This document shows positions 1-64,000 of a stretch of DNA of 64,000 bases, piece after piece. The translations under genes were made by a program, and so were the position numbers. Source of the stretch: Cephalotus follicularis (lineage: Eukaryota; Streptophyta; Magnoliopsida; Oxalidales; Cephalotaceae); NCBI GenBank assembly GCA_001972305.1, contig BDDD01001952.1, positions 54,806 through 118,805 on the forward strand, in the 5' to 3' direction. The notes under the pieces were generated by a model that was given only the letters and a program-made list of their open reading frames with translations, was not told the DNA's origin and did not search any database. Within the stretch, counting starts at the first letter, position 1. The number at the start of each line of letters is the position of its first letter.

Positions 1-53
1 GCTTATTGTTTTTAATCATTGCAAATAAGCTTAGAATTTTTAGAAACTACAAT

Positions 54-74
54 CCCCCCCCCCCCCCCCCCCCC
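54..74 (+). repeat. (C)21 homopolymer
   Basis: Twenty-one consecutive C residues lie at the junction between the protease and pre-integrase parts of Copia-1. The related stretches in Copia-2 and Copia-3 have no such run. It is either a real slippage expansion or a sequencing/assembly error. Confidence 0.95.
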
Positions 75-76
75 TC

Positions 77-1084
77 TTGTATATTGCAAGAGTGTTTTAT
101 TTCACTTCTTACTTATGGCATTATAGATTAGGTCATCCTAGCGAGGCTAGACTAACACGTTTGGTTAAGGATGGACTTTTGGACATCCAAGACGTGGAGC
201 CCTTTCCTACGTGTGAACCATGTTTGATTGGTAAGATGACCAAATCTCCCTTCTCCGGACAAGGAGAAAGGGCAGTGGACATACTTGAGCTTGTCCACAC
301 CGATGTCTGCGGACCTATGTCGGTCAATGCGAGAGGAGGTTTTCCCTACTTCATTACCTTCACCGATGATTTATCACGGTTTGGGTATGTGTTTCTAATG
401 AAACACAAATCTGAATCCTTTGAGAGATTCAAGGAATTTAGACTAGAAGTAGAAAAGCAAACAGGTAAACCCATTAAATCACTTTGCTCTGATAGAGGAG
501 GTGAATACCTATCTGCCGAATTCCAGGGTTATCTGAAAGATAACGGAATTCTCTCTCAATGGACCCCTCCAGGAACACCACACCATAATGGTGTATCCGA
601 ATGGAGGAACGGGACCTTGTTGAATATGGTTCGGTCCATGACGTCTTTTACAGATCTTCCGATCTCTTTATGGGGTTATGCAATGCTTTCAGCAGCATAC
701 ATCCTAAACCGAATTCCTTTATAATCCGTCCCCTCCATACCATATGTGGTGTATAAAGGGAGGAAACCCAACCTAAGCCATTGGAAGGTTTGGGGTTGTT
801 TGGCTTATGTAAGGAGGCAGGAGCCTTCTAAGCTGGAGGTAAGAGTGGATCGTTGCCGGTTTGTGGGGTACCCTAAGGAAACTAAGGGATACTACTTTTA
901 CCATCCCATCGATCAAAAGGTGATTGTATCGCGTTCTGCTCAATTCCTAGAGTTAGAATACCTGCTTGTAGGGAGCAGTGGGAGCATGGTAGAATTTAGA
1001 GAATTACCACATGGTGAAAGCCCACGGGACGATGAGGAATTAGAGGTTCTTACCTCTAGAAACACAGTTGGGGAGGGTTCCTAA
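77..1084 (+). pseudogene. Copia-1 pre-integrase and integrase core, broken
   Basis: This encodes the integrase part of a Copia polyprotein, which inserts the cDNA into host DNA. It opens with the GAG-pre-integrase signature (WHYRLGHPSEARL, then CEPCLIGKM). The rve core follows: HTDVCGP holds the first catalytic Asp, SDRGGEY the second, and the GVSEWRNGT segment the Glu. A stop at 722-724 interrupts the core's C-terminal side. The same frame reopens at 746 with the conserved segment ending in the GYYFYHP block and stops again at 1084. Upstream codons run to the window edge in degenerate form, so the stated start is only the first Met. The closest relatives in the window are the integrases of Copia-2 and Copia-3. 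Confidence 0.85.
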
Positions 1085-1117
1085 CCTGAGATGGATTCTT
1101 AGAAAGGCACTCCTCAT

Positions 1118-2191
1118 TTGAGGAGATCAGGCAGGGTTATCACAGAGATTGAGAGATATGGTTTTCTCGTTGAAGGCACTGATGAACCCAATGATGTCAG
1201 TGAAGAAGAGCCTGTCAGCTACCAAGAAGCAGTGAAGAGCACTGATTCCAGGGCATGGTTAGAGGCCATGAAATCCGAGATGGACTCTATGTACGCCAAC
1301 CAAGTATGGAACTTGGTCAAAGCACCAGATGGGATTACTCCTATTGGGTGCAAATGGATCTTCAAGAGGAAGATTGGCGTCGATGGTAAGATAGAGACTT
1401 ACAAAGCACGATTGGTTGTGAAAGGTTATAGGCAACCTCATGGGATTGACTATACCGAAACCTTCTCACCAGTTGCTATGCTTAAGTCCATTCGGATACT
1501 GCTTGCAATTGCCGCTCATTATGGTTATGAGATATGGCAAATGGATGTCAAGACTGCCTTCTTGAATGGCTATCTTGATAAGGACATTTATATGTCCCAA
1601 CCCGAGGGGTTCACATCCGAGGAGCATCCACAAAGTGTGTGTAAGCTCCAAAGGTCTATATACGGTCTAAAGCAAGCTTCTCGTAGCTGGAACATCCATT
1701 TTGATGAGGCCATAAAAGCTTTTGGCTTCATCAAAAACATATATGAGCCTTGTGTATATCAAACATAGGATGACCTCAGACTAACTTTCTTGGTACTATA
1801 TGTGGACGACATACTACTCATAGGGAATGATGTAGGTATGTTGCAGTCCATCAAAGTATGGTTATCCAAGAACTTCTCCATGAAGGATTTGGGAGAAGCA
1901 TCCTATATACTTGGTATAAAGATCTACAGGGATAGATCTAATAGGTTGCTTGGACTCTCCCAGAGCCAGTACATCAGCAAGGTGCTGAAAAGGTATGGCC
2001 TTGAGAATTTCAAACATGGGCTATTGCCTATCGGTCAAGGAATTCATCTTTCCAAGATGATGTCTCCACAGACAGCTGAGGAAAGGGAACGCATGAGTAG
2101 GCAGCCTTATGCTTCGGCTGTGGGCTCCATCATGTATGCCATGCTGTGTACTAGGCCTGATGTCGCTTTTGCCTTGGGAATGGCAAGTTGA
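1118..2191 (+). pseudogene. Copia-1 reverse transcriptase (RVT_2), broken
   Basis: Copia-type reverse transcriptase. Conserved blocks in order are WLEAMKSEMDSM, PIGCKWIFKRK, the KARLV.KGYRQ block, DYTETFSPVA, MDVKTAFLNG, YMSQPEGF, SIYGLKQASRSW, and after a stop at 1766-1768 the catalytic LYVDDILLIGND. The YVDD box is intact. The reading frame is the same as that of the integrase. It ends at a stop (2189-2191) inside the RT/RNase H linker ('CTRPDVAFALGMAS'), where the relatives continue with RFQSDPS. Losing only single codons implies the element was once a single open polyprotein. The damage makes it non-functional. Confidence 0.87.
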
Positions 2192-2814
2192 TTTCAGTCC
2201 GATCCTAGTGGAAACATTGGGAAATTGTCAAAGGAATTTTAAAGTACTTGAGAAGGACTCAGGATACTTTTCTTACATAAGGAGGAGACAGTGTATTAAG
2301 ACTTGAGGGTTTTACAAACTCTAGTTTCAATACTGATTCGGATGATCACAAGTCAGTTTTAGGATTTGTATTCGTGCTTAATGGGGGTGCAGTCAACTGG
2401 AAGAGTTTGAAGCAGGAAACTACTGCAGACTCCACCACTGAAGCAGAATAAGTAGCTGCCTCAGATGCTGCAAAGGAAGCTGTTTGGATACGAAAGTTCA
2501 TTGCTGAACTTGATGTAGTTCCAACCATCACACGTCCAGTTGTGGTGTACTGTGACAATGATGGGGCTGTTGCACAAGCCAAGGAACCCAGGTCTCACCA
2601 CCGCTCCAAGCATATACAGCGCCGGTATCACCTGATTTGGGAGATCATTGAGAGAGGAGACATCACCTTAGAGAGAGTTGCCTCAGAGGAAAATTTGGCA
2701 GACCCACTGACCAAAGCCATGAGCAGTACAGTACTCGAGCGACACCGGAGCTTTATGGGATTAGGCTATAGGTCTTCGTGGCTTGAAGGGCCAAGTGGGA
2801 GATTGTTGGAGTAG
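2192..2814 (+). pseudogene. Copia-1 RNase H, frameshifted
   Basis: RNase H domain that removes the RNA strand during reverse transcription. Compared with Copia-3, a base is lost near 2221-2232, which shifts the frame. The readable pieces are the ILKYLRRT motif, then NWKSLKQETTADSTTEAE with a stop in place of the next residue, then YCDNDGAVAQAKEPRSHHRSKHI and the C-terminal ADPLTKAM motif. The last codons overlap the PPT and the first bases of the 3' LTR, as is normal in Copia elements. It is certainly inactive. Confidence 0.8.
2793..2803 (+). other. Polypurine tract of Copia-1
   Basis: AAGTGGGAGAT immediately precedes the TGTTGGA start of the LTR. The same tract occurs in Copia-2 and, reversed, in Copia-3. 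It primes plus-strand DNA synthesis. Confidence 0.85.
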
Positions 2815-5186
2815 GGGTGTCCCTGCATGACACGATGTGGTATTTAGCTTGTACAAACACTTTCTATTTGTATGATCTATATTCACTTTATGTTTATGTG
2901 CATATTTAATTTACCATTGGCAAACCATACTATATGTATTATCCCAAACCATCTTAAATGGATCGGATGATCACCATGTCATTCGAGTACACATATAGTG
3001 CCCTTTCGAAAAAGGGTTGGATCTCATGCATGAGAAGTTATGAGAATGAGATCCTTACTCCCTTCTAACAAAATGTTCCAAGTCATAGGTTCACTTTTTG
3101 GGCAATAGATGAACCGTAAAGACTTGTCGTATTATGCTTGCTCCCGGGTTTAGTGGAGGATGGATCATCTCGTTGCCATTTGGGTTTACCCTAAAGCTGA
3201 TGCGGGGAGCATGCAAGGAGCATGTCACTGAACAGACCCACCATAGGAAACCTATTTGGAAAGTTTTACCTATGTCAATAGGATTCCTATAGTATCGGTA
3301 GTGTATAGTCTATGGTGACTAGTAGACCATTCGTGGAGCTACGTTGTGTCCTTAGACCTGAGCGGCTGGCATGCATTGTGTTGCAACTGCTTGACTTTGA
3401 TTTCTGCCTTCCCCAGCACTAGCCACGTGCTGGCAAAAGGGCTGTCTTTGGATCTTGTGGAAACTTCATTGAGATGTATGGGCGACTTCGCAATAAGGAA
3501 TCGTCACACCCGTAAGAGGGTGATCGGCTCTATATTATTTATGTCCGTTGTAGACTTAAAATTCCTGGCCAGGTATAGGCAGACTGGAATAGGGTGTTCT
3601 GGGATAGTATGCCGATAGTCTCAGTGCGTACATGAATTTATAGTTATAGCGGCTTTACCCGGGGGTGACATTATTCCAAACCCTAGGTCGCGGTCGGAGC
3701 TAAGTATGACGTAGGATACATGACACATATACCGTTGACTGGATAAAGTACTGGTTTACCGGATAACGACTTATAGACATGGTTTATCCCATGGATCCGG
3801 GGGGTGATAAGGAATCACACAGGGGTCGTTTTAATAGTCAGGGACTATTAAAATGGTCGTACCGGAACTCCGGGATGTTCTGGGAAACTTATAGTCATAC
3901 CGGGATCCAACCGGGCTTTCGGGTACCTCCTGTTTTTGGATCATGTTGATATGTGCGGGGCACATGTCATTGAGTGAGAGGATAGCACCTGGGAGGTGTT
4001 ACTTGGCCTATGAATATTTATTTTGCTAGACTTTATTCATTTCTAAGGAAGTGGAATCGAGCTGCACCATAAATAGATCATTCCGGGCTGAGGGGTATTT
4101 TAGTCATTTGTGAAAAGTTGACTTTTCATGGAGAGAAAGACAAATTGGGCCGAACCCTAACTTTGTGACCTAGGGTATGGCCGGCCTAAATTGGAGGCTA
4201 AGTCACTATGTAGTGACTAACTAGTTATTTTGAGTAAACTAGGTTTACTTAGCCATTAAGCAAAAGATTACTTAGCCATTAAGTAATGCTTTACTTAGCC
4301 ATGAAGCAAGCTAATGCTTGGCTTAAAATGAAAGCACATGGCCAGCCAAGGAGAGGTGGAAATGGTGTGTGTTGTCATCTTCTAATTGGATTAGAAGACA
4401 TGTGAGTGAAGATATTTTCATAAACATTAAAGATAGCACATGACAACAAAATTATAAAGAAGAAGAAAATTCTTTTTCTCCAAGACACTTTATAACATTG
4501 GGCATCTCTCTCTCTTTTCTTCTCTTCATCTTCTCTACTTTGTTGAAGAAGAAAGCATCACCATGGATGCTTAGAACTTCATTGTTCAAAAAGGAGAAAA
4601 TCCATCTTACCTTCCTCTTACCATACCAAAGCAATTGTAGGTGGAGATTACCCAAAAATCTCCATCTCCAATTGTCTAGTTTTTCTAGAACATAAGCTTC
4701 ACTTCAAGTGGCTTCACAAAACTTCTTTGCCGTGCCAAGGGGAGCAATTAATGTGAAGGTGAAAGTCTTGGAGCTCAAAGGAAGGAAATCTCAAAAGTTG
4801 AAGGAGTAAAGACCTTAAGTAAGTTCTATCATCCTTCACCTTTAATTTCTTTGTGGAAGTGGTGTGTGTGTTGTTCCTAGAGCTTTGCCTAGCTCTAGAT
4901 GATTTGTTTATATGCAGGTTGTATGTTATGGCTAGGGTTATGCCGAACCCTAGCTCTCATTTTAAGGGTTAGACAAAGTTTGGGAATGGGTTAGGGTATA
5001 GTGTGCTAATCCTATCCATTCACCTAGTTGGTCTTTTTGTGGTTGGAAAACCCTAGGCCAACCAAACTCTCCCATGCTTGGATCGGCCATGTGGTCTTTT
5101 ACATGTACAATTGGTGATCCTAGGGCCAACTTGGGACAATTTTAGGTAATGGTTACGGGTGTTCTTTATGTCGGAATCCGATTTTT
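2804..5186 (+). repeat. Copia-1 3' LTR (3' end uncertain)
   Basis: The LTR begins TGTTGGAGTA directly after the PPT. Local blocks match Copia-2 and Copia-3 LTRs: the 'ttccaagtcataggttcac' block near 3080 and the 'ctaagtatgacg' block near 3700. The end is inferred from relatives' lengths (2.0-2.2 kb) and from where Gypsy-like sequence begins. No gene is seen in it; short open frames are spurious. Confidence 0.7.
4069..4076 (+). promoter_or_regulatory. Candidate TATA box of Copia-1 LTR
   Basis: ATAAATAG lies about 1,265 bp from the LTR start. TATA-like boxes lie about 1,270 bp from the LTR start in Copia-2 and Copia-3 too, which supports all three. Confidence 0.5.
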
Positions 5187-5255
5187 AAAATTAGTCACCC
5201 TAAACCCTAGTTGCCTGAAACTATTTTTCATCCGTTGTGTTCCCATGTTCCAAAA

Positions 5256-5323
5256 GTCGGCTGGCCCTATTGACAGTTGGCTGCCAAGCTTCGACAGTCA
5301 ACTGGAACTCTGTGACAGTCGGC
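5256..5323 (+). repeat. Four-copy GTCGAC-type array
   Basis: Cores at 5256 (GTCGGC), 5276 (GTTGGC), 5297 (GTCAAC) and 5318 (GTCGGC) are spaced 20, 21 and 21 bp. Spacer sequences differ from one another. Confidence 0.7.
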
Positions 5324-5901
5324 TGTTTTGCCCAGAAAATTTCTGTTTTCAACTATTTTGATCCGTTTGTTCTCCGAATCAATCCGGGTCTTTTCTAAAC
5401 ACTGTATTGAGTCTGTTTAATGTCTCTAATATTTCTTAGACCCTTATATCAATGGTTTTGGATGTCTTTTAGATTGTTGTGCTTCAAAGGGGAGTTTGAA
5501 TTAACAATCTATCCGTAAGTGCTTTTGTGAACGCATAAGGTACAAATGTCCTTCTTTCTTTGGCTATCTGGTTTTATCGAACTGAAATCAGTTTTGTTTT
5601 ATGTTATGTTCCTTCATTTTATGAATTGGATTATATTTCAGAAATGAAGTTGTTTTTTGAAATTTTATGAATTTAAATGTTCCTGACTTTATTTTTATGC
5701 TATGATACGTTACGATATGTTATGAAATGATCATCTCTTTATCACGAAAAATAAATGAGTTGATGTTTTGACTATGAAATGTATGTTATGATATCGTTAT
5801 GAACGACTTTCAAATATGTTGTGAAAGCATATCTATGTGTTTTTAATTGATTTTGATAAATCGATGTTTTCTAAATGATTGAATACTGAGTATTGTACCC
5901 A

Positions 5902-6121
5902 CCTATGGGGCGTACCATAGGCATGTCGTAGGCCTGGCACAGGGACATGACACTTCTGTAGCGATGTGATTAGTCTACGGCGTCTCTGAATGTTATGAAT
6001 AAATCCCATGAGGTGGATTTATGGATCCGCTATGTATGATAGAGGCGTATGAATCGATTCTAGTATATAGATATGTGATATGAAATGATATATGAGAATT
6101 GACTTGTGTAGTGCCATACAC
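5902..6121 (+). other. Conserved hairpin block in Gypsy-A-family LTR
   Basis: Stems in order: CCTATGG (5902-5908) with CCATAGG (5915-5921); CATGTC (5922-5927) with GACATG (5944-5949); ATAAATCC (5999-6006) with GGATTTAT (6015-6022); GTGTA (6106-6110) with TACAC (6117-6121), the last enclosed by AGAATTGA/TCAATTCT. The same series occurs in the Gypsy-A 5' LTR and, with altered bases, in Gypsy-C. Confidence 0.55.
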
Positions 6122-6379
6122 TTCAATTCTAATGGGCATGTGGAATTAGCGCCTCCCTTGCCAATCTATGTATGAAATGTGATATGTATGTGGCTCAGTA
6201 TAACTTATCAATCATGAAATGATATTTTTGAAATGTTTCATAAATGTTTCAAAAGATATGAAAATTGGTATTTTATGGAAACTCGAATATGATTAAACTG
6301 TTTTAATTGCTTAAGATTTCTGTTATGAATTTTATTGAAATCTTACTGCTTTTAAACTTATTGTTTACTTCTTTTTCTT

Positions 6380-6436
6380 TCCTTATTCGTACTGAGGTTT
6401 GCTCAGCCGCGTTTTGTTTTCCATGCGGTAGGTTAT
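6380..6436 (+). other. Conserved LTR block (fragment copy)
   Basis: Block reading 'gtactgaggtttgctcagc', then the GC-rich 'cgcg', a T-rich stretch and 'catgcgg.aggtt'. It occurs in all five Gypsy-A/C-type LTRs of this window about 300-390 bp before the LTR end. GCCGC can pair with GCGGC across it. Confidence 0.6.
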
Positions 6437-6742
6437 CAGGAGCAGCGAGGGAATGTGTGAATGAGAGTTGGCCACCTTATGTCATGGATCCCTAGGAGTG
6501 TGATCCTTATGTGTCTTTGATTTTTACTGGTCATGAACAATATGCTATTTAGTTTTATGTTTCGGTATTTGACTTTTGAAATATGTTAACTTTTAAGTTT
6601 TGAACAGTTTTTTTTTTCAGTTATGTTATGACCGCCACGTTTTGGCTAATAACGGAATGTTTATGTTTAGTTAAAGTTATGCCTATGTTCAGATATGTTT
6701 TGTTATGACCTGTGATGACTCCCGCCATCCGGGGATGTTACA

Positions 6743-7342
6743 CTTATCCTCTGTGTCAAATTAGTTCCAAGTCATAGATGCACTTACTGGGCATTTGTGA
6801 ACCGGATAGACTTGTTTGCACTTTACCTGCTCTCGGGAAGGGGAGGATGGAGAGTCTCACTACCATCTGTGGGGAACACTAATGCAAGTGCGAGCTGCGC
6901 GCTTGGAGCGTGTACACTGAACTGGACCCGCTTAAGAAACACTATTTGGATGGTCGTTATTCTCGTGTCAATAGTGATTCCAACATGTTGTAGTTATGTA
7001 TAAGTGTTGGACACTTAGCGAGTTCGTGGAGAACTCGTCTAATCCTTTAATTTGAACGATTATAGAGACTATCTTCCTTTGACTTCCAACTTACTCAATT
7101 CTATTTCGGGACTGACAATCGGGTGGTCTTTGGGCTTGATGGAATCTGTACAAATATAAGCAAATGTGCAATATGGAATCATCTCACTTGAGTGAAGGTG
7201 ATCGGCCCTAATTTGGTCTGATTATATTATGGGCTGATGAAATCTTTGGCCAAGGTTAAGGTGGATCTGAAATTGGATTTTCGGGGAGGTCTACCGAAAG
7301 CCCTAGTGATGATCAGATATTTTAGCCAGTAAAGTAATAATA
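6743..7342 (+). repeat. Copia-2 5' LTR, first part
   Basis: Closely matches 26609 to about 27210 of the 3' LTR ('attagttccaagtcatag', 'tgaactggac...cgctta', 'gactgacaatcgggtggtc', 'gatgatcagatatttta'). It is interrupted at 7342 by Gypsy-A; the last five bases (7338-7342, TAATA) are the left TSD. Confidence 0.85.
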
Positions 7343-7635
7343 TGTAATACCCTGCTCGTTCGTAAATATATTTTACGGATTTTATGTTTGTGTTCGGGCT
7401 TTTAATTGTGTTTAATTTTAAAGCCCGTTTGCCCTGTGTTTTGGGCTTATGTGATTTGGGCTGACTGATACCAGTCCAATTATGCCGAATTCTTCTTGTG
7501 GTGTCTGTGTAGCTGCTGTGTAAACGTATCATCAAGTTGTGGAGGTAATCTTAATCCTTTTTGTTGTTATTTTGAGTTGAATTCGTTTGGTTTGCTTAGT
7601 TTCTCCTTGTTTTGGTTTTCTCTTGGTTTTGTCTC

Positions 7636-7727
7636 TTTGTCCTCTGTTTTTGTTCACAGCCGGGTAACAATTGTTATTGTTTTTGTCCTCTGTTTTTGTT
7701 CACAGCCGGGTAACAATTTTTATTGTT
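7636..7727 (+). repeat. 46-bp tandem duplication in Gypsy-A 5' LTR
   Basis: Two near-identical 46-bp copies starting 'tttgtcctctgtttttgttc'. The 3' LTR has one copy, so the duplication came after insertion. Confidence 0.85.
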
Positions 7728-8164
7728 GTGTTTTCTGTGTCCTTAACATCACTACATGTTAGTTAAATTCGTTTCCCCAGTGATGATTTTGTTTCAATGA
7801 CATAATTTTGGTTTTATGCTCTTAATGTCACTTGGGTTCAATTCCTATGTTAATATGCCCTGCCATTGTGTTGTTAAGTCTGTTAACATGTGTAATGCAC
7901 CTAGATATGTCATAAACTGGATTTAAGTATCTATTAAATGATAAAGGATAGAATCTGGACACACATGTATGCATGCCTTCTTGTTTCCTCTTGGAAGCAA
8001 AGCCACTGTCAAATTGTTTATATGTCGTTTCTGTGTTTTTATGTCACCCAAAAGTCATACATGATCATATGTTTATGTCCATATGTCTCTGGTTTAATGT
8101 AAAAACCATTTGAACCATTTTCAGTAGTGAATTGTCGAATTTCCAACTGTTCTGTAGCGCAGAA

Positions 8165-8370
8165 CAGTCGGCTGTCTCTGTGGACAGTCGGCTGGAATGG
8201 ATGAGTAGCCAACTGCCATATGGATGCAGTCGACTACCTTAGGTTGAGTAGTCGACTGGATGTATGAACCAGTCGACTGCCTGCACTTTAGTTTGAGTAG
8301 TCGACTGGACATTATGAATAGTCGACTGTCTTGCTTCCCCAGTCGACTGGTGCCCTGTATTAGTCGACTG
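8165..8370 (+). repeat. Ten-copy CAGTCGACTG array, 21-bp phased
   Basis: Ten copies of a (C/T)AGTCGACTG-like palindrome start at 8165, 8185, 8206 (degenerate), 8227, 8249, 8270, 8298, 8319, 8340 and 8361. Steps are 20, 21, 21, 22, 21, 28, 21, 21 and 21 bp. The 10-bp motif is conserved while the roughly 11-bp spacers are not. The first two copies read CAGTCGGCTG. Confidence 0.9.
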
Positions 8371-8887
8371 TTTTGCCCAGAAATGTAATGTTTTCAACTG
8401 TTTTGATTCGTTTGTTCCTCGAATCGATCCGAGTCTTTTCCAAACACTGTTAAGAGTCTGTTTAATACTTATGATGTGTTTTAGACTCTTATACGTATGA
8501 TTTTGAATGTCTTTTTAGATTGATTGTGATTCAAGTGAAGTTTGGTTTAAGTCATCTATTCGTAAGTACTTTGTGAGCGCATAAGGTACAGATTTTCTGT
8601 TCCTTGGATATCTGACATTCGAACTGAAACAGTTTTGATATGCTTCTTTGTTTATGAAATCGATAATGTTTTATGGTTTTGATACATTACGAAATTAAAG
8701 TTGGTCTGACATTTTTAAATGATTCCGACTTTAAACATATGATATGAAATGATACGATATGTTATAAAATGTATGTTATGATACCGTTGTGAGCGGTTTC
8801 CGAATATGTTAAGTGAAAACATATTTTATGTGATTTTAAATTGATTTTGATAAATCAATATTTTTGAAATACTGAGTATTGTACGCA

Positions 8888-9146
8888 CCTATGGGGCGTA
8901 CCATAGGCACGTCGTAGGCCTGGCACGGGGACGTGACACTTCCGTAGCAGTGTGATTAGACTACGTCGTCTCTGAGTGTATGAATAAATCCCATGAGGTG
9001 GATTTATGGATCCGCTATGTATGATAGAGGCGTATGAATCGATTCTAGTTTATGTGATCTGAGGTGTGATCAGATATGTGATCCGAGGTGTGATCGGATA
9101 TGTGTACGTGAGAATTGACTTGTGTAGTGTCGCACACTTCAATTCT
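8888..9146 (+). other. Conserved hairpin block, Gypsy-A 5' LTR
   Basis: Stems: CCTATGG/CCATAGG (8888-8894, 8901-8907); CACGTC/GACGTG (8908-8913, 8930-8935); ATAAATCC/GGATTTAT (8984-8991, 9000-9007); twin hairpins ATCTGA/TCAGAT (9057-9062, 9070-9075) and ATCCGA/TCGGAT (9081-9086, 9094-9099); outer AGAATTGA/TCAATTCT (9111-9118, 9139-9146). The segment 8397-9047 is absent from the 3' LTR. Confidence 0.6.
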
Positions 9147-9380
9147 AGTGGGCATGTGGAATTAGCGCCTCCCTTGCCAAATTTATGATATGTGATATGT
9201 ATGTGACTCAGTATGATTTATGATTTAAGATTTGTGAATCGGAAATAATGTTTTGAAATGTTCTGTAATTGTTTCGAAAGATATGCAATTGTTACTTGAA
9301 TATGATTAAACTGTTTAAGATTTCTGTTATGAAGTTTATTGAAATATTATTGTTTCTAAATTATTGTTTACTGTTTTATT

Positions 9381-9440
9381 TCCCTTATCCGTACTGAGGT
9401 TTGCTCAGCCGCGTTTTTGTTTCCATGCGGCAGGTTTTCC
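9381..9440 (+). other. Conserved LTR block (Gypsy-A 5' LTR copy)
   Basis: Same 'tactgaggtttgctcagcc' block as in the other Gypsy-A/C LTRs, near the 3' end of the LTR. CTGAG and CTCAG can pair within it. Confidence 0.6.
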
Positions 9441-9776
9441 GGAGCAGCGGGGGAAAGTGTGATTGAGTGATGACCACCTTATGTCTTTGGTTCCCTAGGA
9501 GTGTGATCCTTGTGTTTTATGTTTAGTGGTCAAACTATGAAACTTATGTTTTATGTTTTTAAATTTGGAACTGGATTATGCTTTGAGTTTTTCGCAATTG
9601 CTTAATATGATTAATTCCTAAGTTTTAATGTTATGATAAGACTGCCACATTTTTGGCTGTTTTTGGTTAATAAATTAATGTTATGATTCGTTATGTAATG
9701 TTTATGCTCTGATAAGTAATGTTATGTATGATATGACCCTGTGATGACTCCCGTCGTCCGGGGGTGTTACAGATTT

Positions 9777-9788
9777 TGGTATCCGAGA
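9777..9788 (+). other. Primer-binding site of Gypsy-A
   Basis: TGGTATCCGAGA, 5 bases after the LTR end, resembles the initiator-Met tRNA complement TGGTATCAGAGC with two mismatches plus an end change. Confidence 0.7.
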
Positions 9789-9942
9789 ATTAGGTTTTGT
9801 TTCCTTAGAAGACCTAACTAGGTTTGACCTGTGAGATTGGGTAGACACCGGGTTAGGCTGTCTCGGTTATGATTTTCTGATATGTTTTCTGTTATGGTTT
9901 TTGTTCCTTGTGATGTTTTATGTTTTGGATGCCTTTTCGTAG

Positions 9943-11484
9943 ATGGCACGTACAAGAAACGTTACTCGGAGAACTGCACCCGCTGAGGCTCAAGAAGTTA
10001 GAAATGAGCCTACCATGGAGGAGCTTGTACGTCAGGTTGTCGCTCAGGAGATACGGCGCGCGTTGAATGAGCAGAATCAGAATCAGGGCCGTAGGGAGCC
10101 GATTGTTGCTAACGATGCTCCAGCTAATGTTCAGTTGGGAAGAGATGCTGGGGACAGGACTGATACGCCCACTTATATTTGGCTTGAGCGGTTCCTGAAG
10201 CAGAGACCGCAGTCTTTCAGCTCAGCCGTGATTCCTATTGAGGCTGAGCACTGGATTGCTCATATGGATAAGATCTTTGATGTGCTTGGTTGCAGTGATG
10301 AACAGAAGATCAAGCTAGCTGTGTATAAGCTTGAGGGTGATGCTCAGAAATGGTGGAAAGTTGTGGATTTGGCTAAGGGTCGTAATTATGCGGAGAATTT
10401 GACCTGGTCCGAGTTCTGTGAAGTCTTTTATCAGCAGTATTTCCCCACTGCTGATAAGGAGGCTTACGCCAGGGAGTTTATCAATACCAGACAGAAGGAT
10501 GGAGAGTCGGTGACTAAATTTCTGACTCGTTTCACTAGGCTTGCTGGTTTTGCTGGTTCCGCGGTTGGGACAGCATTGGAGCAGGCAGAAAAGTTCAAGT
10601 GGAAGTTACATTATCAGCTCCGGGGTAAATTGATCAACACCAGGTTTGCTGATGTATCTGAAGTGGCTAATGCAGCAAAGAACATTGAGCTGGAAAGGTT
10701 AGATTTCCAGGCTGCTCGACAAGAGATTGATAGAAAGAGAAACAGAGGTGATTCTCAGGGGCAAGGTTCTGGACAGAATAAGAATAGAAATGGCAAGCGA
10801 GGAAAGAGAACTGATAACCGGGGACAGCAACAGCCCGGTAATGACCAGAGGCAGACACAGGGAGCTGCGGATCTCCAGATTGCCACGTGTGATATGTGTG
10901 GTAGACAGCATCCAGTGGGAGTGTGCTACAAGGCTATCGGGGCCTGTTTTGTGTGTGGACAGAAAGGGCATTTCATGAAGGATTGTCCTGACCCTCGTGC
11001 AAAGGAAAGGAAGGGAAACAATGCAGATCATGGGCAGCGCAATGTGGGAGGTCGTGTCTTTCGTATCACGACTCAGCAGGCTACTAATGCACCAGGTATT
11101 GTTTCAGGCTTTATTTATGTCGGTAACCGTAGGGCATATGTTTTGTATGATACTGGATCGACCCACTCGGTTGTAGCGAGGTCTTTTGTTCGGCATCTTG
11201 GGATGTCTTCTCAGTTTCTTGATCCATCTTTGGTCCTTTCGACCCCTAAGGGTTCTTCTGTTGTGATTGCTGAGTGCTTTTATGCTTGTCCTCTTGTTTT
11301 TGATGATCGGATTCGTGATGCGGATCTTTTGCCTATCGATATGTATGACTTCGATATGATTCTGGGAATGAACTGGTTGGATCGTCACCGGGCTACGATC
11401 GATTGTTATGCTCGGAAGATTCTGTTTGGGGATGCGAATAGTCATGAGTTTGTTTATCAGGGTTCAGCCCGAAAAAAGAAGTGA
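9943..11484 (+). CDS. Gypsy-A gag-protease
   Basis: A 513-residue open frame encoding the capsid/nucleocapsid protein and aspartic protease. The Retrotrans_gag core (about residues 75-195) contains EAEHWIAHMDKIFDVL and the GDAQKWWKVV block. A basic glycine/glutamine-rich linker leads to CDMCGRQHPVGVC and the CCHC zinc knuckle CFVCGQKGHFMKDC (first Cys about residue 335), which binds genomic RNA. The protease follows with an intact catalytic D-T-G at about residue 403 (LYDTGSTHSVV) and the ILGMNWLDRH block. The start MARTRN is shared with Gypsy-C, which supports this ATG. The frame ends at 11484 because of a small deletion: in Gypsy-C, gag-protease and pol share one frame, so this is mutation and not a programmed shift. 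Confidence 0.9.
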   Translation: MARTRNVTRRTAPAEAQEVRNEPTMEELVRQVVAQEIRRALNEQNQNQGRREPIVANDAPANVQLGRDAGDRTDTPTYIWLERFLKQRPQSFSSAVIPIEAEHWIAHMDKIFDVLGCSDEQKIKLAVYKLEGDAQKWWKVVDLAKGRNYAENLTWSEFCEVFYQQYFPTADKEAYAREFINTRQKDGESVTKFLTRFTRLAGFAGSAVGTALEQAEKFKWKLHYQLRGKLINTRFADVSEVANAAKNIELERLDFQAARQEIDRKRNRGDSQGQGSGQNKNRNGKRGKRTDNRGQQQPGNDQRQTQGAADLQIATCDMCGRQHPVGVCYKAIGACFVCGQKGHFMKDCPDPRAKERKGNNADHGQRNVGGRVFRITTQQATNAPGIVSGFIYVGNRRAYVLYDTGSTHSVVARSFVRHLGMSSQFLDPSLVLSTPKGSSVVIAECFYACPLVFDDRIRDADLLPIDMYDFDMILGMNWLDRHRATIDCYARKILFGDANSHEFVYQGSARKKK

Positions 11485-12608
11485 AAGTTATATCTGCTCT
11501 GAAGGCTAGGAAGTTGGTAGCTAAGGGCGCTGAAGGTTTCTTAGCTGTTGTAAAGGATGTCTCAAAGGTTGAGCCTCGCCTTGAAGGCTATCCTATGGTC
11601 AGAGAATTTTCTGATGTGTTTCTGGAGGAGTTACTGGGTTTGCCACCGCAACGGGAAGTGGAGTTTACATTCGAACTCATTCCCGGACCGGCACCTATAT
11701 CTAAGGCACCTTACAGAAGGGCACCGTTAGAACTGCAAGAGTTGAAGGAATAGTTGCAAGAGCTGTTGGATCGGGGTTTCATTCAGCCTAGTGTTTCGCC
11801 ATGGGATGCTCTGGTTCTTTTTGTGAAGAAGAAAGATGGGTCTATGAGGTTATGCATAGACTACAGAGAGTTGAACCGAATCACTGTTCGGAATAAATAC
11901 CCGCTACCTAGGATTGATGACTTGTTTGATCAACTCCAAGGAGCTCGGTATTTCTCGAAGATCGATTTGAGATCGGGATATCATCAGCATTGGATAAAGG
12001 ATGGAGATGTGCCTAAAACTGCTTTCCGTACTCGGTATGGGCATTATGAGTTTTCGGTGATGCCTTTCGGACTCACTAATGCACCGGCCGTTTTCATGGA
12101 TTTGTTGAATAGGGTGTTCCATGAGTACTTGGATCAGTTTGTTATTGTGTTCATAGATGACATTCTCGTGTATTCCAAGTCAAAGGAAGAGCATGAAGAA
12201 CAGCTTCGCATTGTGTTGAGTATTCTGAGGAAGAATCAGCTTTACGCGAAGTTCTCGAAGCGTGAGTTTTGGTTGGAACAGGTGGCGTTTTTAGGTCATG
12301 TGGTTACAACTGAAGGTATCTGTGTGGATCCTGCTAAAGTTGAGGCTATTATTAAATGGCCGAGACCTACCACGGTGACGGAGGTTAGGAGCTTCTTGGG
12401 TTTGGCTGGATATTATAGGTGGTTTGTGGAAGGCTTTTCCTCTATAGCCTTACCACTAACTCAACTTATGAGAAAAGGAGCTAAGTTTGAGTGGAATGAG
12501 GAGCGAGAAGCAAGCTTTGAGAAACTGAAGAATGGTCTTGTGTCAGCACCAATTCTTAGTTTACCATCTGGGTCGGGTGGATACCAGATATACAGCGATG
12601 CTTCTAAG
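11481..12608 (+). pseudogene. Gypsy-A reverse transcriptase, cut by assembly gap
   Basis: Ty3/Gypsy RT in a different frame from gag. Blocks: [30 protein letters not shown], a TAG stop at 11751-11753 where Gypsy-C has Gln, then [56 protein letters not shown] and the catalytic FIDDILVYS with both Asp intact. The thumb/connection region ([14 protein letters not shown]) continues to the beginning of RNase H (YSDASK), where 55 N begin. After the gap the sequence resumes deep in integrase. The single stop is a C-to-T change. Confidence 0.88.
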
Positions 12609-12663
12609 NNNNNNNNNNNNNNNNNNNNNNNNNNNNNNNNNNNNNNNNNNNNNNNNNNNNNNN
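12609..12663. other. Assembly gap (55 N)
   Basis: The flanks correspond to Gypsy-C positions 36705 and 37852, which are 1,146 bp apart. Most of RNase H, the integrase zinc finger and most of the DDE core are therefore missing here, and the gap length is not true to size. Confidence 0.95.
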
Positions 12664-13392
12664 TTAGAGGATATGTTGAGGTCTTGTGCTTTGGAGTGGA
12701 CTGGGAGCTGGGATGAGTATTTGAGCTTCGTGGAGTTTGCCTACAATAACAGTTGGCATGCTAGCGTCGGTATGGCTCCGTTCGAAGCTCTGTATGGGAG
12801 GAAGTGTCGTGCTCTGACATGTTGGGATGAGGTTGGAGAGCGAGTTATTGAGGGACCCGAGCTAGTGCAGATCACTACGGAGAAAGTGGCAATAGCAAGG
12901 GAGAGGTTGAAAGCAGCTCAATCTCGATGGAAGAGTTATGCGGACAGACATCGGAGGGACTTGGAGTTCAAGGTGGGTGAACATGTGTTCTTGAAAGTTT
13001 CGCCTTGGAAAGGAGTCCAACGTTTTGGGCTGAAGGGAAAGTTGAGTCCACGTTTTATCGGGCCTTTTGAAGTTCTGGAGAGGATAGGTGCGGTTGCTTA
13101 TCAGTTAGCTTTGCCTCCGCAGTTAGCACATATCCATACTGTGTTCCACGCATCTTTGCTGAGGGGTTATCAGTAACATCCCCTACATGTGGTTCACTAT
13201 CCGTTGGACAGTATTCGGGAGGATCTATCTTGTGACGAGAAGGCTGAGGTTATTCTGGATCGACAGGAACGGGTGACACGTAGCAAGACCGTTTCTTTTG
13301 TGAAAGTGCTGTGGAGGAATCATCCCGAACGTGAGGCTACTTTGGAGCTTGAGGAGCATATTCGGGAGCGATATCCGTACTTGTTTGTTTGA
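12664..13392 (+). pseudogene. Gypsy-A integrase C-terminal half with chromodomain-like tail
   Basis: Resumes at LEDMLRSCALEW just after the catalytic Glu region. It continues through SFVEFAYNNSWHASVGMAPFEALYG, the GPY/F region (GLKGKLSPRFIGPFEVLERIG) and FHASLLRGYQ. A stop at 13174-13176 replaces a Tyr codon seen in Gypsy-C. The frame then continues from 13189 with the tail EVILDRQERV, the VKVLWRNHPE block and a C-terminal ERYPYLF. This tail matches the chromodomain-like ends of Tekay/Del chromoviruses, thought to direct integration to heterochromatin. The upstream catalytic residues lie in the gap and cannot be judged. Confidence 0.85.
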
Positions 13393-13435
13393 GGTATGTT
13401 TGTGTTTGTGATTTCGGGACGAAATCTTCTTTTTT

Positions 13436-13448
13436 AGGGGGGGGTGGA
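13436..13448 (+). other. Polypurine tract of Gypsy-A
   Basis: G-rich run ending GGGGTGGA immediately before the TGTAATACC of the 3' LTR. The Gypsy-C tract is nearly identical. Confidence 0.85.
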
Positions 13449-13930
13449 TGTAATACCATGCTCGTTCGTAAATATATTTTACAGATTTTATGTTTGTGTT
13501 CGGGCTTTTAATTGTGTTTAATTTTAAAGCCCGTTTGCCCTGTGTTTTGGGCTTATGTGATTTGGGCTGACTGATACCAGTCCAATTATGAGTATGCAAT
13601 GCTATGTTGGGTTTGGGTTTATTTTATCAAAATTTATTTCACTAAACCAATTTATTTTTACATTATAAATCCTTTTTAATTCATTTTAATTTAATTAATT
13701 TAATTATTTTTCTTTTCCTTTTATTTCTTTTTTTTTCCTTTCTCCTTTCTTTCGTTTTCTTCTTATTTCCTTTCTTCCTTCTTCCTTCTCCCGAATCCCT
13801 TCTCTCCACCACCAATTCCACACGTTTTCTACATCTCCTTTTCCATTCTAGTCCCCTAGAAATCCTCCTTCTTCCCTTTATAGCAGATTTTTGTCTCCTA
13901 TTTTCCCTTTGAAGAATGACATTGCCGTTT

Positions 13931-13938
13931 ATATGTTA
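13931..13938 (+). promoter_or_regulatory. Candidate TATA box of the Gypsy-A LTR
   Basis: TTTATATG within 'gccgtttatatgttacc'. The reverse solo LTR at 22735-23738 carries the equivalent 'gccattttatatgttgcc', so the box is conserved between copies. It lies about 480 bp from the LTR start, upstream of the 21-bp array. Confidence 0.5.
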
Positions 13939-14599
13939 CCTCCTCTTCTCTGCAAAATGTCACTGTCGAATTCTTCTTGTGGTGTCTGTGTAGCTGCTGT
14001 GTAAACGTATCATCAAGTTGTGGAGGTAATCTTAATCCTTTTTGTTGTTATTTTGAGTTGAATTCGTTTGGTTTGCTAAGTTTCTCCTTGTTTTGGTTTT
14101 CTCTTGGTTTTGTCTCTTTGTCCTCTGTTTTTGTTCACAGCCGGGTAACAATTGTTATTGCTGTGTTTTCTGCGTCCTTAACATCACTACAGGTTAGTTA
14201 AATTCGTTTCCCCAGTGATGATTTTGTTTCAATGACATAATTTCGGTTTTATGCTCGTAATGTCACTTGGGTTCAATTCCTATGTTAATATGCCCTGCCA
14301 TTGTGTTGTTAAGTCTGTTATCATGTGTAATGCACCTAGATATGTCATAAACTGGATTTAAGTATCTATTAAGTGATAAAGGACAGAATCTGGACACACA
14401 TGTATGCATGCCTTCTTGTTTCCTCTTGGAAGCAAAGCCACTGTCAAATTGTTTATATGTCGTTTCTGTGTTTTTATGTCACCTAAAAGTCATACATGAT
14501 CATATGTTTATGTCCATATGTCTTTGGTTTAATGTAGAAACCATTTGAACCATTTTCAGTAGTGAATTGTCGAATTTCCAACTGTTCTGTCGCCCAGAA

Positions 14600-14805
14600 C
14601 AGTCGGCTGTCTCTGTGGACAGTCGGCTGGAATGGATGAGTAGTCGACTGCCATATGAATGCAGTCGACTGCCTTAGGTTGAGTAGTCGACTGGATGTAT
14701 GAACCAGTCGACTGCCTGCACTTTAGTTTGAGTAGTCGATTGGACATTATGAATAGTCGACTGTCTTGCTTCCCCAGTCGACTGGTGCCCTGTATTAGTC
14801 GACTG
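14600..14805 (+). repeat. Ten-copy CAGTCGACTG array (3' LTR copy)
   Basis: Copies start at 14600, 14620, 14641, 14662, 14684, 14705, 14733, 14754, 14775 and 14796, with the same step pattern as the 5' LTR array (20, 21, 21, 22, 21, 28, 21, 21, 21). Confidence 0.9.
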
Positions 14806-15173
14806 TTTTGCCCAGAAATGTACTGTTTTCAGTTTATGTGATCTGAGGTGTGATCAGATATGTGATCCGAGGTGTGATCGGATATGTGTATGTGAGAATT
14901 GACTTGTGTAGTGCCGTACACTTCAATTCTAGTGGGCATGTGGAATTAGAGCCTCCCTTGCCAAATTTATGATATGTGATATGTATGTGACTCAGTATGA
15001 TTTATGATTTAAGATTTGTGAATCAGAAATAATGTTTTGAAATGTTCTGTAACTGTTTCGAAAGATATGCAATTGTTATTTGAATATGATTAAACTGTTT
15101 TAACTGTTTAAGATTTCTATTACGAAGTTTATTGAAATATTACTGTTTCTAAATTATCGTTTACTGTTTTATT

Positions 15174-15230
15174 TCCCTTATCCGTACTGAGGTTTGCTCA
15201 GCCGCGTTTTTGTTTCCATGCGGCAGGTTT
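15174..15230 (+). other. Conserved LTR block (Gypsy-A 3' LTR copy)
   Basis: Same 'gtactgaggtttgctcagcc' block near the LTR end as at 9381-9440. Confidence 0.6.
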
Positions 15231-15569
15231 TCAAGAACAGCGGGGGAAAGTGTGATTGAGTGATGACCACCTTATGTCTTTGGATCCCTAGGAGTATGAT
15301 CCTTGTGTTTTATATATAGTGGTCAAACTATGAAACTTATGTTTTATTTTTTTAAATTTGGAATTGGATTATGCTTTGAGTTTTTTGCAACTCCTTAATA
15401 TGATTAATTCTTAAGTTTTAATGTTATGATAAGACTGCCACGTTTTTTGCTGTTTTTGGTTAATAAATTAATGTTATGATTCGTTATGTAATGTTTATGC
15501 TCATATAAGTAATGTTATGCATGATATGACCCTGTGACGACTCCCGTCGTCCGGGGGTGTTACATAATA

Positions 15570-16744
15570 GGGTTGACACATATCCTTACCCTAGACCTCA
15601 GTAGGGGCTAAGTATGATAAGGGATTATATTACACGCGAACTAACGATAGGAAAAAGTCACGCGTTACGGCGGTGTGTCATAAATTTTGAGGAAATTAAT
15701 TGGATTAATTTCTGACTTGGATAATATTGGATATTAAGGATTGGACTATTTAGAATGGCTTAACCGAACCTTATGCGTGTTTTGGTAATTTATCAACACT
15801 ACCGATGATAACCGAGGCTTTAGGATACCTGCCCGAGAATGGTATCTCAATAAATGTTGGACATTTATATCTTTGTAATAATTATAAAATCATATATTGG
15901 TTAAGTGGATTATGTGAGATGTGTCACCATTGGATGGTTAACACATGTCACAACCTCACACTATCTTGCTTAATTAATATATAAGGGATGATAAGCTTTA
16001 GAAACTTGTAGAACTCTCTTACTTCTTGTTTTTTAGGAAATTCCAAGAGTGAAAAGGAGAAAAGAAAGAGCTTCCTAGGGTTTGCTCAAAATGTTCTTGA
16101 TTCCAAGCTTGGTGCTTGAAATTTCTACACTTCTCTTCATTGATTTTGATCATCAAGGCCTAGTAGCTACTTTGGTTGGAACAATTTTGATAAACTATTG
16201 TCAATTTTGTTTTACCCTTCTTGGCATATAGGTTTCGGTACAAGATCTTACACAACTATCTCTCCTTTGAGACATCCTTTGTCATGGGAAAGCTTACATG
16301 GTGTAATTGAAACTTGAATTAGAAACTAGAAAATCTAGGGTTTGGAATCTTGGAGTGGCCAAAATTTTTCTTGGAGAAAAGTAAGGGATTTGGAATCCAA
16401 TTGGTGTGGAGGACTTGGAGTCTCAAAAGTTTTCTTCACAAGCAAGTACCGACAAAGAGAATGAGCCTCCATAGTTTATATAGCTTCTAAACATTCTCTT
16501 TGTATTTGGTTTGTCACATTAGCATGCAAATGTGTTAATTTGATTATGAAATTGATGTGGTGATCCTTGGATTGTATGTGTGTTGGAATTTGAATTAGCA
16601 TAGCTTAGATGTTAAGGGATATGTTTTCCGCTGCGTAATATGAAAATTTTAAAATTACTCCCCTTATTGTCATTGCATATTCTTAGAGGAATTACTTTGC
16701 TTAGGTCCGATTCTGACACACGGGGATGCATATGCATTCCAAAA
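15570..16744 (+). repeat. Copia-2 5' LTR, second part
   Basis: Resumes after the right TSD of Gypsy-A with 'agggttgacacatatcc', matching 27219-28400 of the 3' LTR. It ends 'attccaaaa' where the 3' LTR ends 'attccaaca'. No gene is seen; the region is AT-rich. Confidence 0.85.
15978..15985 (+). promoter_or_regulatory. Candidate TATA box, Copia-2 5' LTR
   Basis: TATATAAG in 'attaatatataaggg', identical in the 3' LTR at 27645-27652. Confidence 0.6.
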
Positions 16745-16746
16745 AG

Positions 16747-16758
16747 TAGTATCATAGC
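16747..16758 (+). other. Primer-binding site of Copia-2 (degenerate)
   Basis: TAGTATCATAGC, 2 bases after the LTR end. It differs from the initiator-Met complement TGGTATCAGAGC at two positions. The following 'ccacatcg' is also found downstream of the Copia-3 PBS, confirming that the leader starts here. Confidence 0.75.
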
Positions 16759-17275
16759 CAACCACATCGACCAGAATTGATTGTTTTCGTGCCTAGGATA
16801 GTGACTAATTTTGAATTTAATTACAGGTTTGGTTTTGTGGTTGAACTCAACCCTAGAATGCTTTCATGTGTTGTTTTTAATTTCGATGGTTTTGAGTGTA
16901 ATTGGATTGCACTTGAAGCTATTGTTTGTTGTCCTGATTGGAGGGCCACTGAGTGCTACTTTGAACATGTAGAGGACTGCAGTATGAGTATTTCCCAAAA
17001 GGTGGAATGAGATTTGAAATTCGTTTGACTAGTTCCGTGGACTTGTGAAATTGGTTTGTGCGCAACTTGGATTGTGCAGAAATTTTCTATACTTTTACCT
17101 ACAGGGTAGTGTCTAGTTGTTTTGATAGTGGGAGCATTTGTGCAACCATCATATTGCTTTGAGACACTCGTTAATGTAGTCTTTGTAAATGCACTTGATT
17201 TCTAGTTAACAGACAATGGTTGAAGAATGTTTGAATTGCATAGGCTGTATGATTTGGACTTATAGTTCAAATTTC
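16759..17275 (+). other. Copia-2 leader, first part
   Basis: Non-coding leader related to the start of the Copia-3 leader. A 77-codon open frame at 16777-17010 shows no recognisable domain and is not supported as a gene. Confidence 0.5.
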
Positions 17276-17309
17276 TAATACCCCGTAACTGATATGTTTT
17301 GGGGTATTA
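17276..17309. repeat. 9-bp inverted repeat
   Basis: TAATACCCC (17276-17284) and GGGGTATTA (17301-17309) form a perfect 9-bp stem with a 16-base loop. It marks the point where similarity to the Copia-3 leader stops. Confidence 0.7.
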
Positions 17310-18127
17310 TAATTTAAGGCTTTGTTTGGTTCATGGAGAGGACCTAAGTGGCTTGGTTGCATGTTTTTAAATATGTGGACAGGAATTATCCAAGGTTTAT
17401 AATAATATTTTGGTTAGCTTCTAAGGGATACTTTGGGTTCCCAAGGTAAGTTGGTGATATTTGTTCTTGAGTGTGAGAACACTCATTTGTTCGGTGTTGG
17501 CAGAAGAGGCGTATTGGAGAGTTCTAGCTTTCTTCTTCCTTCTCTCTCAAGAGTGACTTGGAGTTCTTGTCTCCCTGGTTTGCTGAGGTGAGTTGATTCT
17601 TCCTCTGGTTTTATAACATGATGGTATTGCCGGGTTGAAGAGGAGGAAGTATGAGGATGTTTTCTTGATGGTTTTGCTAAGGCCATTCTGGGTGTTAAGA
17701 ATGGAGGATGATAGCCTGGTTTGGCTGGTTATGTTATGTTTTATGTATGTGTTTATGTTTCTTCTTGGTTTGATTCGTGTTAGTCTTGCAAACGATGATC
17801 CTGTTGCTGGGACAGAGCACCTCGGGGTTGGTCGACGATAGCTTGTGGGGTACTGTGTGAGTGGGACATTCTCCTCTTCCCTTTACCTTGATATTTCGTG
17901 TGTGCCTACTGTTTTTCTCTATTGAGCTATCTTGGGGATTTGGATCCCGATTATCCTTGTATATATGTTGTGTGTTTTGTTCTTGGATATGTTGTTATTC
18001 TTGTCGGACGGTCCTATTCTTACTCTTTGGTTCTCCTCTGATGTGTGGGGTGCACTGGAGTGTGCGGATGTGTTTCTTGGGTTCCTCTGGTATGTACGGA
18101 ATGTTCTTAACGGGCATGGCCCGGATA

Positions 18128-18358
18128 GATACTAACGGATGAGGTCCGAATAGATACTAGCGGACGAGGTCCGGATAGATACTAGCGGAGGAGGTCCGGA
18201 TAGAAATAGCAGGCAAGGCCTGGATAGATGTGTGTGCTTTGCCTGGTATGGCGGCAGACCATGGATGCTGTGGTGGATATGATGTTCTTAGCGAGCTGTG
18301 GGTCAGATAGATACTAGCGCATGAGGTTCGGATAGATTCTAGCAGGCAAGGCCTGGAT
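18128..18358 (+). repeat. 25-bp tandem repeat with higher-order duplication
   Basis: Units starting 'gatactagcgg' at 18128, 18153 and 18178 with a variant at 18203; further units at 18309 and 18334. Each cluster is followed by a shared 'aggcaaggcctggatagatg' and a 'cggcagacca' segment, giving a second period of roughly 130 bp. Confidence 0.8.
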
Positions 18359-19204
18359 AGATGGGTGTGTTTTGTCATGGTTTATGACGGCAGACCAACG
18401 GATATTGTGGTGTTCCTCTTCCTTTGATCTTGGCACAGTTGTTATTACATGTTGTTTGTGATGTAACCTTTTGTTGGATTCATATACTTGTTGATATTGG
18501 AACTCTCATTTGGCAGGCTCTGAGGAGCTGGATGTTGTCATGTTGTTGAAATGTGTTTTCTTTTATTGTCCTCTGATATATTCTTGTTTTGCCCAGTTGG
18601 GCATGACCTAATATATATACTTTCCTTTAGTGCGTCCAGTGATTGTGGATGCTGTGGAGAATGTATTGTTCCTACTCACTAGTCATTTGGACTAATCCCC
18701 TCCCAGTTTGTTTTGCAGAGGAAGCTGCTGTGGTTGCCGGAGCAGTCTTTTGTGGTTATAAGGTAGTCCGAGAACAGAAGCAACTTGGTCGACTTCTCGA
18801 ATTCGTTTGCATACATTCATGGGGCATATGGGTTTTCTTTTCCTCTAGTTGTTGGCTCCTCAGCTTGAGGAGGAATGATATTCTTTTGTATGGGTCCTCG
18901 GATTTTGAGCAGAGGACGATATTTTGTGAACAAGATGTGTTATTTTTGAGATAATGATATGATGTATTCTTTTGTGATGATATGATACATCATGTTTTAT
19001 GATGATGATGTGTTTTTCCTCTGCTTGGTGTATGTTATGTTTTAGTTTGACATTGGTAGGCCTGGCCAAGATGGGAATGTGTGCTTCCCAAGGACCGGTT
19101 AAGCCTTGCCAAGAAGGTTGGTGGAGGTCGGACAAGTCAAAGGATCTCCTAGGCAGAGGTCAGACCTTATAAGCTGTTGTTGTTTCTTGTCGTTGGGCTC
19201 TTGT

Positions 19205-19345
19205 TATCCGAGGAGAACATGTTGTCCGAGGAGACGTCCGAGGAGAACGTGTTTTCCAAGGAGGACACGGTGTCAAGGGATGGCTTTGTCCAGGGAGGAC
19301 ATGCCCGAGGATGGTTTTGTCAGAGGAGGGCATGTCCGAGGATGG
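19205..19345 (+). repeat. Reiterated 'tccgaggag' motif
   Basis: About six imperfect copies of (t)ccgaggag / cccgaggatg are spread over about 140 bp with uneven spacing. Confidence 0.6.
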
Positions 19346-19831
19346 TTGTGTGGGCCTGGCCTTATATTTTGTCAGTGTCCCCTGCCCGGGACCCCTGGCA
19401 AGACGTGGTGTGTTGCATCCTCTGTCCTGGGTCCCTCCCCTGGCAAGTTCCTTTAGTGGAACGGTGCGTTTGGCGGTGGTTTGTTTATTTGATCCTTAGT
19501 TAAACAGTGAGCTTTTGGAATGGCATTTGTTTAAGGTGGTATTTACAGTTTTCCCATTCTTGCTTTTGTTTCTTTCTCTGCCGTGCATTTGCGTTTTGGC
19601 TTAGAGGAGATGGGAAATTCCTCCTACCTGGCGGTCCGTCCGAGGTGGGCTTTCTCTCGGAGGGACGGGTCACCACAAAATTTGCATAGTGTAGATTTTT
19701 GCTCATTGAAACCTGCATGGTGCAGTTTATGGATACTACAATACTGCATGGAGCAGAAATTTGGTATGCCATAAGTCCAATCTAAAGGCAAATGCAATTT
19801 TTTGGCATAGGCATAGTGTAAAACTGCTGGT

Positions 19832-20123
19832 GTCAAACTGTCGATTGTTTTGATTAAAGCGTCGATGGTTAGACTAAGTGCCGAAGTAAAGCGCTGATGA
19901 AAACTCTGAGTGTTGACGATTCTGCATGAACTGTCAACACTTAAGGGTTTATGCATCGACGGTTTGCTTAAATCACGGACAGTTGCCTGAGGATCTAATG
20001 GTTTAGGTTAAACCGGTGCCGCATAGTCAGTTAGGGCTAGGTCCTGACTACACTGAATCAAAGCGTCGACTTGGATGCTGACGCTTTCCTTATAACTGCT
20101 GTAACTTTCGACAAACGGTCGCC
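19832..20123 (+). repeat. Diffuse GTCGAC-type motif cluster in the Copia-2 leader
   Basis: GTCGAC-like cores include 19840, 19861 (21 bp apart), 19912, 19933 (21 bp), 19955 and 20065 (AAGCGTCGAC). This is weaker and less regular than the LTR arrays. Confidence 0.5.
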
Positions 20124-20159
20124 GCTTTGACAAAGAATAACACTAATGTTAAAAGTTTG

Positions 20160-21319
20160 GAACTTTTGGATCAAGGCACTTTTGGGGTTAATGATCATTA
20201 CTTGATTTAGTAGGAGTTAAGCCCTTAAACCACTTCTGGTATTAAATTATTGAATTGGTCATTGTGAGAGGCACTTTGTGTATTTAATTGAAGTTTCTAT
20301 TGGATATATACTTTAGTTTTCTTATGCATAATGGATGGCTGAAAGGACTAGACCTAGTTTTGGTTTTATGTAATTCATTTAGAATGTAATTGCATTTGTA
20401 AAGAAGATTTTTCAAGGAAGTATGGAAAAGAAAGGAAGAGAAGTACAAGACTATTGAAGGCCATGTATGCATTGTGCAAAATGTAATAGATAGATATAAT
20501 ATCCACACCTAGGAAGACTGAGTGGTGACCTTGGCTCAAGTCACCACTTATAGTAAAGTCCTTAGCCATGCCATTTGATTTATTTTGGAAATAAGTCTTG
20601 GGTACATATGATGGATGGTCCAAATACACATCATGCATGCAAAGCCGTAATTAATTGGAATTGGCTAATGCAACCAATGAATTAATTAAGGGCTTGGTAA
20701 GTAAAAAAAATTGTGAGACCTAAAATTCCCCCGATGAAATAATAAGTCTGAACGCCAGTGACACATGGAGTGGACCGACGTGGCCTTCTATGAACTACAT
20801 TGAGTAGTGTACATGGGTTATTGGTTTGTCATGCCAAAGCTGAGGCCTTTGACCTGTGGGATGCTATGTCAACGTCGGTGTAGGCCACCACAAAGGGTGG
20901 TTATGTTTTAGTATCTGGACGCGTGCACGTGTGGATATTAAAATTAGTGCATTCTGATGTAGATTATGAGTTGTGACTTATCTTGATTCTTAGGGATTGT
21001 TATGCCAAAGTTAAGGCCATATTGAATTCAAAGGTTGAATCTTATTATTAGATCTTGTATTGGATGTAAATTGGCAAGATATCTTACCCATTGGATATAT
21101 TATGGTTTGACATGCCAAAGCTATGGCCATAATATGATTACAACGGATTCCAATCCCCATTAGGAAATTAGACTTCCCGAATTCCATATGGGGGTATGGG
21201 ATACGATTAGAATAGTGGGAGGAACCATAAGCACTAAAGACTAAGTGTTATGGTAGTCATATAAAAAGTGGAATAAATGTTGACTCGTGTTTTTGTTTCC
21301 TTATCTTACGTTGATAGAT
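20160..21319 (+). other. Copia-2 leader, second part
   Basis: Matches the Copia-3 leader read in reverse: the 'cttgatttagt.ggagtt' block, the 'aaggccatgtatgcat' block and the three-copy motif below. Non-coding. Confidence 0.7.
20823..21130 (+). repeat. Three-copy leader motif 'tttgtcatgccaaagct'
   Basis: Copies at about 20823, 20995 and 21104, about 172 and 108 bp apart. The Copia-3 leader has the same three copies with the same spacing, although the sequences between them have diverged. Confidence 0.75.
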
Positions 21320-22734
21320 ATGGCTTTTCAATCCGTAATGTCCCGCATACCAGAAACCAACAAACTTGAAGGCCCTAACTTCATCGATCGGCAGCGAAAC
21401 CCTAAGTTCATCCTTATGGCCAATAAACAGCATATTTGATGACCGGTGGGCCTCCTTCACTATGTGAAGACCCTACGCCTAAAGAGTCATACCGTCTGGC
21501 CAAGTGGCTGGAGGACGACGAGTAAGCTCGGTGTCTAGCCCTTTTGGGTATAACGCCCGAGCTGCAGCACCAACATGAGAAGATGTAGAACTTATCCACT
21601 ATACCACTCAATTTATAGGAGATGTAAGGGGATGAATCTAGGACTCAGAGGTTTAATCTTTCACACAGGCTCTTAAAGGCGCAGATAGCAGAGGGAGCGT
21701 CAGTTCATGAGCATGGACTGAAGATGATAGACATGATAAGTAGTTGGCTCAATTAGGGATTGTCATGGACCAAGATCTTTATATAAATTTGATTCTTACG
21801 TCCCTTCCTCGCTCGTTCTCATAGTTAGTGGTGAATTTTCACATGAAAAAGATCGAAGTGACTCTTACTAAGTTTCTATGTTAAGAACAGTAGCAGCCAA
21901 CTTTGACACTGAAAAGTCAAAGTCCCTCGCCTTACTTCTTCCTTCTTCTAGGGCTGCCTAAGAAATGGGCAGTGCCTCGTCTTCCTGAAAAGGGAAGGGT
22001 GGAACCGGGTCTATCAACACAAAAGGCAAGGGTAAGAAGAAGCATAAGAAGAAGAAGAAGGGAAGGCTTGGAGCTACTGGGGGTGTTGCCAAAGATCGGA
22101 TGAAGCAACTGGATGCTGAGGGTGCTTGCATCCAATGTAGCATGAAAGGACACTGGAATAAGGATTATCGGGTTACCTATGTTGATGTCTCTACTAATAA
22201 GCCGCATGGTGCGGATACATAAGGTATATTCATGATTGAACTAAATATAGCTTGGAATAGCAGTTCTACATGGGTATTGGATACTGGATGTGGAACTAAT
22301 CTTTGCGATTCATTGCAGGGGCTAAGAAAAGTTAGACAGGTTGGAGCTGGAGACTTAGATCTATGGCTTGGTGATGGATCTAGGATCATTTCTGAAGCTG
22401 TTAGGAATTTTTAACATTTCTTGGAGTAATGGTTGTATATTAACACTTGATCCATGTTATTATGTACCAACATTGTAAGGAATATTATAAGTGTATCTTA
22501 CTTATGTAGTTTGGGCTTGGAGCTCAAATTCAAAAACATTGGATGTTTTGTATATTCTAACAATGTTTGTGTTGGTGATGGTTTCATTAAAAATGGATCA
22601 TTTGTTTCAACTACTGAACAAAATAAAATCTTATCCATTGAGCAAGGTAATAAGAAAATACCAAGAGATAATGAATTCACTAAAACTTATACTTGGCATT
22701 GTAGACTTGGACATGTTAGTGATGTCAGACTTAC
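21320..22734 (+). pseudogene. Copia-2 gag-protease, badly degraded
   Basis: Starts with an ATG whose product resembles the Copia-3 gag N-terminus (MSRIPETNKLEGPNF). Many stops and frameshifts follow. Recognisable pieces are the lysine-rich segment near 22030-22070, a zinc knuckle near 22132-22175 whose first Cys pair reads CIQC before GHW, and the protease near 22255-22410 (SSTWVLDTGCGTNLCDS), where D-T-G is kept. The pre-integrase WHCRLGHVSDVRL is cut at 22734 by a solo LTR. Copia Gag would form the particle; this copy cannot. Confidence 0.8.
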
Positions 22735-23738
22735 TGTAACACCCCCGGAACGGCGGGAGTCGTCATAGGGTCATATCATACCTAACATAACTTAACAAAT
22801 TATGAGTTTGCTTTATTAGCCAATAACAGCCGAAAATGTGGCAGTCTTATCAAACATTAAAACTTAACCATTTAACATATTAAGTTGTTGCGGAAAAATT
22901 CAAAGCATAAATCAGTTCCAATTTAAAACATAAAACATAAAAATCCATGTTTCAGACCACTAAACATAACATAAGGATCACTCTCCTAAGGATCCAACAC
23001 ATAGGGTGGTCATCACTCAATCACACTTTTCCCCGCTGCTCCTGAAAACCTGCCGCATGGAAACAAAAACGCGGCTGAGCAAACCTCAGTACGGATAAGG
23101 GAAAATAAAACAGTAAACGGTAATTTAAAAAACTTAGCAAACCCAATGAATTCAACTTGAAGAACAACTAAGGATCGAATTTACCTCTACGAATTTGATG
23201 AATGAATTACACAGCAGCTTGTTACACACTAACAAGATAGAATCTGCAGTAGCTTGCAAGAATGATGTGGGCAACATATAAAATGGCAAGATACTCTAAT
23301 AATGGAGAATGGAGGAGACAAAACGAGGAAGAAAGGAACTTTTCTGGATTTTGAAATGGAAAAAGGAAGGATTGCATGTGAATTAGATGGTGGGAATTGT
23401 TGGAAAGAAGGAAGAAGGTGGAAGAAAGTGGGAGGAAAGAAGAAGAAAATGGTAAAATAGGAAAAAGGAAATTAAAGAAATAATAATAATAAAGGAATAT
23501 AAGGAATATAAAAATAAAAGAATAATAATTTGTTTTTAATAAAATTATTTTGGATTATAATAAAATAAATAAAACCCAACATAGCATAACATACCCAAAT
23601 TTCGGACCGGTATCAGTCCGCACACTTCACATAAACCCGATCATGGGGCAACCGAACTTTTAAAATTAAACAAAATTAAAAGCCCGAAAACACAGATAAA
23701 ATTCGTAAAATATATTTACGAACGAACAGCGTATTACA
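22735..23738 (-). mobile_element. Gypsy-A-family solo LTR with internal deletion
   Basis: Reverse-strand LTR bounded by TGTAACACC and GTATTACA, with a perfect 5-bp duplication CTTAC (22730-22734, 23739-23743). At 1,004 bp it is far shorter than the 2.6-2.8 kb expected. It keeps the LTR start, the TATA region and the distal end including the conserved block, but lacks the array and the hairpin block. No coding sequence is seen. Confidence 0.92.
23046..23103 (-). other. Conserved LTR block (solo LTR copy)
   Basis: Reverse-strand copy of the 'gtactgaggtttgctcagcc' block. Confidence 0.6.
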
Positions 23739-23743
23739 CTTAC

Positions 23744-24614
23744 ACAGTTGTTTAAGGATGATCTTTTAGATATCCAAGACTTAGAGTCCTATCCAACTTA
23801 TGAATCCTGCTTATTGGGAAATATGACAAAATCTCCTTTCTCCAGAAAAGGGGAAAGGTTAGTGGACTTACTGGGATTAGTCCACACCAACGTATGTGGT
23901 CCTATGTCGGTCAATGCGCGAGGATGTTATTTCTACTTCATAACATTTACTGATGATTTATCTAGATTTGGTTATGTGTATTTGATGAGACACAAGTCAG
24001 AATCCTTTAAGATGTTCAAGGAGTTTAGACTTGAAGTAGAAAAGCAGATTGGTATGCCAATTATAATGCATCAGTCAGACAGAGTTGGTGAGTACCTGTC
24101 AGCTGAATTCCAAGGGTATCTTAGAGATAATGGAATTCTATCTAAGTGGACCCCTCTTGGAACTCCGTAGAATAATGGAGTGTCTGAAAGGAGGAACCGG
24201 ACCCTATTGGACATGGTTCGGTCCATGATGTCTTTTATCGACCTTCCCACATATTTCTGGGGATATGCCCTGGATACAGCCGCATATATCTTGAATCGAA
24301 TTCCTTCAAAATACGTGCCCTCCACCCCATACCAGGTATGGACAGGGAGGAAACCCAGCCTAAACCATCTCAGGGTTCGGGGCTATCTAGATTATGTCAA
24401 AAGGCTTGATACAAGTAAGCTGGAAGCGCGGTCGGACCACTGCAGGTTTGTGGGGTATCCTAAGAAAACTAAGGGATACTACTTCTACCATCCCAGAGAA
24501 CAACAGACTTTTGTTTCGCGAAATGTTGTATTCTTAGGGAGGGAATACCTTCTAGAAAGAAGCAGTGAGAGCCAGGTGCAACTTCAGGAGTTGCCACGGG
24601 TAGAGACCACGTAG
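23744..24614 (+). pseudogene. Copia-2 integrase, broken
   Basis: Continues the protein interrupted by the solo LTR. It covers QLFKDDLLDIQD, the CLLGNMTKSPF part of pre-integrase, the rve core with HTNVCGP (the first catalytic Asp reads as Asn here), SDRVGEY for the second Asp, and a TAG stop at 24168-24170 where Copia-3 has a Gln codon. The core resumes with GVSERRNRTLL (Glu kept) and ends in the GYYFYHP segment. Altered HTD and SDRGGE boxes plus the stop show that integrase activity is lost. Frame is continuous apart from the stop. Confidence 0.83.
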
Positions 24615-24617
24615 GAT

Positions 24618-25560
24618 ATGGAAGAGTTAGGGGCTAGACCTCCAACATACACAGTTGAAGTTGGACCTCAAGCTGAGATTGGATCTAGGTCAGGCAGAGC
24701 TCCTTTGAGGAGATCAGGCAGGATTCCATTAACACCTGAGAGATATGGTTTTCTCATTGATGGTACTGATGAAATCAACATTGTTGATGATTACGAGCCA
24801 ACCGGCTATCAGGAGCCAGTGCAGGGAAATGAATCTGAGGCATGGCTAAGAGCCATGCAATCCAAGGTGAATTCTATGTACTCCAACCAGGTTTGGAATT
24901 TGGTTGAATCACACAAATGCATAGTGCCTATTGGCTGCAAATGTATCTTCAAGATGAAGATGAACGCATATGGAAATATTGAGATGTCTAAAGCTCGATT
25001 TGTGGCGAAAGGGTATACACAGCGACATGGTGTCGACTATACTGAAACTTTCTCACCAGTCATTATGCTCAAATCCATTCAAATTTTGCTTGATATTGCA
25101 ACTCATTATGATTATGATATATGGAAAATGGATGTAAAGATAGCATTTTTAAATTCGCATCTTGACAAGGACATTTACATGTCCCAACCCGAGGGGTTTA
25201 CATCCATCGATCATCCGCGCATGGTGTGTAAGCTCGAACGGTCCATTAATGGACTGAAGCAAGCATCCCGTAGCTGGAATCTAGGTTTTGATGAAGGTGT
25301 CAAATCTTTTGACATCATTAAATTTGTGGATGAGCCATGTGTTTACCGAAAATAGGATTGGCCAAATATCACTTTCTTAATTTTGCACGTAGATGACATT
25401 CTACTCGTTGGGAATGATGTAGGGATGTTGCAGTCTACGAAAGTTTGGCTTTCTAAGAACTTTTCCATGAAGGATTTAGTAGAATCCACCTATATACTGG
25501 TATAAGGATTTAAAGGGATAGGTCCAATAGATTTCTTGGGCTTTCCCAATGCCTACAGTA
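24618..25560 (+). pseudogene. Copia-2 reverse transcriptase, broken
   Basis: Copia RT with AWLRAMQSKVNSM, PIGCKCIFKMKM, the ARFVAKGYTQ block, DYTETFSPVIM, MDVKIAFLNS, YMSQPEGF and SINGLKQASRSW. A stop lies at 25353-25355. Beyond it the catalytic box reads LHVDDILLVGND, keeping both Asp but with His for the Tyr of YVDD. A frameshift follows at about 25500 in the ILGI..YRDRS region. Several core residues differ from Copia-1 and Copia-3 (for example KCIFK for KWIFK), consistent with long neutral decay. Confidence 0.83.
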
Positions 25561-26350
25561 CATTAGCAATGTGCTGAAATGGTTTAGCATGGAGAATTCC
25601 AAGAGAGGCCTATTACCAATAGGTGAAGGAATTATACTCTCTCGGAAGATGTCTCCCAGAACATCTGAAGAGAGAGCACGTATGAGTCAGATTCCTTATG
25701 CTTCGGCAGTGGGATCGATCATGTATATCATGCTATGTACTAGGTCTGATGCTACGCATGCCCTAGGAATGGCAAGCCGATTTCAGTCCTATCCCTCTGG
25801 AAAGCATTAGGAAGTGGTCAAGGGAATTCTGAAGTACCTTAGACGAACTCAAGATGTCTTCTTGACATATGGAAAAGATAGTGAGTTGAAATTGGAGGGC
25901 TACACAGACTCTAGTTTTGACAGTGATCTGGATGATCACAAATCAATTTAAGGGTATGTGTTTGTATTGAACGGAGGTGCGTGAGCTGGCGCAGCTGAAA
26001 GCAGGAGACCGTAGCGGACTCTACCAAAGAAGCGGAATACATAGCAGCCTCAGATGCTGCCAAGGAGGGTGTTTGGATACACAAGTTCATCACTGAATTA
26101 GGAGTTCTTCCTACCATCAACAGTCTAGTTGTTAAATACTGTGACAATGATGGGGCTGCAGCACAAGCCAAGCAACCATGGTCTCACCAGTGATCCAAAC
26201 ACATTGATTCGAGAGATGATTGGTAGGGGAGACATATAACCTACGAGGGCCGCCTCAGAGGTGAACACATCAAATCCGCAGACCAAGGAAATTGGCACAA
26301 AGGCTTTGGAGCATCATTGTTGGACGATGGGCTTATGCTATGGAAATGCA
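25561..26350 (+). pseudogene. Copia-2 RNase H, broken
   Basis: Starts with the GLLPIGEGI, SAVGSIMYIMLCTRSD linker and continues through RFQSYPSGKH to a stop at 25808-25810. The RNase H part (KYLRRTQDVF, the TDSSFDSD segment, EAEYIAASDAAKEGVW, YCDNDGAAAQAK) is spread over several frames. The ADPLTKAM-type end is only faintly readable before the PPT. Confidence 0.75.
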
Positions 26351-26363
26351 TAGCTTGAGGGTC

Positions 26364-26374
26364 AAGTAGGAGAT
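26364..26374 (+). other. Polypurine tract of Copia-2
   Basis: AAGTAGGAGAT before TGTTAGATAGG, one base different from the Copia-1 tract. Confidence 0.85.
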
Positions 26375-28400
26375 TGTTAGATAGGGTGACCCAATAAGCC
26401 ATTGGATGGGCTTATGTATTGGGACTTATATGTGTATAAAAACAGTCTTTTTTCATTTATATGGCATGTGCTATTGTTTATATTATTTATGGCATAATCA
26501 CTGGTGTTTTATCACATAATTGAAGTAGACTAATTTACCTACTTACACTTGTGGTGCCCTGACATAAGATTGGATGCCATGCACCGAGGCAATGAGATCG
26601 GCTACCTTATCCATGGTGTAGAATTAGTTCCAAGTCATAGGTTCATTTACTGCACAATTGTGAACTGGATAGACTTGCGCGCACGTTGCCTTCTCCCGAG
26701 AAGGGGAGGATGGAGACTATCACTTCCATCTGTAGGGAACACTAGCGTAAGTACGGGGTGCGCGCTTGTAGCATCTACACTGAACTAGACCCGCTTAGGA
26801 AACACTATTTCGATAGTCGCTATTCTCGTGTCAATAATGATTCCTACATGTTGCGGTTATGTATAAGTGTTGGATACTTAGAGATTTCATGGAGAACTCA
26901 TCTAATCCTTAGACTTGAGTGATTGCTCTATATTGTATAGAGACTGTCTTGTTTTCATATCCACCTTACTCAATTCTTTCGCGGGGCTGACAATCGGGTG
27001 GTCTTTGGGCTTGATGGAATATGTACGAATATAAGCGAATGCGCAATATGGGATTTTCACATCTGAGCGAAGGTGATAGGTCCTAATTTGGTCTGATTAT
27101 ACTGTGGACTAATGAAATCCTTGGCCAAGGTTGAGGTGGACTGGAAATTGGTTTTCCGGGGAGATCAGCCGAAAGTCCTAGTGATGATCAGATATTTTAG
27201 ACATTGAGGTATTACTAGGGTTGACACATATCATTACCCTAGACCTCAGTCGGGGCCAAGTATGATGAGAAATTATAGTACACCAAACTGACGACAGGAA
27301 AAAGTCACGCGTTACGGCGGTGTGTGATAAATTTTGAGAAAATTAATTGGATTAATTTCTCACCTAGATAATATTGGATATTAGTCCGAGAATATTTTAA
27401 ATTGCTCTGGGACTATTTAGAATGACTTAACCAAACCCTAGGGGTATTTCGATAATTTATCAACACTACCGATTATAACCGAGACTTTAGGGTCCCTGTC
27501 TGATAATGGTGTCTCAATAAATGTTGGACATTTATACCTTTGTGATAATTATAAAATCATATATGGGTTATGTGCATTATGTGAGATGTATCACCATTAG
27601 ATGATAGACACTTGTCACAACCTCACAATATCTTACTTAATTAATATATAAGGGAAGATAAGTTTTAGAAACTTGTAGAACTCTCTTTCTTCTTCTTTTC
27701 CAGCCGAATTGCAAGAGAGAAAAGGGGAAAAGAAAGACCTTCCTAGGGCTTGATTCCAAGCTTGAAGCTTGAAATTTCTACACTTCCCTTCTTTGATTTT
27801 CGATCACCAAGGCCTAGTGGTTACTTAGGGTGGAACAATTTTGATAAACTCTTGTCAATTTTGTTTTACCCTTCTTAGCATATGGGTTAGCGTGCAAGCT
27901 GTTACACAACTAGCTATCCTTTGAGACATCCTTTGTCTTGGGAAAGCTTATATGGTGTAATTGAAGTTTGAATTAGAAACCACAAAATCTAGGGTTTGGA
28001 GACTTGGAGTGGCTAAAATTTTTTCTTGGTGAAAAGTAAAGGATTTGGAATCCAATTGGTGTGGAGGACTTGGAGGCTCAAAAGGTTGCTTCATAAGCAA
28101 GTACCGGCAAACAAAAGGATCCTCCATAGTTGTTATAGCTTCTAAACATTCTCTTTGTATTTGGTTTGTCACATTAGCATGCAAATATGTGAATTTGATT
28201 ATGGAATTGATGTGGTGATCCTTGGATGGTATGTATGTTGGAATTGGAATTAGCATAGCTTAGATGTTAAGGGATATGTTTTTTGCTGCGTAATTTGAAA
28301 ATTTTAAAATTACTCCCCTTAATGTCATTGACTATTCCTTAGAGGAATTACTATGCTTAGATCCGATTCTGGCACACGGCGATGCATACAAATTCCAACA
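26375..28400 (+). repeat. Copia-2 3' LTR (2,026 bp)
   Basis: Starts TGTTAGATAGGG and ends AATTCCAACA. It aligns in blocks with the split 5' LTR and, over its first half, with the Copia-3 LTRs. Small open frames (for example 26549-26788) lie in blocks shared by all copies and are not genes. Confidence 0.9.
27645..27652 (+). promoter_or_regulatory. Candidate TATA box, Copia-2 3' LTR
   Basis: TATATAAG, 1,270 bp from the LTR start, the same offset as in Copia-3 and close to Copia-1. Confidence 0.6.
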
Positions 28401-29161
28401 TAAACAGCACTCAATGGCATCCCTCACATTGTATATGATCATGATGTCTTCAAAACTAATCAGGTGGTCTCCCGGATCACCGGTTCCATTATACCTTTCA
28501 CATAGGGGGAGTCTAAATCCTCTCGGCATTGGTTCTTTGGCTACCTCATCGATGAAAGGATGAGTACCATATCGGAGTAGCTCCTCGATGTGCAGGTTAT
28601 GACTGTCTTCCTTATCTTTATGTCCCAACCTCCGGACTACACTTGCTCTCTTCTGATGCTCTGTGACTTCCCTAGTGTTAGAAGAGTCTTGTGCCTTTGC
28701 TCCACGCTTGATGGGCACCTTTCATCGAACCCATCTGATAGGGGAAGAGCTTCATTCCTCAAAGTCTTCCCTCCAGGGAGAATGCCCTAACCCAACCTCT
28801 TTTTTTCTTGGTTGCCCAGGGAAGGCTGGACTATCTGGTCTCTTTCTTCAATGAAATTTTATTTTCCCCTGGGTGGTTGGCTAGAAACTCCTGCTTCCAA
28901 TGATTGTTTGGGTTACTGAGCATCATTCTGTGTTAGGCTCTTTCTCTATCCAGGAAAACCCAGACGAAAAGTTTGGGCTAGTAGTAGCATCTGTTGATCT
29001 ATCTCCTGCATGTCGGCCTTCATTGTAGGCTGATCTCCGTGTTCTTTCCTTCGTACAGGATCGTCTTGGTTTGGACGATCCCTGGCCTCCTGACTAACTA
29101 GAGGGCTTCTACTCTGCTGGAGGTTGGTGCATTGATGGTATTCTTGAGGGTCAACCCTCAT
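28401..29161 (-). pseudogene. Tat-like gag, broken and truncated
   Basis: The N-terminal part (from 29161) is rich in Gln, Arg and Asp with no clear fold. After stops and a frameshift the conserved gag segment appears from about 28718: KEDSHNLHIEELL, then HPFIDEVAKEPMPRGF, RLPLCERYNGTGDPGDHL and FEDIMIIYNVRDAIECC. This is the start of the retrotransposon gag capsid domain. The protein is cut at 28401; the remaining capsid half and the nucleocapsid are not found in the window. The open frame that continues below 28401 runs into Copia-2 LTR and is accidental. Confidence 0.65.
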
Positions 29162-29290
29162 ATTGTTTCTGGTGTTTGGTCAATGGGAGGTTGCAGTGAC
29201 TGACAGAGTCTTGGATGTTGTCTTTCTCGGAGCTTTATGTTGTCCGACCATAGGGTTAGGTTGGACAAGAGCAGTATGGCTAGGTTTTGT

Positions 29291-29313
29291 CCATTTTCCA
29301 CCGACGGCGCCAA
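29291..29313 (-). other. Tat-type primer-binding site
   Basis: On the minus strand TTGGCGCCGTCGGTGG, one base downstream of the LTR end. It resembles the TGGCGCCGT-type PBS common in Tat elements, not the Met-tRNA type of its neighbours. Confidence 0.75.
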
Positions 29314-29603
29314 TTGTTGACATGCAGATTCGTCATCCTTGAGGTTGAACTCTTGATTGGTTTGTTGAATTAGAGAAAGATATGAAATCAAAAACAAGAG
29401 AGGTCAGATGGCAGTACCGGAGTAGTCTCCAGGACTACCCTCAGATGATTTTGTCATAGTTGATCATTGTGTATACACTGGTGAATAATGTATATGCCAA
29501 GATGATTATACTCTAGCCAAGTTGTTTTATGATGTGTGTCAGGATGATTCTAGTGATATGCAGAGAGAGAAAGTATCTAACCCCTCTTAATGTGGCAGGT
29601 GGC

Positions 29604-29613
29604 TATATTTATA
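29604..29613 (-). promoter_or_regulatory. TATA box of the Tat-like LTR
   Basis: Minus strand TATAAATATA, about 290 bp before the LTR end. Close to the plant TATA consensus. Confidence 0.65.
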
Positions 29614-30030
29614 GGAGGAGTTATGATGTCTAAATGTCATCCATACCCCTTACAACTATCCTCTGGTGAGGACACTCTGGTAATTTTTCTATATTAAATA
29701 CCAGCCACCCTTTCTTGGGCCTTGTCCCGACATTTTGGTGGGGGTTAGCCCTCTCTCAATCATCATTTAAAAACCACCAAGTCACATTATGAGGGTGGTT
29801 GAGCAACTTACTTGACAATCCTTCCAGATCCAAGGAAGTAGGGGGCAGATCCAACAAGGGATCGCCTTCTAGGAAGGGAAAATTTGTGTCTCAGCAAGGG
29901 GAAAAGATCCCGGTCATAGTAGGGATCCCTTCCCATAAGGGAAGGATCTCATCTTGGTGAGGGGAAAATTCCTGTGCTAGGTTGGCGACATGGGGGTCCA
30001 CCCGATCATCCTCAACAGCTACTATCCTCC

Positions 30031-30088
30031 GATGACTCTCGCCATCAAGTATGTGCTTTGATGACACTCACTGTCGAGTATGCACTCT
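30031..30088. repeat. 29-bp tandem repeat, two imperfect copies
   Basis: 'gatgactctcgccatcaag' and 'gatgacactcactgtcgag' start 29 bp apart, with a partial third copy beginning at 30089. Confidence 0.65.
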
Positions 30089-30123
30089 GGTGACCCTTAC
30101 CGATCTGAGACAACTAGACCCGT

Positions 30124-30798
30124 CTAGACACCCTTTTTGAAAAATTACCTTTCGTGGGCTAAGCTATCGATATTGACATTGATATTGATACTGTTATTGA
30201 CATTATACACATTTGCGGTCACATACTCTATAGGATTTATTGGGTGTATTTATACACCATTATTGATTGTCTGATAGATGATTGATAGGAATGATTGATT
30301 AGATACCATTCCTATACGTCGGTATGGAACGATAGTATATGAATGGTAGATCACAACAAGCATTCATGGATTCACATGCCATACATTTATATTGTATATA
30401 TTAACATTGCTATTGCAAACTGTACATAGCATAATCTCTGCATGGGGATATATCTGTTTGGTCATTTAGCTAAACCATCCTTCAGGACGGGGCATCTATT
30501 TTGGTACAAGTTATGCAGTGGGGACCAACAGTCATGGAGATTATTAGCTGGAGTTGTGCACGCTGAAGATTGTAATGGTTTTTATGCTTTTCTTTATAGC
30601 ATATATTGATTAATGCATTAACTTGGACCAAGTATTGTATTGATTTGGAAATGTAATATTTAGTCAGGATGCTATTATTATATTTGAGTATATTTACACA
30701 TGTTATGTATGAAAGTTTTTTAATTATTTTGCTTTTTGATACACTACTAAGACTCGATTATTGATTGTATTGTACTGAAAGTAACGCAGGGTGTTATA
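30124..30798 (+). repeat. Gypsy-D 5' LTR, terminal part
   Basis: Ends 'gcagggtgttata', a decayed form of the GGTGTTACA end seen in Gypsy-A and C, followed by a PBS. The start is missing. It contains a 7-bp hairpin GGTGTAT/ATACACC near 30244-30259. Nothing coding is seen. Confidence 0.7.
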
Positions 30799-30800
30799 GT

Positions 30801-30812
30801 TGGTATTCCAGC
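30801..30812 (+). other. Primer-binding site of Gypsy-D (degenerate)
   Basis: TGGTATTCCAGC after the LTR end; a decayed initiator-Met complement. Confidence 0.65.
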
Positions 30813-30950
30813 CATTGTCGGCATGCTAGGTTAAGTATTGAATTGTAGAGATAAGACTGACTACATGATTAATTTTCCTACATATATTTATGCTGCTAAT
30901 AACGATTCATGTTATGAATATTCCATTGCCTTTTCCTTAAAATATAGAAA

Positions 30951-32235
30951 ATGGATAATAGTGGAAGACGTGGTTGTAGAGGTTGACGAAATGCTCCAAC
31001 TCCTGCTATCAATGATGAGTCGGTGCATGAGATTGCCTTTCCTGTGCATGACCCTGACACTCCACCTCTAGGAGCTGATCCTCATATATGGAGATAGATG
31101 TGTGCTACCATGGCACAAATGGGTAACCTCATGGGATGCAAAGCTGTGAGAGCGGAACATAGGCCACGGAGAGATAGTTCCTTCAATCAGTTCTTTAAGC
31201 TATAACGACCAGCTTTCTTGGGACTTCTAAATCCTTCTATAGTAGAGTCTTGGCTTCTTCAGATAGAGATGATCTCCCAAGCTATTGAGTGTAATGATGA
31301 CCATAAGCTAGTATTGGCAGTATACATGCTGCAAGGCGAAGCTGAACATTGGTGGACTATGGTGAATGCCAATTGGCTAAGGAATGGAACAGCCCGTTCT
31401 TGGACTACTTTCCAGATTTTAATGTTCCTTACGTTTCTCAGGATCAAAATGATAAAAAAGATATTGAATTTTCCAACCTGGTTCAAGGGAGCATGTCAGT
31501 TTTTTAGTATAAATCTAGATTCATACAGCTAGCCTATTATGCTCCGTATCTGATGGAGCGATAGGAATGTTGAGTGAAGAAATTCCTTCATGATTTACGA
31601 ATGGATTTGAAGAGACAGTTAACTCCTCTGGGTTTTACATCCATCATAGAAATTGCTACTCGAGCTAGGTAGGTTCAGGATCTGGCAAAGGAGAGTAGAC
31701 AGATGAGAAACAGAGCTAACACCAGGCCTCCACTTACTTCATGGTAGGGTGGCTATAGTGGTAGTGACAATGACAAGTCACAAAAGACTGACATTAGTGA
31801 TTCTCCTGGTTCTTAAGGTGGTAGTCCTTCTAGTTGTGGTAATCAGTTCCAGTTCTAAAGAAGGTGGGGCTAGTCGAGGAATTTCTGTCAGAGTAACAGA
31901 TCTAAAATGCCTAGTCAGGGTAATCCTTATAGATTATCTGATGCTGGTAACTAGTACACATCGATACATTGAATACATTGCACGAAGACCAGCCATGCTT
32001 CAGAGAATTGTCGATGGTACTTAAGTCATTGTTTGGCTTGCGGTGGTAAAGATCATCATACCAAAGACTGCCCATGAGGTTAATTCCACAAAGGACAAGC
32101 TCAAACATCACAGCCTCAGAAACCTTAGGGACAAAGTTTTCAGAGACAGTATGGTAGTGCACCGTCGTATTCTCGTGGGACTTCTCACACCAAGAGGAAG
32201 TAGGCTATAGGTACTACAATGACTCTATAGGCAAT
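30951..32235 (+). pseudogene. Gypsy-D gag, degraded
   Basis: Begins at MDNSGRRGCRG, with a stop soon after, and continues in pieces. The gag core is readable at 31218-31400 (VESWLLQIEMISQAIEC, KLVLAVYMLQGEAEHWWTMV). The CCHC zinc knuckle is intact near 32035-32076 (CLACGGKDHHTKDC). Between them the sequence is interrupted by several stops and shifts. The zinc knuckle normally binds the element's RNA. Domain order and spacing match the Gypsy-B gag better than the Gypsy-A/C gag. Confidence 0.78.
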
Positions 32236-32580
32236 AGTATTTTCTATGGATCCAAGCACTGCAGTTGGGTCGAACTCAATGATTTGAGGTATTCTCTAAC
32301 TTTTTCACCTCTCAGCCTGGGTTCTTATAGATCTGGGTTCATCCATTCATTTATTGCATCTCATGTTGTGTATAACATGTTGAATTCTGAGTGTCTACCG
32401 TACCTGATGGAGATAAGTACACCTCTCGGTGAGTCAACGACAATCAATAGAGTATACAGGGATTGTACATTGGAGATTGATGATCGTTTCTTATGAGCGG
32501 AACTCATTGTTCTTCATGACGTGATTATGGGAATGGAATTGCTATCTATGCATTATGCTCAGGTTGATTGTTATTAGAAA
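32236..32580 (+). pseudogene. Gypsy-D protease, catalytic Ser/Thr position lost
   Basis: Aspartic protease remnant. The catalytic triplet reads D-L-G in the segment LIDLGSSIHSFIASHVV instead of D-S/T-G. The rest is recognisable (CLPYLMEISTPLGEST and the VIMGMELLSMHYAQVDCY block equivalent to ILGMDWL..H...DC). A stop separates the two halves at 32494-32496. Even without the stop the altered triplet would impair catalysis. Confidence 0.72.
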
Positions 32581-33630
32581 GATGTGACCTTTGGTCTACC
32601 AAGTCAACTACCTTTTTGATTTTTTGAATCCTTTGAGCGAAAAATTGCACCAGTGTTTACAACATTGCATGTAGGCAGGCAGTTCAGACAAGGTTTCCAA
32701 AGATAATTGGCACACGTGCTTGATACAGACAGATGGTGGCCAATACTGGAAGATATTCCAGTGGTGTGTGAGTTTGGAGATTTTTTTCCTCAGGATTTCA
32801 CATCTTTCTTGCCCAATAGAGTGACAAAATTTGTTATTGACCTGGGAACTGCTCCAATTTCTAGAGCATCATATTGAATGTCACCGATTAAATTGAAAGA
32901 ATTGAAAATACAGTTACAGGACCATTTTGACAAAGACTTCATAAGACCAAGTGTTTCACCTTGGAGAGCACCGGCTCTTTTTGTCAAAAAGAAGGATGGA
33001 TCACTGTGGATGTGCATCGATTACCGGCAGCTCAACAGGGTTATGGTGAAGAAAGAGTACCCTCTATCGCACTTTGATGAGTTGTTTGACCAGCTAAGGG
33101 GTGCTATAGTGTTTTCCAAGCTCGATTTAAGATCGGGTTACCACCAGCTAAAAGTTAGGCAGAGTGACATTGCGAAGACTGCTTTCAGATCCCGATATGG
33201 CCATTATGAGTTTCTATTTATGCCTTTCGGCATGACTAATGCACCTGCCGCTTTCATGGACTTGATGAACAAAGTGTTCAGTCCTTTACTAGATTAGTTC
33301 ATAGTGGTTTTCATTAATGCTATCTTGGTTTATTCTAATATTGAGAAGGAACATGTCCAGTGTCTTTGTACAGCATTACAGACTTTGGGAAATCGTCATC
33401 TATATGCCAAGTTCAATAAGTATGAGTATTGGCTTACTGAAGTTGCTTTTCTTAGACATATCAGCCCTAGCAGTGGATTGGTAGTGGATCTAGCAAAAAT
33501 TGAAGCAATGAGAGATATGAGAAAGCTAGTAAATGTTTCTGAAGACTGTAGTTTCTTGGGACTAGTGGGTTAATACCGCAGATTCGTCGAGGGTCTTTCA
33601 CGGATTGCCACACTATTGACTCGAGTTTCT
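32581..33630 (+). pseudogene. Gypsy-D reverse transcriptase, active site lost
   Basis: Ty3/Gypsy RT. Open from 32878: [51 protein letters not shown] and [14 protein letters not shown] stop lies at 33295-33297. The catalytic box then reads FINAILVYS where the family has FIDDILVYS, so both Asp are replaced. The thumb segment (LYAKFNKYEYWL, FLRHI) and FLGLVG follow to another stop. The element could not reverse-transcribe with this protein. Confidence 0.85.
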
Positions 33631-33981
33631 CAGAAACAACCGTCTTTTGCGTGGGATGCTGGCTGTGAATGAAGTTTTTAGGAGCTAAAGGAGTGGTTGA
33701 TTTTTACTCCTATTCTAGCTTTACTTGAAGGGAATTAAAACTTTGTGGTATATACAGATGCTTCGGGGAAAGGACTTGTTTGTGCCCTTATATAGTATGG
33801 AAAAGTGATTGCTTATGCTTCCAGAGAGATCAAAGCTCATGAAGAGAACTATCCAGTGCATGGTCCTGAGTTGTAGGCCATTATCTTTTCTCTTCGCAAA
33901 TGGTGTCACTATTTTTGTGGCACTAAGTTTGTACACTTCACAGACCATCAGAGCCTGAAGCACCTCTTTTCACAAAAGAGT
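33631..33981 (+). pseudogene. Gypsy-D RNase H, truncated
   Basis: Readable in pieces: a VYTDASGKGL segment near 33750 with the catalytic Asp, then VIAYASREIKAHEENYPVHGPEL with a stop, and the TDHQSLKHLFSQK motif, where sequence changes to the Gypsy-C leader. The part that should follow (rest of RNase H, integrase N-terminus and most of the core) is missing and reappears only at 41237 as the integrase end. Confidence 0.75.
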
Positions 33982-33994
33982 TGAAGCACCTCTT
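33956..33994 (+). repeat. 13-bp repeat at the Gypsy-D/Gypsy-C junction
   Basis: TGAAGCACCTCTT at 33956-33968 and again at 33982-33994, exactly 26 bp apart, spanning the point where Gypsy-D pol stops and the Gypsy-C leader starts. Confidence 0.85.
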
Positions 33995-34074
33995 CGTTAC
34001 GATCTTTTGATGTGTCTTTCGTTTTGACCTTCTAACTCTTTTGCCTTTATCTTGTTTTGGATTTTGTTGCGTAG

Positions 34075-35556
34075 ATGGCACGAACAAGGAACACCCCTCA
34101 GAGGACCGAACCAGTTGTGGCTCAGGATGGAGTGAGAAATGAGCCTGCAATTGACGAGATGGTTAGACAAGCTGTGGCTCAGGAAGTGAACCGAGTAATA
34201 CAGCAGCAACAAAATCATGAACAGGGTGAGCAAGTAGCTGAGGAGAATGTACCGGTTTATGCTCATGCAGCTAGGGGAGCTGGGGACCATCCTGATACTC
34301 CAGTTCATGTATGGCTGGAAAGGTTCCAAAAACAGAGACCATGATCCTTTACTTCGGCGCCAACACCAGTGGAGGCTGAGCATTAGATTGCTCATTTGGA
34401 GAAGATTTTCGATGTGTTAGAATGCGGTGACAATCAGAAGGTTAAGTTGGTTGCGTATAAGCTGGAGGGCGATGCCCAGACATGGTGGAAGGCCTTGGAG
34501 ACAGCTAAGGGTGGAGGTTTTGTTGAGACTTTGTCTTGGTCTGATTTCTGTGAGATCTTTTATTAGCAGTATTTTCCCACTGCTGATAAAGAGGCTTATA
34601 CTAGGGAGTTTCTGATGACCAGACAGAAGGAAGGTGAATCTGTTACGGAGTTTTAAGCCCGGTTTACCAGGTTGGCAGGCTTTACGGGACCTGCAGCGGG
34701 ATCAGCAGCAAAACAGGCGGAAAAGTTAAAATGGAAGTTGCATTATCAGCTTAGGGGCAAGCTGATTAACTCGAGGTTTGCGGATGTGTCAGAGGTTGCA
34801 AACGCCGCGAAGAACATAGAGATGGAAAGATTGTATTTTCAAGCTACTCGTTTAGAAGGAGAAAAGAAGAGAAATAGGGGAGACTCTCAGGGCCAAAATT
34901 CGGGAAAGCAGAGTAAGGGCCAAAATGGTAAGCAGCAAAAGAAGAATACTGGTGGGGGTAACCCCAATGTTCAGATTGCACAGTGCGAGACTTGTGGGAA
35001 GAGGCATCCGGTTGGGACTTGTTACAAAGCTATGGGGCCATGCTTTGTGTGCGGACATCAGGGCCATCGTTTCATGGATTGCACAGACCCTCGAGCAAAG
35101 GAGAGGAAAGGTAATGGCAGAGACGCGGGACAGCGCAATGTAGGTGGCCGAGTCTTTGCTTTGACTACTCATCAGGCAGCAGGTGCTCCAGGTACTGTTT
35201 CGGGTTATGTTTCTGTTTGTTGTCGTATGGTGTATGTTTTGTATGATACTGGGTCGACTCATTCAGTAGTAGCGAGATCTTTTGTTCGACATCTTGGGGT
35301 GCCATCTCTATCTCTGGATCCAGCTTTGGTTCTTTCGACCCCTATGGGGACATCTGTCGTGATATCTGAATGTTTTCGTGCTTGTCCTATCATTTTTGAT
35401 GATCGCGTTCGAGATGTGGATCTTTTCCCAATAGATATGAATGACTTCGACATGATTCTTGGCATGGATTGGTTAGATCTCCATCATGCCACGATTGACT
35501 GTCACACTCTAAGGGTTTTGTTTGGGGATGTGAATAGGCCTGACTTTGTTTATTAG
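34075..35556 (+). pseudogene. Gypsy-C gag-protease with five in-frame stops
   Basis: Same frame throughout, starting MARTRNTPQRTEP like Gypsy-A. Stops: 34342-34344, 34384-34386 (Trp codon in Gypsy-A), 34564-34566 (Gln in Gypsy-A), one near 34654 before ARFTRLAGF, and 35554-35556 (Gln in Gypsy-A). Domains: the gag core around GDAQTWWKALE, CETCGKRHPVGTC, the CCHC knuckle CFVCGHQGHRFMDC (first Cys at 35041), and the protease DTG at 35245 in LYDTGSTHSVVARSF, which is intact. No frameshift is needed, so the ancestral product was one gag-protease-pol polyprotein. Confidence 0.87.
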
Positions 35557-35595
35557 GGTTCACAGCCGAGAAAAGAAGTTAAGGTTATTTCTGCA

Positions 35596-37335
35596 TTGAA
35601 GGCTCGAAGGTTGGTAGCTAAGGGTGCTGAGGGTTACCTAGCTGTTGTAAAAGACGTCTCTAAGGATGAGCCTCGCCTTGAGGACTATCCGGTCGTTAAA
35701 GAGTTTTCAGATGTGTTTCCGGAGGAGTTACCGGGTTTGCCACCGCAACGGAAAGTGGAGTTTACCATTGAGCTCATTCCTGAAGCGGCACCGATATCTA
35801 AAGCGCCTTACAGAATGGCACCGTTACAATTACAAGAACTGAAGGAGCAATTGCAAGAGTTGTTGGATCGGGGTTTTATCCGGCCTAGTGTTTCACCGTG
35901 GGGAGCTCCGGTTCTTTTTGTCAGGAAGAAGGACGGGTCTATGAGGTTGTGCATAGACTACAGAGAACTGAACAGGATTACCATTAGAAATAAATACCCT
36001 TTACCTAGTATTGATGACCTTTTTTATCAACTCCAAGGTGCACGGTATTTTTCTAAGATCGATTTGAGATCTGGTTATCATCAGCTACGGGTGAAAGATG
36101 AAGACATAGCTAAGACTGCTTTTCGTACACGGTACGGACATTATGAATTTATGGTAATGCCTTTCGGACTTACAAATGCACCGACAGTCTTTATGAATCT
36201 GATGAATCGGGTGTTTCATGAATACTTGGACAAGTTCGTGATCGTGTTCATTGATGACATTCTTGTGTATTCCGAGTCGAAAGAAGAACATGAAGCTCAG
36301 CTTCGGATAGTGCTGGATATTTTGAGGAAGAATCAGCTTTATGCGAAATTTTTGAAATGTGAGTTTTGGTTGGAACAGGTAACATTTTTAGGCCATGTGG
36401 TTACAGCAGATGGTATTAGTGTGGATCCTGGAAAGGTTGAGGCTATTACCAAATGGCCGAGGCCTACTACAGTAACGGAAGTTAAGAGCTTTTTGGGTCT
36501 GGCTGGCTACTATAGACGGTTTGTGGAAGGCTTCTCCTCCATAGCCTTGCCACTGACACAACTTTTAAGAAAAGGAGCCAAGTTTGTGTGGAACGAAGAA
36601 AGGGAAGCAAGCTTTGAGAAATTGAAGAACGGTCTGGTGTCTGCACCTATTCTTCGGTTACCGTTTGGGTCGGGGGGATACCAGATTTACAGTGATGCTT
36701 CCAAGAAGGGTTTGGGATGTGTTCTTATGCAGCACGGTCATGTGATCGCTTATGCTTCAAGACAGTTGAAGCCTTATGAAGTGAACTATCCTACACATGA
36801 TCTGGAGTTAGCAGCTGTGGTTTTTTCGTTAAAGATCTGGAGACATTATTTGTATGGAGAAACTTGTGATGTCTTCACTGATCACAAGAGTCTCAAGTAC
36901 ATCTTCACGCAAAAGGAGTTGAACATGCGACAGAGGAGATGGTTGGAGCTTTTGAAGGACTATGACCTGAATATTCAGTACCACCCCGGTAAAGCAAATG
37001 TGGTAGCTGATGCTTTCAGTAGGAAGAGTTCTGGAAGTGTAGCGGCTTTGCTTACTCAGCCGCAGTTGATAGCAGACATGGAGCGTTTGGATTTGAATTT
37101 GTTTGTTCGAGGTTCTGGAGGTTATATGGCTAGTATGAGTATAGAGCCTACCCTTATATCTCGGATTAAGGCGGCTCAGAGTGATGATGGTGAACTATGG
37201 GCGTTAATCCAGAGTGTTGATGAGGGTAAACAGTCAGAGTTCCCTATGGATGAACATGGAGTGATCTGGTTGGATAGTCGGTTGTGTGTGCCGGCAGATA
37301 CTACTATTAGAGACGTTGTTTTGTCTGAGGCGTAG
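35596..37335 (+). CDS. Gypsy-C reverse transcriptase-RNase H
   Basis: Open for 579 residues in the gag frame; the first Met (MKARRL) is inside the polyprotein, not a true start. RT blocks: [76 protein letters not shown] and the catalytic FIDDILVYS, all complete. The thumb has [10 protein letters not shown] and [11 protein letters not shown]. RNase H begins [16 protein letters not shown] and contains the [15 protein letters not shown] motif and the [10 protein letters not shown] end, so catalytic acidic residues appear present. The frame ends at a TAG (37333-37335) exactly where the first His of the integrase HHCC finger is expected. Confidence 0.9.
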
Positions 37336-37371
37336 AGTTCTTCGTTCTCTATACATCCAGGTTCTGCAAAA

Positions 37372-38580
37372 ATGTATAGGGACTTGAAGCGGAATTTTTG
37401 GTGGAATGGAATGAAGAGGGATGTAGCAGAGTATGTTAGGAGGTGTTTGATCTGTCAGCGGGTTAAGATTGAGCACCAACGAGCCAGTGGTTTGTTACAG
37501 CCCTTGGAGGTTCCAGTTTGGAAATGGGAGAGCATAGCAATGGACTTTGTTATAGGATTGCCAAGGACGTTCAAGAGGAATGATACCATCTGGGTAGTGG
37601 TGGATCGTTTGACTAAATCGGCACATTTCTTGGCTATCCGGGAGAACTTTTTTGTAGACCGGTTGGCGGAAGTTTTCCAGCGAGAGATTGTGAGACTACA
37701 TGGGACACCTATATCCATTGTTTCGGATAGGGATCCTTGTTTCACGTCTAGATTTTGGAAGGGATTCCAGAAAGCTTGGAGAACACGGCTCAATTACAGT
37801 ACAACTTTTCACCCACAGACGGATGGACAGTTGGAGAGGACCATCCAGACTTTAGAGGACATGCTGAGGTCTTGTGCATTAGAGTGGGATGGAGACTGGG
37901 ATGAATATTTGAGTTTGGTGGAGTTCGCATATAATAATAGTTGGCATGCTAGCATTCGGATGGCTTCGTTTGAGGCACTGTATGGGAGGAAATGTCGATC
38001 TCTGACATGTTGGGATGAGGTTGGAGAGAGAGCTATCGAAGGACCTGAGCTAGTTCAGATCACTACTGAAAAAGTGACTGTAGCTAGGGAAAGACTGAAA
38101 GCAGCTCAATCCCGACAGAAGAGTTATGCAGACAAACATCGGAGGGAATTGGAGTTTAGAGTTGGTGAACACGTGTTTCTAAGAGTTTCACCATGGAAAG
38201 GAGTTCGAAGGTTTGGGCTGAAGGGAAAGTTGAGTCCACGGTTTCTTGGACCGTTTGAAATTCTGGAAAAGGTTGGAGCGGTTGCTTACCGGTTAGCTTT
38301 GCCTCCACAGTTATCTCATGTTCATAACGTGTTCCATGTGTCTTTATTGAGGGGTTACCGGTACCATCCCTTACACGTGGTTCACTATCCTTTTGATAGC
38401 ATTCGCGTGGACTTGTCTTGCGATGAGGAGGCCGAGGCTATTTTGGATAAACAAGAGAGGGTTACTCATAAAAAGGCCATCCCTTTTGTTAAAGTCTTGT
38501 GGAAGAATCATTCCGAAAGCGAAGCTACTTGGGAGTTGGAAGAACATATTCGAGAGGAATATCCTCGCCTATTTGAGTAA
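37372..38580 (+). CDS. Gypsy-C integrase with chromodomain-like tail
   Basis: Open for 402 residues in the same frame. The remaining zinc-finger residues are visible (SIHPGSAKMY just upstream, then CLICQRVK). The DDE core has MDFVIGLP, SDRDPCFTSRF and DGQLERTIQ, giving D, D and E. The GPY/F module follows (GLKGKLSPRFLGPFEILEKVG), then FHVSLLRGY. The C-terminal tail AILDKQERVTHKKAIPFVKVLW with WELEEHI and YPRLFE is the chromodomain-like end of Tekay/Del elements. The first His of HHCC is replaced by the upstream stop codon, so a normal integrase would not be made. Length is usual for the family. Confidence 0.9.
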   Translation: MYRDLKRNFWWNGMKRDVAEYVRRCLICQRVKIEHQRASGLLQPLEVPVWKWESIAMDFVIGLPRTFKRNDTIWVVVDRLTKSAHFLAIRENFFVDRLAEVFQREIVRLHGTPISIVSDRDPCFTSRFWKGFQKAWRTRLNYSTTFHPQTDGQLERTIQTLEDMLRSCALEWDGDWDEYLSLVEFAYNNSWHASIRMASFEALYGRKCRSLTCWDEVGERAIEGPELVQITTEKVTVARERLKAAQSRQKSYADKHRRELEFRVGEHVFLRVSPWKGVRRFGLKGKLSPRFLGPFEILEKVGAVAYRLALPPQLSHVHNVFHVSLLRGYRYHPLHVVHYPFDSIRVDLSCDEEAEAILDKQERVTHKKAIPFVKVLWKNHSESEATWELEEHIREEYPRLFE

Positions 38581-38619
38581 GGTATGTGTATGGTTATGAT
38601 TTCAGGACGAAATCTTTTT

Positions 38620-38632
38620 AAGGGGGGGTGGA
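38620..38632 (+). other. Polypurine tract of Gypsy-C
   Basis: AGGGGGGGTGGA before the LTR start TGTAATATCC. Confidence 0.85.
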
Positions 38633-38761
38633 TGTAATATCCCGTTTCTCTGCTTATATGTTTATTGTTGGGATCATATCCTTTTGATATATGCTATGGT
38701 TTATGAACGCTTTGATTTTTAGTTTGAATTTTCTTTTATTTTTGTTTTATGGGCACAAAGC

Positions 38762-38899
38762 GCCGACGCTCTCATTAGAACCGCCGACGCTTTGGCTGTT
38801 GTGTGACACGCTGACGCCTAAACGTGTGACTTCGACGCCTTTTGTATTTCAGTGCTTAACCGTCGACGCTTTAAGTAAACAGTCGACGCTTTAGTCGGC
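38762..38899 (+). repeat. GTCGAC/GCCGAC array 1 of the Gypsy-C LTR
   Basis: Cores at 38762, 38783, 38810, 38831, 38862 and 38882: steps 21, 27, 21, 31 and 20, in other words pairs about 21 bp apart. The flank consensus is AAGCG-core-GCTT. An extra GTCGGC lies at 38894. Confidence 0.8.
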
Positions 38900-39651
38900 T
38901 TTCCATACCAGATTGGACGGTGGGCTGTTTAGGGAAAGTGAGGTTTTTGCCATTTTTGTTGATCTGATTTTCCTTGTTTGTTGAAACCGAATCTTCATGA
39001 AAGGAAAACTCATTAGATGCACGATTTTATCATTTATTTTACTCGTTTTTCTGATTTTAAAAGACTAAGAATTATTTTGAAAGAAAACTATCTGCACTTT
39101 TTACAAACACGAACAGTAACTTTGAACTCATTTTTCTGCATCGATTTCGACGTTTTCTGAAGGTAATTTCTAAACGAAAGTTGTAGTTTGTACTATGTAG
39201 TTTCTGTATCACCCTTTAATTTGTATTAAAACGACTATAATTTGATTTCGAGCATGATTTTAGAAGCCTGTTGAAACTAAATTTTTGTTGTTATCTTTAT
39301 ATGTTCATTCATGGGTTTTATGCATAACTTGTAATGTTGATGCTTAAAAACAAAGAAATCATGCTATTGACGTATGTAGATATATGTATATGTCACTGAT
39401 TTTAGGATTTATGTAGAAAAAAATTCGGATTGTAGTTATGTTGCATAAACGGTTTATATACAAGAAAATTATGTTTCAAAATGAGTTTTACTTTTGTATG
39501 TAATCGTATGTATATCTGGCGTTTGGAACTTAAGAAATAACGTTGTAAGAGCCTCCATGCTGATAATTATGCTTTGAGTTTAAGAAAAATTGGATGTATC
39601 CATGGATTTGAAACTGTTTTCTGCACTGGTATTCTGTGTCTGACGCAAACC

Positions 39652-39780
39652 GTCGACGCTTAGTATTTGAGCGTCGCCGCATTGTACTGTTTTGTGCTTT
39701 GGTCAGTCAACTCCTCGCTCGACGCTTTGTCCTTTTGTGCAACTAAACCATCGACGCCTAAGAACAAACTGTCGACGCTT
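39652..39780 (+). repeat. GTCGAC array 2 of the Gypsy-C LTR
   Basis: Cores at 39652 and 39673 (21 bp), 39718 (CTCGAC), 39750 and 39771 (21 bp). Confidence 0.7.
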
Positions 39781-40380
39781 TATGGCAGTTTTGATGTTTT
39801 GATCTTTTATGTTATGTGATGTTTGGACTCTCGTGTGTTTAGGTCTTAATATCATTCGTGGTGGAGTTTAGGACACTTCTAGGGTGCTTTTGTCCGGTAT
39901 TCTAGTTTGTTTAGTTTTTCAACCTGCTAAAGTACGGATTCTTCGTTCTTTGGCACTCCTTCAATTAAACTTTCATTAATTGATGATTTTGTATGCTTTA
40001 TTGAACGGATTTATGTTCCTGGTTTTATTAGAAATAAAACTCATAATTTGATACGGATATTCTCATTATGATAATAATCTTAATGAAATGGGTTTTAACA
40101 TTGTTACTTCGGATATTGATTATTAATAAGCATATTTTCTGTTATCGAAAGTATGATATTTGTTTTAGACATGGCTTCCACTTTAGGAAGTATGTTAAAC
40201 TTCAGATACATATCAGATTTTGATTTTAAGATCGGATTTTGATTTTGGATTTTGATATGAAAGTATGATTCTTTTTAAATAATTTCAGATATGTCTGGAG
40301 ACAGTTTACATAAGTACATTTTAGAATTGTTTTAGAATAAAACACAGTTTTAGCATAATAACATACAGAGAAAAACCCTA

Positions 40381-40587
40381 CCTATGAGGTATCATAGGCA
40401 TGTTCTTTCGCACGGAGGACATGACACCTATCGTGGCGGTGTAATCGGTCTACGACGTCTCTTTTAAATATGTATCCTAAGGGTAGGATATGGATCCTTT
40501 TGAGGCGTATGAGTATACTCTAGTTATTGTCAGAATTCAGAAATTCAGAAATTCAGTATTTGGGATTGTTTGTGTAGTGCCGTACAC
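40381..40587 (+). other. Conserved hairpin block, Gypsy-C LTR
   Basis: Stems: CCTATGA/TCATAGG (40381-40387, 40392-40398); CATGTTC/GGACATG (40399-40405, 40417-40423, one G-U); TATCCTA/TAGGATA (40473-40479, 40484-40490); GTGTA/TACAC (40572-40576, 40583-40587). Order and neighbours match Gypsy-A, with several paired substitutions. Confidence 0.6.
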
Positions 40588-40838
40588 GATTTTTCCGTCA
40601 GAGCATGTGGGCCTCGCGAACCCCTTGCACCTATATATGTATGTATGTCAGAAATTCTCTGTTATGGAATTATGAAATCAGATAATGTTTTGAATTATGA
40701 TGTTATATTTTCGCAAAGTTATGATGATTTTACGACTGCTCGCTCTTAAATATTCTGTTTTACTTTTCAAGAATATTTACTATGTTACTTTACTGAATTT
40801 AAAGTTCAAATTATTCTGTCTACCATTTACTGTTTTAA

Positions 40839-40902
40839 TTCCTTATCCGTACTGAGGTTTGCCCAGCCGCGTTTTTGTTTCTATGCGGCAGGTTTTCAGG
40901 AG
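40839..40902 (+). other. Conserved LTR block (Gypsy-C copy)
   Basis: 'gtactgaggtttgcccagcc' through 'tatgcggcaggtttt', strongly conserved with Gypsy-A although surrounding LTR sequence is not. Confidence 0.65.
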
Positions 40903-41236
40903 CATGGGGGAAACGTGTGATGAGAGTTACCCAGTTGTCAGAGGATCACTAGGAGTTGGTCCTTGTATTTTCCAGTAGAATCAAATTAGTTTTCAGTAAA
41001 ATCAGTTTCAGATTTTCGTTTTGTTTCGGTTATGTTTTCAGTATTTGGATATCGGATTATGGTTTGTTTTTAATTATGATTTGTTAAAGTTTTCAGACTC
41101 TGTTTTATATCAGTTTGTTATAAGATACGCTTTCAGACCACCACATCCGTTTCGTATCAGTCTTTTGTTTAGATTTCCGTTATGTTTCAGTTTGGTATTA
41201 TGACCTGTAAGGGCTCCCATCATCGGGGGTGTTACA

Positions 41237-41940
41237 TATTGGCTCCAGAGGCTGTTTGGAGGATCACTGGACCTTGATCGAATTCTCTTATAACAACAGT
41301 TATCATGAGAGTATCTAGATGGCTCCTATGAAGCTCTGTATGGTAGGAAGTGCCAATCACCAGCTTATTGCGATCGGGTTAGTGAGAGAAGTCCTTTGGG
41401 ACACAAAGATGGTTCAGATAACCTCAAAGAAGGTGAGATTGATCGATGACATATTGATTGTGGCACAAAGTTGACTGACAAGCTATGCCGATGTTCATCG
41501 AAAAGGCTTGGAGTTTTATATCGGTGATTATGTATTCCTCAAAGTGTCACCAACCAAAGGTGTTATGGGATTCGGGAAGAGAGGAAAGCTTTCGCCTCGT
41601 TTCATTTTACCCTTTGAGATCTTAGAGAGGATTGGCAGTCTTATTTATAGGCTTGCCTTACCTCCAGCATTGTCGAGAGTTCATGACATGTTCCATGTTT
41701 CTCAGTTAAAAAGATACTATTGGGATCCTTCACAGGTCATTGAGCATAGACAAATACAGTTGACTCCAAACTCGTCTTATAAGGAAACACCAAAACATAT
41801 TGTCAATAGACAGACCAGAGTATTGAGTAACAAGACCATTCATTTGGTCAAGGTTCTATGACAATACCATCATGCAGAGGAGTGTATGTGGGAAAGAGAA
41901 GATGACATTAAAAAGAAACATCCTTCTTGGTTTTGATTGT
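41237..41940 (+). pseudogene. Gypsy-D integrase C-terminal part
   Basis: Picks up at the EDHWTLIEFSYNNSYHESI segment with a stop after it. A base loss in the codons for MAPYEALYG shifts the frame. The open part at 41508-41861 carries the GPY/F module (GKRGKLSPRFILPFEILERIG), FHVSQLKRYYWDPS and VNRQTRVLSNKTIHLVKVL. A stop then precedes a tail with EDDIKKKHPSWF. Catalytic residues are absent because the core was lost at the Gypsy-C junction. Confidence 0.82.
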
Positions 41941-41964
41941 TGAATCTGAGGACCAAATTTTTAT

Positions 41965-41977
41965 AATGAGGAGAGAA
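41965..41977 (+). other. Polypurine tract of Gypsy-D
   Basis: AATGAGGAGAGAA immediately before TGTAGCTACCC. Confidence 0.75.
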
Positions 41978-42061
41978 TGTAGCTACCCAAACTATGTATT
42001 GTACATTATCGTATGCATTGTATCATATTGTATTGTTATTGAATGGAGTGGAGTATTTTAT
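41978..42061 (+). repeat. Gypsy-D 3' LTR, first part
   Basis: Starts TGTAGCTACCC after the PPT. It is interrupted by Gypsy-B; bases 42057-42061 (TTTAT) are the left TSD. Confidence 0.85.
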
Positions 42062-42248
42062 TGTCACACCCCGTTTTCCATTAACAACATATATATGGCT
42101 ATCAGATAATAATCCAGCATTCATAAGTTATGTAAGGACCCAAATTTCCATGTAAGATATTAAATATGATTTCTATTGTGTATATTGGCAGATAGTTTAA
42201 GGGACCCGTAGTATGACCCTACGCTCGGGGAGTACGGGGGTTCCGCTT

Positions 42249-42424
42249 AAAGTGTCGATGCTTTAGGTGAGAGTCGATCTCCTAATTTTGAACGTCGACG
42301 CGTTGAAGTTATATGTGTCAGCTGACTCAAAGCGTCGACGCTTTAGGTGAGAGTCGATCTCCTAATTTTGAACGTCGACGCGTTGAAGTTATATGTGTCA
42401 GCTGACTCAAAGCGTCGACGCTTT
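42249..42424. repeat. 80-bp tandem duplication carrying GTCGAC motifs
   Basis: Two 80-bp copies (42249-42328, 42329-42408) plus a partial third. Copies differ by C-to-T at two CpG sites in the first motif. Cores at 42254, 42273, 42294, 42334, 42353, 42374, 42414 and 42435. Confidence 0.9.
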
Positions 42425-42486
42425 GTGATAAAGCGTCAGCGCTTTAGTCGGGATAGAGGTGAAAAAGTCAGGTAAAACCCTTAAGC

Positions 42487-42513
42487 GCCGACGCTTAGAA
42501 GGAAACGGTCGAC
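42487..42513. repeat. GCCGAC/GTCGAC pair in solo LTR E
   Basis: Cores at 42487 and 42508, 21 bp apart, each flanked by AAG/CGCTT-type sequence. Confidence 0.75.
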
Positions 42514-43105
42514 GCTTTAAGCTGCAGACAAAGGTAAATATGTTTTGTTATGTAATAAGAATAATGTTTTTCCGCTGTAATAAGTGTTTATGTACAATAG
42601 TGATCCTGTGTAATGTAGACCTATAATATGGTTATGACATCTTTTTATAAGATGACTATGTGTAAAGATGAATTGAAGATTATGTACGATTTTACAAAGA
42701 CGTGAATTTATGATGTTATGTACTTTTAGAAAAGAGTACCTAAGGAGGTAACGTTTCACACCCAACGTAACGCAACCGATCTTTGGAGTTAGCTTTGAGC
42801 TATTAGCGAGCTCGGGTTGGGGTCGTTACAAGTTATATGTTACATGCGTACAAGTACAACACAAGTTATATGCTACATATCTGAAATGTAAATATTACAT
42901 AACGGAGTATGATTATTACAATTTAACATTAACAACCTTAAAACAAGAATCTCTCCAGAGTACAGCTTTAACAACAAGTCTCCACAAAACCTTCACTTCA
43001 ATTTGAAATAGTAGATATTAGTCATTATCTTCACTTGGCTAAGTAGGAAATATGCATGACAATGAATATAAAGATGCAATCATGCATGAAGTTTTATCAT
43101 TTTAA

Positions 43106-43110
<5 letters not shown>

Positions 43111-43142
<32 letters not shown>
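43111..43142. repeat. (TA)16 microsatellite
   Basis: Sixteen TA units in the Gypsy-B 3' LTR; the equivalent site in the 5' LTR (about 50381-50403) has a shorter interrupted run. Confidence 0.95.
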
Positions 43143-43144
<2 letters not shown>

Positions 43145-43927
43145 AATTCATGCCAAGTGGCTACAATAATTCACGTATCAACCACACCACTCAAGGGTAC
43201 AAACAATCAATCACTTGTCCGAAGACCACGCACGGGCATCAACCATTGCTAACCCATAGCCCACAGGAGCTACCCAACTATCACCCCAACGCCGCTGATG
43301 ATAGGAGGTAAACACGACTGCCGGCACTTGGTGGGCAGTTAACACGCATGCTCTGCAATGCATATAATTTGGGTGAATAAGCAAGAGCCAACTCCTGGCC
43401 CATCGGCTCACCGCCGTAGTTTAGTGCTACACTCTGATCACGAGACTATCAGCATCACTCAATCACAATCAATTCACGAATATCACATATATGTAATATA
43501 ATAAGTTCTCTTTTTGACAAAACAGTAGAACTTCACTAGTTTCATTTAATAAAACAATAGCCACTTCACTAGTTCTCACTTGGAGAACTCAATACAATAA
43601 CGCTAGGTCTTCTTTCAATTTATAGTTGAAAGCATTTGATAGTTGAAATCCTTGACACAATGACATTTGTAAAACACTTTGATTGATAAAAATATCAATA
43701 ATAGTAACAATAGCAATATATACATGATGGCATAACAATATACATTTCAAGGATTACAACAATGAACAATCACAATACAATCACTCGCGTATATGAATCA
43801 AACAGAAGGTGTAACAGTCATTCAATCACTACAATATGTATTACATCCGGTAGAGAATGGTTATGGAAATCATCCCTAGGGAAGCCAGTGTAGTTTCATG
43901 AGTAAATCGCAGAATAGGTCCTTAAGC

Positions 43928-44081
43928 GTCGACAACCCTGACTTTAGCGTCGCCGCTTATCTCCAAAGCGTTGACAGTGTGAGCTAAGCATCGACAGTTT
44001 CGTGTCTCTAGCGCCAAAACGTTCACTTAAAGCGTCGATATACAAGTCTTAAACGTCGACGGTACCATTTTAAGTGTCGGC
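43928..44081. repeat. Array 1 of Gypsy-B 3' LTR, 21-bp phased
   Basis: Cores at 43928, 43949, 43970, 43990, 44013 (degenerate), 44034, 44055 and 44076: steps 21, 21, 20, 23, 21, 21 and 21. Confidence 0.85.
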
Positions 44082-44952
44082 GCTTTATAGCGTAAACACA
44101 ATACCAATAGCGGCAACAAAACAGATCATGCAAATTCATATACCAAACCACTCCAATTAAGCATGAAATCAAATAGAAATTATCCAGACATAATATACAT
44201 ACTATATGTTCAAGATCATGTCAAAATTCCTACCACAAATCGCTTATCCCGGAATCAATTTGGGATTGATTCCTCTCTTTATGTTCCAACACACCTCAAC
44301 TCAATTTCAATCCTTAAATCCAGAATTGAATCTATATGGCATGAACACAGTAGATATAGGAACGAAATCAGCATGTATAACTAACTGATTACTAAGATAA
44401 CATCACTAAGATCAAAACAGAAGCTTACCATTCCACTGGAAGCTTCAATTTCTTCTATGAACACTCCTTGTTCCACATGCAAGATTCCCAGCTACTGTCA
44501 AATACGTTCTCTCCTCTCTCAAGGGTTTTCTACCACTCATTTCTATCACTCAGTAGCTGATTTAAATGGATAATTCGTACCAGTGATTCGTGAATTAGTC
44601 TAACTCAGATTGTTGGAATTTCTCTTCACTCTCTCTCACTATTGTGTTCTCTCATTTGTTTTATTCCTCTTCTGTTTTGCAGGTGGTAGTAGTGCAAGTC
44701 ACATGCAAGACTCTGCTCTCAGCTCTTCAACAGTTGGTGATACGAATTGATGTGTTGTAGACACGTTTAAGACACCTGCCTTGCAAGGAAACATTTAGCG
44801 TCATAGCTCTGTTCCATCCAACACGTATCAGATACCTTGCACGGCTCAAAGTGTCACCGGTTTCTCCCTGGGCGTTCTCGCTTAAGCCACCGCTTTTCCA
44901 AGCCACGTACGCTATTACATGTTTCCAATTAACACGTATTTAACTTCAAAGC

Positions 44953-45020
44953 GTCGACGGTGTACCCAATGCGTCGACGGTTAAGCCCAAAGCGCTGAAG
45001 CTTTGGTTTTGAGCGTTGTC
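44953..45020. repeat. Array 2 of Gypsy-B 3' LTR
   Basis: Cores at 44953, 44973, 44994 and 45015: steps 20, 21 and 21. Weaker units at 44853 and 44874 are also 21 bp apart. Confidence 0.8.
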
Positions 45021-45192
45021 GGTTGGCGCCAAAATTCAATTTTCAAAGTTTCTTTAATTGAACCATTCCACTCTTGCAATTTAGTCCAATTCTTTTCAAT
45101 TAAGTCATAAAACACTCAGTAACCATAATGTACATAACAATTGGACAATTAATCTCAATCAGATGCCTATTATTCATCAATTTATACATTAA

Positions 45193-45996
45193 TTAAAATT
45201 TGCGGTTATTACATTCCCCCCTCTTTATAGAAAATTCATCCCCAAATTTAACTTTATATTCCGAACAAGTGAGGATCATCTCGGCTTCACGTTCCCATGT
45301 AGCTTCCTCAGCTCCGTGAAATCGCCACAATACCTTTACCATAGGAATAGTCTTGTTCCTCAGCACTTTTTCCTTCTGATCAATAATCCGCACTGTCCGT
45401 TCTTCATAGGATAAGTTATCACTGATGAATCCGGGGTCATAATTCAATATATAAGATGGGTCAGGTACGTATTTCCGTAGCATGGAAACATGGAATACGT
45501 TAGGCACATTCAATAAGTTGGGCAGCAGTGCAATCTGATATGCCACTTCCCCAATTCTCTCCAGTATCTCATAAGGTCCAATGTACCGTAGAGATAATTT
45601 CCCTTTCAGGCCAAATCGGTGCACTCCCTTCGAAGGCGAGATCCTCAGAAAAACATGATCTCCCTTCTCGAACTCTAGTTTTCTCCTCTTCACATCGGCA
45701 TAACTCTTTTGCCTACTCTGTGCAGTGGGTAGCTTCTTCTTGATTATCTCCACTTTATCAGTAGTCTCTTGCACAAGATCTGATCCCAGCACCTGTCTTT
45801 CACCCACCTCATCCCTGCAAATAGGAGATCTACACTTCCTACCATACAAGGCTTCATAGGGAGCCATCCCGATGCTGGCATGATAGTTGTTGCTGTAAGA
45901 GAATTCAAACAGTGAAAGATGATCCTCCCAACTCCCAGTGAATTCAATAACACAAGCCCCAGAGCATATCTTCAAGATTCTGAATGGTACTCTCAA
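45193..45996 (-). pseudogene. Gypsy-B integrase C-terminal half, frameshifted
   Basis: A different frame from the upstream pol, so a small indel separates it from the DDE core. Reads FTGSWEDHLSLFEFSYSNNYHASIGMAPYEALYG, the GPY/F module GLKGKLSLRYIGPYEILERIG, FHVSMLRKYVPDPS and the chromodomain-like tail VRIIDQKEKVLRNKTIP, VKVLWRFHGAEEATWE. The first residues precede the conserved start and are accidental. The C-terminal residues run through the PPT into the LTR. Confidence 0.85.
45214..45229 (-). other. Polypurine tract of Gypsy-B
   Basis: Minus strand AAAGAGGGGGGAA, followed by the LTR start TGTAATAACCGC. Confidence 0.85.
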
Positions 45997-47071
45997 ACTG
46001 TCCGTCAGTCTGTGGGTGAAATGCAGTACTAATGTTCAAGGTCGTTCCCATCGCTGCTTGGAACTTCTTCCAAAATTTTGAAGTGAATCTCATATCACGG
46101 GCACAAACAATACTGACTGGTACTCCATGCAACCTCACTATCTCCCGGATATACAAGCGAGCCAACTTCTCGATAGAATACGTCATGTTCATCGAAAGAA
46201 AGTTAGTAGACTTGGTGAGTCTGTCCACTACAACCCACACTGCCTCATGATGATTCTGTGACCTCGGTAATCCCGACACGAAGTCCATGGTCACATGCTC
46301 CCACTTCCACTCAACCACTGGTAACGATTTTAGCAGTCCCGCGGGTTTCTGATGTTCAGCCTTCACTCTCTGACAGGTCAAACAACTCGCTACATATTCA
46401 GCAATCTCTCTCTTCATACCACTCCACCAGTAGTTTCTCTTCATGTCATGCCACATCTTAGAGCTTCCTGGATGAACACTGTAATTTGATTTATGAGCTT
46501 GCTGCAGTAGCTCACCTTTGATGCTCTCGTCATCCGGAAGACATACTCTTCCTCGGAACCTCAATATGCCATCAGCACGTATGGAGAACTCATAATCAGG
46601 ATCAAAATTCTCACGAATGTTCCACAACTCAGTATCACTGAACTGTGCATTCAAAATACGATCTAGAAGTTCCGGTTGTGCTCTAAGATTAGCCACAATA
46701 ACTCCTCTGGAAACCATGAACGGATTCCATCTCTGAAAATCCTCCAATAGTTTCCACTGTGAAACCATCACACCAGTAATCATCGCCTTGCGACTTAGTG
46801 CATCCACCATTACATTCGCCTTCCCTGGGTGGTATTGAATGTTACAATTATAATCATTAAAGAACTCCACCCACCTTCTCTGTCTCATGTTCAGCTCCTT
46901 CTGGGAAAACAAATACTTTAAACTTTTGTGGTCAGTGAAGATCTCAAATTGAGCACCATAGAGATAGTGTCTCCATTTTTGTAAAGCAAACACTATGGCT
47001 GCAAACTCGAGATCTTGTACGGGATAATTTTCTTCGTACGGCTTTAACTTCCTCGATGGGTATGCAATCAC
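45944..47071 (-). CDS. Gypsy-B RNase H and integrase core
   Basis: Open for 375 residues in the same frame as gag and RT. RNase H motifs: YPSRKLKPYEENYP, EFAAIVFALQKWRHYLYG, DHKSLKYLFSQKELN and ANVMVDALSRK. The integrase zinc finger reads HKSNYSVHPGSSKMW...CLTCQRVK, giving H, H, C, C. The core has MDFVSGLP, VCARDMRFTSKF (family SDRDPRF, catalytic Asp kept) and DGQFESTIQ. The frame runs out at LEDMLWGLCY because of the indel before the C-terminal half. The Met is internal; the RNase H start with its first Asp lies upstream in broken form. Confidence 0.85.
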   Translation of the reverse strand: MIAYPSRKLKPYEENYPVQDLEFAAIVFALQKWRHYLYGAQFEIFTDHKSLKYLFSQKELNMRQRRWVEFFNDYNCNIQYHPGKANVMVDALSRKAMITGVMVSQWKLLEDFQRWNPFMVSRGVIVANLRAQPELLDRILNAQFSDTELWNIRENFDPDYEFSIRADGILRFRGRVCLPDDESIKGELLQQAHKSNYSVHPGSSKMWHDMKRNYWWSGMKREIAEYVASCLTCQRVKAEHQKPAGLLKSLPVVEWKWEHVTMDFVSGLPRSQNHHEAVWVVVDRLTKSTNFLSMNMTYSIEKLARLYIREIVRLHGVPVSIVCARDMRFTSKFWKKFQAAMGTTLNISTAFHPQTDGQFESTIQNLEDMLWGLCY

Positions 47072-47296
47072 TCTACCACATTACATAAGGACGCATCCCA
47101 AACCTTTCCCGGAAGCATCACTATAAACAGTAAAATCCTCATTACCCTCAGGTATTGCCAACAATGGAGCCGAAATCAACCGGCTCTTCAACTCATGGAA
47201 ACTTGCTTCACAAGAATCATCCCAGACAAAGCTTGACTTCTTCTGAGTCAACCGTGTTCATGGCATAGCGAGCTTCGAAAACCCTTCGATGAACCT
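47072..47296 (-). pseudogene. Gypsy-B RT-RNase H connection, broken
   Basis: The same frame, interrupted by stops at both ends. Reads RFIEGFSKLAMP, a stop, TRLTQKKSSFVWDD and the RNase H opening [17 protein letters not shown]. It joins the RT above to the RNase H below. Confidence 0.75.
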
Positions 47297-47662
47297 TCAG
47301 TAATAGCCAGCCAAACCCAAGAAGCTACAAACCTTAGTAACGTTCTTCGGTTGGGGCCAATCCACAATATTCTCAATCTTCGCAGGATCCACCGATAATC
47401 CTTCACTCAAAACAATATGACCCAGATAGGTCACGTGATCTAGCCATAACTCACACTTGCTAAACTTAGCAAATAACCGCTCCTTCCGTAAAACCTGCAG
47501 TACAATCCTCAGGTGCTGCATATGCTCCTCAATACTCCTGGAATATATCACGATGTCGTCAAGAAAGATAACGACAAACTTATCAAGATAACGCTGGAAC
47601 ACTTTGTTCATCAAACACATAAAGGCTGTAGGAGCATTCGTCAAACCAAATGGTAGTATCAA
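47297..47662 (-). pseudogene. Gypsy-B RT, palm and thumb part
   Basis: [20 protein letters not shown], the catalytic FLDDIVIYS with both Asp intact, [35 protein letters not shown] and FLGLAGYY. It is separated from the N-terminal part only by one stop (TGA where relatives have an Arg codon, consistent with CGA to TGA). Confidence 0.85.
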
Positions 47663-47686
47663 GAACTCATAATGCCCATATCTGGT

Positions 47687-48352
47687 TCAGAATGTAGTCT
47701 TCTCCACATCACCTTCCCGGATCCTCAACTGATGATAACCTGTCCTCAGGTCAAGTTTGGAGAATACAGTTGAGCCTTCCAATTGGTCAAACAACTCATC
47801 AATATGTGGCAGAGGATACTTGTTCTTTACAGTCACTTGCTTCAACAGCCGATAATCAATAGAGAGCCGCCTTGATCCGTCCTTCTTTTTCACAAACAGG
47901 ATCGGTGCTCCCCACGGTGACACACTCGGTCTGATGAAGGCCTTATCCAGATAATCCTGCAATTGAGTCTTCAACTCCTTCAATTTAGCAGGAGCCATTC
48001 TGTACGGAGCTTTGGATATAGGAGCAGTCCCAGACATCAATTCAATACTGAACTCCATATCTCGCTCCGGTGGTAATGAAACAAGGTCATCTGGAAATAC
48101 ATCAGGAAAATCACAAGCAATAGGAACCTGTTCCAGACTAGGTGTACCTTTCGTATGATTAAGGACATACGACAAATAACCTTCACATCCTTGCTCGAGG
48201 TATTTCTGTGCTCGAGTGTAAGAAATAATCGGAGCAGAAGCAGTCTTCTCTCCCACGAATTGAAACACTGTTCCATCTGACAGATGAAACGTCACCACCT
48301 TACTATAACAATCCACGCACGCTCGATGTAGGTATAGCCAGTCCATGCCCAA
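47687..48352 (-). pseudogene. Gypsy-B protease end and RT N-terminal part
   Basis: Starts in the protease C-terminal block ([18 protein letters not shown]). It continues through the linker [52 protein letters not shown], the DYRLLKQV block (usual DYRELN), [13 protein letters not shown] and ends at a TGA after EKTTF. Same frame as gag, so gag-protease-pol was one polyprotein. Confidence 0.85.
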
Positions 48353-48367
48353 GATAACATCAAAATC

Positions 48368-49879
48368 TTAGATTGACAGTATGATCAGATCAGCGAATAA
48401 CTGAACCCCAGCTATCATGATCTCATAATTATTCACTACAGTATCGGTCACCAAGGAACCACCAGGTGGAGTGTTCACCTCCAGTACATAAGGCAAGCAA
48501 GTAGTAACACAATGCAAATCAGACAAAAAATATGATGCAATGAATGAATGCGTGGCACAAGGGTCCAACGGTACACGTGCCACTATGCCAGATACTAAGA
48601 TGGTACCTCCTACAACAGATGTAGACTCTGGCACATCGTCCTTAGATAACGTGTAGACTCTACCTTTCATTATCGCCTTTCCAGCATCTCTTCGCGGTTG
48701 AGCAGCTGCACCACTACCACTTGCTCCAACACCTCCTTGCTGAGCCAGCACTATCGAACAATCTTTCACCCGATGCTCTTGCAAGCCACATTTCAGACAC
48801 TTCCCTGCCTTCCTCCAGCAAACACTTTCATCAAGACTCGGGAGACCAAAAAAACTACATCCTTCGTAACTATATTGGCCTCCTCGGTTTGGGGTTTTGG
48901 AACGTGAAGTATTTCTTCGAAAGCCTCCTTGTCCCTTGTTCCCACACTTTGTTGAACCAGCAAGATTATTGCTTCCCTGCCAATTTGAAGCCGCAGGTCT
49001 CGATTGAGAGCCTCGAGATCTCTCCATCCTTCTCTTGTTTGCATCGGCTTCCAAAATCCTAGCCTTCTCAGTCACATCCACAAAAGAGGTCAACTGCAAC
49101 ACCACTAGCTTGTATTTGATGTCTAGTCTCAAACCCTTCAAGAACCTCCTGATTTTTCTGGATTCCCCCTCCACAAGATATGGTGTGTGCCTGGCCAACT
49201 CAATGAATCTGTTTTGGTATTGAGCCACAGTCATGTCACTTTGACATAGCTCTAGCAACTCTGTTTCCCTCCGGTCACGCTCCATCTGTGAAACATAAGC
49301 ATCATTGAACTCGAACTGAAATCTGTCCCAAGTTCTGTCAAGGTCAAGCGATTCCCACCTTGCTTCAATCATCCCCCACCAATGGGTAGCCTCTCCCCAT
49401 AAGCGGTACACGGTAAAATTCAACTTTTGTTCATCGGTACACTCCATAGCAGCAAAGATTTTCTCCAAGTCCTTCATCCACTGCTCCGCTACAGTAGCGT
49501 CCAACTCTCCTTTGAACGACGGAGGATTCTGTCTCATGAACCGCTCCAAATCTCTGCCAAATCCACCAGCATGATAAACTTTGGGAACTCGCTGGTAGGC
49601 TTGGTTAGCCTCATACATTTGCCGCAATTGCTCCATATTCGCCGTATTGGCACGGATCTGCTGTTGAAAAAGGCCGACCATGCGATCGAAGTTGCTCCTC
49701 TCATCGTGTACTAGTGGAACATTTTTCTCTTCATTCATCTGAGGAACATTCCCACCCTCATTCATTGGCGGGAAATTTCCTTCCTCATTCACTGGCGGAA
49801 TATTGACTTCTTCTCCAATTCTACGTCTTCCACGTCCACCTTTTCGAAGATCCATACTATTTGCTATAAGGAACGACAT
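48368..49879 (-). CDS. Gypsy-B gag with partial protease
   Basis: Open for 503 residues. The N-terminal part is rich in EEGN/NEGGN repeats. The gag core is around AEQWMKDLEKIFAAMEC and WGEATHWWGMIEARW. A basic linker with RGGQYSYEGC precedes the CCHC knuckle CLKCGLQEHRVKDC. The protease begins after GRVYTLSKDD and its catalytic site reads LDPCATHSFIA where the family has D-S-G-ATHSFIA, so the triplet is lost. The frame stops at IILSI just before the ILGMDWL block. MDLRKGGRGRRR a few codons in is an alternative and perhaps likelier start. An upstream leader of 85 bp separates it from the LTR. Confidence 0.88.
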   Translation of the reverse strand: MSFLIANSMDLRKGGRGRRRIGEEVNIPPVNEEGNFPPMNEGGNVPQMNEEKNVPLVHDERSNFDRMVGLFQQQIRANTANMEQLRQMYEANQAYQRVPKVYHAGGFGRDLERFMRQNPPSFKGELDATVAEQWMKDLEKIFAAMECTDEQKLNFTVYRLWGEATHWWGMIEARWESLDLDRTWDRFQFEFNDAYVSQMERDRRETELLELCQSDMTVAQYQNRFIELARHTPYLVEGESRKIRRFLKGLRLDIKYKLVVLQLTSFVDVTEKARILEADANKRRMERSRGSQSRPAASNWQGSNNLAGSTKCGNKGQGGFRRNTSRSKTPNRGGQYSYEGCSFFGLPSLDESVCWRKAGKCLKCGLQEHRVKDCSIVLAQQGGVGASGSGAAAQPRRDAGKAIMKGRVYTLSKDDVPESTSVVGGTILVSGIVARVPLDPCATHSFIASYFLSDLHCVTTCLPYVLEVNTPPGGSLVTDTVVNNYEIMIAGVQLFADLIILSI

Positions 49880-49949
49880 TAATCATCAGGAAACAATTCA
49901 CTTATTTACCAAGAAACTTACCACACCGATAGCTTATAAATTAATATAA

Positions 49950-49961
49950 GCTCTGATACCA
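49950..49961 (-). other. Primer-binding site of Gypsy-B
   Basis: Minus strand TGGTATCAGAGC, an exact initiator-Met tRNA complement, 3 bases inside the 5' LTR end. Confidence 0.9.
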
Positions 49962-51214
49962 TGTTGTCACACCCCGCTTTCCATTAACAAGATATATATG
50001 GCTATCAGATAATAATCCAGCATTCAACAATAATCCAAAACAATCAAAACTTTAAAACTTGCGGAAGCATTCATATACCGGATTATTTAAGTCTCCACAT
50101 GTAGCCCATACTACATGCATACAAGTACAACACAAGTTATATGTTACATATCTGAAATGTAAATATAACATAACGGAGTACGATTATTACAATTAAACAT
50201 TAACAACCTTAAAACAAGAAGCTCTCCAGAGTACAGCTTCAGCAACAGGTCTCCATAAAACCTTCACTTCAATCTGAAATAGCAGGTATTAGCCGTTGTC
50301 CTCACTTGGCCAAGTAGGAAATATGCATGACAATGAATATAAAGATGCAATCATGCATGACATTTTATCATTTCAAAACAATTTATATATATATAACAAT
50401 ATATAAGAATTCATGCCCAGTGGCTACAATCATTCACATATCTGATGGAATCAGAATAACCAATTCCAATGCCATAAATGGACTAAGGTGCAAAGGCTGT
50501 AGAACAAAGATTTATACAACAAAATATGCAGGGGAAGAACACCACACAAAAGCAAAAACAGTCCATTATAGCTTGACCATAGGCCACATGGATCACCACA
50601 TGAACACAAGAGTTGAATTGGTGTCACCATAGCAAGTAATGGTGACCCACAAACATGGGAACTAGAGAGGGAGACAAGGAGATATACCTACGGGTGTTGG
50701 CTCCTTCGTCTTTGCCGCTACTAGCTTGCGAAGACTCGTTCTTTACTGCCCTCCAAAAACGTTCAGCTACTGCTCCCAACAGATGCACACCAGAAGGAAG
50801 AAACAAAACAGTTTCCTTATGCATTCTCTCTTTCTCTCTCAAAACTTATAAAAGGGAAAATTGTGTTTGATTAATGTAATAAAAAACAATCTGCCCTAGA
50901 TAAGTAACTTGATTGGTGTTTGTAGTTGAAGGAAAACTCTAAGTGCAGAGGGAATACTCATCTCGTTTCGCCCAGCAAAAACCAACCACAAAAACTGAAA
51001 CATATATTCTACACAAATAGCTTCTCACCAGCCCACATTCCCTCTCTCCCACTCTCCCACAAACATGGGATCATGGTCCTCAATCCCAGGGAGTCTGTAG
51101 CCATGTTCCCCACGTTTCCATAACGTGCATTGATGGGAGAAAACTGATGGAGATGTGAGAGAAAACGTGCCCACGAAGTGAGATCGTGCACAAGCTGCAC
51201 AACCCGCTCTAAGC

Positions 51215-51383
51215 GTCGACGCTTTCAACAATAGCGTCGACGCTTATGGATTACATGGCACTAAACGTCGACATGTTTCTAAAATTCATCAACGTTATAC
51301 AAGCCTTAAGCATCGACACTTCCCAAAATGCGTCGACGCTTTGTCTAAAGGAATGCACCGACGCTTTCCCAGAAGGCGTCGAC
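51215..51383. repeat. GTCGAC array of Copia-3 3' LTR
   Basis: Cores at 51215, 51236, 51267, 51288 (degenerate), 51312, 51332, 51357 and 51378: steps 21, 31, 21, 24, 20, 25 and 21. Full motif AAGCGTCGACGCTT at 51211-51224. Confidence 0.88.
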
Positions 51384-51394
51384 GCTTTGACTGG

Positions 51395-51403
51395 TATATA
51401 AAG
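51395..51403 (-). promoter_or_regulatory. Candidate TATA box, Copia-3 3' LTR
   Basis: Plus strand TATATAAAG (minus CTTTATATA), about 1,272 bp from the LTR start. The first array core lies about 17 bp further along the minus strand. Confidence 0.55.
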
Positions 51404-52674
51404 CATTTTGAGTATAAGTCCAACTTATTTAATTCCTTTTAATATTGATTAATTAAGATCAAACAAATGTGTTTCCACAAAATGCCAAATCCACATAACC
51501 GATATTTGACACCAAGACTTAATATGTCCAACATATTAAAGAACTAATCATTATTGGGCAGGGACACTATAAAATATTGGTTAAAACCGGAGGTGTTCAT
51601 AAATTACAAAAATACTCCTAGGGTTCGGTTTAGCCATTCTAAATGGTCCTAGACCAATTTAAATGCTCTCGGAATAATATCTAATATTATCCAGATGGAA
51701 AAATTAATCTAATTAATATTTTTATAATTTATTACACACCTCATTAACCCTAGATTTTCTAAGTTGTCGGTTCACGTGTACTATAATCCCTTGTCATACT
51801 TGGCCCCGATTGAGGTCTGGGGTAAGGATATGTGTCAACCCTGGATAATACCTCAATGGCTAAAATATCTGATCATTACTGGGACCTTTGGCAAACTCCC
51901 CGGAAATCTAATTTCCAGTCTACCTCAACCTTGGCCAAGGATTTCATAAGTCCAAAGTATAATCAGATCATAATAGAGTCGATCCCCTTCGCTCAGGTGT
52001 GACAATCCCATATTGCACACTCACTTATATTCGTATAGATTTGATCATACCCAAAGACCACCCGATTGCCAGCCTTGCGTAAGGACTGGGTAAGGTGGAG
52101 ATCAAAGCATAACCGTCTTCATAGAACATAGAGCAGTCACTCAGGTCTAAGGATCAGACGAGTTTGAGAACTCGCTAAGTGATCATCACTTATACACAAC
52201 CGCAACAAGTAGGAGTCACTACTGACATGAGAATAGCGACTATCCAAACAGTGTCTCCTATACGGGTCTTGTTCAGTGTACACGCTCCCAGCACGCACCC
52301 CGTATTTTCCCTAGTGTCCAACACAGATCGTAGTGAGAGAATCCATCCTCCAATTCCATGAGCAAGCAACATGCACGCAACTCTATCCGGTTCACTAATG
52401 CCCACAAAGTGAACCTATGACTTGGAACTAATTTGACATAAGGAATAAGGTAACCAATCTCACTGCCTCCATGCTACGCATCCAACCTTATGTCAGGGCA
52501 TCATAAGTATAAGCAGGTAAATAATAAACTATTCCAATGAAGTGATAAAACACAAGTGATATAGCCATAACAAAATTAGCACACATCATATATACAAGGA
52601 ATAAGATTGCTCATACAAGATAAGATATAATATGACAACCCATCTAATGGCTTATCGGGTCACTATATCTAACA

Positions 52675-52685
52675 ATCTCCCACTT
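52675..52685 (-). other. Polypurine tract of Copia-3
   Basis: Minus strand AAGTGGGAGAT before TGTTAGATA. Confidence 0.88.
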
Positions 52686-52687
52686 GA

Positions 52688-53496
52688 CCCTCAAGCTATG
52701 AACTCCTATAGCCAAAACCCATCGTCCCACGATGATGCTCTAGAGCCTTGGTGCCCATTGCATTGGTCAGTGGATCTGTTGTGTTCTCCCCTTAGGAGAC
52801 CCTCTCTAGCTGTATATGTCCCCTACCAGCAATCTCACGGATCAAATGATAGCGTCGCTCGATGTGTTTGGATCGCTGGTGAGACCGTGGTTCCTTAGCT
52901 TGTGCTACAGCCCCATTATTATCACAGTATATTACAACTGGACTAATAATGGATGGAACAACTCCTAGTCCAGTAATGAACTTACGCATCCATACACCCT
53001 CCTTGGAGGCATCTGAGGCTGCTATGTACTCGGCTTCTGTGGTAGAATATGAAATGGTCACTTGCTTTGAACTGCGCTAGCTCACAACTCCACCATTAAG
53101 TACAAAAACGTACCCAGAGACAGATTTGTGATCATCCGGATCACTATCAAAACTAGAGTCTGTAAAGCCCTCCAATTTCAGCTCACTATCTTTTCCATAG
53201 ATCAAGAACGTATCTTGAGTCCTCCTAAGGTACTTCAGGATTCCCTTGACAACTTCCCAGTGCTTCTCACCGGGATCAGACTGAAAATGACTTGACATAC
53301 CCAGGGCCAGTGCGATATCAGGCCTTGTACATAACATGGCATACATGATCGACCCTACTTCCGAAGCATAGGGTATCCGACTCATGCGTGCTCTCTCTTC
53401 AGATGTCTGAGGAGACATCTTTTGAGAAAGATGAATTCCTTCACCTATTTGTAATAGGCCTCTCTTGGAATTCTCCATGCTAAACCTCTTCAGCAC
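52688..53496 (-). pseudogene. Copia-3 RT end and RNase H, with stops
   Basis: Opens at LKRFSMENSKRGLLQIGEG and SEVGSIMYAMLCTRPDIALALGM, passes RFQSD-type linker (HFQSDPGEKHWEV), KYLRRTQDTFL, FTDSSFDSDPDDHKS and a stop after LNGGVVS. It resumes in the same frame with SKQVTISYSTTEAEYIAASD, KEGVWMRKFI, YCDNNGAVAQAKEPRSHQRSKHI and HLIREIAGRGHIQLERVS, then a stop before the TTDPLTNAM end. Catalytic acidic residues look present in the first part. It is better preserved than the RNase H of Copia-1 or Copia-2. Confidence 0.85.
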
Positions 53497-53508
53497 CTTG
53501 CTGATGTA

Positions 53509-54537
53509 CTAGCTTTGCGAAAGCCCAAGCAACCTATTGGATTTATCCCTGTAGATCCTAATACCCAGTATATAGGTGGCTTCTGCCAAATCTTTCATGG
53601 AAAAATTCTTAGTTAGCCATATCTTTGCTGATTGTAACATCCCTACATCATTCCCAATGAGAAGGATGTCATCTACATATAGCACTAAGAAAGTGATACT
53701 AGGTCCCTCTTGCTTTCGATAAACACAGGGCTCATCTACATTTTTAATGAAGTCAAATGCTTTAACTGCTTCATCAAAATGTAGATTCCAGCTACGAGAT
53801 GCTTCCTTTAGTCCATAAATGGACCGTTCGAGCTTGCACACCATTTGTGGATGCTTGGAAGATGTAAACCCCTCGGGTTGGGACATATAAATATCCTCTT
53901 CAAGAAGCCCATTTAAGAATATCGTCTTGACATCCATTTGTAATATCTCATACTCATAATGAGCGGCAACAGCAAGCAAGATCCTAATGGATTTAAGCAT
54001 GGCGACAAGTGAGAAAGTTTCAGTATAGTCAACTCCATGTCGTTGCCTATACCCTTTCGCCACTAATCGAGCATTATAAGTCTCGATTTTTCCATCTGCA
54101 TTCATCTTCTTCTTGAAGACCCATTTGCAGCCAATAGGCACTATGCCTTTGGGTGTTTCAACCAAATTCAAAACTTGGTTGGAGTACATGGAATCCATTT
54201 TGGATTTCATGGATCCTAGCCATGCTTCAGATTCAGTGCCTTGCACTGCCTCTAGATAGCTGGCAGGCTCGTCATCTTCAATGACGTTTATCTCATCAGT
54301 ACCATCAATGAGGAAACCATACCTCTCAGGTGCTAATGGGATTCTTCCTGATCTCCTCAAAGGAGGTTTGCCTAACTGAGAACCATTCTCAGCCTGAGAT
54401 CCAATCACAACTGTGTCTGTTGAAGGTCTAACCTCCAACTCGTCCATCTCCTGTGTGGTTTCTACCTGTGGCAACTCCTTGAGTTCCACCTTACTCCCAT
54501 TGTTTCCTTCAAGAAGATATTCCTTCTCTAGGAACAC
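53509..54537 (-). CDS. Copia-3 reverse transcriptase
   Basis: A 342-residue open stretch. After a spacer (EYLLEGNNGSKVELKELPQ) come RRSGRIPLAPERYGFL, AWLGSMKSKMDSMYSNQV, PIGCKWVFKKKMNADGK, ARLVAKGYRQRHGVDYTETFSL, MDVKTIFLNGLLEEDIYMSQ, SIYGLKEASRSW, the intact catalytic LYVDDILLIGNDVGM, and ILGIRIYRDKSNRLLGLSQS before a TAG. The first Met is internal to the polyprotein. Domain content equals Copia-1 RT with fewer defects. The stop at 53506-53508 precedes YISKVL and lies in the same frame. Confidence 0.87.
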   Translation of the reverse strand: MFLEKEYLLEGNNGSKVELKELPQVETTQEMDELEVRPSTDTVVIGSQAENGSQLGKPPLRRSGRIPLAPERYGFLIDGTDEINVIEDDEPASYLEAVQGTESEAWLGSMKSKMDSMYSNQVLNLVETPKGIVPIGCKWVFKKKMNADGKIETYNARLVAKGYRQRHGVDYTETFSLVAMLKSIRILLAVAAHYEYEILQMDVKTIFLNGLLEEDIYMSQPEGFTSSKHPQMVCKLERSIYGLKEASRSWNLHFDEAVKAFDFIKNVDEPCVYRKQEGPSITFLVLYVDDILLIGNDVGMLQSAKIWLTKNFSMKDLAEATYILGIRIYRDKSNRLLGLSQS

Positions 54538-55412
54538 AGCATTTCAAGAAACAAATATCTTTTGTTCGCTAGGGTGGTAGAAATAGTATCCTTTAGTTTC
54601 TTTAGGATACCCCACAAACCTGCAACTGTCTTACCGCGCTTCCAGCTTATCTGCGTCAAGCCTATTGACATAAGTCGGACAGCCCCAAACCTTCAAATGG
54701 CTTAGGCTGGGTTTCCTCCCTGACCATACCTGGTATGGAGTATAAGGCACAGATTTTGAAGGAATCTGATTCAAGATATAAGCAGTTGTATCTAGGGCAT
54801 AACCCCAGAGATAGGTAGGAAGGTCAGTAAAAGACATCATCGATCGAACCATGTCTAACAAAGTCCGATTCCTCCTTTCGGACGCACCATTATGCTGTGG
54901 TGTTCCAGGAGGAGTCCACTGAGATAGGATTCCATTATCTCTAAGATAACCTAGGAATTCAGCTGACAAGTATTCGCCACCTCGGTCTGACCGAAGTACT
55001 TTAATCGATTTACCTGTCTGTTTGTCTACTTAAAGTATGAACTCCTTAAATTTTTCAAAGAATTCTGACTTGTGTTTCATCAGATACACATAACCATACC
55101 TAGATAAATCGTCAGTAAAAGTTGTGAAGTAGATATAACCACCTCGCACACTGACCGACATAGGACCACATACGTCAGTGTGGACTAAACCCAGTAAGTC
55201 CATAGCCCTTTCTCCTTGACCAGAGAAGGGTGATTGGTCATCTTTCCCAATAAACAGAATTCACAAGTTGGATAGGACTCTAAGTCCAGGATATCAAGGA
55301 GATCATCCTTAACCAACTGTGATAGCCTAGCATCACTAAGATGACCAAGTCTACAATGCCAAGTATAGGTTTTATTTAGCTCAGTTTCTCTTTGCCTTTT
55401 CTTATTATTACT
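54538..55412 (-). pseudogene. Copia-3 pre-integrase and integrase, broken
   Basis: The pre-integrase part (TYTWHCRLGHLSDARL, CEFCLLGKM) is followed by a frameshift near 55230. The rve core is then partly readable in another frame (FGYVYLMKHKSE), with a stop near 55030 and SDRGGEYLSAEFLGYL with the second Asp. The open part 54631-54969 contains PPGTPQHNGASERRNRTLLDMV with the catalytic Glu and AYILNQIPSK. A stop follows at 54628-54630, then GYYFYHP and another stop before the RT spacer. It is inactive as it stands. Confidence 0.83.
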
Positions 55413-56492
55413 TTACTCAATGGACAAGATATTTGATTGTGAAGTATTTAAGACATATAATCCATTGTTGATAACACCATTACCAACACAAACATTGTTT
55501 GAATATATATAACATCCAATGTCTTGGAATTTAAGCTCTAAGCCCATACCATATAAGTGAGAAACATTTATAATATTCCGTACAATATTCATTACAAAAT
55601 AACAAGGATCCAATGTCAATACATAGCCATTACATAAATTCACATCACAAATTCCAACAGCTTGAGCAATGATCCTAGATCCATCACCAAGCCTCAAGTC
55701 CAGGTCTCCAGCTCCAAGCTTTCTAACTTTTCTTAGTCCCTGCAATGAATTGCAGAGGTTAGTTCCACATCCAGTATCTAATACCCATGAAGAACTACTA
55801 TTCAAAGCTAGATTAAGTTCAATCATGAACATACCTGATGTACTCGCACCATGCGGGTTATCAGCAGAGACAGCAGCAACAGCAACACGACAATCCTTTT
55901 TCCAGTGCCCGGTCTTACCGCACTGGAAACAAGCACCTTCAGCAGCTAACTTCTTCATCCGATCTTTGGCAACACTCCCACTAGCTCCAAGCTTCCCCTT
56001 CTTCTTCTTTTTCTTCTTCTTACCCTTGCCTTTTGTGTTGACAGGCATGAGCACACCCTTCCCTTTATAGGAAGACGAGGCACTGCTCTTTCCTTGGGCA
56101 GACCTAGAAGAAGGAAGAAGTAGGGATTGGGTCTTTGACTTCCCATAGTCAAAGTCGGCCTCAGCCATCCTCAACATAGCAATCAGCTCAGATAGAGTTA
56201 CCTCTATCTTGTTCATGTGAAAGGTCACCAAAAACTGTGAGAACGACTTAGGAAGGGACGTCAGAATAAGATATACATATAGATCATGGTCCATGACAAA
56301 CCCTAATTGAGCCAGCTACTCAATCATGTCTATCATCTTCAATCCGTGGTCATGAACTGAAGCTCCCTCTTGCATCTAAGCCTTAAAGAGTTTGCATGAT
56401 AGATTGAACCTTTGAGTCCTAGACTCAGCTCCATACATCTCCTGAAGGTAGAGTAGTATAGCAAATAAGGTCTCAATCTTTTCATTCTGACG
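55413..56492 (-). pseudogene. Copia-3 gag C-terminal part and protease
   Basis: Open from 56294 for 293 residues, preceded by a stop-broken stretch in the same frame. Gag end: DHDLYVYLILTSLPKSFSQF, MNKIEVTLSELIAML, a lysine-rich run near residues 90-103 (KGKGKKKKKKKKGK), and the CCHC knuckle CFQCGKTGHWKKDC. The protease has SSSSWVLDTGCGTNLCNS with D-T-G, and LGDGSRIIAQAVG. It ends SQSNILSIE just before pre-integrase. Strongly similar to the degraded Copia-2 copy. Confidence 0.87.
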
Positions 56493-56741
56493 CTAAAGCT
56501 CATGTGTCATCCCGAGAAGGGCAAGACATCTAGCCTGCTCGTCATCCTCTAGCCACTTGGCTAGTCGCTCACTCTCTTCGGGCGTCGGATATTCACCCAG
56601 CGAAGGAGGCCCCCCAGTCATCACATAGGCCATTTTATTTGCCGTAAGGACGATCTTGAGGTTACGGTACCAATCGTTGAAGTTGGGCCCCTCAAGTTTG
56701 TTTGTCTCAATTATACGGGACATTGCATTTGATAAAGCCAT
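56493..56741 (-). CDS. Copia-3 gag N-terminal part
   Basis: Begins at MALSNAMSRI, with a start supported by the parallel Copia-2 sequence. Contains ETNKLEGPNFNDWYRNLKIVL, the Copia gag N-terminal (UBN2-like) signature, MTGGPPSLGEYPTPEESERL and WLEDDEQARCLALLGMTHEL. A stop then interrupts the frame (probably CAG to TAG), which continues below with the same reading. The upstream leader is 1,688 bp. Confidence 0.85.
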   Translation of the reverse strand: MALSNAMSRIIETNKLEGPNFNDWYRNLKIVLTANKMAYVMTGGPPSLGEYPTPEESERLAKWLEDDEQARCLALLGMTHEL

Positions 56742-56934
56742 AGTAGCAACCTAGATAAGGAAATATAAACATGAGTTAGCATTTATTCCAATTTTAATAT
56801 ATGACAACCATAACACTTGGTCTTTAGTGTTTATGGTTCCTCATACTATTCTAATCGTATCCCATACCCCCATATGGAACTCGAGAAGTCTAACTTCCTA
56901 GTGGGGATTGGAATCCATTACAATCATATTATAG

Positions 56935-57236
56935 TCTCAGCTAGGGCATGACAAACTATAATATATCCAATGGGTAGCCTTTCTTGCAAATTTGTATCCA
57001 ATACAAGATACAATCATAGTATTCGGCCTTAGATTCAATATGGCCTCAGCTAGGGCATGACAAACCATTAGAATCTTGATAAGTCAAGTACCCACAATTT
57101 TCATTGGAATGCACTAATTTTAATACCCACACGTAGGTGTGTCCAAGTGCTAAAACATAGCCACCCTTTGCGGTGCCCAACACCGACGTTGACATAATAT
57201 CCCCAAGTTATCAGCCTCAGCTAGGGCATGACAAAC
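56935..57236 (-). repeat. Three-copy leader motif of Copia-3
   Basis: Minus-strand 'ggtttgtcatgccctagct' copies at 57214-57236, 57043-57065 and 56935-56955, about 171 and 108 bp apart, as in Copia-2. Confidence 0.8.
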
Positions 57237-58048
57237 CAACATTCTAGGAACACTACTCAACGAAAATTGTGGAAGGCCACGGGGAACCACTCCATGGGTT
57301 CTTATGTTAAGACTTATTATTAAAGTGAGGGAATTTGCGGTCTCAAGTTTTAATTACCGAGCCATTAATTAATTCATTGGTTGTATTAGCCAATTCCAAT
57401 TAATTACGGCTTAACATGCAAGACGTGTATCTTATGCACCTTGGGCATATTTCTAAAATATGTCAATGGATTGGCAAGGACATTATTAGTAGTGACTTGA
57501 GCCCAAAATCACTACTAGGTCTTCCTAGGTGTTTATATATAAAATTTATCTATTACAACAAATACCATGCATACATGGCCTTCAAAAGTCTTGTACTCCA
57601 TTTCTCCTTTCATCCATCTTTCCTTGCAAGGTCTTCTTTTACAAAAAGAACTTTACATTTTCGAAAGAAAAATTACATTTTAAAAATTACAAGGAAAAAT
57701 TACAAAAGCAATGAAAAATAAATAGTGCACGCAGGCACCTAATTACAAACCTTTAAAATAATAAATAAATAACAATCATCCACACATAGAAAACCATAAA
57801 CTATGTCAATGTCCTTTTTCGGGCCATCCATTGTGTATAAGATTTATATTATACCCAATATAATAAAACCACAAAATAACACATGCTATAAATAATAACT
57901 AATCATAAAATGTAATTTAAGGATTGTCAATATTGATTAAACTCCCACTAAATCAAGCAATGATTTTGATTTTCTAAGTGCCACAATGTAAAAAAAAAAT
58001 TCCAATTTTATCAAAAACAGAAATTTTTTTTTTAATTAATGCTAAAGC

Positions 58049-58106
58049 GTCGACGCTAAGACAAGGCGTCGATGCATATAGTGAAAACAGTTGAACAAGC
58101 GTCAAC
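58049..58106. repeat. GTCGAC cluster in the Copia-3 leader
   Basis: AAAGCGTCGACGCT (core 58049), GTCGAT (58068) and GTCAAC (58101), near the PBS end of the leader. Confidence 0.65.
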
Positions 58107-58416
58107 GCTTTAACCCCCTGGGCAGTTTCTGTAATTCAAAAATTGCAAAAACTTGGTTTTGAACATTAGGCAATTCAATTCCAGTCATTTCCAGACAAAT
58201 TACAGCCATATTCTACACCATGTAGGTTTCCAAAACATGTTCAAAACTCAATTTAACATAATCTCCAAGATTAATTATCAATGAAATCCAACTTCATAAA
58301 CTAGTTCATTAAGGCACTTTGAATATCAAGTCTAACCCAAACAACACATCCTTTCAATTAAACCTTCAATCAGTACATCATTCATAGCAAAAATTCAACT
58401 AAGGACGATGTGGGAC

Positions 58417-58428
58417 GCTCTGATACCA
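58417..58428 (-). other. Primer-binding site of Copia-3
   Basis: Minus strand TGGTATCAGAGC, an exact initiator-Met tRNA complement, 1 base from the LTR. Confidence 0.92.
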
Positions 58429-59200
58429 CTGATGGAATCGGAATAACCAATTCCAATGCCATAAATGGACTAAGGTGCAAAGGGTGTAGAACAAAAATTT
58501 ATAAAACAAAATATGCAGCGGAAGAACACCCAACAAAAGCAAAAACAGTCCATTATGGCTTGACCATAGGCCACATGGATCACCAAATCAACACAAGAGT
58601 TGAATCGGTGTCACCATAGCAAGTAATGGTGACACACAAACATGGGAACTAGAGAGGGAGACAAGGAGATATACCTGCGGGTGTTGGCTCCTTCGACTTT
58701 ACCGCTACTAGCTTGCGAAGACTCGTTCTTTACTTCCCTCCAAAAACGTTCAGCTACTGCTCCCAGCAGATGCACAACAGAGGAAAGAAACAAAACAGTT
58801 TCCTTATGCACTCTTTCTTTCTCTCTCAAAACTTATAAAAGGGAAAATTGAGTTTGATTAATGTAATAAAAAAAATCTACCCTAGATAAGTAACTTGATT
58901 GGTGTTTGTAGTTGAAGGAAAACTCTAAGTGCAGAGGGAATACTCATCTCGTTTTGCCCAGCAAAAACCAACCCCAAAAACTGAAACATATATTCTGCAC
59001 AAATAGCTTCTCACCAGCCCACATTCCCTCTCTCCCACTCTCCCACAAACATGGGATCATGGTCCTCACTCCCAGGGAGTCTGTAGCCATGTTCCCCACG
59101 TTTCCATAACATGCATTGATGGGAGAAAACTGCTAGAGATGTGAGAGAAAACGTGTCCACGAAGTGAGATCGTGCACAGGCTGCAAAACTCGCGATAAGC

Positions 59201-59344
59201 GTCGACGCTTTCAACAATAGCGTCGACGCTTATGGATTACATGGCACTAAACGTCGACGTCTTTCTAAAAGTCATCAACGCTATACAAGCCTTAAGCGTC
59301 GACGCTTCCCAGAATGCGTCTACGCTTTCCCAGAAGGCGTCGAC
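59201..59344. repeat. GTCGAC array of Copia-3 5' LTR
   Basis: Cores at 59201, 59222, 59253, 59274, 59298, 59318 and 59339: steps 21, 31, 21, 24, 20 and 21. One unit fewer than the 3' LTR. Confidence 0.88.
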
Positions 59345-59355
59345 GCTTTGACTGG

Positions 59356-59364
59356 TATATAAAG
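59356..59364 (-). promoter_or_regulatory. Candidate TATA box, Copia-3 5' LTR
   Basis: TATATAAAG on the plus strand, the same position as in the 3' LTR. This copy would drive the element's transcript. Confidence 0.55.
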
Positions 59365-61388
59365 CATTTTAAGTATAAGTCCAACTTATTTAATTCCTTC
59401 TAATATTGATTAAGTAAGATCAAAAAAATGTGTTTCCACAAAATGCAAAATCCACATAACCGATATTTGACACCAAGATTTAATATGTCCAACATATTAA
59501 GAACTAATCATTATTGGGCAGGGACCCTATAAAATCATGGTTAAAATCGGAGGTGTTCATATATTACCGAAATACCCCTATGGTTCGGTTTAGCCCTTCT
59601 AAATGGACGTAGACCAATTTAAATGCTCTCAGAATAATATCTAATATTATCCAGATGAAAAAATAAATCTAATTAATTTTTCCATAATTTATTACACACC
59701 TCATTAACCCTAGATTTTCTAAGTTATCGGTTCATGTGTACTATAATCCCTTGTCATACTTGGCCCCGATTGAGGTCTAGGGTAAGGATATGTGTCAAGC
59801 CTGGATAATAACTCAATGGCTAAAATATCTGATCATTACTAGGACCTTTGGAAAACTCTCCAGAAATCTAATTTCCAGTCTACCTCAACCTTGGCCAAGG
59901 ATTTCATAAGTCCAAAGTATAATCAGATCATAAAAGAGCCGATCACCTTCGCCCAGGTGTGACAATCCCATATTGCGCACTCACTTATATTCGTATAGAT
60001 TCGATCATAACCAAAGACCACCCGATTGCCAGCCCTGCGTAAGGACTGGGTAAGGTAGAGATCAAAGCATAACCGTCTTCATACAATATAGAGCAGTCGC
60101 TCAGGTCTAAGGACCAGACGAGTTTGAGAACTCGCTAAGTGATCATCACTTATACACAACCGCAACAAGTAGGAGTCACTACTGACACGAGAATAGCGAT
60201 TATCCAAACAGTGTCTCCTATACGGGTCTTGTTCAGCGTACACGCTTCCAGCGCGCACCCCGTATTTTCCCTAGTGTCCAACACAGATCGTAGTGAGAGA
60301 ATCCATCCTCCAATTCCATGAGCAGGCAACATACGCGCAAGTCTATCCGGTTCACTAATGCCCACAAAGTGAACCTATGACTTGGAACTAATTCGACATA
60401 AGGAATAAGGTAACCAATCTCACAGCCTCCATGCTAGGCATCCAACCTTATGTCAGGGCATCACAATTTTAAGCAAGTAAATAATAAACTACTCCAATTG
60501 AGCAATAAAACACAAGTGATATAGCCATAACAAAATTAGCACACATCATATATACAAGGAATAAGATTGTTCATACAAGATAAGATATAATATGACAACC
60601 CATCTAATGGCTTGTTGGGTCACTATATCTAACAGTATCAACCATACCTCTCAAGGATACAAACAATCAATCACTTGTCCGAAGACAACGCATGAGCATC
60701 AACCGTCGCTAACCCCTAGCCCACGGGAGCCACCCAGCTATCACCCCAACACCGCTGATGATAGGAGGTAAACACGATTGTCGGCACTTGGCGGGCAGTT
60801 AACACGCACGATCTGCAATACAGATGATTTGGGTGAATAAGCAAGAGCCAACTCCTGGCCCATCGGCTCACCGTCGTAGTCTAGTGATACACTCCGATCA
60901 CGAGACTATCAGCATCACTCAATCACAATCAATTCACGAATATAACATATATGTAATATAATAAGTTCTCTTTTTGAGAAAACAATAGAACTTCACTAGT
61001 TTCATTTAAGAAAACAATAACCACTTTATTAGTTCTCCCTTGGAGAACTCAATACCTTAATGCTTGGTCTTCTTTCAATTTATAATTGAAAGCATTTGAT
61101 AATTGAAATCCTTGAAATAGTGACATTTGTAAAACACTTTGACTGATAAAAATATCAGTAACAGTAACAATAGCAATATATACACGATTGCATAACAATA
61201 TACATTTCAAGGATTACAACAACGAACAATCACAATACAATCACTCGCATATATGAATCAAACATAAGGTGTAACAGTCATTCAATCCCTAAAATCTATA
61301 TTACATCCGGCAGAAAATGATTATGGAAATCATCCCTAGGGAAGCCAGTGTAGTTTCATGAGTAAATCACAAAACAGGGTCCTTAAGC

Positions 61389-61564
61389 ATCGACAGCCAC
61401 GACTTAAGCGTCACCGCTTATCTCCAAAGCATCGACAGTGTGAACTAAGAATCGAGAGTTTCGTGTCTCCAGTGCCAAAACGTTTCACATAGAGCGTCGA
61501 TATACAAGTCTTAAATGTTGACATTTACGCATTAAGCGTCGACGGTACCATTCTAAGCGTAGGT
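61389..61564. repeat. Array 1 of Gypsy-B 5' LTR
   Basis: Nine cores at 61389, 61410, 61431, 61451, 61474, 61496, 61517, 61538 and 61559: steps 21, 21, 20, 23, 22, 21, 21 and 21. Exactly one 21-bp unit more than the 3' LTR array. Confidence 0.85.
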
Positions 61565-62334
61565 GCTTCATAGCGTAAACCCAATACCAGTAGCAGGAAC
61601 CAAACAAAGCATGCAAATTCATATACCAAACCACTCCAATTCAGCATGCAATCAAATAGCAAATATATTGACATAATATAAATACTATATGTTCATGATC
61701 ATGTCAAAGTTCCTACCTCAAATCGCTTATCCCGGAATCAATTTGGGATTGATTCGTCTCTTTATGTTCCAACACACCTCAACTCAATTTCAATCCTTAA
61801 ATCCAGAATTGAATCTATATGGCATGAACACAGTAGATACAGGAACGAAATCAGCATGTATAACTAACTGATTACTAAGATAACATCACTGAGATCAAAA
61901 TAGTAGCTTACCATTCCACTTGAAGCTTCAATTTCTTCTATGAACACTCCTTGTTCCACATGCAAGATTCCCAGCTACTGTCTAGTACGTTCTCTCCTCT
62001 CTCAAGGGTTTTCTAACACTCATTTCTATCACTCAGCAGCTGATTTAAATGGATAATTCCTACCAGTGATTCATCAATTAGTCTAACTTAGATTGTTGGC
62101 ATTTCTCTTGACTCCATCTCACTACTGTGTTCACTAATTTGTTTTATTCCTCTTCTGTTTTGCAGGTGGTAGCAGTGCAGGTCACATGCAAGACTATGCT
62201 CTCAGCTCTTCAACAGTTGGTGATATGAATTGATGTGTTTTAGACATGTTTAAGACACCTGACTTGCAAGGAAACATTTAGTGCCACAACTATGTTCCAT
62301 CCAACATGTATCCCATACCTAGCACCGCTCAAAG

Positions 62335-62503
62335 CGTCGCCGGTTTCTCCCTGGGTGTCATCGCTTAAGCCACCGCTTTGCCAATCCACGTACGCTATTA
62401 CATCTTTCCAATTGACATGTATTTAACTTTAAAGCGTCGACAGTGTACCCAAGGCATCGACGGTTAAGCACAAAGCGCTGAAGCTTTGGTTTTGGGCGTT
62501 GTC
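62335..62503. repeat. Array 2 of Gypsy-B 5' LTR
   Basis: Cores at 62436, 62456, 62477 and 62498 (20, 21, 21), with weaker cores at 62335 and 62357. Confidence 0.78.
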
Positions 62504-62845
62504 GGTTGGCGCCAAAATTCAGTTTTCAATGTTTCTTTAATTCAACCTTTCAACCATTGCAATTTAGTCCAATTCTTTTCAATCAAGTCATCAAACACTC
62601 AGTAACCACAATGTACATAACAATTGGACATTTAATCTCAATTAGATGCATATTTTATTCCTTAATTTATACAATATATATTAATTGAAATTTGCGGTTT
62701 TTACATTTATACTCATCCTTATATTATCTATTTATGCATACACATTCTATTTCTATTCGGGTATGTTTAAGCTAAGTTTCAATGAGTAGGGTTGCTGTTA
62801 TTGTGACCACAAGACTTGAGTCAATTGTGGCCACATATTGTGCTT

Positions 62846-62852
62846 TATAAAG
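62846..62852 (+). promoter_or_regulatory. Candidate TATA box of Gypsy-D LTR
   Basis: TATAAAG, about 220 bp into the LTR once Gypsy-B is removed. Confidence 0.55.
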
Positions 62853-63412
62853 TGCCCTACATTTAACAAATATTGCACATCTCTGATTCTCTATTCTCTC
62901 ACCTGTATGTCTCTTGTCTCTCTCCCATTTCTTCACCAAATATCATACACAACATAACTTATCTATCTCGTTGCTCTCGCCTATCCAAGACAGCAACAAA
63001 AGGGGAAGATTGATCATTTATTACATCAAGAACGCCATCCTTGAAGCTTGAAAGCATTGGAGAGCATTAGACTTGAGTCTAAGCTCCTATTTCTGATAGA
63101 TCCATCAACAAACAAGCTTCAAAAGCATTTGGTAGATATTCTCTACCTAAAATGCTTAATATTATGCATATATAAAATGTATTGATTGACTAAATTGATT
63201 TATTGATATTGGAGTTTTTTAGGGGTTTGGGGAATTTTGACCTAGAAATTTATCTAGGGTTAAAACCAATGAATCAAATTGATAAACACTGATTTATGGA
63301 ACCTAAATAAGCTTTACAAACCTTTGATTTTAAAGGAAATTGATTTAACAAAGAATTGGATTGAGAAATAGCGCTTTGACATAACTAGACTATGTTTCTA
63401 TTCTATCTAAGC

Positions 63413-63752
63413 GCCGACACCTTGCCCATAGGCGTCGCCGCTTAGAACAGTTTCTATTGTATACAAGGCACAGCTCGACTTAAGCGCTGGCGTTTTATTT
63501 AAAGGTGTCGCAGCTTAAGGTACTCCACATTAAATGTTTTTAGACTGCTCGACCTAAGAGCTTACTCATGTAGTTGAAGCGTCACTGCTTAAGCTAGTTT
63601 CTTCCCAGTTTTAACCGACGATGCTAAGCACTGAGCAATGATGTTTGGCTAAGCACTGAAGCTTAAGCCAAGGCGTCGCCGTTTAGTGTCTATTTTTATA
63701 AAATCAAAGATACTGGACTGTTAAGCACTGACGCTTTGTCCGAGGCGTCTTC
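63413..63752 (+). repeat. Paired GTCGAC-like motifs in Gypsy-D LTR
   Basis: Pairs of cores 20-21 bp apart: 63413/63434, 63486/63507, 63655/63675 and 63727/63747. Individual cores are degenerate (GCCGAC, GTCGCC, GCTGGC, GTCGCA, ACTGAC). The pairing distance is preserved better than the motif. Confidence 0.7.
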
Positions 63753-64000
63753 TGGCTAAAATTTATTGTTAACCTAAGCATTGACACTTGACTCAATTCA
63801 TTGTGCTAAGCCCCGATTCTTAGAGTCTAATCGCCGCCACTTTGGGTAGCCACTTTGCACCAGGTTGCTTGTTCTTGAACTATTTTCAATGTATTTTCAA
63901 ACGATTGCTTACTCAAACATAACTTGAGGTTAGACCAGCTTTTTTAAATAGTTTTACTACATTGATTGCATGGACTATGATCCATCCATCGACCGACCCG

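Follow-up and report, generated by a model that had tools for sequence, protein, structure and literature searches.

We identify arrays of short palindromes centred on GTCGAC, phased mostly at 20–22 bp, in the LTRs of both Gypsy and Copia elements of this plant. Two homotypic palindromes, class I (CAG(T/C)CGACTG) and class II (AAAGCGTCGACGCTTT), recur in the LTRs of both superfamilies. We propose that the arrays are probably multimerised cis-regulatory sites, putatively bound by a two-fold symmetric protein that would activate the element, a reading drawn from sequence. A sequence-only reading of this DNA had described palindromic, non-random arrays in Gypsy and Copia LTRs, and motif excess, phasing and the presence of arrays in elements encoding RVT_1 and RVT_2 bear this out.

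GTCGAC is in excess in the window and across the genome

The window, that is, the whole stretch of 64,000 nt analysed, contains 45 exact copies of GTCGAC against 5.5 expected from its dinucleotides. Across 20 further stretches, picked by place only, the hexamer stands about 7-fold above expectation and ranks top of the 64 palindromic hexamers. Adding the window to these 10-kb stretches (264 kb in all) gives 157 copies, where 60 dinucleotide shuffles average 21.0 and never exceed 33. Chance or composition as the source of the excess is rejected by dinucleotide expectation, hexamer ranking and shuffles alike. Genome-wide, 105,145 pairs of exact cores lie exactly 21 bp apart, confirming that the arrays are real and widespread. 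The extent first given within the window, 5256 to 63752, is somewhat too generous, as exact cores stop at 62436 and only mismatched phased units occur near 5256.

Arrays occupy LTRs of Gypsy and Copia elements

In the elements examined, the arrays lie in LTRs. The features are as follows, with arrays and cores given without strand.

7343..9772, + strand: Gypsy-A 5' LTR (TGTAATACCC...GTTACA), pieces of which match 13449-15565 at 92.6–98.6% identity
13449..15565, + strand: Gypsy-A 3' LTR, from its pairing with 7343-9772
8165..8370: class I array of the Gypsy-A 5' LTR, ten phased units, seven of them exact GTCGAC
14600..14805: class I array of the Gypsy-A 3' LTR, steps as in the 5' LTR array, seven exact
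5255..5330: class I-like array lacking an exact core (GTCGGC, GTTGGC, GTCAAC, GTCGGC, about 20–21 bp apart)
42841..45215, − strand: Gypsy-C LTR, lower copy, from sequence pairing with the split copy
50112-50442 and 60635-62707: other copy of the Gypsy-C LTR, split by Copia-3
44953..44999: Gypsy-C first array, three units, exact cores at +235 and +255 from the LTR start
43928..44081: Gypsy-C second array, seven units, two exact, steps 21, 21, 20, 44, 21, 21
61538..61543: exact core within the split copy of the Gypsy-C LTR, with a further one at 62436
38862..38887: first array of the Gypsy-D 3' LTR, at +229 and +249 (the LTR begins near 38633)
39652..39776: second array of the Gypsy-D LTR, exact cores at +1019 and +1138
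42249..42513: class II array at 42 kb, partly an 80-bp tandem unit
50443..52674, − strand: Copia-3 LTR (TGTTAGATATAG...TTCCATCA), 93.6% like 58429-60634
58429..60634, − strand: second copy of the Copia-3 LTR, from its likeness to 50443-52674
51215..51383: Copia-3 class II array, seven units, five exact, steps 21, 31, 45, 20, 25, 21
59201..59344: class II array in the second Copia-3 LTR, seven units, five exact, steps 21, 31, 21, 24, 20, 21

The Gypsy-A array advances in steps of 20, 21, 21, 22, 21, 28, 21, 21 and 21 bp, and its first exact core lies near +886 from the LTR start. The LTR fragment that hosts the array at 5255..5330 (5255-6743) is 73.5% like Gypsy-A. Gypsy-D encodes RVT_1 and a chromodomain, and a Copia reverse transcriptase (RVT_2) sits between the Copia-3 LTRs. 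Among the best 120 of 8,000 Gypsy protein matches most are from Tanacetum, at 47–77% identity (at most 76% for those of full coverage), and the 120 Copia matches listed, at 52–73% identity, are scattered over plants.

Evidence for Copia comes from Copia-3 and a few arrays of the sample. Copia-2, originally put forward as a weaker case, was dropped; its exact core (25032) resembles one at L024:5695 inside Copia coding sequence and looks coding itself. Cores are rare in TE coding DNA, taken as DNA similar to the TE proteins of this window: 48 kb of it contain 5, whereas the other 228 kb contain 170. The first arrays begin at +182 to +255 from the LTR start in Gypsy-C, Gypsy-D and the sampled loci L004 and L022, a position about 200 bp into the LTR that is more probably U3. 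In Copia-3, a scan for TATA-like sites places one such box just upstream of the array.

Two palindromes with independently varying halves

Two kinds of flank had been proposed and both are found: Gypsy-A has CA..TG, and Gypsy-C, Gypsy-D, Copia-3 and the 42-kb array mostly have AAGC..GCTT. Loci L001, L002 and L004 (in the coding-DNA count also L003) were chosen for carrying AAGCGTCGACGCTT, and the sample therefore leans towards class II in the mismatch profiles, the coding-DNA count and the half, clustering, chain and inner-letter analyses. L003, which overlaps L002, is left out of the spacing profile and of the last four of these. For the half-class, half-independence and inner-letter analyses, 30-mers differing at no more than 6 positions were collapsed (for the half classes, 170 to 144); cores near locus ends are excluded from the first two and from the mismatch profiles.

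Among 83 non-redundant cores in arrays, 29 pair two class I halves, 29 pair two class II halves, 4 are mixed, and in 21 one half or both are atypical, as in 57 of all 144 non-redundant cores. Within a class, the two halves of a site vary independently. Because the halves are of the same class and yet vary independently within it, the sites are most simply read as targets of a symmetric DNA-binding protein.

Where class I outer letters frame a phased slot (n = 34), the inner four are TCGA in 16, CCGA in 13, TCAA in 2 and others in 3, so that the CpG is retained in 29. Genome-wide, however, the second inner base is altered in 6,761 phased class I slots, with TTGA or CTGA in 72 of the 100 listed, and CpG loss is thus not rare. 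Neither a class I pair nor a class II pair has a match in public viral contigs, a scope uninformative for plants.

Spacing peaks at 21 bp, with further modes

The predicted 21-bp peak is present genome-wide and against shuffles. Pairs of GTCGAC number 218,599 at any step of 6–36 bp (3,942 for the reversed-pattern control), of which 48% lie at exactly 21 bp (control 1,224), and a further 41,498 lie at 20 bp (control 391). The reversed control motif likewise favours 21 bp, which counts against a binding-site reading. In the 264 kb, 31 exact pairs lie at 20–22 bp and none does so across all 60 shuffles. TATATA and ATATAT have 19 and 18 pairs at 20–22 bp in the same DNA, out of 264 and 284 at 6–66 bp; given these many more pairs overall, they show little preference for this spacing.

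Profiles that tolerate up to 3 mismatches place the partner peak at 20–22 bp in class I and at 19–21 bp in class II, with 0 and 1 partners, respectively, at 8–18 bp; they count per anchor, so that exact-core pairs enter twice, and omit the 54 of 170 exact cores that match neither class. A peak in both Copia and Gypsy had been expected; it is seen in each motif class, with the superfamilies pooled. Chains of at least three phased units number 59, the longest of 10 units and 49 of them of 3–4, compared with 11 chains, the longest of 4, in reversed sequence.

The spacing is not purely helical. Among the first 100 genome-wide pairs listed, all from one contig, 82 have steps of 19–22 bp, 10 form a second mode at 27–28 bp and 8 have others, 3 of these lying as close as 12–13 bp; class II arrays consist of runs separated by 24–25, 31–33 and 44–47 bp. 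Steps of 24–28, 31–33 and 44–47 bp do not amount to whole helical turns and argue against a helical reading. The earlier proposal of spacing by two helical turns thus holds for the 20–22 bp peak and fails for these other steps. The detail also differs from the continuous runs or pairs it described: in Copia-3 and Gypsy-C the runs are mostly of 2–4 units at 20–21 bp and are set 24–45 bp apart, and Gypsy-D, which it took for pairs, and the 42-kb array are less regular.

Spacers are dissimilar between arrays

With the palindromes masked, 38 arrays fall into 31 groups without detectable spacer similarity, which speaks against shared spacers from one recent origin; the pieces compared are short, so that distant homology may escape, and two arrays of one LTR may fall in two groups, so that 31 groups do not equal 31 TE families. 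Left unmasked, the arrays merged into 5 groups, a clustering that we discarded since it picks up matches made by the motif. Compared with column shuffles, spacer likeness is not significant in class I (23 clusters, p 0.064) or in class II (22 clusters, p 0.132). Freely drifting spacers would not hold their length, given that 82 of the 100 listed steps are 19–22 bp despite dissimilar spacers.

Tandem Repeats Finder reports a 21-bp unit at 59296-59349 (88% matches), a 25-bp unit at 51327-51376 (76%), an 80-bp unit at 42249-42424 (97%) and a weak 20–21 bp periodicity in Gypsy-A (69–78%). The view that spacers are unconserved, and the arrays no plain minisatellite, therefore stands between most arrays and gives way locally, where tandem units of 20–21, 25 and 80 bp occur. 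A plain minisatellite, with 21-bp units made by slippage and conservation only apparent, would explain these units and the near-significant class I spacers, but conservation of the whole unit, spacer included, is seen only in local tandem exceptions, and both the palindromes and their spacing are maintained across Gypsy and Copia LTRs, with little spacer similarity between arrays. We disfavour it as improbable.

Discussion

We propose that a dimeric, sequence-specific DNA-binding protein would occupy each palindrome and that adjacent dimers, two turns apart, would share a helix face, allowing joint binding or cofactor recruitment; the likeliest role is activation of element transcription. Unrelated Gypsy and Copia families may have gained or retained one common solution, and arrays may in general lengthen by short local tandem duplications, after which the palindromes and their spacing would be kept and the spacers left to diverge. 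In a bolder version, which we consider doubtful, much of the plant's LTR retrotransposon content, Gypsy and Copia alike, would have converged on two palindromic 'ports', arranged as helically phased polymers (about 105,000 exact 21-bp pairs) and serving a dimeric protein or two paralogues of one. If so, one host or domesticated factor would be a genome-wide switch of retrotransposon transcription or de-silencing.

A DREB/CBF-type AP2 protein is a candidate factor that we consider rather unlikely. AP2/DREB proteins are known to bind as monomers, which would leave 10–16 bp of symmetry unexplained. The motif RYCGAC, given for the barley CRT element CBFHV (PMC4482647, in the part available), fits GTCGAC itself. 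Among phased variants it fits 18 of 24 in class I but only 14 of 30 in class II, and it fits 2 of the 7 class II variants that are anchored by their flanks. The misses in class II, together with sites less than 18 bp apart, weaken both this candidate and our preferred explanation, and CBF/DREB-type factors are a lead only, weak for the class II palindrome. In the portions available of one source, plant LTRs are associated with DREB1D sites and stress-activated maize Gypsy and Copia elements are said to carry DREB/CBF motifs (PMC11656987).

Other readings place the function elsewhere. By analogy with VANC, a TE-encoded or co-opted protein might remove or block LTR DNA methylation at the arrays. 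VANC21, according to the accessible text, works through a short motif that is dense in the non-coding DNA of the TE and grows in number by tandem repetition (PMC5735166), and the present arrays are likewise non-coding, CpG-containing and locally duplicated; VANDAL motifs, however, are bound by a TE-encoded protein, have one orientation and are rare beyond one family (PMC5735166), whereas here palindromes span two superfamilies, and we regard such anti-silencing as distinctly unlikely. Highly improbable, in our view, is a role in RNA, in which palindromes of a transcribed leader or R-U5 would form kissing contacts for dimerisation or packaging. Retroviral dimer initiation sites are palindromic hexamers, and one TATA-like box of Copia-3 lies upstream of the array, but it is hard to see what a helical-turn spacing would mean in RNA, as many as 10 copies are unnecessary, and the arrays are more probably in U3. 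The earlier reading also noted that 21 bp is the length of one small-RNA class. By analogy, the periodicity might reflect a hot spot of silencing or siRNAs phased at 21 nt, the palindrome motifs of maize Sirevirus LTRs being small-RNA hot spots in the part available of one study (PMC5311732). Phased siRNAs require neither a palindrome nor a conserved core, and steps of 20, 22 and 27–28 bp break a 21-nt register, making this reading very remote.

The arrays had been thought to be of a kind without prior description, which does not hold. A description from 2010 already covers clusters of palindromic repeated motifs (RM) in the upper half of Sirevirus LTRs; in the sections available, an element has no fewer than 8 copies and as many as 32, those in the 3'LTR lie to 92% in the upper half from 200–400 bp past the LTR start, a conserved TATA box follows shortly downstream, stress-factor sites were recovered from PLACE, and a Vitis motif, CGGTCGACCG, includes GTCGAC (PMC2829016). 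The boxes are said there to be Sirevirus-specific, to have a CGG-CCG signature except in Tnd-1, and mostly to differ from element to element (PMC2829016). Both of our palindromes are likewise dyad-symmetric repeated boxes. They differ in a GTC-GAC centre with CAG or AAAGC flanks, a CGG/CCG half appearing only in variants such as CAGTCGGCTG; in that two box types serve many arrays; and in having Gypsy carriers, Gypsy-D with RVT_1 and a chromodomain lying outside Sirevirus Copia. Gypsy-A has 10 units but its first exact core near +886, and chains here are mostly of 3–4 units. Copia-3 is not clearly a Sirevirus, since it has one PPT-like tract adjoining the LTR in the 1 kb inspected. Palindromes in maize Sirevirus LTRs were reportedly also treated by Bousios in 2016.

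A 21-bp rule, present in our arrays, is absent from the part of the RM description available to us (PMC2829016). In a literature survey mainly of titles and abstract openings, among the papers listed, we found neither this array nor 21-bp phasing, Gypsy–Copia sharing or two classes, which suggests that these three properties are apparently new while palindromic LTR arrays as such are known. Sequence alone supplies a pair of short probes together with a rule for their spacing, open to testing. If one factor binds, a host regulator would be linked to very many LTR sites, and the Sirevirus palindrome story would extend to Gypsy, with a physical layout rule. What drives transcription of unrelated retrotransposons in large plant genomes is, to our knowledge, mostly unknown.

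Partial parallels exist in other elements. ONSEN and other heat-responsive Copia LTRs have clustered host-factor sites gained across LTR families, which our arrays would share, and differ in their short clusters of heat-shock-factor nGAAn motifs, as far as the available text goes (PMC5059998). MCIRE (PMC5059998) and Rider (PMC6762207) have DRE/CRT, CBF/DREB-type sites in plant LTRs, which our arrays may share; the portions available describe no palindromic phased array. Beyond plants, activator sites repeated at 21 bp, as our arrays would be, are known from the viral promoters of SV40 and HTLV-1, where units are few and both the factors and the sequence are unrelated.

Abundance and spacing of GTCGAC palindromes

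Exact GTCGAC occurs 45 times in the 64-kb window, against 5.5 predicted from dinucleotide content, and 112 times in 20 10-kb stretches outside it, against 15.9 expected. This 7.0-fold excess is the highest among 64 palindromic hexamers in the same stretches, with GACGTC second at 3.6-fold. The stretches derive from 16 contigs, three each from two contigs and one each from 14 others, and were chosen by place rather than at random; extrapolation from these place-chosen stretches gives roughly 0.9 million cores for the whole genome. Our survey covers this one plant genome (1.577 Gb), with listed genome-wide matches drawn from its first contigs, and three additional loci that were fetched for holding a given palindrome (L001, L002, and L004) are skewed toward class II, the form with AAGC..GCTT flanks around GTCGAC.

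The sequence-only reading held that steps between cores are dominated by 20–22 bp, which is borne out by 31 exact core pairs at these distances in the window and the 20 stretches, versus none across 60 dinucleotide shuffles. Genome-wide, exact pairs number 105,145 at 21 bp (1,224 for the reversed-pattern control, CAGCTG), 41,498 at 20 bp (control, 391), and 218,599 at any step of 6–36 bp (control, 3,942). Among the first 100 such pairs listed genome-wide at 6–36 bp, 49 are 21 bp apart, 20 are 20 bp apart, and 8 and 5 are 22 and 19 bp apart, with the others at 12–13 bp (3), 23 bp (1), 27–28 bp (10), and 30–33 bp (4). When up to 3 mismatches are allowed, anchors of class I, CAG(T/C)CGACTG, have no partner at 8–18 bp, 2, 12, 48, and 7 partners at 19, 20, 21, and 22 bp, none at 23–24 bp, 14 at 25–28 bp, 1 at 29–39 bp, and 40 at 40–43 bp. 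Class II anchors at the same threshold have 1 partner at 8–18 bp and 9, 18, 26, and 0 at 19, 20, 21, and 22 bp. Given these sparse partners at 8–18 bp and the peak near 21 bp, sites are seldom less than 18 bp apart, and two helical turns is their preferred step.

The 10 of 100 listed pairs at 27–28 bp form a second favoured step, with spacers that look unlike by eye. The control CAGCTG also leans to 21 bp (1,224 of its 3,942 pairs at 6–36 bp), perhaps partly through CAGCTGACTG, a common phased class I variant of the same arrays that makes up 32 of the 100 phased class I variants with a changed second inner base listed genome-wide.

Placement within retrotransposons

The elements annotated in the window are nested LTR retrotransposons. 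Pfam domains comprise gag and protease in Gypsy-A, a Ty3-type capsid, RNase H, and integrase in Gypsy-C, RVT_1 and a chromodomain in Gypsy-D, and RVT_2 in Copia-3; the Gypsy elements may belong to the Del lineage. Each Gypsy-A LTR carries ten phased class I units, and each Copia-3 LTR carries seven class II units about 1.3 kb in, whose 20–21 bp runs resemble those of Gypsy-C. Cores are rare in DNA resembling the window's transposon proteins, with 5 in 48 kb versus 170 in 228 kb elsewhere.

LTR borders are defined for few elements, and we scored LTR-like starts as TGTAATA followed by A/C/T and then C. The window and sample contain 23 such starts, 11 of which have cores within 2.6 kb. At four of these 11, two arrays are present, one around +182 to +255 and the other around +1019 to +1332:

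Gypsy-C, LTR starting near 45213: mostly class II
Gypsy-D, LTR starting near 38633: mostly class II
L004, locus elsewhere in the genome: mostly class II
L022, locus elsewhere in the genome: class I

Since L022 uses class I whereas class II predominates at the other three, either palindrome can fill similar places.

Copia-3 (50442–60634) sits inside a Gypsy-C LTR, bordered by ATATC on one side and GTATC on the other, a 5-bp target duplication that differs at one base; the other Gypsy-C LTR copy reads GTATC near 43175. An 80-bp tandem unit at 42249–42424 holds two GTCGAC palindromes with a GTCAGCTGAC palindrome in between. A stretch of unknown bases (N) falls within 11754–12716, inside the Gypsy-A pol frame, and the whole window has 55 N. 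Among the protein matches listed, Gypsy integrase hits are mostly from Asteraceae (Tanacetum) and Copia hits come from scattered plants at 52–73%; the host seems to be without a close relative among them.

Spacers and proposed array growth

The proposal that spacers are not conserved is upheld: after masking of motif-like sites, 38 arrays fall into 31 groups (E < 1e-3), and likeness among spacers is not significantly above column shuffles in 23 class I clusters (p 0.064) or 22 class II clusters (p 0.132). Five groups hold two or more arrays: in one, both arrays of Copia-3 join two from the sample, two are LTR pairs, and the last two are other pairs. A CACAGGG/CCCTGTG theme recurs by eye in listed class I spacers, and CAGGG is present in 3 of the 23 class I cluster representatives.

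Tandem units occur within single arrays, and array units differ between the two LTRs of Copia-3. We infer that arrays may grow through local duplication, after which spacers would drift while the palindrome and its spacing are maintained.

Structure of the single site

The class I half is (A/C/G)(C/T)AGTC and the class II half is (A/T)AAGCGTC, each opposite its own mirror copy. Left and right flank letters show no correlation within either class, the class-defining letters being weak evidence here. Half-site classes agree, with 29 I-I, 29 II-II, and 4 I-II among 83 array cores, the remaining 21 having an atypical half. Such like-with-like halves are what would be expected if each site were contacted twice in the same way, about a two-fold axis.

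We tallied slots that retain the outer letters of their class and lie at a distance of 19–22 bp from an exact core. In class I (n=34), the inner four letters are TCGA in 16, CCGA/TCGG in 13, TCAA/TTGA in 2, and others in 3; in class II, 7 of 14 slots are exact, and RYCGAC fits 2 of the 7 variants. In a mismatch-based tally, RYCGAC fits 18 of 24 class I variants (16 of them GCCGAC) but fewer than half of those in class II, 14 of 30 (9 of them ATCGAC). Genome-wide, the second inner base is changed in 6,761 phased class I slots, which counts against selection on CpG; among 100 of these listed, 40 read TTGA and 32 CTGA. One source gives RYCGAC as CBFHV, the CRT element of barley (PMC4482647). A DREB factor would be a lead as the binder of the palindromes, albeit a rather unlikely one.

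Predicted binding and comparison with known systems

We propose that a protein may bind the palindromes at the DNA level. Judged from sequence features, such predicted binding would jointly explain the symmetry, the scarcity of sites below 18 bp, the helical step, the rarity in coding DNA, and the unlike spacers. Kissing loops formed by the palindromes in RNA, phased siRNAs, and a plain minisatellite are rival accounts, but each leaves some of these features unexplained. As the effect of the putative protein binding, we favour activation over protection from silencing, by analogy with plant LTRs in which clustered host-factor sites reportedly activate, as in ONSEN (PMC5059998) and in Rider with its LTR stress sites (PMC6762207).

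Among published descriptions, the one closest to the present arrays concerns the Sirevirus repeated motif, whose palindromic boxes occupy the upper half of the LTR, upstream of the TATA box, and are said to be missing from the other retrotransposons compared (PMC2829016). The overall plan is common to both; however, our arrays miss two of its defining features, signature and lineage, and have a preferred 21-bp step, whereas the available part of that source gives no spacing rule. Del-lineage Gypsy LTRs are described as having variable 5' CpG islands, but not in the eudicots studied (PMC4029996). Compared with VANC arrays (PMC5735166), the present arrays are similar in density and growth but differ in symmetry and ownership.
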